A stretch of DNA of 64,000 nt, from positions 62,505,980 through 62,569,979 of the forward strand of contig NC_068575.1 of NCBI RefSeq assembly GCF_025698545.1, in the 5' to 3' direction. The notes under the pieces were generated by a model, which was not told where the DNA came from, did no database searches, and saw nothing but the letters and a program-made list of their open reading frames with translations. Both the position numbers and the translations under genes were made by a program. Shown here piece after piece: positions 1 to 64,000 of this stretch (positions within the stretch are counted from its first letter, which is position 1; each line of letters begins with the position of its first letter). Source of the stretch: Gossypium raimondii (lineage: Eukaryota > Streptophyta > Magnoliopsida > Malvales > Malvaceae).

Positions 1-5
1 GGCAG

Positions 6-3000
6 GTACCTTCATGGAAACAAGCTGACCGGTCCAATTCCACCAGAGCTGGGCAATATGTCAAAACTTAGTTACTTGTGAGTTGCCGTACCTTGTAAAT
101 TTCAGCAGTTGTTTAAGTGGTAGCATTCACTTATCCAAGATGTTTATTGGACTTTCACAATGTTAATCGTTATGCAGACAATTAAATGACAACCAACTCG
201 TTGGTTCTATCCCTGCCGAGCTCGGGAAGCTGGAGCAGTTGTTTGAATTGTAGGTTTTTATCACTTTACCTCATTTATTTATTTCTTGCTATTATCCATC
301 TAATTTACCACTGCTTTCTCAGGAATCTTGCCAACAATCATTTAGAAGGACCCATTCCGCATAACATCAGCTCCTGCACTGCTCTGAATAAGTTGTAAGT
401 TACCATTTGAATGTTCAAAGTCTTTATGTGCATTTCATTAAAATGTTAAAAACTGATTCAGCTGAACAAATTTTCATGCAGCAATGTGCATGGTAATCGC
501 CTAAATGGGTCTATTCCACCAGGCTTCCAGAATTTAGAGAGCTTAACCTATTTGTAAGTTTTATAATTGGGTTAAATCCCAAAATATTTGTTCATTTGTC
601 ATCAAAGAATGTCTTATTAACATATTGATCATCTTTGGGTGTTTAGAAATCTATCCTTGAACAATTTCAAAGGCTGGGTACCTATCGAACTTGGACATAT
701 CATTAATCTTGATACTTTGTAAGTGAATTAGCCTTTTACCCCCGCCCCCCCAAAAAAAAAAAAAAAAGTTTAGGTTTCTGTTCTATATTGAACTTCTTTG
801 TGGGACGGTCGTGTTTGCAGGGATCTATCCGGAAACAACTTTTCAGGCCCTCTACCTGCTTCCATAGGTGAACTGGAGCATCTTCTTACACTGTGAGCTA
901 CTCCGATGTATTATTTTTCCAATCCATGTTATTTTCTTACTAGTACGGTTCTTTAGTTTATTTTTACATTTGCAGGAACTTGAGTGATAACAAACTTGAT
1001 GGACAACTACCTGCTGAGTTTGGGAATCTCAGAAGCATACAAATCATGTAAGAAGGTTTTGTGACTTTAAGACCGGTTTCACAACCTATTTGATACTCTG
1101 AATAAACTTATCCGCATTTCCCTTTGTAGTGATCTCTCATTCAATAGTATAACTGGCAACATTCCTGTAGAGTTTGGTCAGCTGCAAAATATTGTCTCTC
1201 TGTAAGTTTGTTCCTTGTGCTTGATGGAGGTATTTATGTTCAGTGTTCTAGTTTTAAAGCTAATGCCATTAAGTCATTTTCCGAAATCACAGAATACTAA
1301 AGAACAACAAGTTGCAAGGTGAAATCCCTGAGCAGCTTACGAATTGTTTCAGTCTTACTAACCTGTAAGATTGTGTTCTGTTTTTCTTCTAATTTAGTTC
1401 ATTCTACGTTATTTCGGGATTGTTTCTGAATATGTTTAACTACTCCCCCAGGAATGTGTCGTACAATAACTTATCCGGCGTCGTACCTCCGACAAGGAAC
1501 TTCTCCCGGTTTTCATCCGATAGGTACGCGAGTTTACTCTTTTTTTTCGTTTTAAAAGCCCTCTCAGATTAGTTTATTAATTCGTTTATATATGGCTGTC
1601 AGCTTCCTAGGAAACCCAATGCTCTGTGGAGATTGGTTGGGATCAATCTGTGGCCCATCTATGCCAAAGTCTAGAGGTATCAACTTGTGATGTCATTGAG
1701 CTCATTTGAATATCCTTAACACTTCCTCTTGCTTTATGTTCTCGAGCAGTTTTCTCCCGAGCTGCTGTTGTTTGTATGACTTTGGGCTTCATCACTTTGG
1801 TGGCTATGACCGTTCTTGCGATTTATAAGTCGAACCAACAGAAGCAAGTGATGAAGGGTCCTATGAAATCTGTTGCGCATCCGCCGAAGCTGGTTGTTCT
1901 TCACATGGATATGGCTATTCATACGTTTGATGATATAATGAGATTCACTGATAATTTGAGTGATAAGTATATCATAGGCTATGGTGCTTCTAGCACGGTA
2001 TACAAATGTACTTTGAAAAATTCCCGTCCAATTGCAATTAAGAGACTCTACACCCATTTCCCAAACAACTTGAGGGAGTTCGAGACTGAACTCGAAACCA
2101 TTGGCAGTATAAGACATAGGAACATTGTCAGCTTGCATGGCTACTCATTATCTCCGTACGGGAACCTTCTGTTCTATGACTATATGGAGAATGGCTCATT
2201 GTGGGATCTTTTACATGGTTTGTTGACATGCCTTTAGCTTTTCTTTGATCTTGAATATTTGTACTGTTTAGCAATTTCTGATTCATGTCAATTAATGCGC
2301 TGCAGGGCTGTCCAAAAAGGTGAAGCTTGACTGGGAAACAAGGTTGAAGATTGCTGTTGGAGCAGCACAAGGGCTTGCTTATCTTCACCATGATTGCAGC
2401 CCTCGAATTATTCACAGGGATGTCAAGTCCTCGAATATTCTTCTAGACGAGAATTTTGAGGCTCATCTGTCTGATTTTGGGATTGCCAAGTGCATACCAA
2501 CAACAAAGACACACACCTCTACTTATGTTCTGGGAACCATTGGCTATATTGACCCAGAATATGCCCGTACCTCACGTCTTAATGAAAAATCAGATGTTTA
2601 TAGTTTCGGCATTGTTCTTCTGGAGCTTTTGACCGGGAAAAAGGCTGTGGACAATGAATCGAATTTACATCAACTGGTGAGTTTAACTTGAAGCTTTACC
2701 CCACTGTCAAAACACGGGCCAGGGGCAAGCCTTTTAATATTTTTGGTGTTCATTGTTATTTAGATACTGTCAAAGGCTGATGATAATACGGTGATGGAAG
2801 CGGTTGATCCAGAAGTCTCAGTTACATGCATGAACTTGACTCATGTCCGAAAGACATTCCAACTTGCTTTGTTGTGCACTAAGCGACACCCGTCTGAGAG
2901 ACCAACCATGCATGAGGTTGCCAGGGCTTTGGTCTCCCTTCTTCCATCGGCTCCAGCGCCTAAGCTCTGTTCAGCTCCAACAAAACCAGTCGACTATGCT

Positions 3001-3138
3001 CGGTTTATCATAGACAAAGGACTGCAGCGGTCACAAAAGGAGCAACAACAAAGGCAGCAAGTCCCACAGGAGACCAACTCTTCTGATGCTCAATGGTTTG
3101 CTCGTTTCCGAGAAGTCATTTCTATGAACACCCTTTAA
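6..3138 (+). CDS. ERL1: ERECTA-LIKE (ERL1/ERL2-type) LRR receptor-like kinase, 5'-truncated by window edge
   Basis: Plasma-membrane receptor kinase of the ERECTA family, which perceives EPF/EPFL peptides with TMM and sets stomatal patterning and organ growth. Visible exons: 6-77, 178-249, 323-394, 482-553, 647-718, 821-892, 976-1047, 1130-1201, 1293-1364, 1452-1523, 1603-1676, 1750-2217, 2306-2676 and 2764-3138. The first ten are exactly 72 bp and in the same phase, one LRR per exon, as is typical of this family. The exon from 1750 encodes a hydrophobic transmembrane segment and the start of the kinase: glycine-rich loop [10 protein letters not shown] and the ATP-binding lysine (2040-2042). 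Later exons hold the HRD aspartate (2419-2421), DFG aspartate (2473-2475) and a DPEYA segment, so catalysis looks intact. The C-terminus ends in a [11 protein letters not shown]-type tail close to ERL1/ERL2. The LRR start and signal peptide lie outside the window. ERL1 versus ERL2 rests on recall of the Arabidopsis proteins and on synteny. Confidence 0.95.
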
Positions 3139-5477
3139 AGCTATCTGTCTTGAGAGGATTCCCACTTTTGTTTGTTTCGAGGGGCAATTTCCGTCTCCAG
3201 ATCATCTGAAAGTATATAAACATAGGGGCGACTGAGCAACTGAGTTTTGCCTTTTTGTTAGAAACCCTCTTTTGCTTTGGATGCGGCCAAATCGGAGCCA
3301 GTGATATATTATAATCAAGAAACTGGGTTAGATATTTAAATTTGTACTTAGTAACTGTATTTCAGGTATTACAATGTTCCAAGTATTTTTATAAACAAAT
3401 TTAGGCAACTTTTCATCATCTATTGACATTACTCTTTTAAATTCAAGCTGATTGCATTGATCAGAAGAATATGCTGGCATGCAAGGTTGAATCTCTAACA
3501 TTGACGTCTCCCATGAAGCTGTTAGAATGTTAGTTGCATGGCTGCTTGCACCATTAGTCAACGAGGAAGCTATGAGACGGTTGGCCAAGAGTAGCCATTT
3601 GGAAACCAAATGTTCTGAGATCAATTTCGAAGACCACTAGTTCATCGGTGGGAAACAATCAAATTGCATTACATTGAAGTTATATGGTTTATAAACAAAA
3701 GACGAGAGGTGGCAGGGATATTAGAAATAGTAAATTGGAATAATGTAGAGGTATTTATGTATTGAAAAGAAGAGAGGTTGAAGGGGTATTGAGCCATATT
3801 ACATATCGCATTATGTTCGGATCTGGTCCATGTCATCTGTCTGAACATCCTCACCCAAATTGGACATTGATTTGTGAGTTTCCAACTCTTTTAACAGATT
3901 TTAAGAAAATAATAATATAATTAAATTCCTTCGGGTTTTTAAGAACCAAATACAGATTTGTCAAACTTTTTAACGACATTCCTCACTACCAATAGCAATG
4001 TGGTCACGATGCTAAAAACAGCTTATTTACAACTTGCCATCCCTTCTTGAAACTCTTAACCCTCTCACCCCCATGATGTGAATATTTATTTATGTTTTGT
4101 TGCGTGCATTGTATTGATTCACATATAAAAAAAATAAAAAGAATCCCTTCGTCCCACTACTTCCGGCAGGGGGCAGCCAGTGGTGGCCGTTAGCAATCAA
4201 ACGTATGTCCCATAGAATTGGTCCAAAGATATATTTGCCGGTTGGCTGGTTTTTAAATTGTAGCATATGAAATCACCCCAAAAATAATTAATAAAGTAAG
4301 AAAAAAAGAAATTCATGGAATGGGAGGTGGGGGATAATGTGTATCTGCTCGTCACATCTCTCTCTTTTTTAATTAACACATAGATATTATTATAATCTAA
4401 ATTATATTTGTGAAAGTACTTGAAAATGTTTGAGTTGATACAATGCTTAGAATTATCCATAATTCATCCTAATCCTTAAATAGAAGAATAAACGCACTTT
4501 AACACGCTTAAACTCACAACCAAACTAGTACTCAATCGGCATGTTTTAATTAATTTTTATCATATTCTTATTTAAAATGTTTAATTTAAATGATGAGGGG
4601 CCAAAAGGGGAGACAAAAGGTGGGAACATTTACGAGAAAACTGAATCTTAATTAGCCATATGTGAAAGTATGAGCTGTACAATCAACAAAGTACATACAT
4701 ATAGATTTTATATATTTGCACCAATTAAAAAAATACAAAGAGACATGAACAAAATGGTCCATGGAGATGGCAAACAGAATAATGGAGGAGTACTTTTTCT
4801 TTATAGTTTAAGCTAAGCTAGATCCTTTGTGATAATTTAAAAAATTCCAACTAGTCTTCCCCATATTTTATTGCTACATTAATAAAATAAACCCAACTAG
4901 CTTTATAAAGTACATTAGAGCTTCAATAATAATATTTATTAATCAATAACGAATTGTTCCTAAATGCTTTACCAATATTTGTGGAATTACAAATGCACAA
5001 AAAAATATAGATATATAAAGTTTGCCTAAAGTTGAAGAATCTAGCGTGTGCATATACTATTCACATTTTCAATCATTAAATATAAAGATTTTGAAAAACA
5101 TATTTTTAGTATATGAAGTGCCGAAATTATAAAGAATATTTCATGATTTATCATTAATAATGAATTGAAATAGCATTATGCAGAAGAAAGCAAATGTAAT
5201 AAATAGTCAAACTAGTGTACAAGGTAATGAATCTATATCGGTCCCAATAATAACAACAAAACAAAACTGAGTTAAAAATGAATGGAATATTTTCACATGC
5301 ACTATAAGCCATCGATGAAAAGCCATGCAAATTTTCACTCAAATTCATCTCTATAATATTATATATTATCAATTATACCATTTACAGAGGAACCCTTAGA
5401 AAGATCTGAAAACCCCCCATTGACATAAAATTTTGCAGAAATTTTCTCAAGTTAAAATTCCCAGAAAGGGAAAATTA
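3139..5477. other. intergenic, ERL 3' flank to DUF668 gene
   Basis: The first 200 bases or so are probably ERL 3' UTR. The stretch 3330-3660 is less AT-rich than its surroundings and has a 98-codon minus-strand open frame that I do not recognise. The rest is AT-rich and non-coding. It includes 4430-4545, a decayed member of a dispersed repeat also present near 36230 and 41455. Confidence 0.5.
4430..4545. repeat. dispersed repeat family R1, copy 1
   Basis: This stretch resembles 36230-36375 and 41455-41610. All share the order 'acaatg(c/t)(t)tag-aa...cataa...cctaa/cctt...ag(g/a)a(g/a)gataa...gc(a/g)ct(t/c)...aac(c)aaactaa/g...(a)ctcaatcg'. The copies are strongly diverged. The class is unknown to me, and it could be a fragment of an LTR element. 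Confidence 0.4.
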
Positions 5478-6863
5478 TCAACTTTGCACATTAAAGTTGC
5501 TACATTCGAACAATGCTTTTGCTGTCATTTCCCTTTCGAATCTCCAAATGTAGTTCAAGCCGACCAGCAGCTCAGTTATGGCTGCTTCGGTCTTGTCTTT
5601 GTTGGCGAAGAACAGTGTTTGTAATAAAAGAACATTTGTTTTAGGCAACAAGTTTTGTTGTTCGAAGCTTCTTTCACTTTGCCATTTGATCATGTTGTGT
5701 GCTAATGGTGATAACCAACCCAAGATCCTTCCTAAAGCTGTTCTCCATTCTCCGGCGAGGATTGGGTCACCGGCTGAAAACCCGACTCCTTTTAACCTAC
5801 CCCTTAAAGATGACCGGATGCTGTTCGGTAACATGGAGTAAAGATCATCTCTTGCATCAACGCCTACCAGTTGTGGTGACTTGATCATTTTTTCAATGAT
5901 GATGATCAAGTTAGCATAGTGTAAAGCTAAAGCTGCCGCACCTAACGTGCTCGCCGGAGGCTTGAGGAGCTTTGTGTTCGACTCGAAAAACCCGAACCTC
6001 GAATCTTTGTTTTCTTCTTCGGAAGGAATTTTTAATGGACCTGACATGAATCCGTTAGGGTTTTCAGTTGGATGAACAGTTGCAGAAGCTGATAGACTTC
6101 GCGGTAATAACGAAGGACCAATCCCAAAAATAAGTTTGATCCTTGCTAAGATAGTGAAAATTGATCTCACCGCCATGGAAACAACCATATCAAAGCTTCG
6201 ATTCCATAAAGATCTCTCTTTTAAATACTTAACTTCTTGTCTTTGCCAGAAAAGCTTTTGCTGCAAATCAATAATCTTTTGCTCTTTAATCGAAGAAGAA
6301 GAACAAGAAGAAGATTCGTATTCTTTTAAACACTTCCTCAAATTGTTCTCCACCGTCGATAGTTCCTCCATTTCTTTATACAAAGTGGCCGTGATCGTCA
6401 CATACCTATCCATCTTCTTGTTTTTAGCTTCCATTTCTTTAGAACTCAAAACCCAACTATGGGTATCATGACCCGAGTTAGCGAACTCATCGAACCACCG
6501 ATCAAAACACTGAAGACCCGAGTCTTGACACCGCTTGCTTATCCTCGAAATATACTTAGCCACCAGCCTAACATTCTCGGCGATCTCCGCACAAGCCAGC
6601 CCCAACAGGAAAGACTCGTCGTTCGACACGATCTTACGGACTCCTTCGAGAGATACCGATTCATCGCGAAGACGAATTACGTTCTTATCGGAAAGTGAAT
6701 TCCAAAGGTGAAGAAGCTTCGACATAAGGCCGGCGATTTCAAAAGATAAAACTCCGACGGTGGATTTAACATGCTTTGAAGCTTTTGAGTTCTTTGGAAT
6801 TGAAATCTTGGCAGTGTTAGAAATCGTTTTCTTCACTTTTATTAACCAAGTTTCAAGAGCCAT
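5478..6863 (-). CDS. DUF3475/DUF668 protein, PSK-SIMULATOR (PSI)-like
   Basis: Intronless 461-residue protein on the minus strand. The start is the ATG at 6863-6861 (MALETW); an open frame continues three codons upstream from a TTG, which is not used. Residues 36-92 match the DUF3475 N-terminal domain (VGVLSFEIAGLMSKLLHLW, then LRDE). Residues 143-217 are charged and heptad-like, probably a coiled coil. Residues 306-390 match DUF668 (LGAAALALHYANLI, then LYSMLPNSIRSSLR). This two-domain plan is that of plant PSI proteins. Arabidopsis PSI1 promotes growth downstream of phytosulfokine and brassinosteroid. The N-terminus lacks the MG myristoylation start of PSI1 itself, so this belongs to the other clade of the family (for example the At5g51670 type). 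No enzymatic motif is visible and the molecular function is unknown. Confidence 0.92.
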   Translation of the reverse strand: MALETWLIKVKKTISNTAKISIPKNSKASKHVKSTVGVLSFEIAGLMSKLLHLWNSLSDKNVIRLRDESVSLEGVRKIVSNDESFLLGLACAEIAENVRLVAKYISRISKRCQDSGLQCFDRWFDEFANSGHDTHSWVLSSKEMEAKNKKMDRYVTITATLYKEMEELSTVENNLRKCLKEYESSSCSSSSIKEQKIIDLQQKLFWQRQEVKYLKERSLWNRSFDMVVSMAVRSIFTILARIKLIFGIGPSLLPRSLSASATVHPTENPNGFMSGPLKIPSEEENKDSRFGFFESNTKLLKPPASTLGAAALALHYANLIIIIEKMIKSPQLVGVDARDDLYSMLPNSIRSSLRGRLKGVGFSAGDPILAGEWRTALGRILGWLSPLAHNMIKWQSERSFEQQNLLPKTNVLLLQTLFFANKDKTEAAITELLVGLNYIWRFEREMTAKALFECSNFNVQS

Positions 6864-9800
6864 GGGGATCAAATTGAAAGAAATGAAAAAAAAGCAAAGC
6901 TAAACCCTTTGAAGATAATGAAATTTTTCAAAGAGAACTAATTGAAGGAGTGGTGTTTGCAGCGAGATATAAAGGATATACTGGAAAGAGATGAAAGCTT
7001 CTTTTTTTTTCAGATATGAGGCTCGTGGGATGTTGAGGCCATTATACAAATAGCAAAAAGAGTTTAATTATTTTAATTAATAATCATAAAATAAATATGC
7101 ACTGACAGGTGACAGCGCGTGATAAATGAACTAATGAGCATTTTATTTGTCTTAATAGGGTTTGAATTTCACTCGCTTTGGATGCGCGTGGAAGGATTAA
7201 ACAAGACTACAAGTGTGTCAATATTTTTCTTAATATATTTATGTAAATAAATTATAATTACAAAAATAGAACTAAATTGTAAATTGATTAAATTATTTGA
7301 AAGTTTTTTATTTAAGTTATTAATTGCCAAAATTTTGATAAACGAGTTTTAAGCAATAATTCAATAATCGAGTACAAGAACATATTTTAGATTCAAGTCG
7401 ATCTAATAGTCAATGTCAAATATCAAAGAAGGAATCTATCATATTCGTAATATTCAAAACTATTTCATTAAAAGAGTTGAATTGTAGATGGGAAATGAAA
7501 TGAAAGGTTTTGAGTAGTGTAACAGAAAAGATCATACAATAATGATTTTAACATCTCAATGTCTTAAATAGATATTTTTTAATTTTTTAATGTAAATTTA
7601 TTAATAATTTAGTGATGCGTGGATTTTGGTAAAAATTAAGAAGCATTATCTGGTGTGTTTGGAAGCAAAGAAACACTTGCTGTTGGGGTTTTAATTTAAT
7701 TTTCCTTTTGGAATTCTTATAACATCGTCTTCTTCTTATTAGTGGCTTTGTTTTTGTGCACGTTACTGAGCTCATCAATCTTTCCTACTCTTTTCATCTC
7801 TCTTTTTTTAAGACACTACTTTTGAGATTTTTCTAATATTACTAATTCTTCGCTTTAATCATTTACAAACCTTTTCTTTTTCTTTGCATGGGAATGCTAT
7901 GCCATGAGCATCCTAAGTGAAAAGACAAATTTTAATGAAAATAACCAAGAAAATAAGAGAGGAAATTATCTCCTCTCTTTTTGAGTTTTAACCTAAGCTA
8001 AAAGTTAACAAATTCGACTTATTGTGAATTAATTTTTAACAAATTCTTTAAAATCAATACAAAATAAAAATTGGGGCAAAAAATTAACTTGTAATTGAAA
8101 TATTTTTAAAACTTCTAATTATTTAAATAATTATTATGAAATTAGTGATTGAATCAATTAAACAAAAACCAATCTTATTAACGGTCCGATTTTTAGAACA
8201 TTATTTACTGCTTGAGATTGCTACCTTTTACAATGTTTTTAAGATATACACTAGAAACAAGTATAACAGTTTTAACTAAACTCTCAAAAGATCAATCACT
8301 CTTCTTGATCAATCTAATCATGTTTTTAAAAATACTTATATAATCAAATCTTTATAAAATCTCAATTTAGAGATTAAAATAGATAATTCAAATACCAAGA
8401 TAACCAAAAAAAAAACTAAAATGAACTTAATTACAAAATTTAAGAGTAAAAAATTATATTATCTAATATATATAAACAAGATCCCCACTTACTCATTCAA
8501 TCACATGGGATGGTGAAAATATTTTGGGTGAGTGTGGGGGTCATCACTCATCAAATACAAGCGAAGACAGCCTGAGATTTGACAATCGCCATTTCTAAAA
8601 TTCGTGTGACAAGCACTTCTTTCTTTCTTTTTTACTTTGGAAGGGGGCGATCCATTGCCTTTGCTTTTGGGTACAAATGGAAAGGCAGTGAAGACTGGCC
8701 TTTGTTTAGTTGTCGGAGATGAATAGGCAACCCTCCTACATTTTCATGCCTCGTTTAATGTGCCTCTTATAACTATAACCCCATCACTTCCCACTTGCTT
8801 TTTTTCTTTCTTTATTCTATATACTAAATCAACCCTTCATCTCTCTCTATCACCTCTCACATTCCAACTTGTGCTTCTTTATTTCTATTTTACTTACCCT
8901 TTAATTAGTGCTCTAGAAATATGAATTTTTTGGCTTAATATCAAATTTAATCCTCAATATTTACATTTTTTCAGTTTGATCCTTAATATTTTTTGAGTTA
9001 AATTACTTCTTTTAATGAAACTATTGGCATCCCATATGTACTTCATGCTAAAGTGTCATTATTTGTCTTATAGAACGCATTAATAAATAATTCTAAATTT
9101 ATAAAAATATTTAAAAAAATTCATAAAATTTAAAAATATAACGTGGAGTATATGTGAATTGCCATGCGAGCTGTCATGTTTAAAAATTTAACGTTTCAGT
9201 CAATATTTTCAATAAAAAACAATTCGACTAATTCTGAAAGATTAATCGTCAAATTCAACTCATTTTAAAAGGTTGAGGGTTAATTTAAGTTTAAAAATAA
9301 GAGTTAAATTTAGTTTTTAAAGGCTAAATTTGTCATTACATTTTTAAAATGATTTTGAGTAAAATTACTTTGTATTTGGGTGGAATTACCGACTTAATTT
9401 AAAATGAAAATTAATTTAATAATCCTTGTTAAATATTGATAAACATCAATTAATGGTTATGATTAATCACCACATGATGAAATTCTTTAAAAGAATCATC
9501 GATATGTGGAAGGATAATTGGGAAAGGAAGCCTCCCAATTTTATTAACATGCTAAAATACAGACATTAATGGCTAAATGCCAAAAATCCAAATCCAATGA
9601 AATTAACCAAAATCTTTCTCTATCTCGAATACACATTTTAATATGGATATTATCCAAACATCTATTTCGTTATTCTAAACTAGATTTTGTCCCCATTACA
9701 TTTATGCTTGTTTCTTTAATTTTCATTAACTAAATAAATATATATTTTATGCTAAGATTGAGAGGTTTAGATTTCAAAATAAAATCAGAAAATGGAATTG

Positions 9801-10230
9801 ATATGTCTTTTAGATGAATGCAATGAACCGAATTATCTATACTTACATTCACTACCGACTTATAATTTTGACCATGGGATTTTATGGACTGTATATAATA
9901 ATACATCAGCATCTAGCTGTTGTACAATATTGACTCTATTCACATATATATTTATGTTTTGCTAATTTAAAACTGATTTTGTTATAAATATATACAATTA
10001 ACACTTAATCTAAACTTATAAATTGTTTCATAATGTATATTCTTTAGAATTTTGTATTTCATGAATCAAAGAATTGTGTTTGTTTAAGTACATTCAAACT
10101 CACATTTTATGCATGTTATAATAATTATGGTATCAATTGAATTAACACTCAATTAGCATACATATATTGTAAAATTTTAATGCACAATATATCATGCACG
10201 CACATTAATTATTCCTCTATTCCTAAATGT
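6864..10230. other. intergenic, AT-rich, no gene seen
   Basis: Up to about 7010 this is the promoter and 5' UTR of the DUF668 gene. The remainder is AT-rich. At 8470-8900 there is a more complex, less AT-rich patch with pyrimidine runs. At 8930-9340 there is a repeat-like stretch with phrases such as 'tttgatccttaatatttt', resembling non-autonomous repeats elsewhere in the window. I see no coding frame that could be defended. Confidence 0.5.
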
Positions 10231-10234
10231 ATCA

Positions 10235-10465
10235 TAGAAGCTTTTGTACTAAAAAAGGATAAATTAGTTCTTATAAGTTGAATCAAAGAGTAAATGAGTC
10301 TTTTGTTAAAAATTGCATCCATTTCTATTATTGAGAACTGGTTCTTGTACCAACATAAGGTACACATAACATGCTATATGTAATTGTCTAGTTATTCTGT
10401 TAATCACACTAATTTTTAACAGTAAGAATTGATGAATATTTTAACTAAACTAACTACTTTTGCCT
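10235..10465. repeat. decayed foldback/MITE-like repeat, family R2
   Basis: The middle part runs 'gtaccaacataaggtacaca', then 'taacatgctatatgtaattg' and 'ttctgttaatca', followed by 'aatttttaacagtaagaatt'. The left arm 'aaattagttcttataagttg' and the phrase 'tttgttaaaaattgcatcca' match the style of the repeat in the RPS20 intron (54706-54837) and of 58920-59090. I read these as decayed copies of one abundant family built from 'the remaining bases are unassigned' foldbacks. Target duplications are not visible. Confidence 0.45.
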
Positions 10466-10552
10466 CTCTATATTCAATATTCTAAAAATCTTTCTACATA
10501 ATCTCACCTTAAACGACATCACCTAAAAGAGAAATTGCTTTAGCTATACTAA

Positions 10553-10697
10553 GGGTGAGTTTGGATGGGTGGTGCTTTTACCTGTGGTTAGTGTAAAAAC
10601 AGCGGTGACAGTGAGATTAGATACTGTAGTGATACTGTAACGTGAGATAAAAAGTAGACTAAACGCACCGCACCCAATCGCCCATCCAAACCCACTA
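10553..10697. mobile_element. Tourist-like (PIF/Harbinger) MITE, 145 bp, with TAA target duplication
   Basis: The left end GGGTGAGTTTGGATGGG and the reverse complement of the right end TAGTGGGTTTGGATGGGCG form terminal inverted repeats. TAA lies directly outside both ends (10550-10552 and 10698-10700), the usual 3-bp duplication of PIF/Harbinger elements. The interior is short, non-coding and GC-richer than its surroundings, with repeated 'gatactgta' phrases. It is too short to encode a transposase, so it must have been moved in trans. Confidence 0.85.
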
Positions 10698-10699
10698 TA

Positions 10700-13460
10700 A
10701 GACACAATAGACAAGACTAAAAAGGAATTTATTAGGAAAAAAATCTTGAAATATCACTTTATCGAATTGAATCCAGCTAGTACCTCATTTGTTTAATTAA
10801 AAAAACATTTTTTTTTTGGTTAAATCACATGACATGAAGCTATCGCTATATAAAGTTTTGAAGTGGAAATTGTGTGCTAAAAAAGAGTTTCCTTTTAAAA
10901 AAATTGTAAAAGCTTTATTTTATTGAACCATGCGTGCTAATGTGGAGTCACGCCATGCCATGGGCAGCAGCATGCTGGCTAAGGCCGAGCTCCCCGTGCT
11001 GCCACACGGTCCGGCTGTCGCTCAACATTAAATCATGAATGAATATATAAAAGGCTTAGACCGAGGACCTGTTGTTATGGTGTGTGACTGTGAATGTGAT
11101 GCCATCAGCATCATCCATATACATGAAGCGTGGCTCATGATTCCACTTAACCCATATAATTAATGCATCATTTAATGGAGACATTGCTCTGAAAGGTAAG
11201 GTTTTAATCGATGTCTTAAGCCAATTAATAGCATGCACGAGATTAATTAATAACCAAGTTGGGTCATTGAGATTGTTAAAGGATAATTTTTTATGGAAGT
11301 TATAATAACATCAACAGTTTTAATCATAGTTAAATATTATTTTATATTAGGAGAGTTGTAATGCAGAAAAAAATTAATCCATAAATTCGAATTTGAATAA
11401 TCAAAGGATTTAAAGCCGTATATTATAACTGTGGGCACAATGCATTACTAAAAATATTCCGAAAGGGAAATAACCTACTTTGCAAAAATTTAGGTAAGAA
11501 GAAACAAAGAATAATAATGTACAACTCTTGAAGCATATAGTGCCCGATTCTTGTCCAATAATTTTAAAGATGGTGTGGAAAGAGAGATTGAAAGGGATTG
11601 CACTACAATTGTTGCATCTTTTCTCATTCATTTTTATCCATGCTCACCCAAACTAAATTTTCATGCGCACAAACCCAGGAATCTCAACAATTATTTAAAT
11701 GATAGGAGATAAGTCTTTAGTTCTAAATTTATAATTACCTAACATGGAAGATTTCCATATCAATGGACTCACCCAACCGGTGGAGTGGATCCAGGACCGA
11801 CATGAAGACTTTCTTAATTGGAAGCAAATGAAAGGCTCTGTTTGGCTTCTTGTTTATGTGGACCAAATTAGAGGTGTGCATTTACTAAGATCCCACTATC
11901 AAATAAAATAAAGAGGAAAAATATTATGAAAAAAGAAAAAGCAAAAATAGAAAAAGGTTTTAGAGTAATAATAATATTGGGTAATGAAAAAAAACAAAGG
12001 CTTCTTATTGATCAGAAATGAAGGAGCACTGTTCCACTTTTGCTCAACATTCCTTAAAGAAAATGGTCCCATTGCCCTACAAATTTACCAACAATCTCTT
12101 TACATTAAGATGATGTTTTCTTTCTCTCTTTATTTTTTAGAATCAATGTATCTTCCATCTCTGTTCATGAAAATTAGTTTTTTTTTTCTAGATTTGTAGT
12201 TTAACAACGTTTTTCAAACAAGCATGAATTTAGAAAACTTTTAAGAGGGGTGAGAATTAAATTATAAATTTTTGAGAGGTTAAAATATAATTTTTATCAT
12301 ATATTAATTTATAATTTCCTTATTTTTTAAAAGGACTAAACATTTTTTTTAAGAGAACCAAAATACAAGTTTATGGTTTATAAATTTATAAGGAGAAAAA
12401 TTAGAATTGCCCATTTTGAGGGCTTGACTGCCTACTTTACATTCATCCATGTATCCAAAGTCCTCACCAATGTTGTTGGAGCTGAATTGCACCGTGAACT
12501 GATGAGTGTACCGATTTGGACTAAAATATTAAATCAAGGTTTTGAGCAAAGCACTTACCTCCATTGAACCAAGAATTGGAACTAGCTAAGTTGGTAAAAA
12601 AACGATTGAACTGAACTTTTTTTTACTTTTTAGACTCAATTATTTGCTAAAATCTGATCTAAACCAATAAAACTCAAAAAAAAAAAAACCCAAATAAAAA
12701 AAACACTCTAAAAAAGTTAAATATATTAAAATTGTTATTTATTTATATTTATATTTATTTAGATTTTTATTGACTTTTTCTTTTCTTTTTTTAAATTTGG
12801 ACAGTTGAATTGATGGTTCAACTAATTGAACAAATTGGATCAAGATTAGTGGTCTAACTAGTTCAATTATTGGTTCCTTTTTAAAAATATTGGTTCTACT
12901 CTTATAATATACCATGCCATTACTTCCAACACTTGTTTATTTCCAACGATTTTGAACTAGATTGATCGGTCGGATTGGTTGAGGTACTAATTGGACCAAG
13001 AATCGATTGAAATATCGATCAAGAGAATGATATTGAATTGGTTGGACTAGGAACCAATACAATTTGGTTGAACTTAATTTTTTTTTATTTTTAAAATTGA
13101 TTAGAGCGATTAAACCGATGAACTGATGACATGAATGATTCAAATTCTAGGGTTTTGGTATGGATTGCCTTTGCTTTGGTTTCGCCTTAATCAATGAACT
13201 ATGTGCACGTGTGTAATTATGATTGTAGGTACGTGGTAGACCTAATTATTCACCCACACGCACGTGCATGCGCCCATCTACCATCATGCTAATTTGGTAA
13301 CCTAATGATGCAGTAAAATAATAGTAATAACATTAAAAAAAAGGTAGGTTATTCCAACCCTAAATTTGGTTCCATATTTCTTCTTAAAAGTAATTACTAA
13401 TTATTACAAATCAATAAAAAGATGCAGTAAAATTTAAATACAGAAAATTATCATAATATT
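10700..13460. other. intergenic, no gene seen
   Basis: Mostly AT-rich. The segment 10935-11025 is a local GC-rich island (phrases 'catgccatgggcagcagcat' and 'ccgtgctgccacacggtccg') with no coding frame I recognise. Stretches 12230-12360 and 12560-13140 look like degraded repeats. Short open frames here have no recognisable similarity and low-complexity composition. Confidence 0.45.
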
Positions 13461-13463
13461 GTA

Positions 13464-13690
13464 CAGAGACGGATTTAGGGCTGGCAGGGGCCCCGACCCC
13501 CCTAAAATGGAAAATTGTTGTTTCGAACTTTTAGAAAATTTTAAAATTTTAAATTAGTAAAGATAAAACTACACTTTAGCTCCCTTAAAATTATGAAAAT
13601 TTAATTTAATCCTTTAAGAATTATAAATATATAGACTATCAAAATTTAAAATTTTATTTCGGCCCTTAAAAGAATTTTTAATTTCGCTCG
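13464..13690. repeat. dispersed repeat family R3, copy 1
   Basis: Begins 'gacggatttagggctggcag' followed by a C-rich run, then about 180 bases of A/T-rich sequence with 'ttttaaaattttaaattagt', 'cctttaagaattataaatat' and 'ttatttcggccc'. It aligns along its whole length with 44933-45155 (same strand), including the C-rich head and the 'tttcggccc' tail. Looks like a non-autonomous element fragment; no ends or target duplication could be fixed. Confidence 0.6.
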
Positions 13691-16399
13691 TGATATTGTA
13701 GATATAATGTAATGTGTTTAGTTATGAGTGGTTAAAACAACTTAATTTAAGGTATCATAGTCATCATGTGATATATATATATATATATATGCATATGTTT
13801 CCTGTTACATAATTATTTCAGATTCTCTAAGGAAGACAACCTTTAATTATTACATCATGTCCTCGTGAATTCAAAATGAAATATACTTTTGGGGGCATTA
13901 ATTAACCCAAAAATGATGTCTTTTTTTTAATCTCATTAATACATTCTTTTTATATGTTGGACTGTCCAATTAGTATTACCTTTTGTTTATGGAATGGATT
14001 TGAATCAAGAGACACCATTTTTGGATTTTTTATAGTATCATGATTTTCTAGCAAATGTTATTGGCACAATGATTGTAGCTAAGACACGACATAGACATGA
14101 AAATAAAATAAAGAATGTATAAATAATTTGAAATTTATATAAATATGATTATGATATTACATGATAAAGCATAAAAGTTAGATATGTTAAATTAAAAATG
14201 ATTACAAACAAAACATAAAACTTGTGTAGATAATCGACCCAAATCTGTGGCTCAACATTTTTAGTATAATCCTTTTATAAAATATGCAAATACGATATTG
14301 GGGCAAATTAGAAAGTGAAATGCACAAATTGGACCCCATTAAAGTATATGGAAGGTAATTGGGTCATCTTGGCCTGCAAATATTGGATCATACGGCCGTA
14401 ACGAGCATATGATATGGACCATAAGGCTTCATTTTATTTTAACTTTATAAACAAAAACAATAAATTTTACAGAAATTATTTTATTTTTTAATTTTTAATT
14501 TTATTAATTGATCTTAAAATGCAAATTAATGACCTATAAATTTATAAGTTTTATTAACAATTAATTTTAGGCATAATAATAAATTTATTTTGTTAATGTT
14601 TATTTTTGTGTCACTTTAGTTTTATTTTTTTATTTCAACATTTAATCTTTCAAATTTAATTAAAATATTGTATTTTTAACGAAAAGATTATTGGATCATT
14701 AACAATTTAATGACATTGACTTAATAACCCATGTGACAATATATGTGTAGTTGATACAAGTACCAAATTAGAAAAGTCTTTGTTATATGTAATATTATAT
14801 ATTGAAATGAAAATGAAGTAAAAACAACGTTTTCCAATCCCTTATCCCATGACTTTTTCTCACCTTATTCCCAAGGTGCAAGGTCCTCACTCCTCACCAC
14901 TAGTCTTAATGGCATAATTATAATTTTAGTGCCGCCTAAGTGTAAATTGTTCAATTTAATTATTTTTAGTTTTGGTTTAAATGGAACAATTTTAATTTTG
15001 GCCCTTCTAAAAAATTTAAAATTCAATTTAAGTTATTTTAATTTTTTTTTACCTTTGGCCCCTCCAATTCTTTTAATTTTTTCTCCAAAAATGTTATTGG
15101 CATCGAAATTGGTGGTGACGCAAGCTTTCGTCCCTACAAATTGAAAAATTAAGTTCCGTTGATATAAAAAGTAATTTGCAATTTCCGTCGAAGAAAAGTC
15201 TCCACTCAAAATCTGATTTAACCTTTTTTTTGGTTAATAATACAAAAGTTTTTCTGACAAAATGTAATTCATCTCTAAAACTAAAAGAATCTTTTCTTGA
15301 CTTTTGAGTAAAAAAAATATCTAAGTTGGCTGTGACAGTAGAACTATTCAAAGATTGGGTTACTCGTTTAAATTTGAAAGTTCTTTCGAAATTGGAGAAG
15401 ATTTAAGTAAAAATATTAAGATTTAAAAATGGATTTGGATAAAATTTAGGCTGTTTAAAATATGAATTAAGTTTAGATTCTAATATTCAAAGCTCGGCTC
15501 GTTTTCAAGTTTATGATATATATATATATATATATTCAAATATGAAAATATATATTAAGTCATAGATTTAATAAAAGGAAAAACAAATATAATGGTAGTA
15601 AACTAAAATTGTAATTAAACAAAAGTTATAGTATGAGGAGATTTGAGCAAAATTTAAAGTTTATAGTTTGAATAGAATCGAGATGATATTTGATGTATGA
15701 ACATCTCGGTAGAGAGGAAGGAAATGAATTGATTTGCGGGCTTATGATTCATACTGCAATATCTTTTGATTATTATCATTATCACAATTTGCATGTGTTG
15801 GTTGAAGGTTGGATACATACAGAATTGCCCTTATTTTAGTCAAACTTTATAATAAATCTTATTAAATAATTCTGTCTAACATATTTCTGTGATACGTGTT
15901 TTTTTCTTAATATATAAGAAATTTAAAAAATGAGAATATTTGTTAGTAATATATATGTGCAATTTGAAGGTGGATATTAGTACGATTCTCTTCATTTTAT
16001 TCTTTGAATATTTTTCTTTCGTACCATAAATTCACGATAATAACCTTAAATTCTTCTTACATATCATTGTATCACTTTTGTTCCTTTTTTAGGGTAGGAA
16101 AAAATCAAAAGTTTAAGGCCGACTACAAGAAAATCTTCCAAGTTGTCTTTGATTTCCCTCAAATGGTGTTCCACCATCTCCTCTCATTTTTATCAACCTA
16201 CGAAAAGTCTTGTATGAATCATTCTTAGTCTCGTGCTATTATAAATGGAAATATAACAAAATTACATATAAACTTTGATACAATTTGTAATGTTATACAT
16301 CAAATTTAATTTGGAGCATTTGTATACATCAAATTTTAATTTTGATTCAATTTTCACATTTTACTAACCCCGTTATCTATGTGCTACAATTTTCCGTTA
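13691..16399. other. intergenic, AT-rich, no gene seen
   Basis: Contains AT microsatellites (about 13769-13789 and 15520-15534). Several stretches (14560-14760, 14920-15350) look like decayed non-autonomous repeats. I find no convincing exon on either strand. Confidence 0.45.
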
Positions 16400-16404
16400 A
16401 ATCA

Positions 16405-16613
16405 TGTTAGAGTATAAGAATACATTAGTTTGTTAATAATTTGTTATACAGACTGGCATATTGTTAGTAGAGTGGTTAGCAGCAGTTAGTCACTCCCAAG
16501 TATATAAATTCTATTCTTGTACTGATCCAGGCAAGTTAATAATACGAATGTACAGTGCATTCTTTCTATATCCAAATTGTTCTCTATTATTCATCTAAAT
16601 ACAATTACTAATA
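16405..16613 (+). repeat. 5' LTR of copia element
   Basis: 209 bp, begins TGTTAGAGTATAAG and ends ACTAATA (the terminal CA of the 3' copy is TA here). It shares long identical runs with 20858-21068, for example the segment 'gtggttagcagcagttagtc'. A 'tatataaat' TATA-like element sits inside at about 16501. Confidence 0.93.
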
Positions 16614-16624
16614 TGGTATCAGTT
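16614..16624 (+). other. primer-binding site
   Basis: TGGTATCAG directly follows the 5' LTR. This is the usual copia primer site complementary to the 3' end of initiator tRNA-Met. The usual continuation AGC is replaced by TTG, so the site is partly decayed. Confidence 0.8.
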
Positions 16625-16659
16625 GCCTGATTTCCTGGAGGTCAATCTAGTTACTGATC

Positions 16660-17330
16660 CATGCCAATCCCACTAATTCTATCACTGCTGACCGTGGCAG
16701 TCCATCACTCTCTGGATATCGGTTGGTTCAGGCATTTCCTCGTCATGATACGGTAAAGTTAGATGAAGGAAATTTTGTGCAATGGCAACATCATATCCGA
16801 TTAATAATTGAAGGGTATGAACTGCTAGGTTTTTTAGAAGGGACGTTACCTACTCCGTCTCGATTTGTCTCTTCTCTAGATAGAGTTTGGGCTTTGAATC
16901 TCGATGCTTCTTTGTTTGTTCAGCAAGATAAGCTTCTTGCTTCTTGGTTACTTTCCACGATTAGTCCTTCTTTATTATCTTGTTTTACAGTTGCCAAATC
17001 AGCATGTGAGGTTTGGAACATTACGAATCACCTCTTCGCCGCTGCCACTAGAGCCAAGCTTTCGCGTATAAAACATGAACTCCACTCGATCAAGAAATGT
17101 GTGATGTCTATCAAAGAATATGTTACTAAAATACATAATACCTGCGTGTTACTTGAGGCGTCTAGATTTATGGTGCCGAAGGTAGAGAAGGTGGAAATTA
17201 TCCTTGCTGGCCTTTCGTCATATTATGATGTCGTTCTACCCTTGGTATCATTCTCGTCTAACATTCTTTCATTACAGAAGCTGATTGATGTGCTTTTAGG
17301 GTTTGAAAGTTGTTAAACTCGCACGGTGAA
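16660..17330 (+). pseudogene. copia gag remnant
   Basis: An open stretch from about 16723 to 17316 carries the plant copia gag pattern: KLDEGNFVQWQHHI near the start, then LLASWLLSTISPSLL and KLSRIKHELHSIKK. This corresponds to the retrotran_gag/UBN2 domain. No in-frame ATG is visible upstream; the ATG near 16661 is in another frame. No intact CCHC zinc knuckle was found downstream. Confidence 0.85.
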
Positions 17331-18099
17331 CGACGTACCTTTTTATGCACATTTGGTAAAGGCCACTCCAATGACACCAATGGAGGACTCCATGTGTGGT
17401 GGCCGTCCTCCTTCTACTGCTCGTGGGTGCAGTTCTCATTTGCTCTGACCATGACGCCTGCATCTTCTGTTTGTGCTGGTCAAGGGTCGCGCGAAGGCGT
17501 TTTGGTGAGCCTAGCTGGTGTCTGTCGACTCGCGGTGGTCCAGACCCATTCGGTGTGCCTAGGCCATATGCTGGTTCTTCGGTGGCAACTCCAACGCATT
17601 TTTTTTATGGTTCTTTGTGGGGCAGATGGCCACACTTGCAAAATAATTTCCTCCATGTTTCCACTCAGCCGAATGCTAGGGTTTCTAGCCCTTTTGTCTC
17701 TAATTGTGATAATGGGACAGGCCATGTGTTTGGACCCGCTACTGGATCAGGCCCACATTATGACCACATTGGTGGTTCTTCCTTGCCGCAAGACTTGGGT
17801 CAGCAAGTTGGGCCAAATGATGTTGGTGCTTTAGGCCGATTGCTTCAGGCTAAGATTTTGGGTCGTATGATCATGGTAGGCCAGCCAGTGCATCCGCTAG
17901 TCTTGGACAGGGCGTTGGGCCAAATGCTAATTTTGTTGGACTTGAGACCAATAGTAATGTTTTAGTCCCAAATAATGGGACATGTGTGCCGTGGTGAACA
18001 AAACTGAGGGCGTGTGTTTATGATTTTGATTCCTTGCCGTGCGTTGGGTTGCCTCATATTCCTGATGTTCATATCTGCCGCTGCTCCTTCTGTCCACAA

Positions 18100-20690
18100 T
18101 ACTGGGCTCCAGACTCGCAATGATGGTGACGATGTTTTCGCATTATGGCACCACAGACTTGGTCATTCGTCTGCCTCGATTGTTAAACTTGTTCTCAATA
18201 AGTGTCAAGTTGTTTCAGATAAATATGCCTTGATAATATTTGTATTGCATGTCAAAAGGGAAAGTATCCTGAAATACTTTTTTTAAGTTCTTCTACTGAA
18301 TATATGAATTTTTTTAATTTGGTTGTCTCTGACTTATGGAGACTGACGTCAGTTGTATGTGGTAATAATCTGTATTATGTTTCATTTATCGACATGAATA
18401 GCCGCTTTACTTGGGTTTGTCTCATTCATAGTAAATCTCAGCAGTTGAGTGCTTTCTTCAGTTTCAAAAAATGGTCAAAACTCAGTTTGGGAAAAATATT
18501 AAAAGATTTCAAAGTGATTGGGGTGGCGAGTATCATGCATTCACATCAGTTCTGGTTAGTCTTGGGATACTTTATCGCCTATCCTGCCCACATACATCTG
18601 AGCAGAACGTCATTGCTGAGTGGAAACATACATACATTGTTGAGACCAATCTTACACTCTTAGCCCAATCCAGCCTATAGATTACTGGGGTTATGCTTTT
18701 TATAGTGCCGTTCATATCATAAATCGTCTACCTACTCCAGTCTTGAAAGGTCAGTCTCCCTATCAGGTTTTTCATGGTAGTAAACCTACATATGATCATT
18801 TTAGGGTGTTTGGGTACTGTTGTTTTCTCTATCTACGTCCTTTTATGCGTCACAAGTTAGATTTTCGTTTTCAGTCATATACGTTTTTAGGGTATAGTTC
18901 GCAACATAAAGGCTATCACTGTCTCACGCTAGATGGTAATGTAATTGTCTCCCATCATGTTGTTTTTTATGAATGTCGGTTCTTATTTTCTTCACCTATT
19001 ACGGACATTGTTCAATCTAGTCCATATGTTTCCACATGTTCCTCTTGTCCAGCCTGCTTCTTTTCACCCTCCTGCATCGATCGAAAGATCCGCTACTGTT
19101 TCGTCTTCTCCTCCTAACTGTAGTTTTATACAGTCTATATTGGATGGTTCGTCGGCCGAGTTAGGGTCTGCACTTGAGGTGCTTTGGGCCTTAACCTCGT
19201 GGGATGAGGGTGGCCCGTCTACTCTAAGCATAGTTCCTTTGGCTCCTCTATCTGTTCTTCTGGGGAATACTCATACTATGATTACTAGATCTGTTTGTTG
19301 AAGCTGTTGACTATGAGCCACGCACGATTGAGGAAGTGTTCGCTGATCAGGAGTGGAGACTAGCAGTCTAAGCTGAGTTTGATACTCTAATGGCTAACTC
19401 CAATTAGGAACTTATTTCACTCCCTCAAGGTTAGAAAGTGATTGGGTGTAAGTGGCTCTTCAAAGTAAAAAAAAATCCTGATGGGACTGTTGCTCGATGT
19501 AAGGATCGATTGGTGGTAAAAGGGTGTTCATAGGTTTTCGAGTGTGACTTCAAGGAGACATTTAGTCTAGTGGTCAAACCAGCTACTATTCGAACAATAT
19601 TGTCGGTTGCTGTCTCTCGTGGTTGGAAACTTCGTCAAGTCAATGTCAACAATGCTTTTTTAAATAGTGATCTCACCGACGAAGTGTTCATGCAACAGCC
19701 TCTAGGTTATGTTCAGTCTGGTCTGGTTGGTGAGCACTTGGTGTGTCAGACTCGTCTGACAAAAGGTATTATACCGGTTGCAACAAGCTCCGCACGCCTG
19801 GTTTGATAAATTGAAACGTTTTCTTATTTCTACTGATTTTTTCGTGTCCAAATCCGATGCATCTCTATTTGTTCGAGTAACAACCGAGTCCGTCATTTAT
19901 GTTTTGGTCTATGTAGATGATATTATTGTTGTGGAAAGTACGGTTGACAGTATAAATAATTTTATTCAGCAATTACATAACGAGCTTTCTCTTAAGGACA
20001 TGGGAGACCTTCACTATTTCTTAGGCATTGAAGTCACTCGGTCTTCCACTAGAAGTCTCTACTTATGCCAGCGCAAGTACATCAAGGGTCTACTTGACAA
20101 AAGTTCCTTGACTAATGCAAAGAGTGTTCACACACTGATAATTAGTTCGTCTGCATTGTCTAAAGATGAGGAAGATCGTCTTGTTGATCCTACAGAATAT
20201 TAAAGCCTTGTCGATGCACTTCAATATGTGGCCTTAACCAGGCCTGATATTGCCTATGCCGTGAATTGTGTATGTCAATTCATGCATGCACCTACTACAA
20301 TTCACTTGGTTGCCTTAAAAAAAATCTTGAGGTATTTACATGGTACTATTGATCATGGGCTAATTTTTAGTCCATCCGACAGAATGTCTTTAGTTGGTTA
20401 TGCTAATGCCAGCTGGGGATTAGATTTTGATGATTGTCGATCTATGACAGGATATTGTGTGTATTTTGGTAATACGCCTATTTCATGGTGTTTTAAAAAA
20501 CAACAAGTTGTTTCTCAATCAACTGCTGAGGTTGAATATCGGATTCTAGCTGTAGCTACCAGTGATATTACATGGTTAGTCTCTCTACTAACGGAATTAC
20601 AAATACATTCTGCCGATCCACCTGCTGTTTGGTGTAACAATTCTAGTGCAGTAGCAGTTGCTGCCAATTTGGTCTTACACACATGTTGAG
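18100..20690 (+). pseudogene. copia pol remnant (pre-integrase, integrase, reverse transcriptase, RNase H)
   Basis: Domains in order: GAG-pre-integrase with LWHHRLGHSSASIV at about 18145; integrase core pieces at 18304-18680 (SDLWRLTSVVCGNNLYYVSF) and the C-terminal part at 18743-18990 (FRVFGYCCFLYLRP); reverse transcriptase from about 19430, with [13 protein letters not shown] near 19640 and the catalytic YVDDIIV near 19910; RNase H region at 20228-20690 with DIAYAVNCVCQFM and SQSTAEVEYRIL. The pieces lie in different frames separated by stops. I do not attempt to restore the reading frame. Confidence 0.9.
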
Positions 20691-20857
20691 CTTGATCTAT
20701 TTTTTGTTTGCGAAAGGTGGTTGATGGTTCGCTCGTTGTAGGTGAGGTACCAGCCTGTGACCAGGTTGCTGACATTCTCATAAAGCCCTTATCTGTCTCT
20801 ATTTTTAATCGATTTCGTAGTTTGCTTCAAGTCTTACCTATTGAGAAGCTGGGTGAA

Positions 20858-21068
20858 TCTTAGAGTATAAGAATATGTTAGTTTGTTAATAATCTGTTTT
20901 ATAGACTGGCATATTGTTAGTAGAGTGGTTAGCAGCAGTTAGTCACTCCCAAGTATATAAATTCTATTCTTGTACTGATTCAGGCAAGTTAATAATACTA
21001 GAATATTTAGTGCATTCTTTTTATATCCAAATTGTTCTCTATTATTCATCTAAATACAGTTACTAGCA
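20858..21068 (+). repeat. 3' LTR of copia element
   Basis: 211 bp, begins TCTTAGAGTATAAG (the first TG has become TC) and ends ACTAGCA. The target duplication AATCA follows at 21069-21073. A weak purine tract precedes it. Confidence 0.92.
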
Positions 21069-21073
21069 AATCA

Positions 21074-22926
21074 TGTGTAAATTATTGGCATGATATTTTA
21101 TTAAATTAAAAAATTTAAATTATTTTCACCTAGGTTAAAAAAAGATTTCCTATGAAAATGAAGATCTAAGTGGAAATATTTAAATATGTTTATTTGTTCT
21201 TTGAACCTAATAAAATGTCATGATTTAACGAAAATGTGTGCCACATAGATAACATGGTTAGTGAAATATGAAAAGAGAACCAAAATTACAGTTTGATATA
21301 TAGAAATGCATCACATTAAAGTTGATGTATAACATTGTACATTGTACCTAAGTTCATGTATAATTTTAGTATTTATCCGTATTATAAATTTTGTTCATAT
21401 TCTCTAATTGATCATTTAGGCATTATACTTTTCAAATGTTAAAATTTTAGTCTCTAAGTGACACAATAATTGTTAAACTCATTAACTAAAATAATATTAC
21501 TTTTTGTGAGTATTATGTGGAAATAGTAAATTGAAATATTAGAGTTTAATACAATTGTGGATTGTTTTCCTTAAATTAAGTTGTTGGAGATAGACTTAGA
21601 CTTTTATGATGTTATTCATGTTGACATATTGTGTTTTAAGTTGAATGGTCACTCTAATTGTGTTTTTAATGTTGACTAATTTACTGTTGTGTACTAAATG
21701 TAATGACAAACGAACATAAAGTTATTATATACGTCTATTAAATAAATTATCTCTAATCTTTCTTAAGACTAAAAGGTAGATGTCACTCTCTAAATTTTAA
21801 GAGAGACTTTCAATACACTAAGTCTAGCACATGGGCAAAAAAAAAAATTAAAAATCTTATTTAACTAATAATTTTTCTAAAGAAATCTTGATTATTGATA
21901 TAATTGTGATATTGAATCATGTATTTGAAAAGATTGTCCAAAACTTGAATAATAAAATAAGATGCTGAAAAAAAGCATGCAGACCCATGCGTAGAGGCTA
22001 CAGTCTTTAGTAATTTTAGCAGCCTTTGTTTACTAACATAGTATTCGTACGTATAACCATATTTATACTTGAAAATTAATAAAAAGAAAAGTTGAGCGCG
22101 ACATAGTATCACTGTGGATAGTTTGAATGAAACCATTGACTGGTATGCATTAAATTTGATTCAACTTTTATAATGTCATGCTGAATTTTTGTGGCTTAAG
22201 TTGAATGGCGGTTACTATAATTGTGATATTTTTCTTGACTAATTTGTTGTTATTGACTGTTTACTTTTCCTCCACTTCATTTGATGACATATACAAATTA
22301 ATTGTATTGTTTAAATCAATTGAACCTTTTCATTGTTGTGATCACAACCTTTCATTACAATTGTTTCATCGGAATTCATTTTCACTATTTTAATGTGACA
22401 AATTAGAGAATAAAGTATGTTGGTGCAAGTAAAAAGATATGAAGTAAAAAATAAGGTTAATAAACTTTAGAATGCCAGTGATTTGATTTATCATGTCTGC
22501 AACAATTTTTTGAATACTAATTTTGTTTTATAAAAGTTATTCCTTAATTGTTGTAGTTTTACTTCTTGTAATTTTTATAATCGATATTAAGGATTTTTCT
22601 ATTACTTTTTACATTAACATTAAAAAGTGATTTATTTTCTTTAATTTATTTATTCTATATTTACATTAATTTACTTAAAAAATAAGCTTGGTGTAACAGC
22701 CCGCCCGACGGAGACTTAATATCACGTTATTGTTTGGCGTATAAGTTGGTTAAGTCAAGAGTAGAATTGAGTAAGTAAAGTATTTATTTTGGCGGAGTAG
22801 TATACTCTATGGGATTCGCCAACTGGCGAACTCTATGTATCTGCAAACTCTAGGGTTTGGCAGAATCTTCTGTTAAGTATTCACCCACCCCAGATGTTTT
22901 GGGAGAACTTGTTAAGTTCACAATTT
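21074..22926. other. intergenic, no gene seen
   Basis: AT-rich. The stretch 21340-21560 resembles other non-autonomous repeats in the window. From 22692 the composition changes: TGTAACAGCCC and the following 220 bases are GC-richer ('cgccaactggcgaactctat'), and this could be the edge of a further LTR element. That element was not resolved. Confidence 0.4.
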
Positions 22927-22929
22927 GAT

Positions 22930-23264
<335 letters not shown>

Positions 23265-23310
23265 GAAAAAAAAAAGTAGTAGAATACTAAATAATAGTAG
23301 GAATTCTCTA

Positions 23311-24994
23311 GTTTTATTTCTATATTTAGTGCATATTATGATGACTTAGTTAGTCATTTTGGGGTTTGTTTGATTCCTTGTTAGAACTGAACTAGAATAC
23401 TATAAAGGATTGGACTTAAAACTTGTTAAGTGCATTTAATGACAGGAATCAATGGTGCTAGTGAAATTATCTGATTTTCCCACTAAACCTTGTCTACGTT
23501 GCATGAGTATATAAACTTTAGTGTAGAGAGCTTCATTGAAGAGGGTTCGCAGAGTCTAGCTAACACCTACGTTTGTACCAGTTTACTGGTAATTTCTGGT
23601 ACACCCTTAGGTTATGATTGAAGAAATTCACGTGTTTATTGTATTGCATGCTTAGACCTTAGAACTATTTGTGAGGAAGGAAATTTCTTGATTCTGGGTT
23701 ATTTGATACTGAGTCTTGCATGCATGCATGCTCGTCCAATGGCCTTATCATAAGTGTGTTACCCTTATAAAATATCTTTAATCTCTTTGGTTCTCCCAAT
23801 ATGAACCTATTTTTAAAAAAAGCAATTAAACCTTTTTTTTACACATAATTGGATATTTGAACAGTTAAAATACATATAAAAACCCCTAAATATGCATAAA
23901 AAAATTTGAAGGTTTGAACTGGTTTAATTTAACTCAAAAACTCGTTTCCTTGGCCAAACCCAATTTTTAAACGACTCTAAATATGATGTTTTTTAATTTG
24001 TCATGAATGAAATTTCATTTTGATAGAGCCTAATCTTCAAACATAACTTTCAACAATTTGATAATGACATGCACATTATAAGTAAGGAATTAAAGTTAGT
24101 CGAATGAAGAAAGAAATCTAAAAAACTTAGATCCTAACCTTGATATCCCAAGTTTTAATAAAAATCTCTTTTAAATTTATTCTAATTAATTTATACACAA
24201 TAACACTACAAAATCAGTAAATAAAACACAAAAGAAATCGTCTGCAAATTAGCTAACTCTTCAAAAACGAACAAGGGACAAAGTCTACAGACCCTTTTTT
24301 TTTTTTTTTGAACATAGGTCTAGAAGCCCTTGAAACCCTAATTTTTCAACATCTTATAGCAGTGTACAATGTGATTATATATATAATACTTTTTTTTGGT
24401 AGACAAATTGGACGGGAATTGGCTGAAGATCAAGGGGGATTTCAAATTTTTGTTTAAAGATAGTAAAAATGTAATTTTACTATTTTATAATTTTTAAAAG
24501 ATTAAATTAAATTTTTATCATTTTTAATGGGATTAAAGTGTAATTTTAACTTTACTATTTTAAAATTTTAAAAAGTCTAAATTTTCATTTTTTTTATTTT
24601 AGGAAGACGAATCCCTGCCAGCGCCTTAGCTATGCCCATGCTAAAGAGGTTTAAGGATGCTATTATTTTAAATATAAAATATTTATTTTTATATAATAAA
24701 GATTTAAAATTAATTATAAATTAAATAAAAAATAGATTTCGAAGTAAAAGTTTTTTAACTTATATTCTCTATTAATCGTGCAATGCATCCGTTGTAAGTC
24801 TATATCCAACTTCTCAAATTTTCTTGGATCGGGTTTGGTATGGCAGAAGGAGAAAGTCAATATTAAATATTAATGAGGTTGTAGAAAACTAATTAATGTC
24901 AATTTAAATTGTATATTTTTTTATTATCTATACATGTAGTCGCTCTATATATATATCACTCCATTTTCCCTACATTTGATCATCGAAAACAAAT
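23311..24994. other. intergenic and promoter region of P450 copy A
   Basis: No gene seen. The region 24400-24630 resembles dispersed repeat family R3 in style. A TATA-like tract lies at 24944-24957. The last 120 bases before the ATG are homologous to the promoter of copy C (43100-43220). Confidence 0.5.
24944..24957 (+). promoter_or_regulatory. TATA box of CYP706-like copy A
   Basis: Run of alternating T and A (CTATATATATATC) about 40-50 bases upstream of the ATG at 24995. A matching TATA, followed by the shared phrases CTCCATTT and AAAACAAATATGTC, precedes copy C at the same spacing, which supports a functional core promoter. Confidence 0.6.
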
Positions 24995-26669
24995 ATGTCT
25001 AACTTATACAATAACCTAGCAGTTCTTGGTTGCGAAGGCTGGTCATGGGGTTGCATCCATGCCCATGGATTTGCTCCTCTTATGGCGGCGGCGCTGGCAA
25101 TTTTCTGCTGTGCATGGTGGTGGTGGTGGGTTATGAAAATTCAAAAAATAAATCCGCCTCTACCACCTGGTCCTCTAGGCTTGCCTATAATAGGAAATCT
25201 TCCCTTCATCCAACCCGAATTGCACCGTTACTTTTTAGACCTGTCTCGAATCTATGGTCCCATCTTCAAACTTCGCTTGGGGAGAATGATTGTAATAGGC
25301 ATAAACTCAACTTCACTTGCCAACGAGGTCCTTAAAGACCAGGATGCCATCTTCGCTAACCGTGATAGTCCAGCAGCCGCCGTAGCCGGCACTTTTGGTG
25401 GTCTCGACATTGCATGGAGATCCAATGGCCCCGACTACAACCGACTGCGTAAGCTTGTTATGCGTGAAATCATGAGCAAACAAGGCTTAGATGCTTGCTA
25501 CATGCTTCGTCGACGTGAGGTACGACGAATGGTGAAGGAGATTCACGAAAAAGTCGGTTCCATAGTTAACATTGATGAACAATTATCAGCAACTGCTCTA
25601 CGAGTGATGATGAGTACGCTATGGGGTGATGATCCATCAAACTTGATTGGAGAGGAACGACAAAGCAAGGATTTGTTTGAGTTGAGGAAACGGTTGGATG
25701 AGTTTGTAAGAACATTTGCTGCACCGAATCTTTCTGATCTTTTCCCAGTTCTTGCCCCATTTGATATACAAGGAATTGAATCCAAAGCAAAGAATCTTTT
25801 GTCGTGGTTTTATGGGGTTTTTGAATCGGTGATAAATAACAGAATAAACATTGGAGATGATGGAAAAGAAAAGAAAAAAGTTAGCAAGGATTTTATGCAG
25901 CAACTGTTAGACCTACATCAGCGAGGAAATGATAAAAGCTCTTTATCCATCACCGAAGTGAAAGCTTTGCTCCTGGTAAGTAACTTTAATTAGTATCACA
26001 AAACTACCGATATTTCCATTTTACAATATTAATCTTCATATCTCATAGGATATGATGGTCGGAGGTACGGATACAATACCAACTACTGCAGAATGGGCAA
26101 TGACCGAATTGTTACGTCATCCAGATAAAATGGCAAAACTCGTTGCGGAATTAGATATGGTGGTTGGAAACCAGACTGTGGTGGAAGAATGTCATATACC
26201 CAAACTGATCTATTTGGATGCTGTCATAAAGGAAACACTTCGTCTTCACCCGGTTGTTCCATTGCTATTGCCTCACGTGCCCAGTGAAACCTCCATTATT
26301 GGTGGATATACTATCCCTAAAGATTGCAGGGTTTTCATTAATGCATGGGCCATGCAAAGGGATCCTAAGTTGTGGGACGATCCTCTTCGGTTTCAGCCTG
26401 AGAGATTCTTGGAATCCGACATGAGCTATCGAGGCAACAATTTCAGGTATTTTCCATTTGGGTCAGGAAGAAGGATTTGTGTTGGGGTTTCAATGGCGGA
26501 GAAAATGGTGGCGCTGCTCGTGGGCTCTTTGGTGCACTCATTTCAATGGGGATTATTGGAGGGGACCAAGCCTGGTTTAGAAGACAAATTTGGGATTGTT
26601 TTGAAGAAAGCAGAATCCCTTGTTGCCATACCCATTGCACGACTTCCTAATTTAGAGCAATACCAATGA
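24995..26669 (+). CDS. cytochrome P450, CYP706-like, copy A (intact)
   Basis: Haem monooxygenase, probably ER-anchored. Exons 24995-25975 and 26049-26669 with a 73-bp GT-AG intron; 533 residues. Residues 26-46 form the N-terminal membrane anchor, after an unusual leader holding CEGWSWGC and followed by five tryptophans. Proline hinge PPLPPGP at 54-60; I-helix GGTDT at 332-336; ExxR (ETLR) at 389-392; PERF at 444-447; haem loop FGSGRRICVG at 464-473, with the haem-ligand Cys at 471. All P450 signatures are present. The segments ACYMLRRREVRR and APFDIQGIE and the C-terminal PNLEQY are CYP706 features. The family includes the cotton cadinene 8-hydroxylase CYP706B1, but this protein differs clearly from it as I recall that sequence, so the substrate is unknown. 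A CYP76-type identity is less likely. Confidence 0.93.
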
Positions 26670-28541
26670 ATGTGTTCGGTTTTACATACCCATAAACTAA
26701 ATATGATATGCTATGTGACTATGTACGTGGGTGAAAAAAATGTAAGAGATAAATAAGATTTTGGTTCAAATAGTAAAGTTGAGCCATTAGACATTATATA
26801 TGGTGTGTGTTAGATTTAAATTGTATCGCATGTAAAATGTTATATAAACATTTTTAAAAATAAAAATATTTTTACAATGATATTTGTTAGTTTTTTAACT
26901 TTTTAATTAGTTCATGAAATCATGGGCGGTTTGATTCAATTACTGAATGAATCAGTAGATGTATAAGATCTATTTTTATATATTTATTGAAGTATCAATT
27001 AAAGACTTAGTATGAATATGTTCTAAATGAAATATATATACTAGTGTTATGAGCCACGGATCAAAGCCTGTGACGAATGTACACGGAATGTTTCATAGAA
27101 GTTAATTGAATAAATGAGACTCATTTGATCCACTTAAACTTGCCCGATTCATGAAACTTATGCAAAAGTTAATCTACTTGCAGCCTTGATGGTCCAATGG
27201 TACGTTAGAGTTACTATAATTAATATTTATAGTTATAATAGCTACGGTTGTAGATAGGCTTAACACTAGATATGCCTTTTACAGTATCAAGATATTCTAG
27301 CAAATATTATTGTAAGCTGAAGTAATACAAGACGCAACATAATAAAAATCGTATGTACCTGAAATGAAAATAAAATAAAACAATATGAATATATAAATAT
27401 TTTAAGTTTCATTATAAATATAAAATATTCTAAATACGATTATGTTACGACATGATAAAAGATTATAAATTGAACAGTATAGGCGGCTTGAAATTTCATC
27501 ATTTTAATAGTCTTTATATTTATAATTTTTAAAATATTAAATCAAATTATAAAGGGCCTAAATTAAAAATCTAGCATTTTAGGGTCTCTTAGTGGCTTCG
27601 CCACTGGTACCATGTTGGCTTATAGTTTTCAAGTTCAAGTACCATTTAGGTTCGAAAAGAAAAAGTTCAGGTATCAAATAAATATAAATTGTTAAATTTA
27701 GATACATTTACATATATTAACCCTTCCTATGTGGTTGAAATGTAATTTTGTTTTTCAACCACAAAATACTCATGAAAAAATTATATTTAAATAGTAATTA
27801 AAAGGAGAGTAAATTATATTAGGCATTTTTAAGCATATACAAATTTTATTGTATCAATTTAACATTGATGAAGCATAATTAAAGAAAATAGGAATGCTGA
27901 ACAATTGGAAAAATCATCACCATCAAATTTCAATTCAAAAAAGGTACAATCCTAAATTTCTTTTCTTTGACATGTCACTGTATTTACACAATGGGAGAAG
28001 AATTTTAATTGATTTGGTTGGGTTTCAACAAATCTTTGTATATTTTCTCTTAATATTGGGGTTGTATTGCGTATAATATCTGAATCATGGAAGGTAGGTA
28101 AAATGTGAGTAAATCCAGAGCAACGCCATGGATTAGTTTGGCGGCTCATCAACCGCAAAGGTCTTTCAACTTTTGATGATCACCAGATAGCTCAGCCTTT
28201 GGAAGAAAAATATAGTTTGGAAATTGATTTTTGCATTTTTTATTTTAAAAAATATTTAACGTTTTTGTCTCCTAACTCCTTATAAATAAAATGATTTTTA
28301 AATTAAAATTGGTTTTATTTGTGAAAACATGGGAGAATGAAAAAGCAAAAACTTGGTTTTAATCTCAACCTTACATCATTAATTCTTTTATTATGGATTA
28401 TTATTTTAACTCTACATTAATATTTTGCTTTAAAAATCTTTAATTACGGAATAAAAATTTTACGCCAAATAATATATTTTTTAAAAATATTGGGTTGAAA
28501 TGCAAATTTGGTTTTTCAACCACGTGGAAAATCTTGTACAT
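26670..28541. other. intergenic, 3' of copy A
   Basis: The first 80 bases match the 3' flank of copy C (44879 onward). The rest is AT-rich. The stretch 27480-27610 resembles repeat family R3 ('aaagggcctaaattaaaaat', 'ggcttcgcca'). A hairpin with arms GTGGTTGAA and TTCAACCAC lies at about 27731-27763, and a near copy lies at about 28493-28522. Confidence 0.45.
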
Positions 28542-31500
28542 TAAGAGCATGTTTGGTTGGGTGTATTGGATTAGCCAATACACCCCTAATCTGTGGCCCC
28601 ACCGATTACTGTGTTTCGTTGGCTGTATTGCCCTAATACGGGCCTATTACGTTCCGCACGAATTCCCCGTTTTCCCTTATGCAGCGCCGATTTGTAATCC
28701 CTTCCAAAAGAAAGGATTACCTAATCGGTCCTCTTTTACCCTCCCAAGCCTCTCCCGATCTCCACCCACCCTCTCCCTCCCAGCATCGACAGAAGCTGCC
28801 AGCGAACCAAAGCTCCAGCCCGTCCCGACTTCCATCTTCGCATATTTCTCTGCTAAACAGTCTCAGATCTCCGGAGGCATTGAAGCGGCAAGCGAGTAAT
28901 CTCCAGCTGGTCATCATTTCTCATTTTGGCATCTTTCCTCTCTGCATGCATTAGTGGGTGTTGTTGCAATTTTTTTTTTATAAATACGATTGCGATTGTT
29001 TCAGTTTCTTGGTAAATCGGCATAGGGTTTCTTGCTGGTTATGATTTTTTTTCATTATTTGTTTGCCTGCATTATTTGCTGGTTATGGTTTCGTTTCAAC
29101 ACTAACCGATTTCCCTTTTCTCATTACTGGTTCTTTGTTCTAACACTTCTTCATCGCAGTCGTCCCGATTTGCTCATTACAGGTTAGCTTTCCATTTGTA
29201 TTCATGGTTTTGTTTTTATGTTTTCCCCGATTGCAGGTTTGTATTGCTGTAGCAGCTTTTGTTGTTTCTGTTTTGTATGGTTCTGTTTTGTATGTTTGTA
29301 TTGCTCATCACAGCTTTTGTATGATATGAACTGAGGAATCATATTTGTATGATACATCCATTGACTTGTCTGGTGAGTGAAAGAATAGAAAACTTAAAAA
29401 ATTTCCCTTTTTGAATCTGATTTGATTGGCTTGTTGGTCCTTTCTGTGGACCAAATATCGTAGTGGTACACTATTTGCATGTTAAGAAGGGCAAAGTTTT
29501 AGTGATTGGATGATGTATGGAAGATGGTTGGAGAATGGAAATAATATGAGCAATTGGATAGACTTCTGTGATTAGCAACAAAGGTCTCCTTTTCAACTAC
29601 AGGATAACACTTTGAGAAAATTAATAAAGGTTTTATTGCAAGAGACATTCTACTCTAGGTCTATATATCTCTGTAAACCTCCTGGACTAAAAAGAAAAGG
29701 GGAGAAGGGGATTAGTTGGTTGGGGCTTTTCTTGTTCTATATGATATTAGATTCATGATATGTTCTATCTTGTTTTTCTCACATTTTGCACGATCTTTTA
29801 ATCTAATTCATCTCGAGATTTATGGATGATGGGTCAAATGGTGGTGGCTTGTAAAAGTCTGCATTAGTTTTATTTACTTTGCCTTGATCCAAACGTATCT
29901 TTGCATCAAAAGTTCTGCATTAGTTGATGGCAAGGAAAAAATGCTGGTTGTTAGTTATTTATTTCCAAAACCGAAATTAAGCACAACCTAATTTAGGCAA
30001 AAGGAATGTTGGAAGTCTGGTGATGTTTTCTTTGGGCTCTTGGTAACCAATTTTTTGTAAACTAAGGCATCTTCAATGTAGTAGCTATTATCAGTTTCGT
30101 TTTGACTAGGTGGTCGAAGTTGGTTGATCTGGCTAAGTAGAATAGTGGCCTCTAACGCTAACTATGAGATAATTTCCTTCTTTGGGGATGAGACAACTAT
30201 TCCACGAAGATTGATGCTGTACTTTGATAACGATGTATGCATAAGTTAAGTTGAAGGGATTGGAAGGAGTGAATTACAAGGTTGTCAAGATCATCGAAGA
30301 TATCCAATCCATATGAGATATTTAGGATTAGTTTGGACCAAGTTAATTCATGACTAACACAAACCAAACTGAATTATGCTAGTGGATAAATCATTGGTTT
30401 TCTAAGAACTCATTGTTAATATATTCCAAGGTTCTTCATCCTAAGCATGGGTTATGAATCTTCTTAAAATAATTCCACCACTTTCGAACCACTCGTGTTG
30501 TCTGCTAATATGATGTTAAAGAAAGCTACTAATGTCTTGAATGTTGCTCTTTCTTTTAGATTTGTGGTTGCAAGCGATTCGTGTTTGCACTGTTGTTTAG
30601 GGGCTCTTGGGAGTGTCATATTGGGCATCCTTTGTCATGTCGTTTTTATTTCTATTTTTGTTTCTCTTGTTTCTCCTTATGTCCGACCTTGTTTCCATTC
30701 TTGTTTATTGATGGATATTTTCTTCCATAATGGTTGTTTCCTTTTCTGTGGTTTTCCTTGTTTCGAAAAGACCAGGTTCGTAGTCTGGAATTAGTGATTC
30801 ACCTAGAGGAATTTCAGACTTCCCATCGTATTATTTCATCCTTCACCTCTTCTTCTTCTCACGGTCCCCATTCCTTATGCATTTGACTTGCTTTTCCTCG
30901 GATGATGTCCCCAAAAACAATAACGGGCCTTCATCGGCTCACGATGGATTTCTTAATGAGCTTCGTCACGTGCAATTCAAATGGCAATACCGACAACCGA
31001 CTCTTGATAAAGTGTGATAATGGCGATGTGGACTTATGAAGAACTTCATGAACTTTGCACTCAAGTATGTATGTGTTCATTAGTTACGAAATCAAATGCT
31101 ACTTATTTGGGCGATCGTGTTATTCGATGTAAAGCATGGTCCGCATTTGTTTATGTCATGGTCCTTGGACATGTAATTTAGATGAAAACGTTATGAAATC
31201 ATCACTATATGATGTTATATTATTACTCGGAACTCTAATGTGGTGTTTTATTCTCTTTCCTTTTATGAGACAGTAGTAGGGAGGGTATTTTGTTGCTTGG
31301 ACCAGTATGGATTTTGATGAATGCAAATCTCGTCTATAAATTTGAGTCATTGTTCTTTTAAGACGATCATTCATATTTGTGTTTTAGGGAGGAATGATCG
31401 CTAAAGTGAATCGAGTTGTATTGTTAATTCAAAACTTAAAGTCTGCGATGCCTTTTTACTCTTTTGTTCAACCTAAAGGTTTGACATGATGATGGGAATT

Positions 31501-31668
31501 GATATTTGCTTTTCTAACATCGCCTCAATTAAGCATCTAAAAGATTCATTTTTCAAATTGTAGAACAATTATGAATTGGAAAATTTTGTATGAGAGCATT
31601 ATATTCAGACATGAATAATATATAAGAATATTAATTATTCTTATATAAGAATATCACAAGCAATAACA

Positions 31669-32010
31669 ATCATTTATTATGATTTGAGTAAATTCATATA
31701 AGAATATTAATTATTAAGAATTTTATTAAATTATATATTTTAATTATAATATATTTAATAATAATTATGTTAATTTATATTTTATAGTATCATATATTAT
31801 GATTTGAGTAAATTCATATAAGAATATTGATTATTAAGAATTTTATTAAATTATATCTTTTAATTATAATATATTTAATAATAATTATGTTAATTTATAT
31901 TTTATAGTATCATATATTATGATTTGAGTAAATTCATATAAGAATATTGATTATTAAGAATTTTATTAAATTATATCTTTTAATTATAATATATTTAATA
32001 ATAATTATGT
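31669..32010. repeat. tandem repeat, 120-bp unit, about 2.8 copies
   Basis: The units beginning GATTTGAGTAAATTCATATA at 31681, 31801 and 31921 are spaced exactly 120 bases apart and are nearly identical. Copy 1 differs from copies 2 and 3 by 'attaatt' versus 'attgatt' and 'tatattt' versus 'tatcttt'. The third copy stops at about 32010. It is extremely AT-rich and non-coding. Confidence 0.95.
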
Positions 32011-32138
32011 TTAAATATGATTAAATTATTTATTATTGATATTAATAATCTTATTAAAATTTAAATAACAATAACAATAGTCATTTACCAAAACAAATTT
32101 ATGCTAAGGGTATTCTAGTCATTTTAGTTTTTTCCATT

Positions 32139-32290
32139 ATGCTATTACACCTCTATTCCATTCAACCAAACACAAGAATACTATTACGCCTCTATTCCAT
32201 TACATTCAACCAAACAATTGATTTGCTATTACACATCTATTCCATTACACCTCTATTCCATTACGTCTCTATTCCAATACAGCAAACCAA
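32139..32290. repeat. subterminal short repeats of the Harbinger-like element
   Basis: The motif 'acctctattccatt' or 'acgtctattcca' recurs about six times between 32150 and 32278, often followed by 'caaccaaaca'. Clustered subterminal repeats are typical transposase-binding regions of DNA transposons. The open frame over this stretch is an artefact of the repetition. Confidence 0.6.
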
Positions 32291-32301
32291 ACGTACTCTA
32301 A

Positions 32302-33100
32302 AAGTAAAAGTAGAAGCTGTTGGACAACCGGCATCTAACTACTGTACAATATTGACTCTATGAGTGTACGTTCACTGTTCTCTGCGGCACTCATTCAACC
32401 ACACTACAATTACACACGGTTCAATTTACCAATTGGAGTTTTAAGAAGAGTTGAAACTCTCATTTTATCCCTTTATGTTACTTTATTTTAGTATTTATAT
32501 AATTTTCATATTTCTAATTATAATTTTGATACAAAATATAAATTTAACTTAGATTTTATTATTTAATATAAATATATTTTTCATAATTCTATTTATAATA
32601 TACATTTTAATTTAATATCTTTAATACTCATTTTTTATTTTCATCTTACTGCAATAGCTACGTTTATATTCAAACACATACCTTATTATGGTGTGTTTAG
32701 AGTTGTCTATGGGTCGAGTCGGACCCTAACAAAATTCTAGGCCCAATTGATAGGCTTGACCTAAAAATAGGTCTAAAATTTTGCCAAATCTTGACTCAAA
32801 TAAAAATGTTAAAACCTTGGCCCGACCAGCCCGTATTAAATTTCTTTATATAAAAATGTTTTAAAAATATAATACATCAAAAACACTAAAAACATTAAAA
32901 TAAATGTTTCCCAATAAATTGAAAACAAATTTTTAAAAAATCTTTATACTTAAATAGCAATAAAATATGTGCAATTTAACATTTTTTTAATATATGTATT
33001 CTTTTCTCCTTTTTCATTCATTCGGGAATCCTTTTTACAATGCTTTTCATTCCTTTTTTATAACCGAATGAAAAAACAAAATAATCATAAAAAAAACAAA
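32302..33100. other. intergenic, no gene seen
   Basis: AT-rich. Positions 32330-32358 carry a sequence, 'tgtacaatattgactctat', also present at 9917-9935. At 32700-32880 there is a decayed repeat-like stretch with GC-richer phrases ('gggtcgagtcggaccctaac'). Confidence 0.4.
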
Positions 33101-34640
33101 AAATTCCTTCCGTTATTCGCCTGCTGTATGCTGGTTTATTTGCTGTTTGGATCCACTTTTTTCGCAGGTACGAAGGCCGTGGAGGCGAACGTGGGGGTGA
33201 CGTGCGCTGGGGCGTGGCAGATGCCTAAAGACCTAGGTGCGGCGCACCTAGAGTTTTTTGTTAGAAAATTTTAGTTTGTGGGCTGCTATTATTTTGGGCT
33301 TAGGGTTAATTTGGGTTTTTGGCTGTTTGGGCCTATAGTAAATGGACTGAACTACTAACTTTTATTTTTGTTTTTGTTTTTGTTGTTTTTTTGGGTTTAT
33401 TTTCTGTTTGGTTTCTTAGCGGGCCGGGAAAATTTGGGCCTCTACATATATATATCTTTTAAATTTTCATATATATCTATATATTCTTTAAAACTGTTTG
33501 TACTTATTTTTTATATATAATATTATTTATTTTAAAATGTTTTATTATTATTTATTTTAAGTTTTCCTATATATTTTTATTTGAAACTTTTATTATTTAT
33601 TGTTCTTATAAATCATTTATGTTAAATTATTATTTACTTTAAATTGTTATATGTATTATCTTGTTTTATTTTCTTTTGGTTATTAATGTTGGTATTAAAA
33701 TTAGATATGTTGTGTGCTCATTGTCATTGTTCTCATTGCTATTACATCATCATTTGCATTATCATAAGTGTTATCGTCTATGCGTATTAACTTTACGGTT
33801 CCTTAATATTAATGCCATGTCCATTATATTTTATTATGTAAATTATTTCGTTGTTACTTCAAATGTATATTGCAATAAAGTTTTCAAACGATTTCTTTAA
33901 AGCATAATCTAATAAACTACGCGTGTATTATTCTTAGATATTCCATCAGCTTTCACCCATTATTCAAAAAAAAGAAGAGTTTTAAGACAAGACAATGTTT
34001 CGCGATTTAGAAATTCGAGAGATCGTACATTAACTTACGGGGTTTCAATTATTCTCGACAAATTTGAGAATACGATTTCTTCTAAACATAAGTTTTTAAA
34101 ACGATCTCATGAATTAGTTAAGGATCGTATTCTAACTTACGGGACATAATTTCTTTTCTAAAACCGAGATAATCGAATATCTTTCAAATAAGTAATTTTT
34201 GGCATATAATCTCGTATTGGGAATTCAATACATTGTGTCCTAACTTACGGGACATAATTCTCTTTCTCGATTAACGTGAAATATACCCTCTTTCCTCGAA
34301 AATTTTCAGCGTTTTAACAAAGGATCGTATTTTGAATCTCTTCAAAGTTTCCAATTCTCGACATTAAGACACTAATTAATCAACTAGGTACCAATTTTTG
34401 GGCGTTACGATGGTGCTAATCCTTCCTTGTACGTAATCGACTCCCGAACCTGTCTTTCTGAATTTCGTAGACCAAAAAAGCGTTGTTTTAATAAATCGAA
34501 CCGTTTATTAAAAATAACTATTTTCTGAGGTGACCCGATCACACCTCATCAAAAAAAGGATTGGTGGCGACTCCCGTGTTCGTTTTCATTTTCAAAATCC
34601 AAGTCGACAACTCGTTTCCCAAAAAAAATGGTTTCGACAT
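33100..34640 (+). repeat. degenerate LTR-retrotransposon-like fragment, left member of an inverted pair
   Basis: The first 350 bases include a GC-rich piece (33165-33260) and guanine-rich 'gggcct' phrases like LTR edges, ending 'gggcctctaca' at about 33445. From 34010 to 34640 the sequence has repeated 'taacttacggg' motifs, then 'gggcgttacgatggtgctaa' and 'ggattggtggcgactcccg'. That part matches the reverse complement of 45655-46210. The phrase 'ttggtggcgactcc' is one I associate with LTR-element fragments in cotton-type genomes. No coding domains remain. Confidence 0.6.
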
Positions 34641-36019
34641 CATTTATTTTTCATCATATTACTGAATTCACATTTTAAAAAAATTATAATATTTAATTTA
34701 AAATTATTAGTTAAAAAAGTTAAAATAAAAAAATTATGATAATTACGGATTTAAAAGTAATTAGAATATAAATTATAACTATTAGTTTAAAATGTTGTGC
34801 TAATTTTAAAATAGATTTGTTACTTGAATAAAATTCTTAAGCATAAAATATAGAAAAAATTTGTGAAAGCTATAATTATAATTTACAATTATTAGTTAAA
34901 ATTTTGACTTCAAAAAGTTGTGTTAATTTTATTTATGTAAAATAGAGTTATTACTTGAATAAAATTTTAAATATATTAATTATCACTTAATTAATATTAT
35001 ATTTAATTATGTTAAAAATAATTTTATTATTATTTTAAAATTTTATATTATAATATTTTAATTATTAATTAATATATTTTAATTATATTCAATAAAGATT
35101 GCTTCACGCTAATTACAATTACAATATTTTAAAACTAGTTAATATTAAACACATAAATAAAAGCATTAAATGTAATGAAATTCCATGCCACATTTCACGC
35201 ATGATTCATGATCTCCACGTGATATTAAGAAACAAAAGTTTAAAATATTAAAATAAAAAAATTGAGTAAATTGTGCGTAAAATAAAATTTAAATATGTAA
35301 ACAATATTCTTGTAAAGTTAATATTTTATTGACATAAATAATATGGATTTGAATTTAATCACATGCAAATTTTTTATTAAGTTTTTAAAATTAAAAATTA
35401 AAATATTTTCAAATAATATAACTTATTTTAATTATGAAAGAATATTTTCGTAATTTTTCTGACCGAGTTATTGTCTTGTGACACTAACTTATTGGGGGCT
35501 TAAATAATAATAAGTATAGATAAATATATTTTGTTGAGGTAAAATTAATGTTTTATTGAAATAAATAGCATAGGTTTAAACGTGCAAAGGTCTATACTAT
35601 ATTTTTAATTTAAAATTTAGCACTTGTACTTTTTATTTAAAATTTTGGTTCATCCATCTAATTTTAAAGTTAAAGCTAATAGTGTAAAAGAAAAATAACT
35701 TATTTAGCCCTCAACATTTACAATTTTTGTCGATTCGATCCTTACCTTTTAAAAGTACATAAAATTAAATGTTTTTGTGTATCATGTGAAAAAAAAAGTG
35801 ACATGACTTATATATGATAACATGTTTCCTCCATAAAAGTTTAAAATGGTATAATTTAAATTATCGAAATTAATAAAGAATTGTTGAAAATTTTAAGATG
35901 CATATAAACATGATGTTATTTTTGAATCTATATACTTTAAATAAAATAATTGATGTTAACTCACTTTGAATAAATAATTGACTCAGATGATTTGTTTCCA
36001 AAATAATTAACCATAACTT

Positions 36020-36023
<4 letters not shown>

Positions 36024-36062
<39 letters not shown>
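36024..36062. repeat. (TA)n microsatellite
   Basis: Uninterrupted alternating T and A for about 38 bases, the longest dinucleotide run in the window. Confidence 0.95.
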
Positions 36063-36064
<2 letters not shown>

Positions 36065-36229
36065 TGGTATTATTAATTGATAGTGGATAAAACTCATACA
36101 GTATATTAAATATTCTCTTATAATTTTATATAAACTATTTTTTATGAATTTGTATTTATTTTTATATAATCGTAAGTATTTTCGTAAATTCAAAATCTAG
36201 AGGTTTTATCTCATCGTAATATGGGAAAT

Positions 36230-36375
36230 TTTACTCTGACACAATGTCTAAAACTACCTATAACCCTTCCTCAACGAGGATAATGAGCTTTAGAGCACTC
36301 AAATCTTCGTCCTCCTACATTGACAACAATACTCATACTAAGCTAAGACTCGATCCGCAACAATCTTAATTAAAC
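36230..36375. repeat. dispersed repeat family R1, copy 2
   Basis: Has the phrases 'ataacccttcctcaacgagg', 'cgtcctcctacattgacaac' and 'ctaagactcgatccgcaac', parallel to 4430-4545 and 41455-41610. This is the best-preserved copy. Confidence 0.5.
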
Positions 36376-36554
36376 ATTTTGGATTGTAAAAAAAAAATTT
36401 CTTACAAAACTAATACCTTGGCATTTATATATTTTGAGTTAATCATTTTTCTCTTTTAGTTAAAATAGATATAGATATTTTGAATAAAATAATTTACAAG
36501 TATGTATTAAGTTGATCAGAATCTTGGAGATAAGACCATCATTAGGGTCCAAGT

Positions 36555-39289
36555 ATGACCAACTTATGCAACAAGCACACAATTCTTGCTTGCGAAGGCT
36601 GGTCATGGGGCTGCCATGCCCCTGAATTTGCTCCTCTTACGGCGGCGGCATTAGTAATTTTCTGCTGTGCATGGTGGTGCTGGGGTATGAAATTCACCAA
36701 AATAAACCCACATCTACCACTTGGTCTTTTAGGCTTGCCTATAATAGGAAACCTTCCCTTCATTAAAGTCGAATTGCACCGTTACTTTTCGGACCTGTCT
36801 CGGATCTATGGTCCCATCTTCAAACTTCGGATGGAGAGCGTGTTTGCAATAGTCATAAACTCGCCTTCACTTGCCAATGAGGTCCTCAAAATTCAGGATG
36901 CCATCTTTGCTAACCATGACGTTCCAGCAGCCGCTGTGGTCGGCACATTTGGTGGACTCAACATCTTATGGACACCCAACGGTCCTAGATACAACCGGCC
37001 GCGTAAGCTTGTTATTTGCGAAATCATGAGTAAACAAAGCTTGGATGCTTGCTACGTGCTTCATCGACGGGAGGTTCGACGAATGGTGAAGGAGATTTAC
37101 GGAAAAGTTGGTTCCTAAGTTAACATATATCAACAATTATCAGTAACCGTTCTACGAGTGATGATGTGCACGCTATGGGGTGATGCATCGTAAGATTTGA
37201 TTGAGATGAGGAAACGATTGGATGAACTTATAAGAACATTTGCAGCAGCGAACGTTTTTGATCTTTTCCCAATTCTCGCCCCATTTGATTTACAAGGAAT
37301 TGAATCCAAAGCGAAGGAGCAATTGTCGTGGTTTTATGGGGTTTTTGAATCAATGATAAAGAACCGAAGAAACATTGGAGATGATGGAAAAGAAAAGGAA
37401 AAAATTAGCAAAGATTTTATGCAGCAATTGTTGGAACTGCACTACCGTGGAGATGATAAAAACTCTTTATCCATCAACGAAGTCAAAGCTTTACTTCTGG
37501 TAAATAACTTTAACATAATAACATCCACAAAACTGTTGATAGTTTCCATTTTACAATATTAATTAATCTCCATATCTCATAGGATCTGATGGTCGCCAGT
37601 ATAGATACAATACCCACTACTGTAGAATGGACAATAACCGAACTATTACGCCATCCAGATAAAATGACGAAACTCATCGAGGAATTAGATACGGTGGTCG
37701 GAAACTAGAACATGATGGAAGAATCTCATATACCTTAACTTGTCTACTTGGATGCTATCATAAAGGAGACACTTCGTCTTCAACTGGTTGCTCCACTGCT
37801 AATTCCCCATATGCCCAGTAAGACCACTGTTATTGGTGGATATAACATCCCTAAGGGTTGCAAGGTTTTCATTAATGCATGGGTCATGCAAAGGGACCCT
37901 GAGTTGTGGGACGATTTGGGGATAGTTGGAATAGTGGTTTCGGGACCACAAATTTAATGAGAAAAAAATTTATTTTCATTGTGTTTTTATGGTCTACAAT
38001 TTCACAAAATTATTTCATGAAAATTTCTTTCGAAATTTTTGACGTTTGGGCACTCAATTTAGTCAAAAGGACTAAATTGTAAAAAGTACAAAAGTTGAGT
38101 TCTATGTGTTAGAGGTGTCCAATTGTTATGAAATTTTAAATTAAAGGTATTTACATGGTAATTAGACCATTGGTTAAGTTGGTGGACAAAAATGGGTATG
38201 GTTAGGCATGTTTCCAAAGTTTTTCATTTAGTGCATTTTGGTTATTTAGTTATTAAAATGAATTAAAAACAAAATTAAAAGCCAATTTTTGTCCATCTTC
38301 AACCCCTAGGCCGAAAATTGCATGGAGAAACCATGGCTAGGGTTTTTCAAGCTTCCAAGCTCGATTGTAAGTCCGTTCTATCCCCATTTTTAATGATTTT
38401 TACGTTTTTGAAATCCTCGTAACAAGATTTACCTATTTTTACCATTGTTTTGAACTAGGGTTTGTGTTTAAAAATTTACCCATGAATGATATGCATGTAT
38501 TTTGATGTTTGTACTAAGTAATTTTCGATGAAAATGCCTAAAAGGATTAATTTGTAAAAGTTATAAAATTCTAAAAATCTTATGGTAAGAAGATATATGA
38601 GTCTAGTTTCAGGTAAAATTTATGGATCTTAATTTGGAGTTCTGTAGCTCCGGATAAAAATAATTTAGTGACTATGATGCGAATAAACAGGTTGCTGGAA
38701 CTTGAATAAAGAATGAATTTATGTGTGATTATGATTATATTATCTATGAAAATATGCTAGAAACTTGTTTATTAATTACATACTTACTTACTAAGCTATA
38801 TGCTTATCTCTTTCTCTTTTCCCTTGTTTTATAATGTTACCAAGCGAGCTCGGAAATCGGAGGTTGTCAGAGATCCAGTCACACTATCAACTTCCTTTTG
38901 GATATTTTAGTCAAAAATATTATTTTGGAATTATGGCATGTATAGAGGACTTGGTCATTTTGTTATGTGTCATAAATTGTTCTTTATATACTATATAATA
39001 GTTAATTTTGTATAAGTCATCGATATGGACTAATATGAATTAAATTCCACGTGTATGAAATTTCAATGTTGTGTTGATAAATTTTAATGCAAGTATGTAA
39101 ATGTTTAAATGTAAAAAGAGACTTTAAAATAAAATATGAAAAAATTAATTTTGTTAAAGTTCTGTAATGCCTCGTACACGGTCCGAGCGTCTGACACAGG
39201 TAAGGGGGTGTTACACCCAGTTGATAGATTCGTTTACCAGCAAAATTGGTATGTGTGTTGGGATTTCTATGGTGGAGAAAATGATGGCT
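36555..39289 (+). pseudogene. cytochrome P450, CYP706-like, copy B (dead)
   Basis: Same two-exon plan as copies A and C: exon 1 36555-37499, exon 2 from 37583. There are in-frame stops at 37116-37118 (TTA to TAA), at about 37192-37194 (CAA to TAA), after VVGN near 37707 (TAG), and near 37736 (CAA to TAA). The proline hinge is eroded (HLPLGLLG). Exon 2 is cut after PELWDD by the insertion at 37917-39215. It resumes weakly with part of the PERF region and a piece of the haem-loop region (VCVGISM-like, 39250-39289), and the remaining 3' end is absent. It shares the 27-bp deletion before ELRKR with copy C, so it is that copy's closest relative. It cannot make a P450. Confidence 0.93.
37917..39215. 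mobile_element. insertion of about 1.3 kb in P450 copy B, possible solo LTR
   Basis: Foreign sequence between two parts of exon 2. It begins TGGGGATAGTTGG and ends GGGGGTGTTACA, so it has the TG...CA ends of an LTR. It is non-coding and AT-rich, with a GC-richer end ('cgtacacggtccgagcgtct'). No matching 5-bp target duplication is visible (left CGATT, right CCCAG), and some flanking P450 sequence is missing, so the original insertion site is altered. I know similar ends from cotton-type repeats but cannot assign a family. Confidence 0.6.
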
Positions 39290-42200
39290 TAATAATAAAA
39301 TTTTTATTTAAATTTAACAATAAAAACAATTTTTTTAATAATTGGCCGTCAAATTTAAGTGTATGTTTGAATTTTTTTAAGTTTATATAAAATTTAAATA
39401 TTTTTAATATTTTTATTAGAAAAATGAAATATTAGTCAAAGACAGAAACCATTAATGAACCAACTTAATTGAATTTTTTAATTAATAAGAAATGCTCAAT
39501 AATGTGCAAATTAATTTAATTAGCTTAATTGGGTTTTTAGTTTGTTCTTAAGGATCTTTTATTTATTATAAAATCGTTTAATATGTATGAATGCCTAAAT
39601 AATACGCAACTCTACAAAGTTAATATCAAGACAGCAGCGGCTCAAAATCATGAAAACAAAGAGCTTAGCCTATGAAAACAGACAAGGGCCAATTTTTTAT
39701 TGTTATGATTAAATTGACACAGTATATAAATATTGATGATTAAAGTTTCTATTATGTTAATTTTAAAATTGTCACCGTTAGCTAATTACTAACAAAAATA
39801 CAATATTAAATAGTTGGTGGTCATTTTGTAACTTTTCATAGTAGAATAGTCAAAAGAAAATTTACTAATTGTTGAGTGACCACTTTATAATTTTTCTTAA
39901 TTGAGTGATTAAAAAAATACTACTAGTTGGATAACCACTAGTGTAGGTTACCTTACTTTTCTAATTGTGTTTGATAATTATGTTAACTTTTTATTTAATA
40001 TAAAATTTAGTAATTATAAAATTCAGTACTTAACTTTTAAACGATTAATTTTTCAGTTTATCAATCACACCATTATATTTTATTAATAGTCGAATACATT
40101 TTAATAAAATAATATAATGCGTCGCTTGTGGAAACTGCATATTTAGAACACATAGATATGTTTAAAAATAGCATATAATAAATGATGAAACAAATAGTTT
40201 GAAACTAATTAATAATAAGGGAGTATTTGATATACGGCAATATATATTTTTATTCCATAAGCGGCTTTAAAAAAGTGACATGTGTTTTTTAAAGTATTTT
40301 TTAATATTTTATTATACCTCTATAGGACACTTAGACCCTCCTAACTCTGTTTGTGGAGTCTAAAAACTCCACTAACAGTATACTAATTAATTTTCCTTAA
40401 TAATAACATATGAAGTATGTACAATATTAAAATAAAAATTAGATGTGATGTGATGTAAATAATATTAATATTTTATTGACGTAAATAGCACAAGTTCAAA
40501 TCCAATGCATGCAAATTTTTATTGTGTTATTCTAAAATAAAAACATAAAAATACATTTAAATAATATAACTTATTTAATCACGAAAAAATATTTTTATAA
40601 TTTTTTAAACAGAGTCGGTGCTCGATTGACTTGTGGCACCGACGTAGTGAGAAGTTAAATAATAGTAAATATAGATAGATAGATTTGATTGAAATAAAAT
40701 TAATATTTTATTAAAATAAATAAATAGGGTATGGGTATTAATATCATGGATGCATGTTACTTTCCGTTGCTTTAATTTTTTAATTTTTATAATTTTGGGG
40801 TGGTTGTACAATTTTTTATTTATTTATTTGTTTTATGAAATGTGTGGTCCATGCCTTTTTGCCCAAAGGGTTTGAAGAAAAGCATTTTCCTTATGACATC
40901 GACTTGGTGCATTTATAAGTTGGAATGGTAATTGCTTTGACAATAATGCGTGTTGGTTTTTTTTATTATTTATAAAAATTTTATCTTATAAATAAAAATT
41001 CTAATTTTATTAAAGGAATTTATATAATAATAAATAATTCTAATATTAATTTACTTTATACTTACTAGATCATATTTAAACTATTACGTTTTCATTACCA
41101 AAAAAATAAAGAAAAATAAATATATTACCTTTTGTTTTAAATAGAAATTTTATAGTAATTTTATAAATAATACATTTATATAAGCTAATATATCATAAGT
41201 ATATTAATTATACATTATCTATGAACAATTATGATGAATTTATTGAATATTAAGAAAAAAATTGAATAACAATATATTAATTTTTTATAGTTTGTACAAA
41301 TAGTTTGATAATGATTAGGATTTTTTGATCAAAATATTGATATACATTAATTATGTTAATTAGTTATTATTTTGAATAATGTTACTTTATATTAATTATT
41401 CTACATTGAATTGAGTAAACATGATGTATTTATGATTTGAATTTTTTTTAATTAAATGTTTAGAACTACTCATAATCTCACCTTAACTATTCCCTTAGAT
41501 AGGAGGATAAACGCCTTTGAGCGTGCTTGAATCCATCTGCACTGGTAATAATATCAATGCCAACCAAACTAAGATTTAATCGACCTATTACTATAATATC
41601 TGAATTGTTAAATAAATTAATATATTTTAATTATGTTCAACAATTTGAATAACAAATACTACTTTGCACTAATAATAGTACGTAGAAACTAATAAAAAAT
41701 CACACGCGTAAAATCAAATGCAACTTAGGGTGTGTTTGATATACTATTTTAAATTTTAAACATTTAATTTTTTAATTGTGTTCGTAATAATATTAACTTT
41801 TACCCAACATAATTTTTTAACAAAAAGTGTTAAATATGATAGATAAGTAAATAGCTACTTACAACTTAAGGTGGAAACTATTAAGTTGATTTTATTTTTA
41901 AAATTCTTATTTTAATACATTTAACAGACATACTTTTACTATTTATTTTAATTAATTTTGAATATAAATTTTACCTTTGACACTTAATCAACTATTTTCT
42001 ATATAAGTATAATAATTATTCAATGCGTCAAGAAATGAGTAAATATACAAATTGCATACAAATTTGACACAAAAACTCAAGTGAAATTTTAGGATTTTTA
42101 TCATATATATGAATTTTAGGTTTTAGGGAAGGGCTGCGCGCAGGACACAACCACCTTTCTTTTAAATTTTAGGGTTTATTTTTATTTTTATTATATATAT

Positions 42201-43170
42201 ATATATATATATAGTAGGAGGAGGCGGCGCAGCACCTAAAAAAAACTATTGTTTTTATTTTTAATATAAATTGCCCTTTTTATTATTGTATGTTCTTGTT
42301 ATTTAAATTTATGAAATAGTTTTGATATAGTTTTAGGTTGATTTTTTATCTGATTTTTGAAATCGTGAGACTCAAAGTCGTACGTAAAAACTTTCATTCC
42401 AACAGTTGTTATTTCTCTGGTTAAGGATATAGACATCATTATCTCATAAGGTTGTATTGGCATCAAATAAAAAATAATTTGTTGATTCGGTATTGTGCGG
42501 CGTACGGCTGAAAGATCTGATATGATTGGTTGTTGTATTTGATCTATCAAGGAACACATTGGTGTATCCAATTGAGTGGTTCGTTGGATCCGTCAAGAGA
42601 AATAGCAATCAAATTTAAACAACTCGCGTGGTTGAAGCCGTTGGCCTGAGTTGGGCCATTATAGGTCGCCAGGTTGCCGAAGAGCTAAATCGTGAACGTG
42701 TGTTTCGTGATTGTTTGTTTGGTAAAAGTTAGTTGTTGGACATTTCTACAATTAATTTACAAATAGAATGGCTGGTTTGAGGTGTCTCGATGTCAATTAA
42801 AGGAGAAGACTTATTATCAATGATGGTTTGATAAAATTTATTTGAATTCAAAACCCACCACTTACTTTTGAAATAAATTATTTCCTCATTTAATTAAAAA
42901 TTAAATTATTCAAAATTTATCTTTAATTTTGTTTAAAACTATGCAAAATAAATTAAATAATAGATTAAAATTATGAAATAATACAATTTTTTTTTTAAAA
43001 ATCAAACTTTTATCTGGAATTGGGATTATAATTATACCGAAAAAGGGGGAGTAACTGTTACCCATAGAATAACTATATTTAGTGATTAATTTAAGCATTA
43101 AAGAGGTCGTAAGAAATTAATAAATGCCAGTTTGTATTGAAATATATTTTTTCCTAGCTACACATACAGT
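39290..43170. other. intergenic, between P450 copies B and C
   Basis: AT-rich and repeat-laden: 40420-40745 is similar to 35220-35600, 41455-41610 is repeat R1, and 42110-42240 has an AT run between GC-rich 'gctgcgcgc' and 'ggcggcgcagcacc' pieces. The stretch 42350-42740 is less AT-rich, with a 90-codon minus-strand open frame that I do not recognise; it may be a worn-out gene or element. Confidence 0.45.
41455..41610. repeat. dispersed repeat family R1, copy 3
   Basis: Has 'cataatctcaccttaactat', 'aggaggataaacgcctttga' and 'caaccaaactaagatttaat'. It parallels 4430-4545 and 36230-36375. Confidence 0.45.
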
Positions 43171-43174
43171 TGCT

Positions 43175-43182
43175 TTATATAT
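43175..43182 (+). promoter_or_regulatory. TATA box of CYP706-like copy C
   Basis: TATATATA about 40 bases before the ATG at 43221. The sequence from about 43100 to the ATG aligns with the copy A promoter, including 'gaggt(c/t)gta' upstream and 'AAAACAAATATGTC' at the start codon. Confidence 0.6.
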
Positions 43183-43220
43183 AGCTCCATTTCTTTTGCA
43201 TTCTATCATCAAAAACAAAT

Positions 43221-44878
43221 ATGTCCAACTTATATGATAAGCTCGCAATTCTTGCCTGCGAAGGCTGGTCATGGGATTGCCAAGCCCTTGCTCCTCTTAT
43301 GGCGACGGGGCTAGCAATTTTCTGCTGTGCATGGTGGTTGTGGCGGGGTATGAAATTCACCAAAATAAACCCACCTCTACCACCTGGTCCGTTAGGCTTG
43401 CCTATAATAGGAAACCTTCCTTTCATCCAACCTCAACTGCACCGTTACTTTTCAGACCTGTCTCGAATCTATGGTCCCATCATAAAACTTCGGATGGGGA
43501 GAATGATTGTAATAGTCATAAACTCGCCTTCACTTGCCAATGAGGTCCTCAAAGTCCAGGATGCCATCTTTGCTAACCGTGATATTCCAGCAGCCGCCGT
43601 GGTCGGCACCTTTGGTGGACTCAACATCGCATGGAGACCCAAGAGCCCTGGATACAACCGTTTGCGTAAGCTTGTTGTTTGTGAAATCATGAGTAAACAA
43701 AGCTTGGATGCTTGCTACGTGCTTCATCGACGTGAGGTTCGACGAATGGTGACGGAAATTCATGGAAAAGTTGGTTCATTAGTTAATATTGATGAACGAT
43801 TATCAGCAACCGCTCTACGATTGATGACGAGCACGCTATGGGGTGATGATCCATCACAAGATTTGATTGAGTTGAGGAAACGATTGGATGAATTTATAAT
43901 AACATTTGCAACACCGAATGTTTCTGATCTTTTCCCAATTCTCGCCCCATTTGATTTACAAGGAATTGAATCCAAAGCGAAGGAGCAATTGTCGTGGTTT
44001 TATGGGGTTTTTGAATCAATGATAAAGAACCGAAGAAACATTGGAGATGATGGAAAAAAAAAGGAAAAAATTAGCAAGGATTTTATGCAACAATTGTTGG
44101 AGCTGCACCAGCGAGGAGATGATAATAGCTCTTTATCCCTTAATGAAGTGAAGGCTTTGCTTCTGGTAAATAAATTTAACTTAACATTGTAACATATTAA
44201 CATCCACAAAACTGTTGATATTTTCCATTTTACACTACTAATCTCCATATCTCAAAGGATCTGGTGGTCGCCGGTACAGATACAATACCCACTACTGTAG
44301 AGTGGACAATGACTGAACTATTACGCCATCCAGATAAAATGACGAAACTCATTGAGGAATTAAATATGGTGGTCGGAAACCAAAACACGATGGAAGAGTC
44401 TTATATACCTCAACTTGTATACTTGGATGCTGTCATAAAGGAGACACTTCGTCTTCACCCAGTTGCTCCACTTTTACTGCCTCACGTGCCCAGTGAGACC
44501 ACCATAATTGGTGGATATACTATCCCTAAAGGTTGTAGGGTTTTCATTAATGCATGGGCCATGCAAAGGGACCTTGAGTTGTGGGATGATCCTCTTCGAT
44601 TTCAACCTGAGAGATTCTTGGAAACCGACATTAACTATCGAGACAACAATTTCAAGTATCTTCCATTTGGGTCAGGGAGGAGGATGTGTGTTGGGATTTC
44701 TATGGCGAAGAAGATGGCAGCGCTGCTCGTAGGCTCTTTGGTCCACTCATTTGAATGGAGATTGTCAGAGGAGACCAAGCTTAATTTAGAAGATAAATTT
44801 GGACTTGTTTTGAAGAAAACGGAATCACTTGTTGCTATACCCATTGCACGACTTCCTAATTTGGAGCAATACAAATGA
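43221..44878 (+). CDS. cytochrome P450, CYP706-like, copy C (intact)
   Basis: Exons 43221-44165 and 44258-44878 with a 92-bp GT-AG intron whose acceptor reads AAAG; 521 residues. The plan is the same as copy A: tryptophan-rich leader and membrane anchor (about residues 23-45), proline hinge PPLPPGP, I-helix AGTDT, ETLR at 377-380, PERF, and haem loop FGSGRRMCVG with the ligand Cys at 459. It is 12 residues shorter than copy A: three in the leader and nine between WGDDPS and ELRKR. Both gaps lie outside the catalytic motifs. All signatures are intact, so I expect a working enzyme of ER membranes that needs a P450 reductase. The substrate is unknown. The 3' flank also matches copy A. Confidence 0.93.
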
Positions 44879-44932
44879 ATATATTGGGTTTTACATATTC
44901 ATAAGCTATATGATATGCATTGTTGTATCTAT

Positions 44933-45155
44933 GGGGACTGGCAGGGCCCAGCCCCCCTTAATAGAAAATTGTCTATTTAGACGTTTAGAAATTTTAAAAT
45001 TTTAAATTAGTTAAAGTAAAATTATACTTTGGCCCCTTAAAAATAATAAAATTTTAATTTGATCCTTTAAAAATTATAAAGATATAAACTATTAAAAATT
45101 AAAATTTAATTTCGGCCCACTTAAAAATTTTAAGGCTTCGCCTCTGATGATATGC
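44933..45155. repeat. dispersed repeat family R3, copy 2
   Basis: The head 'ggactggcagggcccagccc', AT-rich body and 'tttcggcccac' tail align with 13464-13690. It ends with 'ggcttcgcctctgatgatat', a phrase echoed near 27595. Confidence 0.6.
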
Positions 45156-45654
45156 TATATTAAACGACGATGAAGAGGTGGAGGATCTGAAGTGGTGGTC
45201 GTATACCCCCTGGGTGGCCTACGCTCAAACAAAATGGAAAAGAAGGGAATTTTTCTTTAGAAGGATTAAGATATGCGGCAAAGAAGACGGGGTACGAAAC
45301 GCGGAGCAGTGGAAAAAGCTGGCCCTGGGCCGTGGAATCCAAGTCCAACAACGTACTCCAATTCAACGTTTCGGGCCTTTGGGTATAAATGTCTTCCTTG
45401 TTTCGTTGTTTTAAGTTTGCCATGATTGTCACTTACCCTTGGTGGTGTTTAAAAACATGTTAGTAGATCCCACTTTTTATGTCTGGTAATGTTGATGGAA
45501 ATGATGGAACTTAATTTTAAAATGTTTGTAAATATATATGTTTCAGCTCATACTGTTGAACAAGAAAATATGTTTTAGCTCAGTCCATAACAATGGGCAC
45601 ATTTAATATGCTTATATTCATTCCTACTTTCGAAACCTCTTTTTGAAAACAAAA
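45156..45654. other. unassigned segment with GC-richer island
   Basis: Positions 45165-45395 are GC-richer than the surroundings and open in one plus frame (no ATG) and one minus frame. I recognise no protein in either. It could be a captured exon or a piece of a repeat. The rest is AT-rich. Confidence 0.35.
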
Positions 45655-46680
45655 ACGGCGTCGGCTTATTAAAAATGAAAATGGGAGTCGCCACCGATCT
45701 TTTATTAAGGTGTGACCGAATCACCTTAAAAATAATTTTGGTCCACAGATTTCAAAAAAAAATGGGTTCGGGAGTCAGTTACGTACGAAGAAGGGTTAGC
45801 ACCCTTGTAACGCCCAAAATTGGTACCTAATTGATTATTTAATGTCTTAAGGTCGAATGTCGAAAAAAAGATTGAAAAGTGATTCCCCTTTTTAAAAATA
45901 TTTATTGACATTTATTATTTTGCAAACTAAAAAATGGGTCATTTTGCTTCGATGAGATGAGGAAATCGAAACCCCGTAAGTTAGGGTACGATCCTTTGAA
46001 GTTCCAAAGACTACACATGAATTTGCTTTTATTTAACCACGTCTCGAGATAACAAAATGCCATATCGAATGAGTTAGGACACAACGTTTTGAATCGTCGA
46101 CATAAGCTTTGATTTGGAATTTTTATGCTTTAATTGAAAAAGAAACACTCGGTTACTTAAATTCAACGAGGAAAATTGAAGTCCAGTAAGTTAGGAACTT
46201 TTAAGAATAATCATATTATTCTCAGGACATTATTATAAAACAGTTTATTTATACACACAGAAAAGAAACTGAAATAATAATGGTAACGTCTTATATTAAT
46301 AAACATGATAAATCAAGTATGTTATTACAATCATCTCATTATTGATCTTTGGGCATACTCTAACGTTGCAGGAGTCAGCTGGAGGCGAGACGCACGTGGG
46401 GGAGGCTGATGCGTGAGCGGAGAGGAGCCTGGCTTGACTGCGGCGCAAATCATTCTAGAAACCCTAGGGATTTCTGGATGCTTCAAGCAAATAGGCCACT
46501 TCAAGTTGGGCTAGGATTTGGGTCTGGTGTTGGGTTATTTGGGTTTGGGAAATATATTTTGGGTAACTTAATTGGGCTTGCTGTTGTAATAAAAACTGGA
46601 CATTTATTTTATTTTTATTTTTATTTGGTTTTATTATTGATTGGGCAAAATTTAGGTATTACACCTACGATTTAATTGCA
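45655..46680 (-). repeat. degenerate LTR-retrotransposon-like fragment, right member of an inverted pair
   Basis: Positions 45655-46210 are the reverse complement of 34010-34640. They share 'cgggagtcgccaccgatc'-type sequence at 45690, 'gggttagcacccttgtaacg' at 45795 and 'accccgtaagttagggtacg' at 45971. Positions 46340-46680 are GC-richer ('tggaggcgagacgcacgtgg') and end 'gggcaaaatttaggtattac', like an LTR edge. No coding domains remain. Confidence 0.6.
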
Positions 46681-48720
46681 TTTATATTGTACAATCGTTG
46701 GCATGTGTTTGCTTGCTTATGATATTTATTCTTATGAATAGATTGAATTAAATATGACTTTGATTAATGCAATGCCTTCAAATTAATTGGATGGATGAAT
46801 TCTCTACCATTTCGGGAGGAAGTTTATTGGTGCTACTAACGACGGGATGCCCTCTTTCGAGCCAAGTGAACTTAAATAATTCATCATAATAAGTAAGTTT
46901 AAATAATTTAATCTGTACAAATGATAATATTGATTAAAATTATAAAATAATTCATGTGCCTTTAATTAACTAGTTCTTATATCAGGTGCGTTGCACATGA
47001 TTTTGTGTTATTTTAAATATTAAACAATATAATTTCTAATTAAATGATAATTGATTTAACTTTAAAAGTAATGAAAATGAAAAATTGGAAAATAATTTAT
47101 AGTAAATATTAAGTAATTAGATAGAATTATTAATCATTAGAATATTAGTCAAATTGTCACCTACAAATAGTTATTATTTTAATATTTCATTGCTTTTAAC
47201 TTAATATTACTTTTATATAATATTTCACTACTTTAATATTAGTTCATTTTTTTTAAAAAAAATTATATATAGTATAGGTATACATGTGGGCCTTGAAGTT
47301 AAAAGTTTTGGTTAAGATTACAACTATCCATGGGACGGATTGGGTTGCGACAAAGTTTCAAAAAATTTCAAGTTTCGAATTAATTTTGAATAAATTTAAT
47401 CTAATCTTTTTTTTTGTTTAAACTCAATTCAGTTCAATAATTAAATTAATTATTTAATTTAGTATCTACACACGAAAACAAGAGCTGACAAAAGAGAGAG
47501 AGAGATAGCTTATGTCATTAACAGAAGCAAATACAAGAAATTAAACCAAAGTAACGATAGAAATATAATTTCTAAGGTCAAATCCTAAATAAAACATCAA
47601 CTTTTAGAAACAGACAAATTGGGGAGCATCTCATAATGCATGGCAGTGAGGGAGGAAATATGAATGGATTTGGTATAACATGAATCCATGTGGGGGACAT
47701 CTTGATCTGATCTACATCTCTAGTTTTTGGGGTTTGAGGGGGCAAATTGCATCAGAGTTTTAATTTTACAGTCTTTGTTCGGTCATTTATTCTTATAAAA
47801 CAAAAGAAAAAAAAAGGGAAGAATCTTTGGATGGCATTAAATGGACAAATTTGCATGTTTATGATTCATATCACAATTTCCTCTTTAATATTTCGTAATC
47901 AGATTCCAAGATCTTGTTTTCGTGTTGGTTGAAGGTACATGCATTTTCTGCGAATAAACATGTATGCATGCAGAATCATTCCCAACCATCGTATTTGTTT
48001 CAAATTAATTGAATTTTAATTCGGTTAGTAGCATTATTATTACAATAATTAAAAAGTCGTGAATTTGAGTATACTTAAATACATTTTTTTTCATTTATGA
48101 ATTGAAGATATATGAATAAAAATAAGTAATAATCAAGAAAATATATATGCGATATGAAGATGGATGTTTTTTTCGTTATAGTATTCGTTTTCGTTCTCAA
48201 TAATATAGAAAAAAAAACAATATGAGGAAAAGTACAGCTCAAAGTACTTTATTCCTTGTTTATCAATTAAAATTTTAAAACATTTTAGATTCCACTTTCA
48301 AAAACACGTCAATGTCAAGAAACAACAATGTAGAAGTTGTCTATTAATTGTTGTTGTAATTATAAAATTTCTTAAAATAGGAGTTTTGTTGGGTTGTGAA
48401 CAGAGTTAAACATGGGAGCCTTGTCTTTTTTTTTTTTTGTAAGAAATTATCAACACAATTTAATGAAAATTTAAATTGTCTCTTCATAAAGGACACAACA
48501 GCTTATCTAACATTAATTACTGACTTGTGCAGATTTCCGAATTTATTATAATAATTTCTTTGGAAAACATCAAGTTGCTTCTACGAAGCTTATATTAGAT
48601 CCCTTTTATTTATGTTAATTTTTAACTAATTTGGAATTGAAAATATATATTAGAAGTTAAATACGTAAGTGATACTAATATATATAGTTGCAAAATAGTT
48701 ATATACTTTAAAATCAAAAC
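46681..48720. other. intergenic, no gene seen
   Basis: AT-rich with poly-A and poly-T runs and a short (GA) tract near 47495. No recognisable exon or RNA gene. Confidence 0.45.
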
Positions 48721-48724
48721 TAAT

Positions 48725-49120
48725 TGGGTTATTATACTAATTTAGTATCTGAGTTTGGTTTTAATGTTCAATTAAGTATCTGTGGTTTTTTGTCTCAATT
48801 TGGTACTTATATTTGGTTTCAATGCTCACTTTGATACTTGGTTTTTCAATTTGAAACTTGAGTTTTTTACCTATCCCAATCAAGTACTTGAGTTTAGCTT
48901 CATTGTTTAATTTGGCACTTAGTTTTTTTATCTCAATTAATTACATTTTTGTACTAAACTACACGTGTCAAACATTCATTGGGTCACATGAAAACATTTG
49001 ATCTATGTACCAAGCTGAACATTGAAACAAAACTTAAGTATCAAATTGAGACAAGAAAAACCGTAAGTATCAAATTGAACACCAAAACTAAACTCATAAA
49101 CCAAATTGTATATTAGCCCA
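48725..49120. repeat. foldback (inverted-repeat) element, about 395 bp
   Basis: The left arm, from GGGTTATTATACTAATTTAG, pairs with the reverse complement of the right arm (GGGCTAATATACAATTTGG) over about 90 bases at roughly 80% identity by eye. The arms carry reiterated 'aatttggtactta' and 'ttcaat' phrases. It is non-coding, about 170 bp upstream of the TATA tract of the DUF1442 gene. Target duplication uncertain. Confidence 0.7.
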
Positions 49121-49286
49121 AATTGGTTTCAAGTTTAGAAATGGCAAAATTGATGTTATTAACCCAAAAAATCCACTATCTTGAAATTTAACACAATAGT
49201 TAGATTTTTTTTAAAAAAAATTAACTAATAAACATGGCCAGTTGGACTTAAATTGCACACTTCAATAGTATATCATCCTCCTTAGA

Positions 49287-49302
49287 TTATATATATATAT
49301 AC
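49287..49302 (+). promoter_or_regulatory. TATA-like tract of the DUF1442 gene
   Basis: Alternating T/A run (TTATATATATATATACA) about 100 bases upstream of the ATG at 49400, a usual distance for a plant core promoter. Confidence 0.55.
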
Positions 49303-49399
49303 ATTCTCCATTAACCAACACATCTCTATCATTTGAACAAAGGCTTGTAAAACCCTTTAGTCGCTTCAATCCAAAACCTGCAACAAAAAAGAAACGAAA

Positions 49400-50120
49400 A
49401 TGGCTTTCTGGTCTGCTGAGAATGCCACAAAAGCATACCTCAAAACCTTGAAAATGGTTAGTTTCCTTCGTACATACATACAAGTTTTGCTTTGCAATTG
49501 TCTAAGAGTTCCCTATTTTGAGTTTGGTTTCATGTATGCAGGGCCAAAACGCTAAAGAACCAAACGCAGCCGAATTCATATCCGCCCTTGCAGTGGGCAA
49601 CAACGCGCAACTAATGGTCGCAGCATGTGCCGATGCTGCCGATTATACCACATTAGCTCTAGTGGCAGCCGCTCACCAAACAGGCGGCCGTGTCATTTGC
49701 ATCCTCCCCGGCACCGAACAACTCCGATCATCGAAGCAAATCCTCGGTTACGACGCTTGTCGTGTCGAGTTCGTAGTCGGTGATACTCGAAATCTACTGC
49801 TAAGCCGATACACAGAAGCCGATTTCGTGCTTATTGATTGCAACCTGGAGAATCATGAAGGCATGGTTCGAGCAGTGCCGGCTGGCACGAAACGAAATGG
49901 AGCTGTCGTTGTGGGTTATAACGCATTTGCTAAAGGTTCGTGGTGGTCCGGTGGATCGAAAACTCAATTGTTGCCTATAGGAGAAGGGCTGCTGGTCACT
50001 AGGATCAAACCAAATGCTTTGGTGAAAAGAAGCCAATGGATTGTAAAGGTGGATAAATGCACTGGGGAAGAACATGTGTTTAGGGTCAGGTTTCCACAAG
50101 GGAAAGGCATCGAAGCTTAG
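49400..50120 (+). CDS. DUF1442 family protein
   Basis: Exons 49400-49456 and 49542-50120 with an 85-bp GT-AG intron; 211 residues, the normal length for this plant family. It starts MAFWSAENATKAYLKTLKMG, the usual opening of DUF1442 proteins. The body has AEFISALAVGNNAQLMV, a GGRVICILPG turn, FVLIDCNLENHEGM and a GAVVVGYNAF segment. This order resembles a class I methyltransferase Rossmann fold, and the family is often described as methyltransferase-like, but no substrate or activity is established. No signal peptide or membrane segment. Arabidopsis At5g62280 is the likely counterpart by memory and by its closeness to RPS20 and ERL1 there. The codon usage is less AT-rich than the flanks, as expected of a real gene. 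Confidence 0.92.
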
Positions 50121-53100
50121 ATTTTCATTGTTCCACTGCTTTTTCCTGCAAACCAAACGGAAAAAAAAGGGGGTTAGCATAGGTTAAAATTAGTTTATGG
50201 AGAGTTTTAATTTGTATATAGCGATTAATATATAGTAAATCATTTGTCTCGAAGTGTTAATTAAAAAGATTGAACATTGCACTGTGCTTTGATTTTGATG
50301 GAGTTAATATGAGCTAATTTGTCATATGATTGAAAGATAATCAATGGATTAAATTCTAAAGATGACTATATTTTTGGCCCATTGCAAAGAATTTCTTAAA
50401 ACAACACCCTTCACACATTATTATAGCAATTTTAAAGAAAGGATTCAGGTTTGAACCTTCTCAATCACATTACAAAAGAAACAATCATAAAGATTAATCT
50501 CAATTAATCATAAAATTATAATTTACCTGCCTAAAGAAATATAAAATTTTGGGTATAGAATTAAAAATTTGTGTTAAAATATCTAATTTAATTATTAATT
50601 TTCAAAGAAGTAAAAAATGAAAATTTTGCATTTAATCAAATGCTAAACAAATCTGATTTTATTTTGAGAATATCTCTTATAGCCAAAGCTCCTATATTCC
50701 CTCTGGCTACGCCCTTATTTTGGAATAAGTAGTTAAGGGCAAATAGGGTCTTTGGGCCCTTTAGTTAAGTGGAATAATATAAACTTTAGTCCCTCTTAGT
50801 TATAAAGAATACAATTTAAAACTTTTGTAAATAAATTTCTTATTTTGACCCCTTTGATTTCCCCCTTGATACTAAGCTATTATTTAAATTCAAGTGAATA
50901 CCTTATGTAAATTAATATATATTTAAAGAACAATAGTTCTCAATATGAAAGACATAATTTAAGACAATGTTATTTCATGACAATGTAAAGTTAACCTATG
51001 TTTTGCTTTTACCTTAATTTAAAATCGATATCATAAACTAGAAAAAAAATATGTAAATTATATAAATTATAAAATGATGATAGAACAGGTAGATTTTGCA
51101 GAGAGCTTTAAGTTTCAATCTTTAATTAAATATAGTGGGTGAACGTGGGGGTGGTTTGCTTAATCTATCTCTAATCCAGATTAACAAAAGTAATTAATGC
51201 ACTGTTGGAAGTTGTTTATTTTCAATGTCCCTCTTATTTTGGACATCACAGGTAAGTTGATAAATATTTTAGCAATAGATTAAATAAACAAGCTATACAG
51301 CTTTTAATATGTTTATAATAGTGATGAACAACAATGCTACAATTTTGCATGTTTTCAAAGAAAATAGAACAAATATCACTATTGTTTAAAATATAATAAT
51401 TGGCTGGAACTAAAATTAAAGAAATATATATATATTGTTGAAGCGGCTATAACCAGCATCTAGCAACTAGTTTGGAGGCCAATATCACTGGTGCTGGCAA
51501 GACCAAGATTTGGTTTTAGAAAGCAGAGGGGCTATGATTTTTTTTTAGTATATAACTAAATTTATATTTGTATGTATTTTGATTCGTTTGTCTGAATTGA
51601 ATTAATTATTCGATTTTTCGAGCTACACAAATCAATTTAATATTTCTTAAAAAGTATGAACGATTGAGCAGCTTGGTAAGACTCGATATCTTGTTCAGAA
51701 TCTTGAGATTTAGAAGACCTGATATCTCGTTCAAGAGCTTGGGAAGATCCGATATTTGATTTTTCTCCACTAATTATAGAAGGTTGAGGAACTAATTAAT
51801 CATTATTGCTTTCGGACACCCTTTTCTTGAAAAAAACATTCGATTTTTTGTTGACTATAATTTAATCGAAAAACTTGAAAACTATAATAATATATTAAAC
51901 AAAAACATATTAGGAAAAAGAAAAATAATACTAAGTCAAATAAATAACATAATTTATGCAAAAATATTTACTGAGTGGTCTTTTGCGTAAGGAGTCGAGA
52001 GGAAGATAATTTATATTTTTTTACTCTGTGCTCTCAGTCTCCGCATCAAACTTCTTTCTTTTTCTCTCAACAATGTCAGCGCCTTACCAAAGGAAGATAA
52101 TTCCTTAACAAAACATATACGTCAAAATATAATAAAGTCACTAACCTAATATGTATGGGTATGGGTCAAATCAATTAATTCTGAAATTCGGCTTTAAAGT
52201 CCATATTGGGCTTTTAAGTTTAATCTTTCAAGACTCATTATACATTAATATTTGATTATTATTATTGAAGTTATATAATTAAAACTGAAAAATACTTAAT
52301 TCGTTAATATAAAGTATAACATTATGACTTAAAAGGACGAATTATATGAAATACAATTTGGCCAAGGGAGATGAACGTTATACAATGTAAACATCAAATC
52401 TAAAATATAAGATAGTTTATATATAAAATTTAAAAATCTGAAAATTTTAAAAGGGTAATTACTCATGACCCTCTGGATCCATCCTAATTTAGATTACATA
52501 TAAGATATAGACAAATTTGTTGAAATAAATGTGTGTTCCTTACAATTTAGAAATTTTTATTTTTATTTTTGTTACAATAACACGTAAAATAATTTTCCAT
52601 GATAATGATATTGGTGTCATTGTACAGATTAAGTTATGAATCATTGTGAAGATCTTGTATTACTTGTGGCATTTCAAAATCGAAATTCCATTTTGATTGA
52701 ACAAAACAAATTGAAGTTGACAATGATATGATAAAATGTAAGCCCAAAGCACATATTTTGAATTTTCTCTTCTTTTTTTATTTGAAGATAAGATATTTAT
52801 CGTTGGCAATAATGATCAATTTTTTCGTTACACATATTCTTCAAATAGATAAATGATTAATAATAGTAAGGATCAAAACCCTGACCATATGAATAAGAGA
52901 TGAGATAAATAACCATCATGTCACGCCTTATTGTTAAAAAGAACAGTTCATAAATAGGGTTAATCATATATGCGACATTGATATTGTTGATTATTGTCTT
53001 GATATTGTTTTTAAGCTTTGATCAGCACCAAGAGCATAAAAAAGCTTCATCATAGCATATAAATGCTTAGTCTTAAAAGACGGGTTTAGAGTCTAGAAAG

Positions 53101-53208
53101 AATACACTCCAGGTGGCTACAATCCATTGGGTATGGTATTGGAGAACAGTCGATACCAGAAATTACAATTGCACTGGATACGTTAGCTATACGGAAGAGC
53201 TTTAGCTC
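50121..53208. other. intergenic, no gene seen
   Basis: The first 150 bases are probably the DUF1442 3' UTR. The rest is AT-rich with scattered repeat-like phrases. The last 100 bases before P450 copy D (53100-53208) are less AT-rich but are not homologous to the promoters of copies A and C. Confidence 0.45.
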
Positions 53209-54168
53209 GTGACCAACTTATACGACAACTTCGCAATTCATGCGTGCGAAGATTGGTCATGGGGCTGCTACGCTGCTCTTAAGCTGGCGGCGCTAGTAAT
53301 TTTCTACTGTGCGTGGTGGTGGCGGGCTAAAAAATTCACCAAAACAAACCCACCTCTGCCACCTGGTCCTCGAGGCTTGCCTATAATAGCAAACCTTCCA
53401 TTCATCAGAGTGATGATGAGCACGCTTTTTGGGTGGTTCATCGGAATGGAACGAAGAGGAAAGCAAGGATTTGATTGAGTTGAGGAAACGATTAAATGAA
53501 TTTGTAAGATTATTTACAGCACCCAATGTTTGTGATCTGTTTCCAGCTCTTGCCCCGTTTGATATACAAGGAATTGTATCCAAATCGAAGAACCAATTGT
53601 CGTAGTTTTATGGGGTTTTAGAATCAGTAATGATGAACCGAATGAAGATCGGTGATGATGGAAAGAGAAGGGATGAAATTAGTGTGATTTTATGCGGCAA
53701 TTGTTAGAGCTGCATCAGCGAGGAGATGATAAAGACTCTTTATCCATCACTGAAGTAAAGGCTGTGCTTTTAGAAATTAATCCTGTTTTTCTTCAGGTTT
53801 TGAGTTTAATTGTTGTAGTTTATTTTGTTGCCGGATATACAATCCCTAAAAATTCCCGGGTTTTCATTAATGCATGCCCCATGCAAAAAGACCCTGAGTT
53901 GTAGGATGATTTCCTTCGGTTTCAGCCCAAGAAATTCTTAGATTATATTGATTACGAAGGGAACAGTTTTCCGGTCTTTGCCATTTGGGTCGGTAAGAAG
54001 GATTTGTGTCGGAATTCCATTGGCAGAGATGTGCAATCGTTCGAATGGGTATGACTGGAAGGGACGAAGCCCAGTTTAGAAGAGAATTTCAGGTTTGTTT
54101 TGAAGAAAACAGAATCACTTGTTGCCATACCCTATGCACGCCTTCCTAATTTAGAGCAGTACCAATGA
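53209..54168 (+). pseudogene. cytochrome P450, CYP706-like, copy D (deleted, dead)
   Basis: The start codon is GTG (GTGACCAAC, against ATGACCAAC or ATGTCCAAC in the other copies). The N-terminus and proline hinge are kept (NPPLPPGPRGLP). After PFIR at about 53409 the sequence jumps straight to VMMSTLFG, a deletion of about 400 bp relative to copy A. Further damage: a frameshift before the ELRKR region, TGG to TAG at about 53603, a small deletion near KDFMRQ, a second large deletion joining KAVLL to GYTIP (intron and I-helix lost; 53770-53830 is unrelated), and TGG to TAG near 53903. The haem-loop region survives in mutated form (GSVRRICVG-like). The 3' end still reads to NLEQYQ and TGA. It keeps the nine codons missing from B and C, so it is an older branch. 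Confidence 0.93.
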
Positions 54169-54395
54169 ATATAGGTTTATGTTCATACGTATGATAGTTC
54201 ATGTGTATATAAAATGAAGAGGTCAAAATGGTAATTTCATGATTTTTTTCAATGTCAAAATAATGCATAAATAGAGAATGCAACCATAATCTTTTAAATA
54301 ACAAAAGAAAACAAAATCTGCAGTTGTGACACGAAAGCCCTTTGAATCAACTAAAACTAGTTAAGGTCCGAAAAAGGCAAAAGTGAGGCACACAT

Positions 54396-55918
<1,523 letters not shown>

Positions 55919-56360
55919 CGTTTTCGACTCTTAGTTTCTATTCAAGAACACCCAATTCCAGTAAATTAATAAAATATCCCAATCTAAAAGCAAATCACAA
56001 AGTTGATAAAATCTTAAAGCGATGGAAACAAGTCACAACATGGGATTCATTATTCAAATAACTAAGTTCAAAAGTACAAGAGACTGAAAAAAACTTTACT
56101 ATATTCCTTACAAATCCAGTAAAAGAATATAAAGCAAAAATCTTCTGGTTTATGGAATAACAATGAAAAACCAGAATAAAGAAAAAAATCTATGCCACTA
56201 ATTTAATGAAAGCACTTCGTATATAAAAAAAAACACAAAGAAAAAAAAGTGAGAGAGAAACCTGAAGAAGTGAGAGATGGCGAGTTTCAAGCTATGTTCT
56301 GTGCTGCCGCTTTGCTCAAAAAATCGAATGGCGAAACGAGAAAGAAAGCTCTGTAAAAGA

Positions 56361-56368
56361 TTTATATA
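56361..56368 (-). promoter_or_regulatory. TATA box of RPS20
   Basis: On the minus strand the sequence reads TATATAAA, about 100 bases upstream of the 5' UTR intron donor (56262/56261), suitably placed for a start near 56330. Confidence 0.65.
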
Positions 56369-56390
56369 CGTGGAGGCGATGAGCTTGGGG

Positions 56391-56399
56391 TTAGGGTTT
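56391..56399 (-). promoter_or_regulatory. telo-box of RPS20 promoter
   Basis: The minus strand reads AAACCCTAA, the plant telo-box, about 25 bases upstream of the TATA box. Telo-boxes are a known promoter element of plant ribosomal protein genes. Site II-like motifs (TGGGCT, GGCCCA) lie further out at 56831-56868. Confidence 0.75.
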
Positions 56400-56408
56400 T
56401 TTTCTCAA

Positions 56409-56758
56409 GGGAAAAAACAATATTTAGTTCTTAAACTTAGTAATTGTTTTCAATTTAGTCTCCAAATTTAGCAAATATTCTCAATTTAATCACTGAACTT
56501 AGATTTCATTTGGGTATAATGACATAGTTCTCTAAGTTTTTCTATGTCACCACTTGAAAATTTTATATAAAATATAAAAAAAAAATTTAATGAAATGATA
56601 CAATATCATAATTCCATGTCATCCTAATTTAATAAAATCTAAATTCAGAGATTAAATTGAGAAAAACTGTCAAGTTTCAAGATTATATGGACTAAAAAAG
56701 TTCATAGATCAATATGGAAGAGGTTTTCAAGTTTAGGGACTATATTTTAATTTATCCC
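56409..56758. repeat. foldback repeat upstream of RPS20
   Basis: The left part (AATATTTAGTTCTTAAACTT, then CTCAATTTAATCACTGAAC and a 'gacatag' phrase) pairs with the reverse complement of the right part (AAATATAGTCCCTAAACTT, CTCAATTTAATCTCTGAAT, 'gacatgg'). It forms a 350-bp imperfect hairpin, non-coding. It separates the telo-box and TATA from the site II-like motifs. Confidence 0.7.
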
Positions 56759-58919
56759 TTTGCTCAACTTGACTGAGTTTGCGGGTCGGATGCAGATATT
56801 ACTTGAACGCAACGTTTTAAATTTCACGGCCCAAAGTAGCCTTTTGGGCTCCAGGGACAAGCCCACTAAATTAGGGTGTTTAGTTTATTTTAACTTCCAT
56901 TATTTTGGAAATTTATTTCAAATAAAATTTTAGTACGAATTGTCAAGCACTATGAAGTTTTTTTTTAAATTACTTTTTCCTAATATATTGAAAATCTTCA
57001 AACTTTCATTAGCATCAAACAATCTTTAATATATCTATATATTTTCATGTATAACATTACAATAATAAAATTTACATAAAACAGTGTTTAATATTTCATA
57101 TATAAAATTAAAGTTTATGTATAACATTACACATTAGACCAAAATTCACGATACTTTTAAATTGTATCCCTATTTAGTAAAATTGTAAAATATTTAAAAT
57201 AATTCTTCAATTAAATAAATTTTAATTTTTTTATCTATAAACTTTAAGTTATTTTCAATATTTGTATATAAATTTTATTTTTATCCTAAAACATAAAAAT
57301 AATTATAATTAAAATAAAAAGTAAGCACAATTTTGAACTTATATCTCAAAAACCCTTCAAACATTTGGAGTAAGATGTTTAATTTTTCAATTTTCCTTTG
57401 TCAACAGGCAAGGCATAATGAAATTTTCAACGTGTTCTCATTGTTATGTGTCTCATTTTTCTACTCTGTGCTCGGAATTCTGACAGTGACCAAATTTTCA
57501 TATTAAAAGATACTTTTTTAGAAATTTAGTTTTTTTTTTTGTAATTTAAAATTTAGGTTTTGATGGTTAGTATTGTTAAATTCAGATTTATTGTGTGATA
57601 TTTTAGAATTAAAGAAAAATACCCAATTAATAGACATATAACTAAAAGATAATGTTGCAGTAAACTTAAATTTAATAAAAAAATAGAGCTTAAATTTTTA
57701 AATTTAAAAAATATTTACCAAAAAAAGAAAAGAAAAGTTTGATTTAAGAAAAATGTCACGTACCGAGATTGAAGGCAGGAATGAGCACATGAACCGTAGG
57801 TGAGAAAAAAGGACTGTGTTATGTCACATCCTGCTTTATGACCTTTTCTGAATGCCATTTTCCTTTTGATTTTATTGATCACTATTTTTATTTACTTTAT
57901 ATTAAAAATTAAGTGCATTCTTTATTACACTTTATGAGTCTCACCACTCTAACATAGTCAAAATCACATTTACCTATCTTCCTTTTTCTTTAAAATTAAT
58001 TGCAAATTTTACACCTCTAAAATCTGAGCGATTTCATTATTACAACCATAAAATGATGTCACATATCATTTAACAGTTAGGTTAAAAATCTTGGTAGTCG
58101 AAAAATATAATTAAAATATTGAGTTATAATTTAGGAATATTTAGTACAAATTTCCTTATAATATCAGTCAGGTCAGATCAATCTCTGTCAAGTGAAATTT
58201 TTTATATTTGTTTGTTATATATGCAAAATTACTAAGGGGGAAAGCTTCCTTGATTTCTGGGTTCTTTTCTTTTCTTTTGGTCTGCAATCATTATTTGGCT
58301 TCAACATTGAAGGGATCTCCTCACGTATCAACTCTTTTTTCTTTTAGCAATACAAATTTTTATTTAATTTTTAAAAATTATATATTAATTATAGTAAAAA
58401 TATATAATTTAATGTCGATGAATAAAAATAAGTTTTATCTTTGCTCGTGAATATCTATAATCTTATACTTTGCGTGATAAAAATTTTATTTTACTCATAA
58501 TTTAATATATATATTATTTTAATATTGTACATATTTCATATGTTCGATTAATTAATTTCAAACTATACTTATTATATGCTATTTTTAAATTTAAATTAAT
58601 ATTTTAACGTAAATTTGGAATATAGTTATGTTTAAAAAGAGATACTTGCGAAAAAGACTTCCCATCATGTAAAACGTTGAAAAGGAACTAACAGTTGGAG
58701 GACGTATATATTAAGTTCAACGCGATGGTCAAATTTCCAATAGGGATAATTTCTCTCAAAAGCACCGGGAGAAATTTTATAATATTGAAAAACGACACCG
58801 TATAAATAGTGTTAACAGCAAAATGTCATTGTCAATGTTTCAGCATTGATCACCAAGAATCAATTAGCCCCACTACCATTGTAGCCTTGAAAATTTCACC
58901 TTATCTTTTTTTTTTTTAC
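56759..58919. other. intergenic, no gene seen
   Basis: Positions 56830-56870 hold site II-like motifs. The rest is AT-rich with no recognisable exon; short open frames (for example 58208-58450) are low-complexity. Confidence 0.45.
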
Positions 58920-59090
58920 AAATTAGTGTTTGTATATTAGATCAATTAATAAATTAAATTTTTATTAAAATTTTATCTATTTTTTAGTTATTATAAATTG
59001 GTCATTCTAGGTTAAGATCAAGTACACATATCATGTTATATGTCACTACATTAATTTTAACAAAATGATCAATTTAATTTTGATTTAACA
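58920..59090. repeat. decayed repeat, family R2
   Basis: Phrases 'aattagtgtttgtatattag', 'aaaattttatctattttt', 'aaattggtcattctaggtta' and 'aagtacacatatcatgttat' run in the same order as in 10235-10465. The copy is strongly diverged. Confidence 0.4.
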
Positions 59091-60130
59091 CACGGAGATT
59101 TATTTACTTATTTTCTTCAAGTAGAAGAAACCAAATATAATTTACGAATAATTCTTTTATCAACAATTACAAAATCGCATTAAACTAAAGTCCCATTCAC
59201 CAAAATTATCTCTTTTTTTTCTCTCTTTAATTGGGTAAAATATATTATCGGCCTTCAAAAACAAAATATCAACCTCTCCTAAGTGGGTGGCTTGGTCTCT
59301 CAAAAAAATTACGATAAAAAGCGTATCAGGAATGCCAGCTTAAAAGGGCAAGCTCCGTAGATTTGTTGCCACCTACTTCATTGACATTTCCATCTCTGAC
59401 ACCACTACATTTTCCTTTCTTCATGATTTAAATAATATATTTGCCTCCCTCACTATCCACATTGCTCCGTCTCCTTCCAGTTGGCTACAGTTTTATTTTC
59501 TCAAAGATTTATAGCCCATATTATTATGGCCACATTACTTGCACTCCCAGTCATGTCTGTAATTTCATTAAAATTAGAATTTTGGAATGTTTTATCTAAA
59601 AGAAAATGTGAGAGACAGATGAAAAGGAAGTAACAAAATTTGAGAAGAATTTGAAAACATTTCTCGTGAGTTACACGCTCTATACCCTTACAAATAATGT
59701 GCTGCTCATCAAGTAATCCAAGATGTATTAATTATGTGTGTATAGCATGTATCAAGTTGATTGCTTGTGTTTTTTTATATATGTTTGGATATGACTTGTA
59801 CTCTAAAAATCATTTTATGATCCCATTTAAATATAATAACAATTATATAAAAATAGATTCAGGGTACTATATGTGTGTCTAAAAAATTCCGCATTAGGTC
59901 TACAATTACAAAAAAATAAAAAAAAGTACAAAATTAGTATAGAATTTAAAGTAAGATAGTGAAAGAAAAGGAGGAAGGTGGAAGGTCTCGTTGGTTCATT
60001 CGTTAATTGTGTGTTGGTTCATTCTTCACCCTAAACAATCTCACTTCCCTGTAAAAATTCTTAATGAATCAAACTCATCTAATATTACATTTTTGCGGTA
60101 GCTTTTCAAAAGTAAATTAACATAATTTCT
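59091..60130. other. promoter-side intergenic region of the EXORDIUM-like gene
   Basis: AT-rich with some less AT-rich pyrimidine-rich stretches (59380-59500). No gene seen. Regulatory sites beyond the TATA box cannot be assigned by eye. Confidence 0.45.
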
Positions 60131-60135
60131 CCCTC

Positions 60136-60142
60136 TATATAT
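60136..60142 (+). promoter_or_regulatory. TATA box of EXORDIUM-like gene
   Basis: TATATAT in the context CCCTCTATATATGCTC, about 55-60 bases before the ATG at 60197. Confidence 0.6.
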
Positions 60143-60196
60143 GCTCACCGCCACCACAAAACCCAACTACTCTCTGTCAAACCCCATTTGCTCAAA

Positions 60197-61219
60197 ATGC
60201 ACCGTCCTTCCCTACTTCTAAGCCTCCTCACTCTTCTTACACTGCTAACAGCAGCTCCGCTTCCGGCCATTGGGTATCGTCCATTGCCTCACTTAAGACC
60301 CAACAGCTCCGATTTAAGATTCGGTGACTCCAAGAAATACGAGGGTTCCTCGGAGTTCGTCCACTTAAGATACCACATGGGTCCAGTACTCACCGGTAGC
60401 ATTACCGTTCACACAATCTGGTACGGCCAGTGGCAGAAATCCCAAAAGAAGATAATCCGTGAGTTCATCGGTTCGTTCTCCGCCGTCAATGCTAAGCATC
60501 CTTCGGTTGCCGGATGGTGGGATACCGTACGGCTTTACACCGACCAAACGGGAGCCAATATTTCCCGTACGGTGCGTTTAGGGGAACAGAAAAACGACCG
60601 TTTTTACTCCCACGGGAAGTCACTCACTCGCTTGTCGATACAGTCCGTTATAAAAAGCGCGGTAACCGCCAAAACCAAGCCGTTGCCGATAAATCCCAGC
60701 AATGGGCTTTACTTATTGCTCACATCAGATGACGTGTACGTCGAGGATTTTTGCGGCCAAGTTTGCGGGTTCCATTACTTCACATTTCCGTCCATCGTGG
60801 GATACACGCTCCCGTTTGCGTGGGTGGGTAACTCAGCGAAGCTTTGTCCGGGAATATGTGCTTACCCGTTCGCCATACCGGAGTACATGCAAGGGTTGAA
60901 GCCGTTAAAGTCACCCAACGGTGACGTGGGAGTGGACGGGATGATAAGTGTGATCGGACACGAGGTTGCTGAGCTGGCAACTAACCCATTGGTGAATGCT
61001 TGGTACGCGGGACAAGATCCCGTGGCTCCCGTGGAAATAGCGGATTTATGCGAGGGTATTTATGGAACTGGAGGTGGTGGTTCTTACATGGGACAGTTAT
61101 TGAACGGAAAAGATGGTGCCACGTATAATATGAATGGGATCAGACGGAGGTATTTGGTTCAGTGGCTTTGGAACCATGTTGTAAGTTACTGTACTGGGCC
61201 TAATGCTCTTGATCAGTAA
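60197..61219 (+). CDS. EXL3: EXORDIUM-like (phosphate-induced protein 1 family) secreted protein
   Basis: Intronless, 340 residues, the family's usual size. The start is the ATG at 60197; the open frame also runs three codons upstream from a TTG, which is not used. Residues 1-26 are a leucine-rich signal peptide, so the product should enter the apoplast. Family landmarks: RYHMGPVLTGSITVHTIWYG at 58-77, a WW pair at 107-108, FCGQVCGFH at 186-193, LCPGICAYPF at 217-225, GHEVAELATNP at 254-264, YGTGGGGSYMGQ near 289-300, and RYLVQWLWN near the end. Possible N-glycosylation at N35 and N121. EXORDIUM proteins promote brassinosteroid- and carbon-dependent cell expansion; biochemical activity is unknown. 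The EXL3 label rests on the neighbouring peptidase gene, as in Arabidopsis At5g51540/At5g51550. The coding region is much less AT-rich than its flanks. Confidence 0.93.
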   Translation: MHRPSLLLSLLTLLTLLTAAPLPAIGYRPLPHLRPNSSDLRFGDSKKYEGSSEFVHLRYHMGPVLTGSITVHTIWYGQWQKSQKKIIREFIGSFSAVNAKHPSVAGWWDTVRLYTDQTGANISRTVRLGEQKNDRFYSHGKSLTRLSIQSVIKSAVTAKTKPLPINPSNGLYLLLTSDDVYVEDFCGQVCGFHYFTFPSIVGYTLPFAWVGNSAKLCPGICAYPFAIPEYMQGLKPLKSPNGDVGVDGMISVIGHEVAELATNPLVNAWYAGQDPVAPVEIADLCEGIYGTGGGGSYMGQLLNGKDGATYNMNGIRRRYLVQWLWNHVVSYCTGPNALDQ

Positions 61220-63013
61220 TCTTATCTTTTTTCCTTTTGCATGGGTAAGGTTTAAGATGGTATCTTATTATGGTGGGTTACCGCGGGATGTTTTTAAAAC
61301 TAATGGTTATGGTTGAAAAGAAGAAAACCATAAATTTGTAACTCACCTTTCAAATTAAAACATTGTATCCCTAATTTAGTAATTGAATATTTTGGTTCTT
61401 TTTCCACAATTATGTTTTTTTCTTTTAATGTTGTTAAAAAGGAATCTCATATTTCTTAATCTTTTTCTTATCATAATAAAATCTTAATATATGTAATTTT
61501 GTAATAATTGTTACTCATATATTTTAAAATTATTTTTCTTCAACTGTACTGAGAAGGGAAATTTAAGGCAATGTGGGAGAAGCCACATAATCTGCTGTTT
61601 CTCCTGAACTTCAGCAACCTGCCTGCCCGCACTGTGCAATTACCTACGAAGTCAACAAATCGTGTAAAGTATCACCGCCTTTTTTTTTAATATTCGCTAA
61701 TGTCTTCACTTTTTGTTTTTTAAAAAAGAATTAATATATTTTTAATTAAAAATATAAATTTATCCATTAAAGTTATTAATTTTTTATTAAATTTAAATTT
61801 ATTACAACATAATTTTAACAATATTAATATTACTAATTTTTTAAAAATTCAATTTTATTTTTATTACATAATTATTAAGTAGGCATTTTTATATTATATC
61901 AATAAAATTTAAAAGGAAATTATATTAATAATAAAAAAAACTTCAAATTTGCTGAGTATTCCAAATATTTAAAGAATATATCGACTCAGCAAATTTTAAC
62001 TTTTTCCACCTTTGTAAGGAACTTTATTGAACATTGCGCCGCGAGGACTATGGTGATGTACATTTTCTTTTCCTTTTCTAATTTTTATTCAAAAGTTTTT
62101 TGTTTTTTTCAAATTATTGTATTACGACTATATATTAAAGGTTCCTTTCTCGAAGGTGATAATAAATAGCTAATCGAAATTTGACTTACAATGAGAAAAT
62201 TTTCAAAAAAAAGATTATGATACACTTAGTAGAAATGTTATTATTTTAATATATAGATTAGTAATAAATTAATTTCAATTAATAATTTTAACCACTCAAT
62301 TTATTTGAAAGAGAAAAACCTCGCTTATTTTGAAAAAATCCTATTTCTTACAAGAGGTTTTAACTCATTTCTATTTTCAATTTCAAATTTATATTAACTA
62401 TTCTTTATTTTATATCTATATATTATAATATATATGTAATAAATAAATATTTTTTCGTATTTATCGATAAGTAACCAAATGAGCCATTAGTATATGATGC
62501 TTATATGTTTAATAACAAATGAAAATGCTTTTCTTTATCTAATGTGGTACCCTCTCCCGATATTATAATGATCAAAAAAAAAAAACAAACACATTATTAC
62601 CATAACAAAAGACAAGGTACAAACTAATTTCACCTAAATGCCAAGTGCTCTTTAAAATTGGATTAACACAAAAGGCTAGCATCCTTACCAATATTCCAAA
62701 TCACAATTAAAACCATAGTCTTGAAATCTCTTTTAATTGGGAATTTGAAAATTTCTTCAGCTAAAAGTACTACTTTGCCAAGTAAAACTAAAGAATGTGT
62801 ACAAGTAATGTACATATTACAACTTGACTTACATGGCACATATCAATTACCAACTTCTAGTTCTACAACCCCCAAATAATGCTCTAATGATAATAAGAAA
62901 CTAACAAAAAAACCTGGCAATTTTGCAGCAATCATGTCAATATGTTCTCCTCCATGTTTGTTATTTTTATTCTCTTTTTTCCCCCTATATTCTGGTTGAA
63001 ATTCTTACTCCGG
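61220..63013. other. intergenic, between convergent EXL and peptidase genes
   Basis: 3' flanks of two convergent genes. AT-rich; 61550-61680 is a less AT-rich patch ('cctgcccgcactgtgcaatt') that I cannot assign. No gene seen. Confidence 0.45.
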
Positions 63014-64000
63014 TCACTTACTTATATGCCGGTTTTTGTCATCGAGGAGTTTCATTTCTTCCAAACAACTTGTGACATCAGGAACAATCCCTCCATTATG
63101 ATACCTTACGATCCCATCACCAACTAGATCGGTCAACAAATCAGCAGGTTCTTTGGCTCCTCCGTATTGCAAAAGTTTTGTTCTGAGCAATGTTCCGGTT
63201 GTCGGTGATAGAGGGTCCTCTTGGCATAGCTTTTTCCATATGGTTGCTGCGAAACATTTGGCATACAAGTAGCTGTAGTAACCTATTGAATTGAAGAAAA
63301 AAAATCATATATTAAGAGTGGTGTATGCATATTCGAAACCCGGTTAGAAGAACCACTCTTCTCCGAGGAACATGCCGAGCTTAAAGAATGCATCTAGGAA
63401 ATGCAAAACATGTAACTTCATTAGAAATCCATGCGAAGACACAAATTATGGTGCCCTAGCCCCTAGTGCCTTAATTTGAGATCTAAAGTTGCTGTATTCA
63501 GCACCTTGAGCTTGAGTGAGAATATACCACTAAGGATCAAATTTATACTTTCGTGTACAAAGAACAAAACAAATGTACATCAAAAACTTATGATTAAAAA
63601 TTTACCAGCACCGTAGGTGAGAAAGTGACTGAATCGGATATGCATGTGTGTCCCCTCCACATGCTTCTCATTGCTGTGTTGTCTTTTCAAATGGGCAACA
63701 ATAGAATTGGTGTCTCTTGGCACAGACAATTGTTCTCCGAAAAGTGTTTGGTCAACCAAAGCATAAAATATCTAATAAATGCCAAATGGAAAACAGAAAG
63801 CTTGCTCAATTTTTTGTTCATGTCCATGCATTAGATGTGCTTTAAAACATTAAATGCTGATTCATTCAGAAGATTAGATAAACCTGACGTTGCAATTCGG
63901 TTGCGGCAAACATGTCTCTTGCACCATTTAGCGACTTTACCAACTTCTCAGGTATTACTTCTCCAGTTGAATAATGTCTAGCAAATTTTTTCAGGACTCG
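63014..64000 (-). CDS. OCT1: mitochondrial intermediate peptidase-like (M3 family), C-terminal exons only
   Basis: Minus-strand exons 64000-63884 (continuing beyond the window), 63771-63606 and 63282-63014, all with GT-AG introns. The encoded C-terminus reads ARHYSTGEVIPEKLV, MFAATELQRQ, FYALVDQTLFGEQL, HIRFSHFLTYGAGYYSYLY and CFAATIWKKL, and ends with DVTSCLEEMKLLDDKN and a short tail. The Y-SYLYAK segment and its spacing are those of M3 oligopeptidases of the mitochondrial intermediate peptidase type, which remove an octapeptide or similar from imported matrix proteins. The zinc-binding HExxH lies upstream, outside the window, so catalysis cannot be judged. It points towards the EXORDIUM-like gene, convergent with it. 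OCT1 (At5g51540) is the likely counterpart by recall. Confidence 0.92.

Follow-up and report, generated by a model that had tools for sequence, protein, structure and literature searches.

A run of cytochrome P450 genes near the end of a Gossypium raimondii contig raises the question of which of its copies are still maintained, to which P450 family they belong, and how they came to lie together. The window that we analyze is a 64-kb stretch of contig C11 (C11:62505980-62569979) in a 750.8-Mb assembly of 281 contigs, and the array locus lies ~0.6 Mb from the end of C11, which is 63.19 Mb in total. Self-comparison and tblastn find four P450 homologous segments in the window, all on the plus strand, as a sequence-only reading of this DNA had claimed. 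No fifth P450 segment is found in the 64 kb at an E value of 1e-3. For convenience, the copies are lettered A to D along the strand. Taken as a whole, the C11 locus is best explained, and very probably so, as what remains of a tandem array shaped by birth and death, its genes belonging to a CYP706 subfamily that is not CYP706B.

Copies A and C are intact and share a two-exon structure. Copy A (24995..26669, plus strand; exons 24995-25975 and 26049-26669) encodes 533 residues and has a 73-bp, phase 0, GT-AG intron. Copy C (43221..44878, plus strand; exons 43221-44165 and 44258-44878) encodes 521 residues and has a 92-bp intron of the same phase and splice sites. Both proteins match PF00067 far above its curated cut-off of 22.8 bits (A, 320.9 bits, E 1.7e-95; C, 316.6 bits, E 3.5e-94). 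The nucleotide match between A and C spans 1871 aligned columns at 83% identity (E 0.0), far from chance, and 420 of the 521 aligned residues of the proteins are identical. An AlphaFold model of A, computed with C as the only alignment partner, has a mean pLDDT of 30 and is set aside.

The other two copies are pseudogenes. Copy B (36555..37915, plus strand) carries four in-frame stops (37116, 37191, 37706, and 37736) in 426 codons and is missing the 3' half of exon 2, its homology ending at 37915, ahead of the PERF motif and the haem loop. Copy D (53209..54168, plus strand) has GTG in the place of the start codon ATG, two internal deletions, at least three stops, and one frameshift; it is without ~130 residues of exon 1, without the intron, and without the I/K-helix region. 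Thus, the division into two open and two broken copies stands, and so does the common two-exon plan for A and C, but D no longer shows that plan.

P450s are assigned to a family by >40% identity to a named member and to a subfamily by >55%. The reference that we use within this genome is locus L033 on contig C2, with a gene model of 536 residues. L033 is the CYP706B1 orthologue, as both CYP706B1 RNAi primers published in PMC4735898 match it with no mismatch (444-463 and 832-851 of the locus) and span 408 bases end to end, which is the published fragment length; of 38 genome loci, L033 alone carries both. Identity to L033 is 42–43% for A and 40–41% for C (the ranges are from two alignments), which is marginal, as the line for a family is drawn at 40%. 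When 21 proteins are placed in a maximum-likelihood tree, all 14 CYP706 models group together (SH-aLRT 99.6, bootstrap 99), apart from the P450 structure 7x2q and six other P450s of the same genome; among these six, the model of L041 is imperfect and contains a stop. The dead copy L015 on contig C5 enters the identity table and is dropped from the codon and protein trees. Therefore, A and C are placed in CYP706, narrowly by identity and firmly by tree, in a clade with the genome's own CYP706B1, as the CYP706-like label of the earlier reading had anticipated, and at 40–43% identity they fall outside subfamily CYP706B. Identity to 7x2q, the one CYP76 member compared, is 34–35% for A and C, below the family line. 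The best solved structures among the matches listed are sugiol synthase (7x2q) and ferruginol synthase, and no CYP706 is among the best 60 of the 66 structures matched. We take both synthases to be CYP76AH enzymes, and 7x2q to be CYP76AH3.

L033 corresponds to the (+)-delta-cadinene 8-hydroxylase of cotton, and A and C, being of the same family and in a cotton genome, could be read as further CYP706B-type cadinene hydroxylases of the gossypol pathway. However, their 40–43% identity to CYP706B1 compares with ~60% between CYP706B1 and two C2 neighbours, and we regard such a reading as scarcely credible. A CYP706 subfamily other than CYP706B is favoured.

The array is part of a larger set. A genome tblastn search with A yields at least 89 matches at E values up to 1e-20, among them the CYP706B1 cluster at C2:46.12-46.25 Mb; the models used for genes elsewhere in the genome were built automatically or from tblastn ends, and are unannotated. 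A second array lies on the minus strand at C5:54.616-54.724 Mb, with two intact genes (C5_g1 and C5_g2) and at least two dead copies, in pieces 66–82% identical to A. One of the dead copies, L015, ends within exon 2 near the point from which a fragment ~5 kb away, L042, continues, and the pair may represent a single gene that was interrupted. Four intact models (C12_a to C12_d), 52–57% identical to A, lie at C12:56.633-56.661 Mb, and single matches lie at C10:57.83 Mb, C12:53.20 Mb, and C8:53.38 Mb. The four-copy array of the sequence-only reading is thus correct for the window and incomplete for the genome, since a second array on C5 and a collinear cluster on C12 belong with it. Beyond this genome, pattern searches for relatives give 12 matches in a viral contig set and 50 in a further genome contig set, none of which is confirmed.

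The collinearity with C12 comes from the flanking genes. On C11, the array lies between a DUF3475/DUF668 gene (5481..6899, minus strand) and a PF04674 (Phi_1) gene (60116..61219, plus strand), the latter presumably EXORDIUM-like by its usual naming. Paralogues of the DUF668 gene are at C12:56.564 Mb and C9:20.00 Mb, both on the minus strand, and paralogues of the EXORDIUM-like gene at C12:56.680 Mb and C9:20.67 Mb, both on the plus strand. Therefore, the C11 order and orientation of DUF668, CYP706 genes, and EXORDIUM-like is repeated on C12. On C9, the two flanks are 0.66 Mb apart, with no match to A between them among the matches listed. The C12 block and the C9 interval would fit an old polyploidy followed by loss, and the C12 cluster would then be a duplicate of the C11 locus from that event. 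Neither flanking gene has a match near C5:54.6 Mb. Also in the window, MIR7502 (10304-10446, both strands) is the sole Rfam match at the gathering threshold.

The C5 array has a different relation to C11. In a nucleotide tree of 850 columns, D branches first (88.6/83), then A, then C (95.9/91), and B groups with the two C5 genes (93/92). Without D, on 424 codons, B and the C5 pair form a clade at 100/100, and C joins them at 90/89; support is thus moderate for D as the outermost copy (88.6/83) and for A outside C, B, and C5 (90/89 and 95.9/91). The placement of D needed the C5 genes and outgroups beside the four window copies, as the topologies of the four copies by themselves have AU values of 0.931, 0.117, and 0.052, none rejected at 0.05. 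With the C5 genes falling within the C11 copies on the tree, the simplest direction is from C11 to C5 by transposition, and the C5 array would have been seeded in this way. By these trees, the dead copy B has living-looking sister genes on C5.

The similarity of B to C could instead arise if the four copies were tandem duplicates of one another only, with B copied from C and gene conversion maintaining the likeness. In accordance with conversion, B and C are identical over a run of 133 bp, a length attained in 1 of 10000 shuffles, and share a run of 13 variable sites, attained in 69 of 20000. However, B resembles C5_g1 (91.7%) more than C (88.9%) and groups with C5 at 100/100, and the same tract is also 97–98% identical to C in both C5_g1 and C5_g2, and is therefore largely a slow stretch. 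The shuffles, suggestive at first, are weakened by this identity; we do not claim B–C conversion, and consider a tandem-only history highly improbable. The preferred history, in which C5 derives from C11, extends the birth-and-death reading, which is well supported, to other chromosomes (C5 and C12).

The intact genes also share sequence ahead of the coding region. About 85–90 bp upstream of the ATG are common to A, C, C5_g1, and C5_g2. In A, this proximal block (24904..24994, plus strand) has a TATA-like motif at -49; in C (43137..43220, plus strand), the motif is at -45. The dead C5 copies L015 and L031 retain the block, with matches to A of ~108 and ~98 bp. At B and D it is missing, the match ending 0–5 bp before the ATG in B and at the start codon in D. 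Two other matches near B speak against a clean loss of the block there, although they could be repeats or a remnant that was displaced. The first is weak (99 bp, 75%) and lies at 35852-35944, ~600–700 bp upstream of B, its counterpart being ~350–450 bp upstream of C5_g2; the second, of 60 bp, lies at 36468-36527 and has its counterpart downstream of C5_g1.

The ExxR, PERF, FGSGRRxCVG, and (A/G)GTDT core motifs are all kept in A and C, which together with the PF00067 scores identifies both as P450s by ExxR, PERF, and FxxGxRxCxG. The earlier claim that they keep every P450 signature fails at one position. The WxxxR motif of the C-helix, a mark of plant A-type P450s, has Tyr for Trp in A, B, and C (residue 148 of A; codon TAC in all three), with the Arg kept in A and C. 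A protein can be a P450 without WxxxR. In an alignment of 26 sequences (the 14 CYP706 models, 7x2q, and 11 other P450 models or ORFs of the same genome), picked by search rank and thus a sample of a CYPome with at least 125 PF00067 matches in the genome, the Trp is present in 18, including 12 of 12 outside CYP706. The eight sequences without it (A, C, C5_g1, C12_a to C12_d, and C10_x) are all in one clade. At this position, the codon is TGC in the dead C5 copies L015 and L031 and TGG in C5_g2. By parsimony applied by eye to the tree, Tyr was likely ancestral at the base of A, B, and C, with Cys and then Trp arising in the C5 group. The I-helix of A and C reads (A/G)GTDT-I-P, and four of the 26 sequences have a Pro following TDT(I/V): A, C, C5_g1, and C5_g2.

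According to a Citrus CYPome paper, the W and R of WxxxR contact the haem propionate (PMC9930397). The clade, spread over three arrays and one single gene, might have rebuilt its haem surroundings, with Trp replaced by Leu in the C12 and C10 genes, or by Tyr in A, B, and C and then by Cys, with a return to Trp in one C5 gene (TAC>TGC>TGG). The I-helix Pro of A, C, C5_g1, and C5_g2, which directly follows the region of the catalytic Thr, would be part of the same rebuilding. If the surroundings are rebuilt, the chemistry of the retained copies might be altered, with changed redox properties or a non-hydroxylating reaction, in a cotton-lineage pathway, a proposal that we rate as unlikely. Among the papers listed for CYP706 with WxxxR, the C-helix, or the heme propionate, none is about this turnover of the Trp, which is weak evidence of its being unreported. 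The replacement of the Trp in one clade and its apparent regain provide a natural mutational series on the role of this residue in plant P450s.

The loss of the C-helix Trp, the death of B and D, and the presence of intact relatives on C5 and C12 could all be taken to mean that A and C, too, are recently silenced and heading for loss, with the copies on C5 and C12 taking the place of the C11 array. Selection on the copies bears on this. We fit a home-made GY94-type branch model (F3x4) to 520 codons of A, B, C, C5_g1, C5_g2, and C12_d, with B present in 420, selection being inferred from paralogues of one genome. Omega is 0.24 for A (2dlnL 20.0 versus omega 1) and 0.38 for C (2dlnL 13.0), both rejecting 1, versus 0.96 for B (2dlnL 0.02), which does not; omega of B differs from that of the rest (2dlnL 6.6). 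Neither the C5 pair (0.64, 2dlnL 2.07) nor the internal branches (0.59, 2dlnL 3.7) reject 1 at 0.05. A three-sequence version on 422 codons gives 0.33 for A, 0.31 for C, and 0.70 for B, again with B not rejecting 1, and the pairwise A–C omega is 0.27–0.35 by four methods. These estimates agree that A and C are under purifying selection, the lack of which would have counted against the sequence-only reading, and that neutrality is not rejected for B. Since both intact copies reject omega 1 and have kept their reading frames, their splice sites, and the upstream block, recent silencing of A and C is very unlikely. Silencing that is recent after long constraint is invisible to these selection tests. 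We continue to treat A and C as maintained genes of a birth-and-death array.

What A and C may do is suggested by characterized members of the family. CYP706A3 of Arabidopsis, a promiscuous enzyme, oxidises >20 mono- and sesquiterpenes (PMC9953472), and CYP706B1 acts in gossypol synthesis (PMC4735898). From these activities, a reasonable prior for A and C is that the substrate is a terpenoid or a related small hydrophobic compound; the sequence-only reading had likewise called a terpenoid or defence substrate plausible. By analogy, A and C would be ER-anchored P450 mono-oxygenases, with Tyr replacing the Trp that contacts the haem propionate, and would oxidise small hydrophobic compounds, most likely terpenoids. 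Should terpenoids be their substrates, the two genes would extend little-known branches of defence chemistry in cotton. Reports on cotton also touch this family. A candidate gossypol module has seven genes annotated CYP706A (PMC10298013), and Gh_A12G290100 and Gh_A12G290200, higher in glanded cotton, are called 'CYP706B1-coding' (PMC10169749), whereas CYP706B1 is placed on A03/D03 (PMC11321651, PMC7850480). If A12 corresponds to C12, these two genes may be the sister cluster of the C11 array, mislabelled. The analysis as a whole gives a firm place to what had been a guess: A and C are CYP706 genes that are maintained and do not belong to the gossypol subfamily, and the duplications, relocation, and deaths in their group are mapped.

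Compared with known systems, the C11 locus is an ordinary, well-supported case of P450 birth and death, a known kind of thing. In grape, 279 of 579 P450 sequences are complete genes and 452 of the 579 (78%) are clustered, and arrays of genes mixed with pseudogenes are usual, as here, although the species and the families in the clusters described there are different (PMC6023221). What is unusual is that the C-helix Trp has turned over within a single clade. A and C are like CYP706B1 in family, in the place of the phase 0 intron, and in ExxR, PERF, and the haem loop. They are unlike it in their 40–43% identity and in lying on another contig and in another cluster, and CYP706B1 keeps the C-helix Trp and reads TDTTS in the I-helix. 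CYP706A3, likened here by its description in PMC9953472, is of the same family and may serve as the model for a broad range of small hydrophobic substrates.

An unrelated gene breaks up the CYP706 array: a DUF1442 reading frame (window positions 49506-50120) lies between copies C and D. The left edge of the window carries a receptor-like kinase gene, represented by kinase-domain frames at 1710-3138. Matches to the MIR7502 family are found on both strands at 10304-10446 (Rfam, 88.3 and 82.3 bits); this region forms a near-palindromic hairpin and may be a MITE-like element. A Ty1-copia-type element occupies 16404-21065, with gag, RVT_2, and SH3 pieces each in separate frames, and comparison of the window with itself reveals a 209-bp stretch near both of its ends at 93% identity.

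A second array of the same clade is located on contig C5 of the searched assembly (G000:C5:54.616-54.724 Mb) and comprises two intact genes, the proteins of which are 94% identical to each other, and at least two dead copies. The C-helix Trp (the W of the WxxxR motif) appears to have been regained in one of the intact genes, C5_g2.

The CYP706B1 orthologue (L033) is clustered with further CYP706 genes (L034, L036, and L038) at G000:C2:46.12-46.25 Mb. The two neighbours modelled, L034 and L036, are ~60% identical to the orthologue.

The collinear sister cluster of the window array (G000:C12:56633168-56661457) contains four intact CYP706 models, each of which has Leu in place of the C-helix Trp. 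In PMC10169749, a cotton A12 gene pair is labelled CYP706B1, and this four-gene cluster possibly corresponds to that pair.
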